Origin: Methanoregulaceae archaeon
GTDB lineage: Archaea; Halobacteriota; Methanomicrobia; Methanomicrobiales; Methanospirillaceae
Reading direction: 5' to 3'
Assembly: GCA_019695435.1 (NCBI GenBank)
Contig: JACTVF010000016.1
Coordinates: forward strand, 1-16,218
Length of the DNA: 16,218 bases
Numbering within the stretch: the first letter of the stretch is position 1; each line of letters starts with the position of its first letter. The notes below the pieces were generated by a model, which searched no databases, was not told the origin of the DNA, and was given only the letters and a program-made list of their open reading frames with translations. Made by a program: the position numbers and the translations under genes. Positions 1 through 16,218 of the stretch are shown in pieces.

Positions 1-115
1 GCCCGGAGGCAGAACCGCATGACCTACCCAGGCGGGAAAGAAGCCGAAGGCACCGCGCAAACCATCATCAACCAGCAGCCGCCGCACGACACGTACATCG
101 AACCTTTTGCCGGCC
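1..115. repeat. Terminal direct repeat, left copy (circle junction)
   Basis: Bases 1-115 are identical to 16104-16218; I aligned them base by base. The repeat runs from just upstream of the methyltransferase ribosome binding site into its 33rd codon. Because it sits inside a gene and simply re-reads it, the simplest explanation is a circular molecule of 16,103 bp with an assembler overlap at the ends. A true terminal redundancy of a linear phage genome would look the same at this level. Confidence 0.95.
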
Positions 116-786
116 ACGCGGCCATAGCCAGGCTGAAGCGGCCCGCCACCAACACCATCCTCATCGACCGCGACCCCACCGTCACCAACTACCTCGCCAG
201 TCACGTCCCCGGCCAATGGCACCTGCTGATCGAAGACGCGCTCGAATGGTTGCCGCGCCAGCGATTCAGCGCGCGCACCCTGATCTACTGCGACCCACCG
301 TACCTGATGCGCAGCCGCGCCACGCAAAAACCGCGCTACGCATTCGAAATGACCGACGAGGACCATGAGCGCCTTTTGGCGATCCTCACCAGCTTGCCGT
401 GCATGGTCCAAATTTCGGCTTACGCCGACCCGCTGTACAGCTCGCATCTGCGCAACTGGAGGCACATCACCTTCCAAAGCGCCACTCGCCACGGCCTCGC
501 AACCGAGCACCTGTGGATGAGCTACCCCGAACCGAAGGCCCTGCACACGTACCAGCATCTCGGAGCCAACTACAGGGAACGCGAGCGCATCAAACGCAAG
601 GTCACCCGCTGGACCACGCGACTCGCCACGCTGCCCGCGCTCGAAAGGCTCGCGCTGTTCAGCGCCATCGAGGAAAGCATCAACGCGCCGGCCCCAGAGG
701 CGGCGATGCTGGCCAGCGATCGCCCGCACCGCCAGAACCGGCGAAACCCGGAACACACCCTGCAAAAACCGAACGGGGAGGCATAA
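19..786 (+). CDS. Phage-type DNA adenine methyltransferase (D12/Dam-like class)
   Basis: This protein should transfer a methyl group from S-adenosylmethionine to N6 of adenine in DNA. The start ATG at 19 follows GGAGG at 5-9. The protein (255 aa) opens with the family hallmark YPGGK (residues 3-7), then the SAM-binding motif I region EPFAGHAA (28-35), an acidic ILIDRD strand (47-52) and the catalytic DPPY at 92-95. Length is normal for phage D12 enzymes. One oddity is that motif I, usually FxGxG, reads FAGHA here, with Ala in place of the last Gly. The Arg/Pro-rich tail after about residue 225 looks disordered. No cognate restriction endonuclease is visible, so protection from host restriction or regulation is more likely than a restriction-modification pair. 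On the circle the frame stays open upstream to an ATG at 15831. I prefer the ATG at 19 because family members begin right at YPGGK. Confidence 0.93.
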   Translation: MTYPGGKEAEGTAQTIINQQPPHDTYIEPFAGHAAIARLKRPATNTILIDRDPTVTNYLASHVPGQWHLLIEDALEWLPRQRFSARTLIYCDPPYLMRSRATQKPRYAFEMTDEDHERLLAILTSLPCMVQISAYADPLYSSHLRNWRHITFQSATRHGLATEHLWMSYPEPKALHTYQHLGANYRERERIKRKVTRWTTRLATLPALERLALFSAIEESINAPAPEAAMLASDRPHRQNRRNPEHTLQKPNGEA

Positions 787-871
787 AAAGAGACACGTCG
801 TCCTCTGGGGAACCCCGGGCCTCTCAGCCCGCGTGTGAGAGAGATTCACACCTCGGAGTAGCGGCCGACCC

Positions 872-952
872 TGTGGAAAACTCGCAAAAGGCCCCAAAAT
901 CCCCTATTGCAACCACTTAGGCCAGCAGAGCGGTGTGGAAACCCAATCCACA
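872..952. promoter_or_regulatory. Cluster of DnaA-box-like sites
   Basis: TGTGGAAAA at 872-880 matches the reverse DnaA box TGTGGATAA at 8 of 9 positions. TGTGGAAAC at 934-942 matches at 7 of 9. CAATCCACA at 944-952 matches TTATCCACA at 7 of 9. The last two face each other as TGTGGA-7 bp-TCCACA. A further 7-of-9 site, TTATCCCAG, lies at 1095-1103. The spacing and clustering suggest host DnaA binding at an origin, although short boxes of this kind can occur by chance. Confidence 0.45.
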
Positions 953-1202
953 GGTGACCCCTGCTTACATGTTCGCCCTCTTCGAGGTCACGGCCAGGTA
1001 CCCCATCGAAACCAGCCGATCCTTAGACACACGGGGGGTAGCGACGGCCAAGCCTCGGCTTTTCCCGCCCTACTCTACGACGCTGTGCGTGGTCTTATCC
1101 CAGAAGGCTGCATTCGCGTGGCGACGAACTACGGACATTGGGGCTGGGCTACCACGTCCCCGAGAACGCCATTCTTCAGACTCGGGTGCCCGGTAAAAAA
1201 TC

Positions 1203-1268
1203 GCGCGCCCGGAGCAGGAACATCGGACCCCATGAGGACCGTCACCAAGCGGTGACTGACGGGCGCGC
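1203..1268. repeat. Nested inverted repeat
   Basis: The outer arms are GCGCGCCC (1203-1210) and GGGCGCGC (1261-1268), a perfect 8-bp match. Inside lies a perfect 6-bp hairpin, GTCACC-AAGC-GGTGAC (1241-1256). No gene overlaps it convincingly. It could be a structured RNA, an attenuator or part of an origin. Confidence 0.6.
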
Positions 1269-1414
1269 CCATCCCAAAATCGTGGTACGGTAGAGGCACT
1301 GCACCACAACAGGGGCAACCATACCCCGGCCAGCCCCTCCCCGCCAGTGGAAAACTCCACCCCCTCAGCTACCCCTTTGACGACACGCAAAAAAACGCCC
1401 AAATCGTTAACCCG

Positions 1415-1444
1415 TTTGGATTTGACCCACCTTTGACATAATAT
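1415..1444 (+). promoter_or_regulatory. Candidate early promoter with paired TTTGAC repeats
   Basis: An AT-rich patch carries TTGGAT at 1416-1421 and TAATAT at 1439-1444, separated by 17 bp. This is a weak sigma-70-like match (3 of 6 and 4 of 6). TTTGAC occurs at 1421-1426 and again at 1432-1437, exactly one helical turn apart, which could be an operator. It would drive the zinc-ribbon and endolysin genes after a leader of about 200 nt. Confidence 0.35.
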
Positions 1445-1643
1445 TTCTTATCAGTCGCGGTTCCCCCCTCGTAATCCCCCCGAAAAGTCAACACTAATGC
1501 GCTCAAAGCTAAAGATCAGTTCCACATCGTCAAGCGAAATGTTCACTGCATCAACACGTTATTTACTCAACTCCCTCGTTTTGCACACGCTATCCCCTCA
1601 ATACACCGTTACGATGGCTTTCACGGTACCAAAAGGAGTTTTA

Positions 1644-1886
1644 ATGCCAGCCCGCGACTACAACGTGGAGCCGGTCAGAACCACCGGCGACCCACGGACC
1701 ACCACCTGCGACTGCGGCACGTCGCTCATCCTCCCCAAGCACCCCACCACCCACTGCCCCAAATGCCACGCGTCGTACACGAGCCGGAGCTTGCAGCGTC
1801 CGGCTTATTGCGCGCACTGCAACTTCAACCTCAGAAAGTGGCGCCAGCGAAACAACATCCCCGACCTCAACGTGCCCTTTCTCTAA
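1644..1886 (+). CDS. Small zinc-ribbon protein, unknown function
   Basis: This 80-residue protein has six cysteines arranged as CDC (22-24), CPKC (38-41) and CAHC (56-59), the pattern of one or two zinc-ribbon or knuckle sites. A basic segment follows (RKWRQR, 64-69). Small zinc ribbons of this kind are common in phages as DNA- or RNA-binding regulators, but I cannot assign a family. I chose the ATG at 1644 because GGAG (1635-1638) precedes it by 5 bases. The frame is open further up, to 1497, but that stretch is AT-rich, has no good ribosome binding site and is compositionally unlike the rest. It is the first gene after the non-coding region, so an early or regulatory role is plausible. The endolysin follows after 38 bp. 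Confidence 0.75.
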   Translation: MPARDYNVEPVRTTGDPRTTTCDCGTSLILPKHPTTHCPKCHASYTSRSLQRPAYCAHCNFNLRKWRQRNNIPDLNVPFL

Positions 1887-1924
1887 CCGCGCGTCCACCC
1901 CGCGCAGATCGGAGCCACCGCACC

Positions 1925-2425
1925 ATGACCCGACTCAGCATCGCCCCGCCCATCGCTGCGTTTCTCGATCTCGTCGCGCTGAGCGAAGGCACCAGCAAAG
2001 CACCCAACACCCATGACGACGGGTACGACATCATCGTCTGCGGCATCGACGGACGCCACAATTTTTCCGACTACAGCGCGCATCCGTTCGCAGCCGGCCG
2101 CAAACCGATCATCGTGCGCACCGCGCCAACACTGCTCGAAAGCACCGCGAGCGGTCGCTACCAAATCATCTTGCCGACGTGGAAGAACCTCGCCGCGGCG
2201 CGCGGGCTCGGCACATTCAGTCCGCAAAATCAAGACATGGCCTGCCTCGCTCTGCTCGAACAAAGCAGCACCGTCGCGCTCATCTCCGCTGGAAAAATCG
2301 AGCAAGCGATCGAGGCGGAATGCGAGACGTGGGCCAGCTTCCCCGGCAACAACTTCGGCCAGGGCGGTCGCACGCTCGACTGGCTGCTGCAGCAGTACGC
2401 GGCGCTGCTCAACCCTCTGCCGTGA
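1925..2425 (+). CDS. Endolysin of the phage lambda R type (lytic transglycosylase, GH104-like)
   Basis: This enzyme should cleave peptidoglycan glycan strands in the periplasm to release progeny. The 166-residue protein can be followed along phage lambda R: AFLDLVALSEGT (12-23) with the likely catalytic Glu21, HDDGYDIIV (30-38), FSDYSAHP (47-54), STASGRYQ (73-80), FSPQNQDMA (98-106) and WASFPG (136-141). Length is close to that of lambda R, with an extra stretch of roughly ten residues around 55-68. There is no signal peptide, so a holin or similar exit route is expected; the candidates here are the membrane proteins at 6574-7017 and 15061-15279. The ATG at 1925 follows GGAG at 1911-1914. Lambda R-type enzymes point to a Gram-negative-type envelope in the host. 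Confidence 0.93.
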   Translation: MTRLSIAPPIAAFLDLVALSEGTSKAPNTHDDGYDIIVCGIDGRHNFSDYSAHPFAAGRKPIIVRTAPTLLESTASGRYQIILPTWKNLAAARGLGTFSPQNQDMACLALLEQSSTVALISAGKIEQAIEAECETWASFPGNNFGQGGRTLDWLLQQYAALLNPLP

Positions 2426-2440
2426 GAAGGAAACACACCC

Positions 2441-2671
2441 ATGCTTGAAGCCATCCAACTGGTAAAGACACTCGCACCCAACGCGCGACTCGACTGCTGC
2501 CCATACGAAGGCGGCGAGGACGGCACCGGCTTTTTTATTCGCGTGGGGATCGGCGGACACTGGCTCTCGAAAGTGCGAAAACATCCGCGCGCCGCCTGGG
2601 CGAACGCCGCGCAACGGCTACTCGCAAGATCTCCGGAGCAGCAAACGCTAACCGGCAACACAGACCGATGA
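2441..2671 (+). CDS. Small unknown protein next to the endolysin
   Basis: This 76-residue protein is not recognised. It begins 15 bp after the endolysin stop and has a GAAGG ribosome binding site at 2426-2430, so it is probably translated from the same message. The sequence mixes hydrophobic and charged residues (LDCCPYEGG near 17-25, then GFFIRVGIGGHW at 30-41), with no membrane segment or signal peptide. A small globular fold with a beta hairpin around residues 30-45 is plausible. The position would suit an accessory lysis or regulatory protein, but nothing in the sequence proves it. Confidence 0.7.
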   Translation: MLEAIQLVKTLAPNARLDCCPYEGGEDGTGFFIRVGIGGHWLSKVRKHPRAAWANAAQRLLARSPEQQTLTGNTDR

Positions 2672-2743
2672 GCCTCCACTACCAACGGCGCGAACAACAA
2701 CGGTCAGGAAAGGAGGTCGCGGACAGTCGCCAGAGCGCGGAGC

Positions 2744-2766
2744 GGGGCCGCAAGAGGCGCGGCCCC
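2744..2766. repeat. GC-rich hairpin between small genes
   Basis: GGGGCCGC (2744-2751) and GCGGCCCC (2759-2766) form a perfect 8-bp stem with a 7-base loop. An AGGAGGT stretch at 2711-2717 lies upstream without a start codon at the usual distance. No T-tract follows, so this is not a classical intrinsic terminator; it may set mRNA stability. Confidence 0.6.
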
Positions 2767-2812
2767 AAACCATTCAGCGACGACGCGACACCAACCGCCG
2801 CGAGGAACCAAG

Positions 2813-3019
2813 ATGCCCGCATCACAGCCCAGGCACTTCAACACACCGCCGCCGCTCTCCGACGAAGAGATCGTGCGCGGCACACTCTTGCGCTGCACCG
2901 AAGGGCTGGAACGCCAGCTTGCAGAGCTCAGCACCGCCAACAAAAACCGCGCGCTCCTCGCGCTGCACGCGCAGATCGGCGAGCAGCTGGAAGCACTCGC
3001 CGCCGACAATCACATCTGA
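2813..3019 (+). CDS. Small helical protein, unknown function
   Basis: This 68-residue protein starts at an ATG preceded by GAGGAA (2799-2804). After a short proline-containing N-terminus it is almost wholly charged and helical (LSDEEIVRGTLLRCTEGLERQ and on), with leucines spaced to form an amphipathic helix or short coiled coil. It has no membrane segment or signal peptide. I do not recognise the family. A longer open frame in another register starts at 2668 and covers this gene, but it is Arg/Pro/Ser-rich with no further support, so I treat it as spurious. Confidence 0.65.
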   Translation: MPASQPRHFNTPPPLSDEEIVRGTLLRCTEGLERQLAELSTANKNRALLALHAQIGEQLEALAADNHI

Positions 3020-3089
3020 GATCCCGCCGCGCTAAAAATGGCGAGCAGCGCCGGACGCCCGCCCATCACGTAGAGAGAGGACACACACC

Positions 3090-3452
3090 ATGGCATCGAG
3101 CTTCTGGAAAAAATTCAACAGCGTACTCGCCAAAGTGCTGCTCGTCGGCACCGAAGGCGCAGCCCTCGCCGAGCCCGTCATCGACGTTACCGCGCCCGGA
3201 ATCAGCGGCGTCTACAACATCGCCGCGAACGCAGCACTACAGGCAGAACAGGCAGGCGAGGCCGCGGCCTCCGGACCCGTGTCGGACGAAGCCAAGACCG
3301 CAGCCGTGGCCGCTGCCGTCGCGCCCGTCCTCGCATCGGCGACACAACAAGCTGGCCTCACGCCCCACACCCAAGACCAGGTGAACGCCTACGCATCCAC
3401 CGTCGTCGCGGGACTCGCGGCGCTGAACACAGCACCACCCGCCGCATCGTAA
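3090..3452 (+). CDS. Ala-rich small phage-type protein, possibly membrane-associated
   Basis: This 120-residue protein follows a GAGAGAGG ribosome binding site (3073-3080). The N-terminus (MASSFWKKFNSVLAKVLL) is an amphipathic, basic-hydrophobic helix, followed by a mildly hydrophobic Ala/Gly/Val stretch (about 23-55) and an Ala-rich helical part (about 60-115). Short proteins that begin with an xFWKK helix and continue Ala/Val-rich are familiar beside lysis or tail genes of phages, and are usually annotated as hypothetical. Holin-like or membrane-peripheral behaviour is possible, but I see no clear transmembrane segment. A strong hairpin (3462-3501) follows directly. Confidence 0.75.
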   Translation: MASSFWKKFNSVLAKVLLVGTEGAALAEPVIDVTAPGISGVYNIAANAALQAEQAGEAAASGPVSDEAKTAAVAAAVAPVLASATQQAGLTPHTQDQVNAYASTVVAGLAALNTAPPAAS

Positions 3453-3461
3453 AAGACCAGA

Positions 3462-3501
3462 CGCGCGCGCGGCTCACCACCGACCGCAATCCGCGCGCGC
3501 G
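3462..3501. repeat. Strong GC hairpin with 11-bp stem
   Basis: CGCGCGCGCGG (3462-3472) and CCGCGCGCGCG (3491-3501) are exact inverted copies around an 18-base loop. The hairpin sits 10 bp after the stop of the preceding gene and upstream of the next ribosome binding site. It lacks a T-tract. It is a likely transcription pause, partial terminator or RNA-stability element. Confidence 0.7.
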
Positions 3502-3549
3502 CAACCCACCACGCTCGACAACCCGACAGCAAACCAAGGAGGCAACACA

Positions 3550-3930
3550 ATGGCCAGAACCATCACAGGCGCGCAGATGCAGCGCCTCACTCTCACACTC
3601 GGCGTCCTCTCCGACCTGGCGCTCAGTGAAACGCGGCCCGCCGCGAAAGCCGCGCTGCTCTACTGCACCAGGGAACTTCTCCAGATCGTCGCGCCACCAA
3701 AAGCGCCGCCGGCCGCGAGCGGTTCCACCGCACCGGGCACTTCGACGGTGACGGCCGACAAAACCACGTCGCCCAAGCCAGCTCGCACCGCCGAACAACG
3801 CAGCGCCAGCGCGTCGAAGGCGAACAAGACACGCGCCGCGAACAAGGCGAAGCCGTCGACCACCACCGGAACCACGGCGGCGAGCGATCAGCAGCACCCG
3901 GTGAACGATCCCAACGCACCCACCGGCTAA
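3550..3930 (+). CDS. Unknown protein: short helical head, long disordered Ala/Thr/Lys tail
   Basis: This 126-residue protein has the best ribosome binding site of the early region, AAGGAGG at 3536-3542, 7 bases before the ATG. Residues 1-48 form a helical hairpin-like domain (LTLTLGVLSDLALSETR... then ALLYCTRELLQIV). From about residue 49 to the end it is low-complexity Pro/Ala/Thr/Lys/Ser, basic overall and probably disordered. Such a tail could bind nucleic acid or act as a tether. I do not recognise the family. Confidence 0.7.
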   Translation: MARTITGAQMQRLTLTLGVLSDLALSETRPAAKAALLYCTRELLQIVAPPKAPPAASGSTAPGTSTVTADKTTSPKPARTAEQRSASASKANKTRAANKAKPSTTTGTTAASDQQHPVNDPNAPTG

Positions 3931-4113
3931 CCAATTTCCGCGCGGCAAGACCCCCAGGTCTGCATTAAAAGTCCGCGCGGCACACGGCGGGTGAGCGCAT
4001 CTCGCATTCTCCCAAGGCCCACCCGCCGCGCGATTAGAAAAAATCCATCCCACCTGGTTGGCAGCGGCACACGCCGTGCAACCCTCATCAGCGGCCCAAA
4101 GGAGCCACGCACC
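3931..4113. repeat. Intergenic stretch with direct repeats and hairpins
   Basis: The 11-mer TCCGCGCGGCA occurs at 3937-3947 and again at 3972-3982 (35 bp apart), and its CCGCGCGG core is itself palindromic. Between them AGACC-CCCA-GGTCT (3948-3961) forms a small hairpin. CGGCGGGTG (3985-3993) pairs perfectly with CACCCGCCG (4020-4028). The next gene's ribosome binding site is at the far end (4101-4104). It could be a regulator binding site, a terminator with antiterminator, or a processing site. Confidence 0.55.
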
Positions 4114-4800
4114 ATGATTAAACTCACACCCGAGGAATTCCACACCACGCGCGAAGCCGTCGCCGCCGCGCATCTGTTCTTGCAATCCGTCGCGCCGCTA
4201 CTCCAGCAGCGCCACACGATGCTCAACCGCGAGCAGCGCAACCTACTGACCTACTGCAAAGAGCAACTGCCCGCAGCGTTCAGCGCCATCGCCACCGTGA
4301 CACACCGCGAGAACCGCGACCCCGACGCGCCGCCCCCACCGGCCAGCGAACGCCTCACCGACATCGACCGCCTACTCTTCCGCGACGAGCTCGAAAACGT
4401 CAGCGCCCTTGTGCTGCCTGACCTCGTTTACGAAATGGTGTGCGCGCTCGGAGAACTGCCGATGTTTCACGAGACGCTGACAGCAGAGCCCATGACCACG
4501 CACCGCACCGCAACGCTGATGGCGTGGTGTTGGGAAGGCGGCAGGCGCTACGGCTTGCAGCAGGCCCTCGCGATCTTCGACAACACCAACACCGACTTCA
4601 AGGCCGGCACGGACGCTGCGATGCTTGCGGCCCTCAATGCCACGCTCGATTTACCCGTCTCCGAAAAGATCGGCCCAGGCGGCGCCACCGCGCAGGAACA
4701 GAACCGGCCAGGCCCCACCCTCGTCACCGGCGATGCGCGATCGACAGACCCCGAACCATTCAAGTACGAGGAAGCCGAGCCCACACCCAAACCCAACTGA
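4114..4800 (+). CDS. Unknown 228-residue mostly helical protein
   Basis: The start ATG at 4114 follows AAAGGAG (4098-4104). The frame is open upstream to 3991, but the ribosome binding site favours 4114. The protein is predominantly helical for residues 1-175 (for example TPEEFHTTREAVAAAHLFLQ and LLTYCKEQLPAAF), with a proline-rich break at about 70-75. The last 40 residues are Pro/Gly-rich and probably disordered. There is no signal peptide, membrane segment or enzyme motif that I can see. It is the largest protein of the early block, so it is the first candidate for an unrecognised replication or scaffold function, but that is speculation. The next gene starts 8 bp downstream. Confidence 0.75.
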   Translation: MIKLTPEEFHTTREAVAAAHLFLQSVAPLLQQRHTMLNREQRNLLTYCKEQLPAAFSAIATVTHRENRDPDAPPPPASERLTDIDRLLFRDELENVSALVLPDLVYEMVCALGELPMFHETLTAEPMTTHRTATLMAWCWEGGRRYGLQQALAIFDNTNTDFKAGTDAAMLAALNATLDLPVSEKIGPGGATAQEQNRPGPTLVTGDARSTDPEPFKYEEAEPTPKPN

Positions 4801-4808
4801 GGCGCGCC

Positions 4809-5147
4809 ATGAGCACACCGCAAAACGCAAACCTCGACTTCAACAACATGGCCAGCAAAGCAACGCTGGCCTGTTCTCTCTGGCGCGCGTGGGCGCTGGC
4901 ACAACCGAAGGACTGCGCCCAGGCCCGCCGCGCTTTCGAAGTCGCGGCGCTCTTCGAGAAGCAAGCCGACCTCTTCGCAGCCATGCACCGCAACCGCATC
5001 GCGTGGCAACCAGCGGCCACCGGCCTCACACTGCCACCCGCGCAACCGGCGAGGCAACCGGCTACACCGCCGAACCCGGCGAGAGTGAAAGACGTCACGA
5101 AGCCATGGGGCGGCAACATCGCGCGCCCGAAGGACGCCACCAAGTGA
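4809..5147 (+). CDS. Unknown 112-residue protein, helical N-half with Pro-rich tail
   Basis: It begins 8 bp after the preceding stop with only a weak AGGCG site, so translation is probably coupled to the upstream gene. Residues 12-65 are helical and contain aromatic and cysteine residues (LACSLWRAWALAQPKDC). The C-terminal 45 residues are rich in Pro, Ala and Thr. There is no membrane segment or known motif. Its stop codon overlaps the GTG start of the next gene, which supports a co-translated pair. Confidence 0.7.
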   Translation: MSTPQNANLDFNNMASKATLACSLWRAWALAQPKDCAQARRAFEVAALFEKQADLFAAMHRNRIAWQPAATGLTLPPAQPARQPATPPNPARVKDVTKPWGGNIARPKDATK

Positions 5148-5353
5148 CCGTGCGCATGCACCTGACGGAAGCGGAGCGCGATCTCATCGTCGAGATGTGC
5201 ATTGCAGCGACGCTCATCGAGCGCGGCGAGCAGGAAGCCGCGCTCGAAACCTATCTCCAGTTCACGCTCGACAACTGGGAGCAGGTCCGGTCCATCATCT
5301 TCAAGCTCGACCAGCCAGGTCCCGACGACTGGCCCCCGCAAGTCGAGAGCTAG
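5144..5353 (+). CDS. Unknown 69-residue acidic helical protein, GTG start
   Basis: The GTG at 5144 overlaps the TGA of the previous gene (GTGA) and is preceded by AAGGA at 5130-5134 with 9-base spacing. An ATG at 5156 is an alternative that would shorten the protein by four residues. The protein is acidic and helical (LTEAERDLIVEMCIAATLIE) and ends with a short Pro/Asp stretch. It has no membrane segment or recognised domain. It is the last gene before the 1.2-kb repeat region, and an 8-base T-tract at 5369-5376 follows without a strong stem in front of it. Confidence 0.65.
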   Translation: MTVRMHLTEAERDLIVEMCIAATLIERGEQEAALETYLQFTLDNWEQVRSIIFKLDQPGPDDWPPQVES

Positions 5354-5491
5354 GCGCGGCTCACCCGGTTTTTTTTCCTTAACAAGCAAACTCAAAAGAA
5401 TAGACGCGGCACAGAGGCGGCAAAAACGTGTCCGAGCGGATGCAGTTGGAAGGCACCGCCAACGCAGGCGATGCGTCCAGGACGCAAAATG

Positions 5492-5535
5492 CCCCGCCGA
5501 TGCGCAGGACATCCCCCGCCGATGCGCAGGGCCAG
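5492..5535. repeat. 22-bp tandem repeat, two copies
   Basis: Copies at 5492-5513 and 5514-5535 share their first 17 bases exactly (CCCCGCCGATGCGCAGG) and then diverge. The period is not a multiple of three, which argues against a coding repeat. Confidence 0.8.
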
Positions 5536-5593
5536 CAGAAGCATCAAGGAGCGCCAGCGAAAGCATGGACGCGCGCGGACAGCGCCGCCGCAA

Positions 5594-5725
5594 ACCGGCG
5601 CTCGTAGTCACGGCGCTCCGGAAACGCGCCGCTCCTCGCGCCTGCACCCACGCGACATCACCGGCGCTCGTAGACGCCGCGCGGGAAAAGCGCGCGGCTG
5701 CTCGCGCCTACAGCCGCGCCCGACT
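5594..5725. repeat. 66-bp tandem repeat with a conserved hairpin
   Basis: Copies at 5594-5659 and 5660-5725 both start with ACCGGCGCTCGTAG and share CTCGCGCCT further on. Between these constant parts each copy has a hairpin with different bases: CGGCGC/GCGCCG (5611-5616 with 5626-5631) in the first, GCCGCGCG/CGCGCGGC (5676-5683 with 5691-5698) in the second. The pairing is kept while the sequence changes, which suggests that structure matters. Confidence 0.7.
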
Positions 5726-5727
5726 CG

Positions 5728-5822
5728 CGGGGCTGCAGCCCCTGCCGCCCCGCCTCAGCGCGGGGCTGCCGCCCCTGCCGCCCCGCCTCAGCGCGGGGCT
5801 GCCGCCCCTGCCGCCCCGCCTC
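5728..5822. repeat. 33-bp tandem repeat, about 2.9 copies
   Basis: Units start at 5728, 5761 and 5794; the last is truncated at 5822. The second and third are identical over the shared length, and the first differs at one base, where GGGGCTGCAGCCCC (5729-5742) is a perfect palindrome. The 33-bp period equals 11 codons, but no frame has a plausible start, and all readings are low-complexity Pro/Ala/Arg peptides. Confidence 0.9.
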
Positions 5823-5889
5823 GCAACGCAACAGCATCACGCGACACCGGAGACACCACAGCGGATCAGCAGCAAGCCATGGACATCAG

Positions 5890-5923
5890 CGCGCCTAACG
5901 GCGCTAAAGCGCCGTCAGGCGCG
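5890..5923. repeat. Long hairpin with TAAA-type loop
   Basis: CGCGCCT (5890-5896) pairs with AGGCGCG (5917-5923). After one A-C mismatch, ACGGCGCT (5898-5905) pairs with AGCGCCGT (5908-5915), leaving the loop as CTAAAG. That is fifteen paired positions in 34 bases. Confidence 0.85.
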
Positions 5924-6102
5924 GCCAGCAGCATCGTGGTGCCTTCGTCGCTGGATGCCGCGCCAGCGCGCGGCACCCCGTGGGGGGGGGCTCGCTCCTT
6001 AGTCCGTCGCGGCTCCCGATCGTCATCGGCGCTGCCAGCTTTCCGGTGCGTCGCCGCGCCGGCCTAGCCCGCTCCCCCCCCCTCCACCCCCCCGCCTCGC
6101 TT

Positions 6103-6119
6103 CGCCAGCTTCGCTGGCG
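6103..6119. repeat. Short perfect hairpin with TTC loop
   Basis: CGCCAGC (6103-6109) and GCTGGCG (6113-6119) form a 7-bp stem closed by TTC. It lies just after the C9/C7 runs of the repeat island. Confidence 0.75.
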
Positions 6120-6260
6120 CGCCTGCGGGCGGCGCTCGGCTCAGCGGGCCGGGGGGCCGTGCTCGCTTCGCTGCGCTGGCCCCGCGGAACCGCCGCGCCA
6201 TCAGCATCGCCGCTGCCATCTCTCGCGTGCGGCCGTTCCGCTCTTCGCCTCAGCAGACCA

Positions 6261-6282
6261 CGGGTGCGCTAAAGCGCACCCG
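6261..6282. repeat. Perfect 10-bp hairpin with TAAA-type loop
   Basis: CGGGTGCGCT (6261-6270), AA, AGCGCACCCG (6273-6282). It is the same CTAAAG-centred design as the hairpin at 5890-5923 but with a different stem sequence. Confidence 0.85.
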
Positions 6283-6286
6283 CCGA

Positions 6287-6310
6287 CGCGCGCGGTTAAA
6301 ACCGCGCACG
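6287..6310. repeat. Hairpin with TTAAAA centre
   Basis: GCGCGGTT (6290-6297), AA, AACCGCGC (6300-6307), with two more pairs beyond one mismatch. It starts 4 bp after the previous hairpin, so the two could form a double stem-loop. Confidence 0.8.
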
Positions 6311-6443
6311 TCCTCATACGCAGCAGTGCGCCCCGTGCGGCTCTCTCCATTTTGTCGCACACCCGTCAACCCTCTCCGCGCGCCGTCCGCACCACCGCCA
6401 CCGACCTGGAAGGCGCGCTCCGACCGCTCACGCGGCTCGCCCA

Positions 6444-6506
6444 TGAAAATCGAAAACGCCACGCGCAAAAACGCGGCTAAAGCCGCCGCGCGTGGCTCGA
6501 TTTTCA
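6444..6506. repeat. 63-nt three-part hairpin with one-sided A-rich bulges
   Basis: TGAAAATCGA (6444-6453) pairs with TCGATTTTCA (6497-6506). GCCACGCGC (6458-6466) pairs with GCGCGTGGC (6488-6496). GCGGCT (6473-6478) pairs with AGCCGC (6481-6486) around a TAAA-type loop. That is 25 base pairs. The bulges AAAC and AAAAAC lie on the left arm, against none and a single C on the right. It ends 67 bp upstream of the next gene and could be a structured leader, a terminator-like barrier or a recognition site. Confidence 0.85.
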
Positions 6507-6517
6507 CCGGCTCGGGG

Positions 6518-6546
6518 TTGACAGGCGTGCGCGTCAAGATCATGAG
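6518..6546 (+). promoter_or_regulatory. Candidate promoter of the membrane-protein gene
   Basis: A perfect -35 TTGACA lies at 6518-6523. The -10 region at the usual distance (around 6540-6546) is poor, so the call rests mostly on the -35 box and on its position 50 bp upstream of the gene. Confidence 0.35.
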
Positions 6547-6573
6547 CCGCACGTCGGCTGAGGAGGGTACACC

Positions 6574-7017
6574 ATGAACCAACTGCACGGACATCGACGC
6601 CAACAATGCATCGCGCGAATCATCGCCAAACTCGAAAGCAGCAGCTACGTGAACTTCTACGTTCGCAAGCTCGTCACACAACGCCAGCATCGCCACCAAC
6701 TGTACCGCGCCGCCGCCGTCATCGCGCTAGCAGCCATCGCCATCGGCATCGCGTCAACACCATCCGCGCAGCAACTAGCCAAGACACCGCATCCGGCACC
6801 CGTCAAGCAAGTGAGCGACCGCGACTCCGGACGCATTCAGAAATTGCCGGCAGCGTACAGCGACGACATCATCACCATCAGCTTTCACAACTGCCGCGAG
6901 AACGACAAACACCACTGGTCATGCCAGCGCGTCGATGGACCCGACACAGACCACTACGTCTACATCCCCGGCTTGCAACCATCCACCACACGCCCAGGCA
7001 TCGGCTCCACCAAATGA
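6574..7017 (+). CDS. Single-pass inner-membrane protein with periplasmic tail, unknown
   Basis: This 147-residue protein has a strong GAGGAGGG ribosome binding site (6559-6566). Residues 1-44 are basic (His/Arg/Gln-rich) and should stay in the cytoplasm. A single membrane segment runs at about 46-62 (AAAVIALAAIAIGIAS). The remaining 85 residues should be periplasmic, with a Cys107/Cys117 pair that could form a disulfide. The topology would suit an inner-membrane spanin-like subunit, a signal-anchor regulator or a holin partner, and the element needs such a protein for its signal-less endolysin. I cannot assign a family. It stands alone between the repeat island and a terminator, so it is probably a single-gene transcript. 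Confidence 0.8.
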   Translation: MNQLHGHRRQQCIARIIAKLESSSYVNFYVRKLVTQRQHRHQLYRAAAVIALAAIAIGIASTPSAQQLAKTPHPAPVKQVSDRDSGRIQKLPAAYSDDIITISFHNCRENDKHHWSCQRVDGPDTDHYVYIPGLQPSTTRPGIGSTK

Positions 7018-7042
7018 AAGGGGGGAAAGATCCCCCTTTTTT
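7017..7042 (+). terminator. Intrinsic terminator
   Basis: An 8-bp stem, AAAGGGGG (7017-7024) with CCCCCTTT (7032-7039), closed by a 7-base loop, runs into a six-T tract (7037-7042). It begins at the last base of the stop codon of the membrane-protein gene and should end that transcript. Confidence 0.85.
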
Positions 7043-7056
7043 CCGCACCACAACAC

Positions 7057-7149
7057 GCGTTTCGGCCATTCCCGATAGGACCCCGCTCCGGAAAAAAAGG
7101 GGAGGTTGGGGTTTTTTCCTGTCGCGCCCATCGGGAACGGCCGAAACGC
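7057..7149. repeat. 93-bp imperfect inverted repeat
   Basis: The arms 7057-7076 and 7130-7149 match at 19 of 20 positions (GCGTTTCGGCC, one mismatch, then TTCCCGAT; the reverse complement on the right). Inside, GGAAAAAA (7090-7097) pairs with TTTTTTCC (7112-7119). The arms carry no coding sequence. It could be a miniature inverted-repeat element, a cruciform or origin-type site, or a second bidirectional transcription barrier behind the terminator at 7017-7042. Confidence 0.85.
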
Positions 7150-7638
7150 TGCACCCTCACCAGCACCAGCAGCCACGGCGCACGTAACACCGCGTAACAC
7201 GAAAAGCATGGGGCCCTGATCGGGCTCGGCATGATCCACCCTGCGTGCGGGCGGCGCGGCCACTGATCGGCACGCCGAACAATTCGCGCGGACACTTAAA
7301 ACGGAAGGGCAAGGGGCCGATGAAGACCAGGCCCACCACACCCCGCCGCGCGGATCCCCACCCCCGGCGCACACCGCCACCGACGCGCGGCCTGCTAAGA
7401 CATCGCACGCGCGGGCCGATGTGCAGCAGCGCAGCCGCACAGCAGGGGCCAGAGCACCCACGATGTTTACCCGATGTATTCCCGATGTTGTTTACCTAGC
7501 TGAGAGCGCCCTAAACGCGCATCGGGTCTAGAATCAAAGCAGCCTCCACTCGCCGGACCCGGACGGGTCAGGGCTCCGCAAGTGGGCCGCGCTACCACCC
7601 CCGGCCCACTCGTGCGCAGGCCAGGAGCAACCCACACC
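7150..7638. other. Non-coding region before the structural operon
   Basis: This stretch of 489 bp has no supported gene. A 59-codon frame from 7320 has only a marginal ribosome binding site, is Arg/Pro-rich and runs into the control sites, so I leave it out. The region carries several CCCGAT/ATCGGG motifs (for example 7219-7224) and the promoter-proximal repeats described separately. It probably holds the promoter and a long leader for the operon that starts at 7639. Confidence 0.6.
7461..7534 (+). promoter_or_regulatory. Operator-like 11-bp iterons and -10 box of the structural operon
   Basis: CGATGT occurs at 7461, 7472 and 7483, exactly 11 bp apart, mostly as CCCGATGT. An inverted copy, CATCGGGT, lies at 7520-7527, touching TAGAAT (7529-7534), a 5-of-6 match to the sigma-70 -10 box. 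No good -35 box sits 16-18 bp upstream of it, as is usual for promoters that need an activator. Repeats one helical turn apart ahead of a promoter suggest cooperative binding by a regulator. Confidence 0.5.
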
Positions 7639-8646
7639 ATGAAATACATCGGCCTTTTGTCTTCCGCAGCCAGCGGCAAGCTGGGCGGCATCGTCGCCTC
7701 GCATAACCGCGGCGGCACCTACTTCCGGCATCACGCGATCCCGGTTCAACCCCGCACGCCGGCACAGACCGCAGTGCGCAACCAGCTGCAGGGCCTCTCC
7801 AGCGCGTTCAAGGCACTCAGCCCCGCTCAAGTCTCTGGCTGGAACGCGCTCGCCCTCACGGTGACGCTGAAATCGAAACTCGGCACCACCTACAACCCCA
7901 CCGGCCAGCAACTCTTCGTGTCGTGCAACAAGCACCTTGCCGCCATCGCCATCACGACGATTCTGACCAACGCACCCACCATTCCCTCGATCCCCGGCTT
8001 CACCAGCTTCACGGTGGCCAACTCCAGCGCCTACGGCTACGTGTCCGCCATCACGGCCACCTACGCGCCCGCGCTGAGCGCCAGCTTCGGCATCGAGCTC
8101 CGCGCATCGTCCGCGCTGTCGGCAGGCCGCACATTCGTCAGCAAGTCGCAGTTCCGCACGCTCGCCGGATACAACCCGGCCACCGGCCTCACCACCGACC
8201 TGCTCACGCCGTTCGTGGCACGCTTCGGCGTGCTGCCCGCTGCGGGAACCATCGCCTACGAAATCCGCTACATCGATCCGGCCAGCGGCTTCGCAGGCGC
8301 ACCCGTCCGCGCAACCACCACATGGCAACTGACGCCCCAAGGCTCGCTCTTCGCGCTGTCCGCCGCCACCATCGCAGGCACGCTCAGCACCGGCACACCG
8401 GCCACCGAGGCCATCACCTGGACCTACACGCCCGCTGGCTCTTTTTCGGGCGCTGTCTACTGGTCCATCACCGGCCTGCCCACCGGAGTCACGGCCAGCA
8501 TCAGCGTGAACCCCGACTCAGCCAAACCGACGATCACACTGATCGCCAGCGCCGCCGCCGTGCACGGCAGCTACACCGTGCAACTGGTCGGCACGTATGG
8601 CAGCTTCCAGACCAGCACGCCGGTCAGCATCGTAGTCGGTCCTTAA
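7639..8646 (+). CDS. Surface/virion-type protein, paralogue 1, with C-terminal Ig-like domain
   Basis: This 335-residue protein has no signal peptide. Residues 1-75 form a module also found at the start of two other proteins here: SGKLGGIV (12-19), RGG (24-26), Arg30, a TPAQTxxRN stretch (40-48) and a Trp near residue 69. Residues of about 125-230 form a second domain shared with the next protein (AGTIAYEIRYIDPASGFAGAP region). Residues 232-335 look like an Ig-like beta sandwich (TGLPTGVTASISVNP... HGSYTVQLVGT). I know this N-terminal pattern only as uncharacterised, phage-associated proteins, so a virion attachment module is inference. The ATG at 7639 follows AGGAG (7623-7627). It is the first gene of the operon, and the next gene starts 4 bp after its stop. 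Confidence 0.8.
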   Translation: MKYIGLLSSAASGKLGGIVASHNRGGTYFRHHAIPVQPRTPAQTAVRNQLQGLSSAFKALSPAQVSGWNALALTVTLKSKLGTTYNPTGQQLFVSCNKHLAAIAITTILTNAPTIPSIPGFTSFTVANSSAYGYVSAITATYAPALSASFGIELRASSALSAGRTFVSKSQFRTLAGYNPATGLTTDLLTPFVARFGVLPAAGTIAYEIRYIDPASGFAGAPVRATTTWQLTPQGSLFALSAATIAGTLSTGTPATEAITWTYTPAGSFSGAVYWSITGLPTGVTASISVNPDSAKPTITLIASAAAVHGSYTVQLVGTYGSFQTSTPVSIVVGP

Positions 8647-8650
8647 GACG

Positions 8651-9469
8651 ATGCAATACCTCAGCCTGATCGCCTCATCCGCCAGCGGCAAGGCGGGCGG
8701 GGTGGTCGCAACACGAGGGCGCGCAGGAATGCAACTGCGCGCCCTCACTATATGCCGCCAGCGGCTCACGGCCAGCGCAAGCGAGGCGCGGGCCATCACG
8801 GGCGGACTGCCCGCGCTCTGGCGCGCCCTCACCCCCGCAGAACAGCAAACGTGGAGCCAGCTCGCATCGACACTGCCGACGCGCAACGCCCTGGGCCAGA
8901 GCGTCACGCTCTCCGGCTACGCGCTATTCATCGCGTGCAGCCGCCGACTCATCACCATCGGCATCACCGACCCGCTCACGTCCGCGCCCACGCCCAACAG
9001 CATCCCGGCTATCGCGGGCTTCGCAGCCACGGCCGTCTACACCGGCACCGCGCCAAACCTCACGCTGAGCGATTTTCAACTGAGCACCTACGACCCTTTG
9101 CCCAACCAGTTCACCGCCGTGCTACGCGCCAGCGCCGCCCTCAGCAACACCCAGGCCAACGTCCGCGCCTCAAACCTCCGCGTAATCGAAGCGGGCGTGC
9201 GATGGCCGACGCAACCACACAGCGCGCTCGCGCCGTGGCTCGCAACCTACGGAACGGCGCCAACGGCCGGCACCGTCACTTTCGCGCTGTCCCTCGTCGA
9301 TCCGGCGACCGGCCTGGTCGGAGCGGAAATCCGCGCGGCAGCGCCATTCGACCAGAGCGCCGCCACGCCGCCGCCCATGAGCACGCTCACCGTGAGCATC
9401 GACGGCAGCGTTATCGCAGTCATCCCAGGCGGCATCGTCGAAATTGACGGCACGCCCATCGCAAACTGA
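8651..9469 (+). CDS. Surface/virion-type protein, paralogue 2
   Basis: This 272-residue protein lines up with the preceding one without gaps over its first 30 residues: SGK at 12-14, GG at 16-17, VVA at 18-20, Arg24, Gly26 and Arg30. Further along, both carry LxxA followed by PTxxSIP near residues 110-120 and the motif AGTxxxxxxxxDPAxGxxGA near 206-230. It lacks the C-terminal Ig-like domain and ends instead with a short beta-hairpin-like VSIDGSVIAVIPGGIVEIDG. There is no signal peptide. The ribosome binding site is weak, and the 4-bp gap implies translation coupled to the upstream gene. It probably arose by tandem duplication and is likely to work in the same structure as its neighbour. Confidence 0.8.
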   Translation: MQYLSLIASSASGKAGGVVATRGRAGMQLRALTICRQRLTASASEARAITGGLPALWRALTPAEQQTWSQLASTLPTRNALGQSVTLSGYALFIACSRRLITIGITDPLTSAPTPNSIPAIAGFAATAVYTGTAPNLTLSDFQLSTYDPLPNQFTAVLRASAALSNTQANVRASNLRVIEAGVRWPTQPHSALAPWLATYGTAPTAGTVTFALSLVDPATGLVGAEIRAAAPFDQSAATPPPMSTLTVSIDGSVIAVIPGGIVEIDGTPIAN

Positions 9470-9482
9470 GAAAGGACCAGCC

Positions 9483-12206
9483 ATGAAAAAAACACTCGAG
9501 CTCGCATTGCTATTCCTGCTGATGGCCGCAGCGATCCGCGCGCAGGTACCCGGCAACCAGGTGAATTGGAACCAAACCACGCCCGCCCCGCCCACCGGCA
9601 CCTACAACGCCCAGCCGCAGGGCGACTCCACCCGGCCCATCGTGAACGCCAGCATGGTCGTTACCTACCCCACGCGCGTCGCCGCGTGCAGCCTCGGCGG
9701 CGACCTCGGCACCGCCATCCTGAATGTGGAAGTGTCTCTCCCCGCAGACCAGGGCGGCATCGTCGACGCCCGCGCCTGCACGCAAAATTCATCGTGGGCC
9801 AGCCCCATCCCCGTCGAACCCGCAGGCGTTACCATCCTGCTGCCTTGCGTGACGGTCAACATGAGCGGCTATCTCTACGTGCCAGCGGGCACCAACAACG
9901 TGCGCATCCTCGGATGCACCAACTCAGGCGCGACCGGCGTGAGCGGGCCAGGAGGCGGCACCGTGTTCGAGTACACCGGCACCGGCGCACCCATCCGCGT
10001 CGGCGACTCCACCTACCTCTCCAACACCAACGCCGTCGAAATCGGCGACCTGTCCATCTACAACGCCAGCGCAGGCAGCACCGCCAAAGCCATTGAAATT
10101 TGGGACACCCAGGACCTCTCCCTGCACGATCTCGTCATCAACGGCAGCAGCAGCCTCTCGCAAATCGGGCTATACCTCGATGGCAGCGGCAACTACACAG
10201 GCGGTGAGTTCCGCAACATCAAAATCGAAGGCGAGGGCCAAGCCATCTGGATGAGCGGCAACTTCTACGACTCGGAAACCAACGCCACCGCCAACGCCAG
10301 CACGTTCACACGCCTGCACATCGTGTGCCCGACCAGCGCGGGATCTCCCATCAGCGGAACTTACGGTATCGACCTGCTCGGCGGCGACGGCAACGTCTTC
10401 GTGGGCGGCGACGTGGAAGCGTGCGACACTCTCCTCTATCTCGGCGCATCCGCCAGGGACAACAGCTTTTTCAGCGTGCGCAACGAAAACACCAACACGC
10501 AAATCAGCGCGGCCAGCGGCAGCCAGTACAACCTATGGGAGCAAAGCGGCACTCTGGGAACGGGAAAAGTCATCGACGCCGGCACGCACAACAGCTTCAT
10601 CGACACGTTTCACCGCTCATCCAACAACCTGAATGGCGACCTGTGGCGATCGCAGGCCGACACCACCGTCACCAACCACGTCTACACCGGCATCGGGCTG
10701 GGCAACGTGCGCGGCAGGCAAGACGAATGGCAAACCGACGTGCCAGGAACCCCCGGCAGCTATCAGTTCATGTGGACGTGGGGACCAGGAGACGGAACCA
10801 CCGGCGGGCAGACGTGGCTCCTCAATGACGATCTCAACAGCGTGCAGCGCCTCGGCTTCGACGAGCACACCACCGCGGGCGGCAACAACCAGACGCGCAT
10901 CAACTCATCCGGCTCAGGCGGCGTATTCGTCAACACCAGCGCCAACAGCGGAACCGGAGGCTTCACCATCGGCAGCGGCGGCGGGAGCCCCACCACCATC
11001 GCCCACTACGACAGCAGCGGCAACAGCTACCAGCTCGGAAACCAAAGCTTTTACGCCAGCGCCACCGAGGCATGGTACTTCGAGTGCGCCAGCACCGGCG
11101 CGTGCAACATCGAAAGCATGTATCCGAACGCCAGCGAAAAACACATCGCGCTCTACAACGGAGGCGGCACCGACTTCGAGAGCGAAGCCAGCGCGGGAGT
11201 CAGCGTCAACAACAGCAGCAGCGGAAGCACCGGCCATTTCACGGTGTACGGCGGAGGCGCGAGCTACTACAACACCAAGCTGTTTCAGGTCCAGAACAAC
11301 GGCAACGGCACCGCCAACTATCTCTTTCCGTCGCTCTCAGCTACGAGCGCCCCCGCCTGCATCGACGTGGACACGTCCGGCTACTTCCACGTGCTCACCT
11401 ACGACTGCGGGAGCAGCACCGGCACCGGCACCGTCAACAGCGCGAGCGCATACGCAGCACCCTACTATCCGGCCACCGGCAACACCGTGAGCGGCGCCAC
11501 GCCGTTCACCGGCCTCGAATACTGGCCAGGAAGCGGCGCGCCGGCCGCAGCGACCGCCGCCCAGGTCGTCGCAGTCATCGCCAGCACGCCCGTCGCAGAT
11601 GCAACCTATGCGACCACAGCAGGCGGCGCGCCACCCACCGGCAGCACAGGCGGCGACCTCTCCGGCAGCTACCCAAGCCCCACCGTCGCAAAGATCGAGG
11701 GCGGCACCATCCCCATCAACACGAACCACGCGGGGTACAACAGCAGCGGCCAGCCCGTCGCCTCACCCAACACGCTCGGATGCATCGACGGATACGACCA
11801 CCTGCCCTGCGTTGTCTATCAGCAGCCCAACCAGAGCATCTCTGCCAGCCAGGGGAGCTACACAACCGTGTGGCCAGCAAGCGGAAACGCACCAGCGGGA
11901 ATCTATCGCGTCACCGGCTACACCTACGGCACCCAGGCAGGAACTTGCAGCGCGGGCTCCGCCACCGCTGAAACGTTCGTCAAGGCCACACAGAGCGGCG
12001 GCACCACCAACGGCTGGGCCGTCGCCAGCGCGCAACTCGCGAGCAGCATCAGCAGCGGCAGCGTCACCGCGTCGCCAGTCTTCAACGTCGCCGCGTCGAG
12101 CACCGCATTCAGCGTCGAAAGCACACTGAGCGCCTGCTCATCCTCCGGCACCTTCTCCGGCACCGCAATTTGGAGCTTCGCCATCACCATCGAGCGCCTA
12201 CAGTAA
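9483..12206 (+). CDS. Secreted beta-helix fibre-like protein
   Basis: This 907-residue protein opens with a textbook Sec signal peptide: KK, then LELALLFLLMAAAI, with likely cleavage after Ala20 (AIRA|QVP). Residues of about 110-300 show short repeating strands rich in Asn, Gly and Ile (NVRILGC, VEIGDLSIYN, LSLHDLVING, FRNIKIEG), as in right-handed parallel beta helices of tailspikes and pectate lyases. The middle is Gly/Ser/Asn-rich. GGDLSGSYPSPTVAKIEGG at 723-741 is a motif familiar from phage tail fibres and large surface proteins. The last 120 residues look like a beta-sandwich tip with cysteines. A signal peptide is unusual for a tailed-phage fibre and points to assembly or display outside the cytoplasm, or to a host-derived secreted protein. 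The ATG at 9483 follows AAAGGA, 13 bp after the previous stop. Confidence 0.82.
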   Translation: MKKTLELALLFLLMAAAIRAQVPGNQVNWNQTTPAPPTGTYNAQPQGDSTRPIVNASMVVTYPTRVAACSLGGDLGTAILNVEVSLPADQGGIVDARACTQNSSWASPIPVEPAGVTILLPCVTVNMSGYLYVPAGTNNVRILGCTNSGATGVSGPGGGTVFEYTGTGAPIRVGDSTYLSNTNAVEIGDLSIYNASAGSTAKAIEIWDTQDLSLHDLVINGSSSLSQIGLYLDGSGNYTGGEFRNIKIEGEGQAIWMSGNFYDSETNATANASTFTRLHIVCPTSAGSPISGTYGIDLLGGDGNVFVGGDVEACDTLLYLGASARDNSFFSVRNENTNTQISAASGSQYNLWEQSGTLGTGKVIDAGTHNSFIDTFHRSSNNLNGDLWRSQADTTVTNHVYTGIGLGNVRGRQDEWQTDVPGTPGSYQFMWTWGPGDGTTGGQTWLLNDDLNSVQRLGFDEHTTAGGNNQTRINSSGSGGVFVNTSANSGTGGFTIGSGGGSPTTIAHYDSSGNSYQLGNQSFYASATEAWYFECASTGACNIESMYPNASEKHIALYNGGGTDFESEASAGVSVNNSSSGSTGHFTVYGGGASYYNTKLFQVQNNGNGTANYLFPSLSATSAPACIDVDTSGYFHVLTYDCGSSTGTGTVNSASAYAAPYYPATGNTVSGATPFTGLEYWPGSGAPAAATAAQVVAVIASTPVADATYATTAGGAPPTGSTGGDLSGSYPSPTVAKIEGGTIPINTNHAGYNSSGQPVASPNTLGCIDGYDHLPCVVYQQPNQSISASQGSYTTVWPASGNAPAGIYRVTGYTYGTQAGTCSAGSATAETFVKATQSGGTTNGWAVASAQLASSISSGSVTASPVFNVAASSTAFSVESTLSACSSSGTFSGTAIWSFAITIERLQ

Positions 12207-12215
12207 AAAACAGCC

Positions 12216-15014
12216 ATGCTCATCCGCCCCAACTCCGCGCTGCCACCCAAACGCAGCACCACCGGCATCGTGCGCGGCCGAAGCAACGCTGGCTATTGGG
12301 TGCGCGCCCGCGCATCCGTCATCAACGCGAACACACCAGCCATGACGCGATGGCGCAACCTCTTCGGCGCGGGAAAGATGAACTACAAGGCCGCACTCGC
12401 AGGCACCACACCGCCGCCCCCAGGTTTCTCCATCTCCGCACTCGACGCGTGGACCATCTTCGCGGAAACCTACTTCGGCATCCTCTCCGCTGGCCCCTAT
12501 TACGGCGGACTGCAATTCCCCACTTCGCTTACCGGGTGCAGCACCGTGGAGGCCTTCGTCGTGATGGTTTCAACCACCCTCGCGCAGTTGAACCTGCCCG
12601 TGCCCACCGCTCCCAACGTCGCGGAGGAATACCTCGCCTTCCCGGCCAGCCCCTACGACGGAACGCTAGGCAACTTCGCCGTGGACATCGAAGGGGCAAG
12701 CGCCCCCACACCGGGCGTCCCCGGCCTCATCCTGAAAGCCACGCTCACCACCACCACGCAAACCACCCCACCCACGGCCCTCTCCGGAACGGCCGCCACC
12801 TGCACAGTCAACGTGTCCGCGCTCACCACCACGCAAACCCCCGGCCCCGTGTTCACCAGCCTGCCGTGCAGCGTGAACGCCAACGGCAGTCATTGGAATT
12901 ACGATTTCGGGCTGGGCGTCAACTTCGGCAACCTCGTCGGCGATCTCCTCACGGTCACCGGCTTCTCACACAGCGCGTTCAACGTGACCAACGCCGCCAT
13001 CGTGGCGAACACACTGACCACCCTCAGCATTGCAAACACGAGCGTGCCCGCCACGCTCGACATCGATGGCAGCGGCTCAGTGAGCGACACCGACACGTAC
13101 CAATACACCGCGACCATCACCGTACTGCCGTCCCCATCCACAGCGGCCGGAAGCATCACGCTGAGCTTTCAATTCACCGACAACGCGGGAACGCACTCCA
13201 CCGACCTCACACTGAGCGCCACCGCGGGGTCGATCCTCCCCGCCATCCCGTCGCCCTTCTTTCAAACACCATCGTACCTGTCCGCGCACGCCATCTACGA
13301 TGACGCGCTCAACATCGCGGGCATCTATCTCACCTACAGCGTCACCGACACCGGCGCGGGCGTCATGCAGCGCGGCGGCGCACCCCTGCCAAACCAATGG
13401 ATCGTCACCGCCAGCGCGGCATACACGAACAGCTACGCCGCACCCGACCCTTCGACCTGGAAACCGCTCACGTACAACGGGCAAGTCAGCACCAACAGCG
13501 CAGCCTACGGAGGCCCGCCACCCTCCACCCCGGATCAGATTCTCGACGCATGGGAAGCCGTCTACGGTCCCATCCCCGACTCTGGCAAGATCAAATTTCA
13601 GGTAAAACCCGTGGACCCGACTTCCGGCTGCCCTGGCCCCGCGCTCTCGTGCACGCTGGAGTGGCAAAACGGTACGCTGCTAGGCGCGATCATCGGCGCG
13701 GAGGGATTCGAAACGCCGCAAGGCGGCCCCGCGTGGTGGGGAGCAGCCTTCTTCATGGCTTCGGTGGGCTCACCCTACACAGTCACACCCGGCACACCGC
13801 TCACATTCACAGCGGGCATCTCCGGCGACCGGGGATACAACGGCACGGTGACATTCACCGCGAAGAGCAAAAGCCCAGTGCCCAACGGGAACAACAGCAA
13901 AACCCACGCGCTGCCCCCCGGCGTCACCGTCACCTTCACGCCGCCCACCATCGACATCGTTGCCGACCTCCCCACCGGCTATTCAACCACCGTCGAAATC
14001 GACGCGGACCCGGCCACCGCTGCCCTATGGAGCGGCAACATCGACATCGAAGCCTCAGACGGCGTGCAAACCGCCACAGCTCGCACCACCATCAATGTCG
14101 CCGGCTCGGTCATTCTGCCGCCCAGCAACTTCCTCACCATTTCGCCGGCAAACTCCACCATGAGCGCAGCAGCCGGAACGGCGACGACGGCACTGCTCAC
14201 GCTCGAAAACACCGGCCCGGATGACATCAACCTGGACATGCTCTCCGGAAGCACCAACCCAAACCTCTCCGCTGAATTCGGCACCGGCGCCACCGCGAGC
14301 GCAACCGCGACGTCTACCACCATCACTTTCGCGCTGGCCACGGGAGCGGCAGACAACAGCCTCATCGGCCAAACCCTCAGCAGCGCAGGCTACAGTCCCG
14401 ATGGCTACAACGTCACGGACGCCACCATCGTCGCCAACGACGCCAGCACAATCACAGTAGCGAGCGCCAACGCACCCGGCACCATGACCACGGCGGGCGT
14501 CGCGGCCATCATCAACAACGCGCTCACCGTCCCCGCAGGCACCGTCATGAGCCCCGGCACCGTCGAGACGTACATCTTCGTGACGCCACTCCCCGGCAAC
14601 GAAATCGACCTCGCCTTCATCCAGATCGAAGCCAGCGCGGGCGTCAACATCGCTTACGCAGCGATCAGCGTGACGACACAGGCCAGCGGCCCCGTGCAAA
14701 TGACGCCGTTCACCGCCCCACCCATCACCACTCGGCTCACGCCGTGGGTGATCGACTTCACCGTGACGAACACCGACCCCGGCGATGTGACGCTGGCAAT
14801 CTCGACACTCAACCCCTCGCCCATCTTCGCGCTCACGTTCAGCGAAACCACGGTGTACCTGCCCGGTGGCTCCATCGCAAGCCCAGGAAGCGCCAGCTTC
14901 AGCGTCACTGCGACCATCGAACTCGGTCCCGGCACCTTCAACAGCGCCATCCTCATCGCCGCCAGCACCCCCAGCATCAACCTGCTCGGCACGATCCCGG
15001 TCAACGTCACATAA
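12216..15014 (+). CDS. Large beta-rich surface/virion-type protein, third member of the N-terminal-module family
   Basis: This 932-residue protein starts with the same module as the proteins at 7639 and 8651. Against the first, without gaps, it shares Gly17, Ile18, Val19, Gly26, Arg30, Ala33, TPA at 40-42, Thr44, Arg47 and Asn48, and a conserved Trp follows near residue 78. The rest is Thr/Ala/Pro-rich and beta-structured, probably several Ig-like domains in a row. Two internal repeats resemble each other, at about 241-288 and 713-760 (NVTxAxIVAN core). The segment TISPANSTMSAAAGTATTALLTLENTG (about 645 on) resembles bacterial Ig-like or choice-of-anchor domains. There is no signal peptide, unlike its upstream neighbour 9 bp away. 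No Shine-Dalgarno is visible, so translation may be coupled. It is a candidate fibre, decoration or adhesion protein. Confidence 0.78.
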   Translation: MLIRPNSALPPKRSTTGIVRGRSNAGYWVRARASVINANTPAMTRWRNLFGAGKMNYKAALAGTTPPPPGFSISALDAWTIFAETYFGILSAGPYYGGLQFPTSLTGCSTVEAFVVMVSTTLAQLNLPVPTAPNVAEEYLAFPASPYDGTLGNFAVDIEGASAPTPGVPGLILKATLTTTTQTTPPTALSGTAATCTVNVSALTTTQTPGPVFTSLPCSVNANGSHWNYDFGLGVNFGNLVGDLLTVTGFSHSAFNVTNAAIVANTLTTLSIANTSVPATLDIDGSGSVSDTDTYQYTATITVLPSPSTAAGSITLSFQFTDNAGTHSTDLTLSATAGSILPAIPSPFFQTPSYLSAHAIYDDALNIAGIYLTYSVTDTGAGVMQRGGAPLPNQWIVTASAAYTNSYAAPDPSTWKPLTYNGQVSTNSAAYGGPPPSTPDQILDAWEAVYGPIPDSGKIKFQVKPVDPTSGCPGPALSCTLEWQNGTLLGAIIGAEGFETPQGGPAWWGAAFFMASVGSPYTVTPGTPLTFTAGISGDRGYNGTVTFTAKSKSPVPNGNNSKTHALPPGVTVTFTPPTIDIVADLPTGYSTTVEIDADPATAALWSGNIDIEASDGVQTATARTTINVAGSVILPPSNFLTISPANSTMSAAAGTATTALLTLENTGPDDINLDMLSGSTNPNLSAEFGTGATASATATSTTITFALATGAADNSLIGQTLSSAGYSPDGYNVTDATIVANDASTITVASANAPGTMTTAGVAAIINNALTVPAGTVMSPGTVETYIFVTPLPGNEIDLAFIQIEASAGVNIAYAAISVTTQASGPVQMTPFTAPPITTRLTPWVIDFTVTNTDPGDVTLAISTLNPSPIFALTFSETTVYLPGGSIASPGSASFSVTATIELGPGTFNSAILIAASTPSINLLGTIPVNVT

Positions 15015-15060
15015 CCGCTGAAACCTACCAAAAAGCGCATACTCTGATGCAAGGGCGCCC

Positions 15061-15279
15061 ATGGAAAACTCCGCCGCCATCGAAATCGCCATCACCGCGG
15101 CTACCCAAATCGGCGTGTTCTTGGTCCTATGGGGCGGCATGCGCAGCGACCTGAAAAACATCGTGGGTCGGCTACGCGAAACCGCCGCCACAGCCAAAGC
15201 CGCCGACCTCGCCGCTGCGGAACTCAAAGGGCGAGTGGACACGTTACCCTGCGGCGCTTGCAGGCTCGGTGGCGACTAA
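15061..15279 (+). CDS. Small holin-like membrane protein
   Basis: This 72-residue protein has an AAGGGCG site (15050-15056) before its ATG. Residues of about 5-28 form one membrane segment (AIEIAITAATQIGVFLVLWGGM). A charged, Ala-rich amphipathic helix follows (SDLKNIVGRLRETAATAKAADLAAAELKGR), probably cytoplasmic. The C-terminus holds CGAC. One membrane span plus a coiled-coil-like tail is the layout of small phage holins and XhlA-like haemolysin-type proteins, so it may let the endolysin (1925-2425) reach the wall. The position at the end of the structural operon fits a lysis role. The PLD gene starts 2 bp after the stop. Confidence 0.72.
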   Translation: MENSAAIEIAITAATQIGVFLVLWGGMRSDLKNIVGRLRETAATAKAADLAAAELKGRVDTLPCGACRLGGD

Positions 15280-15281
15280 CC

Positions 15282-15806
15282 GTGATCGCGCAGCACTACA
15301 CCAACCCCTCGGATGTCAGCCCCGTTGACATCGCAACGATTTCGGCCGCCACCGCCACCATCGACTATGCGGCCTACACGCTCACGCACGCCGCCATCAT
15401 CCAGGCACTCATCGAGCGCGCCAAGGCAGGCGTACAAATCCGCCTCTACCTCGACCGCACGGAGCTCGAAGCCGAAGCCAGGGGCAACCCCACCCTCAGC
15501 AACAGCCCTCTCGGCCCGCTCCTCGCCACCCCCAACGTGCAAACCAAGGTGAAACACTCGAGCATTTTGATGCACCTGAAAAGCTATCTCGTCGATGGCA
15601 AGGTGCTCAGAGACGGCAGCGCCAACTTTTCCCCGCTGGGTGAAGACGAACAGGACAATTCGATGCTCGTTACCGACGACCCGCCCACCGTCGCGCTCTT
15701 CGCCGCCAAATTCACCGCCATGTGGAACCGCGCCGACAATCTCACCGTCGCCCAGGCCATAGCCACGGGCTCCAATCCCGGCCACGCCGCCCACCACTCG
15801 CACTGA
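15282..15806 (+). CDS. Phospholipase D superfamily nuclease-like protein, single HKD motif
   Basis: This protein belongs to the PLD superfamily, whose single-motif members (such as the Nuc endonuclease) act as dimers and cleave phosphodiester bonds in DNA or lipid. The 174-residue protein has the conserved N-terminal strand-helix (ATIDYAAYTLT, then LIERAKAGVQIRLYLD at 43-58), the catalytic HLKSYLVD (His98, Lys100, Asp105), and GSANFS at 112-117 followed by an acidic EDEQDN (121-126). I chose the GTG at 15282, 2 bp after the previous stop, because the conserved domain begins soon after it and GGTGG precedes it. The frame is open upstream to 15129, but that part overlaps the holin-like gene and is Arg/His-rich. 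Substrate is unknown; DNA degradation or processing is more likely than lipid cleavage. Without a signal peptide it should act in the cytoplasm. Confidence 0.88.
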   Translation: MIAQHYTNPSDVSPVDIATISAATATIDYAAYTLTHAAIIQALIERAKAGVQIRLYLDRTELEAEARGNPTLSNSPLGPLLATPNVQTKVKHSSILMHLKSYLVDGKVLRDGSANFSPLGEDEQDNSMLVTDDPPTVALFAAKFTAMWNRADNLTVAQAIATGSNPGHAAHHSH

Positions 15807-16103
15807 CCTGCAGCAACGCCGAAAAGGACGATGGATTCCCCCACCGCCCTCGCAGCGACGCGCCTACGGTCAAATAAACGCGATCTTTCCACGCGGATCT
15901 CCAACCCAGGGCCCCAGCGGCCCCAAAGCCGGATCCCACCACCGCCGCCGACGATAAGCGATCGATGTCGACCACCACCGCCGACAACGATGGGCCCGGA
16001 CGAATCACCGAAACCGGCGAGGCCAGGGCGCACCACCAAAGGCAGCGAGGCGCACCGGCGCACACCCGCACCCCCGGCGATGGCGAGGCGTGCTACCATT
16101 GCA
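15807..16103. other. Leader of the methyltransferase gene, or an N-terminal extension of it
   Basis: No separate gene is supported. A reading frame opens at the ATG at 15831, preceded by AAAAGGA (15822-15828), and stays open for 97 codons to the methyltransferase start (16122, equal to 19). The encoded stretch is Pro/Arg-rich and has a 36-bp near-repeat (CCACCACCGCCG at 15936-15947 and 15972-15983). Either the methyltransferase has a long disordered extension or this is a leader in which the frame happens to be open. I see no clear promoter or terminator. Confidence 0.5.
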
Positions 16104-16218
16104 GCCCGGAGGCAGAACCGCATGACCTACCCAGGCGGGAAAGAAGCCGAAGGCACCGCGCAAACCATCATCAACCAGCAGCCGCCGCACGACACGTACA
16201 TCGAACCTTTTGCCGGCC
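16104..16218. repeat. Terminal direct repeat, right copy; 5' part of the methyltransferase gene
   Basis: Identical to bases 1-115. It includes the GGAGG ribosome binding site (16108-16112) and the first 32 codons of the methyltransferase from 16122. It marks the point where the sequence closes on itself. Confidence 0.95.

Follow-up and report, generated by a model that had tools for sequence, protein, structure and literature searches.

A closed 16.1-kb DNA circle as a possible member of an undescribed family of bacterial virus-like elements

What kind of element is a small DNA circle that encodes lysis, surface and methylase genes, and in which no gene for replication, packaging or a capsid is recognised? 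The initial annotation raised this question for the window, the whole stretch of 16,218 nucleotides analysed here, whose genes and proteins are named below by their first position. Our best explanation, to which we give a probability of about one half, is that the window shows, in full, the 16.1-kb circular genome of a bacterial virus-like element from a family not yet described. At the same odds, and judging from sequence comparison, the family would be defined by the paralogues 7639 and 8651 together with 12216 as a third paralogue, partial and enlarged. The place of the circle looks to be on the large, Rep-less branch of a class that has a hallmark protein in common, usually in two adjacent copies; this group of elements appears to be widespread and is apparently undescribed.

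Circle closure and gene content

The proposed closure of the circle was borne out, as positions 1..115 and 16104..16218 form an exact direct repeat of 115 bp, the longest end repeat present; without the second copy the circle measures 16,103 bp. It carries about 17 genes, all on the + strand. The endolysin, methyltransferase and PLD nuclease that had been read from the sequence were all recognised in family searches. The methylase, a Dam/D12-type DNA adenine methylase of 255 aa (19..786; PF02086 4.9e-8, PHROG 56 5.3e-24), has GGAGG upstream, and this frame replaced a longer ORF from 15831. Its top-ranked phage match was Salmonella phage SEN5 (43%), and PADLOC placed it near type II methyltransferases (3.8e-24). 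The endolysin (1925..2425, 166 aa) is of the lambda-R type (PHROG 90, 1.2e-35) and matched lambda lysozyme 1am7 (4.5e-21) and 3d3d (about 4e-21) in the PDB; it had relatives in 552 phage records, the top-ranked at 44%, and by reading no signal peptide was seen. The single-HKD PLD-family nuclease (15282..15806, about 174 aa; PF13091 2.1e-19) likely starts with the GTG at 15282, and its searches were run with the frame from 15276 (CTA). It was 62% identical to its counterpart in the related element L009 and 50% to a phage gene in L018/L019, two near-identical IMG/VR contigs which read like a Mu-like tailed phage and were the sole outcome of the PLD search, and it also resembled the defence nuclease DrmC (PADLOC, 9.6e-8). 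Going by these resemblances, a defence or counter-defence role is possible for the methylase and the PLD protein.

The remaining small genes were less informative. A zinc-ribbon-like protein (1641..1886, start uncertain, 1497 or 1641) has one CxC and two CxxC, read directly, and weak matches in Pfam and NCBIfam. No family was found in Pfam or PHROGs for the proteins of 76 aa (2441..2671), 68 aa (2813..3019) and 65 aa (5156..5353), in Pfam, PHROGs or NCBIfam for that of 126 aa (3550..3930), or in Pfam, PHROGs or the phage records for the 120-aa protein near the endolysin gene (3090..3452). The 112-aa protein (4809..5147) had no Pfam family and a weak PHROG match (E 0.095). A 147-aa protein with one hydrophobic segment (6574..7017) is 49% identical over residues 94-134 in L009 and L010. 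The 72-aa protein (15061..15279), carrying a hydrophobic segment at the N-terminal end and a helical tail, is holin-like by reading and belongs to no family; a similar-looking ORF was read at the same place in L009, with no tblastn match.

That no replication, packaging or capsid gene could be recognised also held, with Pfam and PHROGs (17 window proteins), NCBIfam (10 of the 17) and motif scans. The Caudoviricetes markers (HK97-fold capsid, portal and terminase) were absent from these family searches (n=17 for Pfam and PHROGs, n=10 for NCBIfam), which work at the sequence level, where very divergent versions could escape. In the six-frame stop-to-stop segments of at least 60 aa no P-loop motif was present, hence no Zot-like ATPase, the Inoviridae marker; the four HUH-like motifs in six-frame segments of this size all lay outside the gene reading frames. 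Neither a relaxase nor a partition gene was recognised by Pfam or PHROGs, and searches of the window for tRNAs and for Rfam families (gathering score) were negative. What NCBIfam gave for the proteins was weak and well under the cut-off, for instance 0.0086 for 4114 with a sactipeptide model. The missing Rep and ATPase are odd for an autonomous 16-kb virus.

The unrecognised Rep, ATPase and capsid would be expected of a helper-dependent satellite, which brings its own adhesin, lysis and methylase genes and takes replication, capsid and packaging from a co-infecting virus, possibly a small Rep-bearing circle or a tailed phage. The phage relatives of the endolysin and methylase and the PLD relative in a Mu-like-reading contig agree with such an origin, which we regard as possible, though not probable. 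Known satellites use integrase, terminase or capsid-remodelling genes, however, and none of these was recognised here; nor were helper-hijacking genes of the PICI, P4 or PLE type, a weak test as hijacking genes are diverse. Furthermore, no partner was found in G000, the bin with this contig: window DNA 1-3000 matched the window alone, and 5353-7640 shared 26 bases with one other G000 contig, which by reading appears to carry tail-fibre genes of another phage.

Hallmark proteins and their relatives

The initial annotation had offered a very divergent virus, with core proteins hidden among the unknowns, as one candidate. This idea gained most from our analysis, but the core appears to be the 7639/8651/12216 family and not, as had been suggested, 4114 first. 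The first hallmark protein (7639..8646, 335 aa) was modelled with a low-confidence basic arm, helices and FnIII-like and Ig-like domains (AF2, pLDDT 85.2, pTM 0.62). Its paralogue 8651 (8651..9469, 272 aa) is 38% identical to it and matched the profile of the 7639 family, A1, at 5.3e-61; profiles A2 and A3 represent the families of 4114 and of the L028 protein, respectively. The third (12216..15014, 932 aa) is a partial paralogue (A1 8.2e-10 for the whole protein), with its best stretch at residues 431-485, a weak N-terminal stretch (i-E 0.16) and a relative in L009. Before it lies a 907-aa, probably exported surface protein (9483..12206), a receptor-binding or adhesin candidate, for which we could not find a match in Pfam, PHROG, NCBIfam or the PDB; a signal-peptide-like N-terminus was read in it and in its homologues in L008 and L009.

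The fold matches listed for the 7639 model were generic FnIII, Ig, S-layer and cadherin folds with TM-scores mostly ≤0.3, and no shell fold was among them. Virus-linked structure matches were an N4 capsid chain and many tail and fibre proteins. With A1, four weak matches were obtained in the PDB, the best being Hoc (E 0.057), and two weak families in PHROG, the best a tail protein (E 0.018) matched from 2 of 42 A1 members. These virus-linked matches, Hoc included, would fit decoration or fibre as well as shell.

Homologues in metagenome proteins number hundreds (at least 119, 63 and 528 matches), the at least 119 belonging to 7639, itself included. In that list, 50 of the 119 longest-contig values were at least 10 kb; 35 of these 50 fell at 12-16.3 kb, and 10 exceeded 16.3 kb (up to 35.6 kb), so that some relatives may be of greater size or lie within other DNA. 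The gene order 6574-7639-8651-9483-12216-PLD is kept in L009. Because of the 12-16.3 kb peak among relatives of 7639, and because all 9 gene pairs tested had a lower dN than dS, the suggestion of a deletion or assembly circle is disfavoured. The broader possibility that the window is a fragment or assembly circle from the fibre and lysis region of a larger tailed phage is very unlikely in our view. Its gene types match the late end of a tailed phage, and a few homologues do lie on contigs of 20-36 kb, but many distinct relatives prefer 12-16 kb, two small relatives have closed-circle terminal repeats and a Rep of their own, and relatives of 7639 were absent from 50,697 phage records. IMG/VR likewise gave nothing with the single sequences 4114, 7639 and 12216 or with profiles A1, A2 and A3, in scans that relied on 2-6 short peptide patterns each, so that absence there is not proof.

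Three much smaller elements carry relatives of the hallmark protein. L039 is a closed circle of 4,605 bp with an exact 141-bp end repeat, and L028, of about 6.0 kb, has an end repeat of 209 bp with one mismatch. Over 55 proteins, A1 matched L039_h1 (4.6e-32), L040_h2 (6.2e-31), L040_h1 (5.2e-22) and L028_h (6.9e-22), and hhalign aligned 7639 with the small-circle family (probability 98.9, E 1.6e-17). By profile, 7639, 8651 and partly 12216 are thus homologous to proteins on L039, L028 and L040; L039 (second copy interrupted) and L040 have two paralogues, as the window does. Only 7639 and 8651, of 17 window proteins, had a tblastn match in the small relatives (E ≤0.01). Whereas these relatives are 4.6-6 kb and encode their own HUH/Rep_1-type Rep (PF01446 1.8e-11 in L028; PF23343 1.3e-12 in L039 and 8.2e-9 in L040), the 16.1-kb window has no recognisable Rep: the HUH endonuclease Rep of ssDNA phages and RCR plasmids is absent from its gene frames, and the Reps of L028, L039 and L040 reached a best E of 0.33 against it by tblastn. 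In addition, L039 encodes an SNase-type nuclease, and L040 has ORFs that were read, from the sequence only, as methylase-like (no match in Pfam) and HNH-like (Pfam E 0.069). A3 found nothing in the PDB and 10 weak PHROG families (best 0.014). The 7639-type N-terminal domain thus occurs on small circular elements, the window included, with one chromosomal homologue as the exception.

The existence of small Rep-bearing circles with the same hallmark, and a gene set that serves surface and lysis functions but neither replication nor packaging, would suit one segment of a multipartite virus whose Rep and capsid lie on another circle. We consider this highly improbable; segmented or multipartite dsDNA elements are not known according to the Charybdis authors in their Discussion (PMC12324425).

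The 4114 protein (4114..4800, 228 aa) is all-helical and a candidate initiator or virion protein. It had 63 matches in metagenome proteins, one of them an identical 129-aa piece, and its alignment has 20 invariant columns; on this evidence it is conserved within the large branch. Contig sizes of 4805, 13897, 15197 and 17406 appear in both the 7639 and the 4114 lists, which is consistent with the two genes lying together. Its AF2 model (pLDDT 71.5, pTM 0.30) gave generic helical bundles among the fold matches listed, none of them clear; A2 found nothing in the PDB, five PHROG families, all weak (best 0.0086), and no relative in L028, L029, L039 or L040 (best E 5.8). A GC-rich, hairpin- and repeat-rich region that is apparently non-coding (5354..6573) contains three 33-bp repeats and is a candidate origin or regulatory region; within it, 5593-5720 is 82% identical to L008 46-173, and the identity falls to 71% in the match to L008 that extends furthest (7416-9324, for the most part coding).

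Host and comparison with known systems

The bin G000 contains an archaeal-type 16S rRNA, and for this reason its host label is not trustworthy for the element; the archaeal bin is probably not the host. Among archaeal relatives of the bin (100 genomes each), a 7639 match in G035 (E 2.7e-5, internal stop) and a 4114 match in G048 (E 2.8e-4) were taken as chance. When A1 patterns were run against 84,980 genomes of all phyla, three loci were found in two bins, Opitutae and Planctomycetia. Later genome searches were limited to groups around these bins, so a bias towards them is partly built in; they gave matches in 4/387, 1/288, 3/392, 1/199, 1/75 and 2/236 genomes, several being the previously found centre genome, and a weak match in G205 (E 8e-4) covered residues 278-332 only. 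In a Verrucomicrobiota genome (G1252), an intact hallmark homologue stands by itself on a contig of 650 kb, where no phage genes were seen by reading. The hallmark may therefore act at the cell surface, and this homologue argues against a strictly viral role.

This lone homologue, the Ig/FnIII/S-layer-like folds of the 7639 model and the RCR- and RepL-type replication proteins of the small relatives would be in keeping with a cryptic plasmid on which the hallmark proteins serve as adhesins, of a cell-surface or conjugation-like kind, instead of virion parts. We think this unlikely: a phage-type endolysin and a holin-like gene share the circle, it has no recognised relaxase or partition gene, and neither 7639 nor the L028 protein had a match among 72,556 plasmids.

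Several known groups resemble the window in part. Phage 186, whose P protein (43.5%) is among the top endolysin relatives, and SEN4/SEN5 (43%), among the top methylase relatives, are P2-like tailed phages; in contrast to these, the window has no recognised tail, capsid or packaging genes. For capsid-less viruses of the Pleolipoviridae/Plasmaviridae kind, whose virion is a membrane vesicle bearing a spike and a membrane protein, the exported 907-aa and the hydrophobic 147-aa and 72-aa predicted proteins would fit. Obscuriviridae/Finnlakeviridae (phi18:4, FLiP) are phages whose small circular genomes have a lytic enzyme listed with the virion proteins, as far as the cited part of the source goes (PMC11946311), and 0 of 29 annotated FLiP and phi18:4 proteins matched A1, A2 or A3 at E <0.5.

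By title and abstract start, we failed to find the element class described in the open-licence PMC literature; the nearest concept in print is that of the marine, 4.6-kb Charybdis elements (Kirchberger and Luque, preprint 2025, PMC12324425). In the portion of the preprint drawn on here, they are, like the window, circular and hallmark-less, with a methylase, protrusion- or tail-like proteins and no replication gene, and their many relatives include short contigs binned into unrelated genomes. However, compared by description only, they have two opposed modules, an archaeal host and a double-Greek-key Gp3, and no lysis gene is described in that portion. Charybdis (Gp3) is also reported there from IMG/VR v4, whereas relatives of A1-A3 were not found in the IMG/VR copy searched.

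Proposed life of the element and its meaning

If the window is a virus-like genome, it is most likely maintained as a circle outside the chromosome, with copying in one direction. The surface, and possibly also the shell, of a small particle, either tail-less or membrane-bound, would be built from the hallmark proteins; binding to the next host would fall to the exported 907-aa protein, the methylase would protect the element's DNA, and the endolysin and its holin-like partner would lyse the cell. Replication may be started by an unrecognised initiator, with 4114 as the best candidate, or by a protein of the host or of a co-resident element. A more far-reaching joint reading, which is speculative and rather doubtful as a whole, sees in the 7639-type protein, with its basic arm, its helical domain and a FnIII/Ig-like sandwich, the shell protein of viruses that belong to none of the known realms. 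The genomes of this lineage would range from 4.6-kb rolling-circle circles to circles of at least 16 kb that have lost Rep, have come to carry the shell gene three times and use a new kind of initiator (4114), with PVC bacteria (Verrucomicrobiota, Planctomycetota) as likely hosts and at least one endogenised copy.

The A1/A3 hallmark profile makes searchable a class of which our searches of phage, plasmid and viral collections brought up no relative. Since one protein family is common to the small elements with a Rep and the large ones without, such a class would offer a direct test of how a virus-like element lives without a recognisable initiator of its own, and it would also show what a minimal shell or protrusion looks like.

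Circle closure and gene content

The 115 bases at both ends of the window are identical and represent the longest overlap present, giving a circle of 16,103 bp, and the closed circle described in the initial annotation was thus confirmed. About 17 genes, all on the + strand, occupied 77% of the circle. Across all 31 sliding windows GC skew stayed below zero and AT skew above it, and these signs held both for coding and for non-coding sequence; the uniform skew fits one-way copying but would also be expected under dominant strand-biased coding.

Enzymes could be recognised in three cases only: a Dam/D12 methylase, an endolysin of the lambda-R type and a PLD nuclease (15282..15806), all of which had been named in the initial annotation. 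Neither Pfam and PHROGs (17 window proteins) nor NCBIfam (10 proteins) detected a replication, packaging, capsid or integrase family, no P-loop motif was present in six-frame segments of at least 60 aa, and no HUH motif was present within the window gene frames. The earlier statement that no replication, packaging or capsid gene or integrase could be recognised therefore held, as did its overall observation of a circle without recognisable core genes. In the large-branch relative L009 the methylase match was limited to a C-terminal remnant (8361-8618), so the methylase may be dispensable. The PLD protein showed likeness to phage-borne PLD proteins and to DrmC, a component of DISARM. At L018/L019, in a locus that reads like a Mu-like phage, a PLD protein, apparently with a signal peptide, lies upstream of packaging-/head-like genes.

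By reading, the 907-aa surface protein (9483-12206) and both of its homologues (L008 4651 and L009 3614) begin with a signal-peptide-like segment. Tail fibres of tailed phages do not usually start in this way, and the segments suggest export. The 1.2-kb region 5354-6573 is GC-rich, with dense hairpins and three 33-bp tandem repeats; 128 nt of it shared 82% identity with L008, compared with 71% for the longest match between the window and L008. No Rfam match reached the gathering score in this region. It is the leading candidate for an origin or a control region and possibly contains a structured RNA.

The hallmark protein and its large-branch family

The hallmark family is well supported. The protein encoded at 7639 has a paralogue at 8651 (38% identity; profile E 5.3e-61) and is partly related to that at 12216 (8.2e-10, mostly residues 431-485). 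In its AlphaFold model (pLDDT 85.2, pTM 0.62), an arm predicted with low confidence extends to about residue 33 and is followed by helices at residues 41-102; an FnIII-like sandwich then spans residues 120-231 approximately, and residues 238-335 form an Ig-like domain. The fold matches were generic (FnIII, Ig, cadherin and S-layer), and the lists also included, at low TM-scores, a capsid chain of N4 and numerous phage tail/fibre proteins. Over residues 1-60, the eight hallmark proteins examined had net charges between +5 and +11.

The 7639 protein had at least 119 matches, itself counted, and the 4114 protein had 63, one being a 129-aa piece identical to it. The longest contig was at least 10 kb in 50 of the 119 values for 7639 (35 at 12-16.3 kb, 5 at 10-12 kb and 10 longer). 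For 4114, values of at least 12 kb reached 28 kb, with five at 18-20 kb, indicating that element size varies. The two lists had four lengths in common. Some of their longest contigs (28,476, 31,019 and 35,559) were about twice the usual size and could be head-to-tail dimers. In the cluster containing 7639 itself the longest contig measured 16,228, which implies a second contig; the difference of 125 from 16,103 is compatible with the same circle assembled using a different overlap.

Scanning 84,980 genomes with patterns of A1, the 7639-family profile, yielded three confirmed loci: L008 and L009, both from the same Opitutae bin, and L010 from a Planctomycetia bin, on contigs of 3.3-8.9 kb with 64-66% GC. 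L009 kept the window's gene order 6574-7639-8651-9483-12216-PLD and, by reading, had an ORF resembling 15061. The genes are under constraint: dN was lower than dS in nine of nine pairs tested, the larger dS values being close to saturation (dN/dS 0.20/0.93 for 7639 against L008; 0.018/0.127 for the close pair L009/L010), with far weaker constraint on 12216 (0.64/0.91). The window circle belongs to a family of elements and is not a one-off.

Small Rep-bearing relatives and known systems

A1 matched 4 of 387 genomes in the phylum of the Opitutae bin, and A3, the profile of the L028 protein family, matched 3 of 392 in that of the Planctomycetia bin. Besides the bins of L008-L010, these were G172 (L028), G284 (L029), G1028 (L039), G1015 (L040) and, weakly, G205. 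L028 (6,206 bp; 209-bp terminal repeat with one mismatch) encodes a 231-aa hallmark protein, listed under a Kiritimatiellae bin, and a Rep (PF01446, 1.8e-11). L039 (4,746 bp) has an exact 141-bp repeat giving a 4,605-bp circle. It encodes an SNase-type nuclease (PF00565, 3e-5) and a Rep (PF23343, 1.3e-12), along with a hallmark protein and its paralogue (1398-2363), which is split in two by a stop codon. L040 (5,524 bp, no terminal repeat) has a Rep (PF23343, 8.2e-9) and two adjoining hallmark paralogues. L029 (4,140 bp), in which no terminal repeat was found, encodes a winged-helix protein (HTH_36, 2.5e-6; RepL PF05732, 1.5e-4), and its hallmark relative is more distant, matching in the N-terminal part. 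The alignment of A1 with A3 covered residues 9-177 of 7639 (probability 98.9, E 1.6e-17). When the 17 window proteins were searched against these four small relatives (tblastn, E 0.01), only 7639 and 8651 matched; the 4114 profile (A2) gave no match to them (best E 5.8). The L028 protein had 528 matches, and among the best 120 the longest contig was 4-7 kb in 57 and above 8 kb in only 4. No relatives of this protein were found in phages, plasmids or the IMG/VR scan.

By published description, the present class resembles in outline the Charybdis elements. These are described as 4.6-kb marine circles with methylases and protrusion-like proteins, without hallmark or replication gene, for which concatemers are reported (PMC12324425). 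The present class spans 4.6-16 kb and more, has Rep in small members and an endolysin in the window, and occurs in bins labelled fen and Kiruna. FLiP and phi18:4 proteins did not match the A1-A3 profiles. The circle is best interpreted as representing the large branch within a so far undescribed class of virus-like circular elements. The hallmark family is well supported, and the closure of the circle and the constraint on its genes are demonstrated; the autonomy, host and particle type of the class are putative, and particle formation, export, lysis order and the initiator are inferred parts of the proposed mechanism.

Bin label, chromosomal homologue and host

The 16S rRNA of the window's bin scored 1577 bits with an archaeal model, which was also positive in 9 of 14 control genomes including bacteria; the 5' end of the rRNA reads ATTCTGGTTGATCC, the archaeal form. 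Since the element carries a peptidoglycan endolysin, infection of an archaeal host is unlikely and the binning was treated as an error. No convincing relative of 7639 or 4114 was found in 99 other genomes searched as relatives of the bin. Another contig of the bin (C489, L016) has repeated tail-fibre-like genes and looks like a different phage.

An intact 262-aa hallmark homologue (A1 E 2.7e-34) was found on a 649,894-bp contig of G1252, a genome that shares its class with the Opitutae bin, flanked by moxR-type and DUF58-type genes (named by reading). No phage genes were seen around it in 38 kb, and a partial N-terminal copy lay on a different contig. The stretch from moxR-like to DUF58-like genes (C34, 618,680-628,100; about 9.5 kb) also encodes a protein of 598 aa that looks secreted, together with several paralogues carrying a FYDPPSRRMKAA-like motif. 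The homologue counts against a strictly viral hallmark; it may be an endogenised copy or a sign of a cellular role for the hallmark protein. If it is endogenised, Verrucomicrobiota hosts would be indicated.
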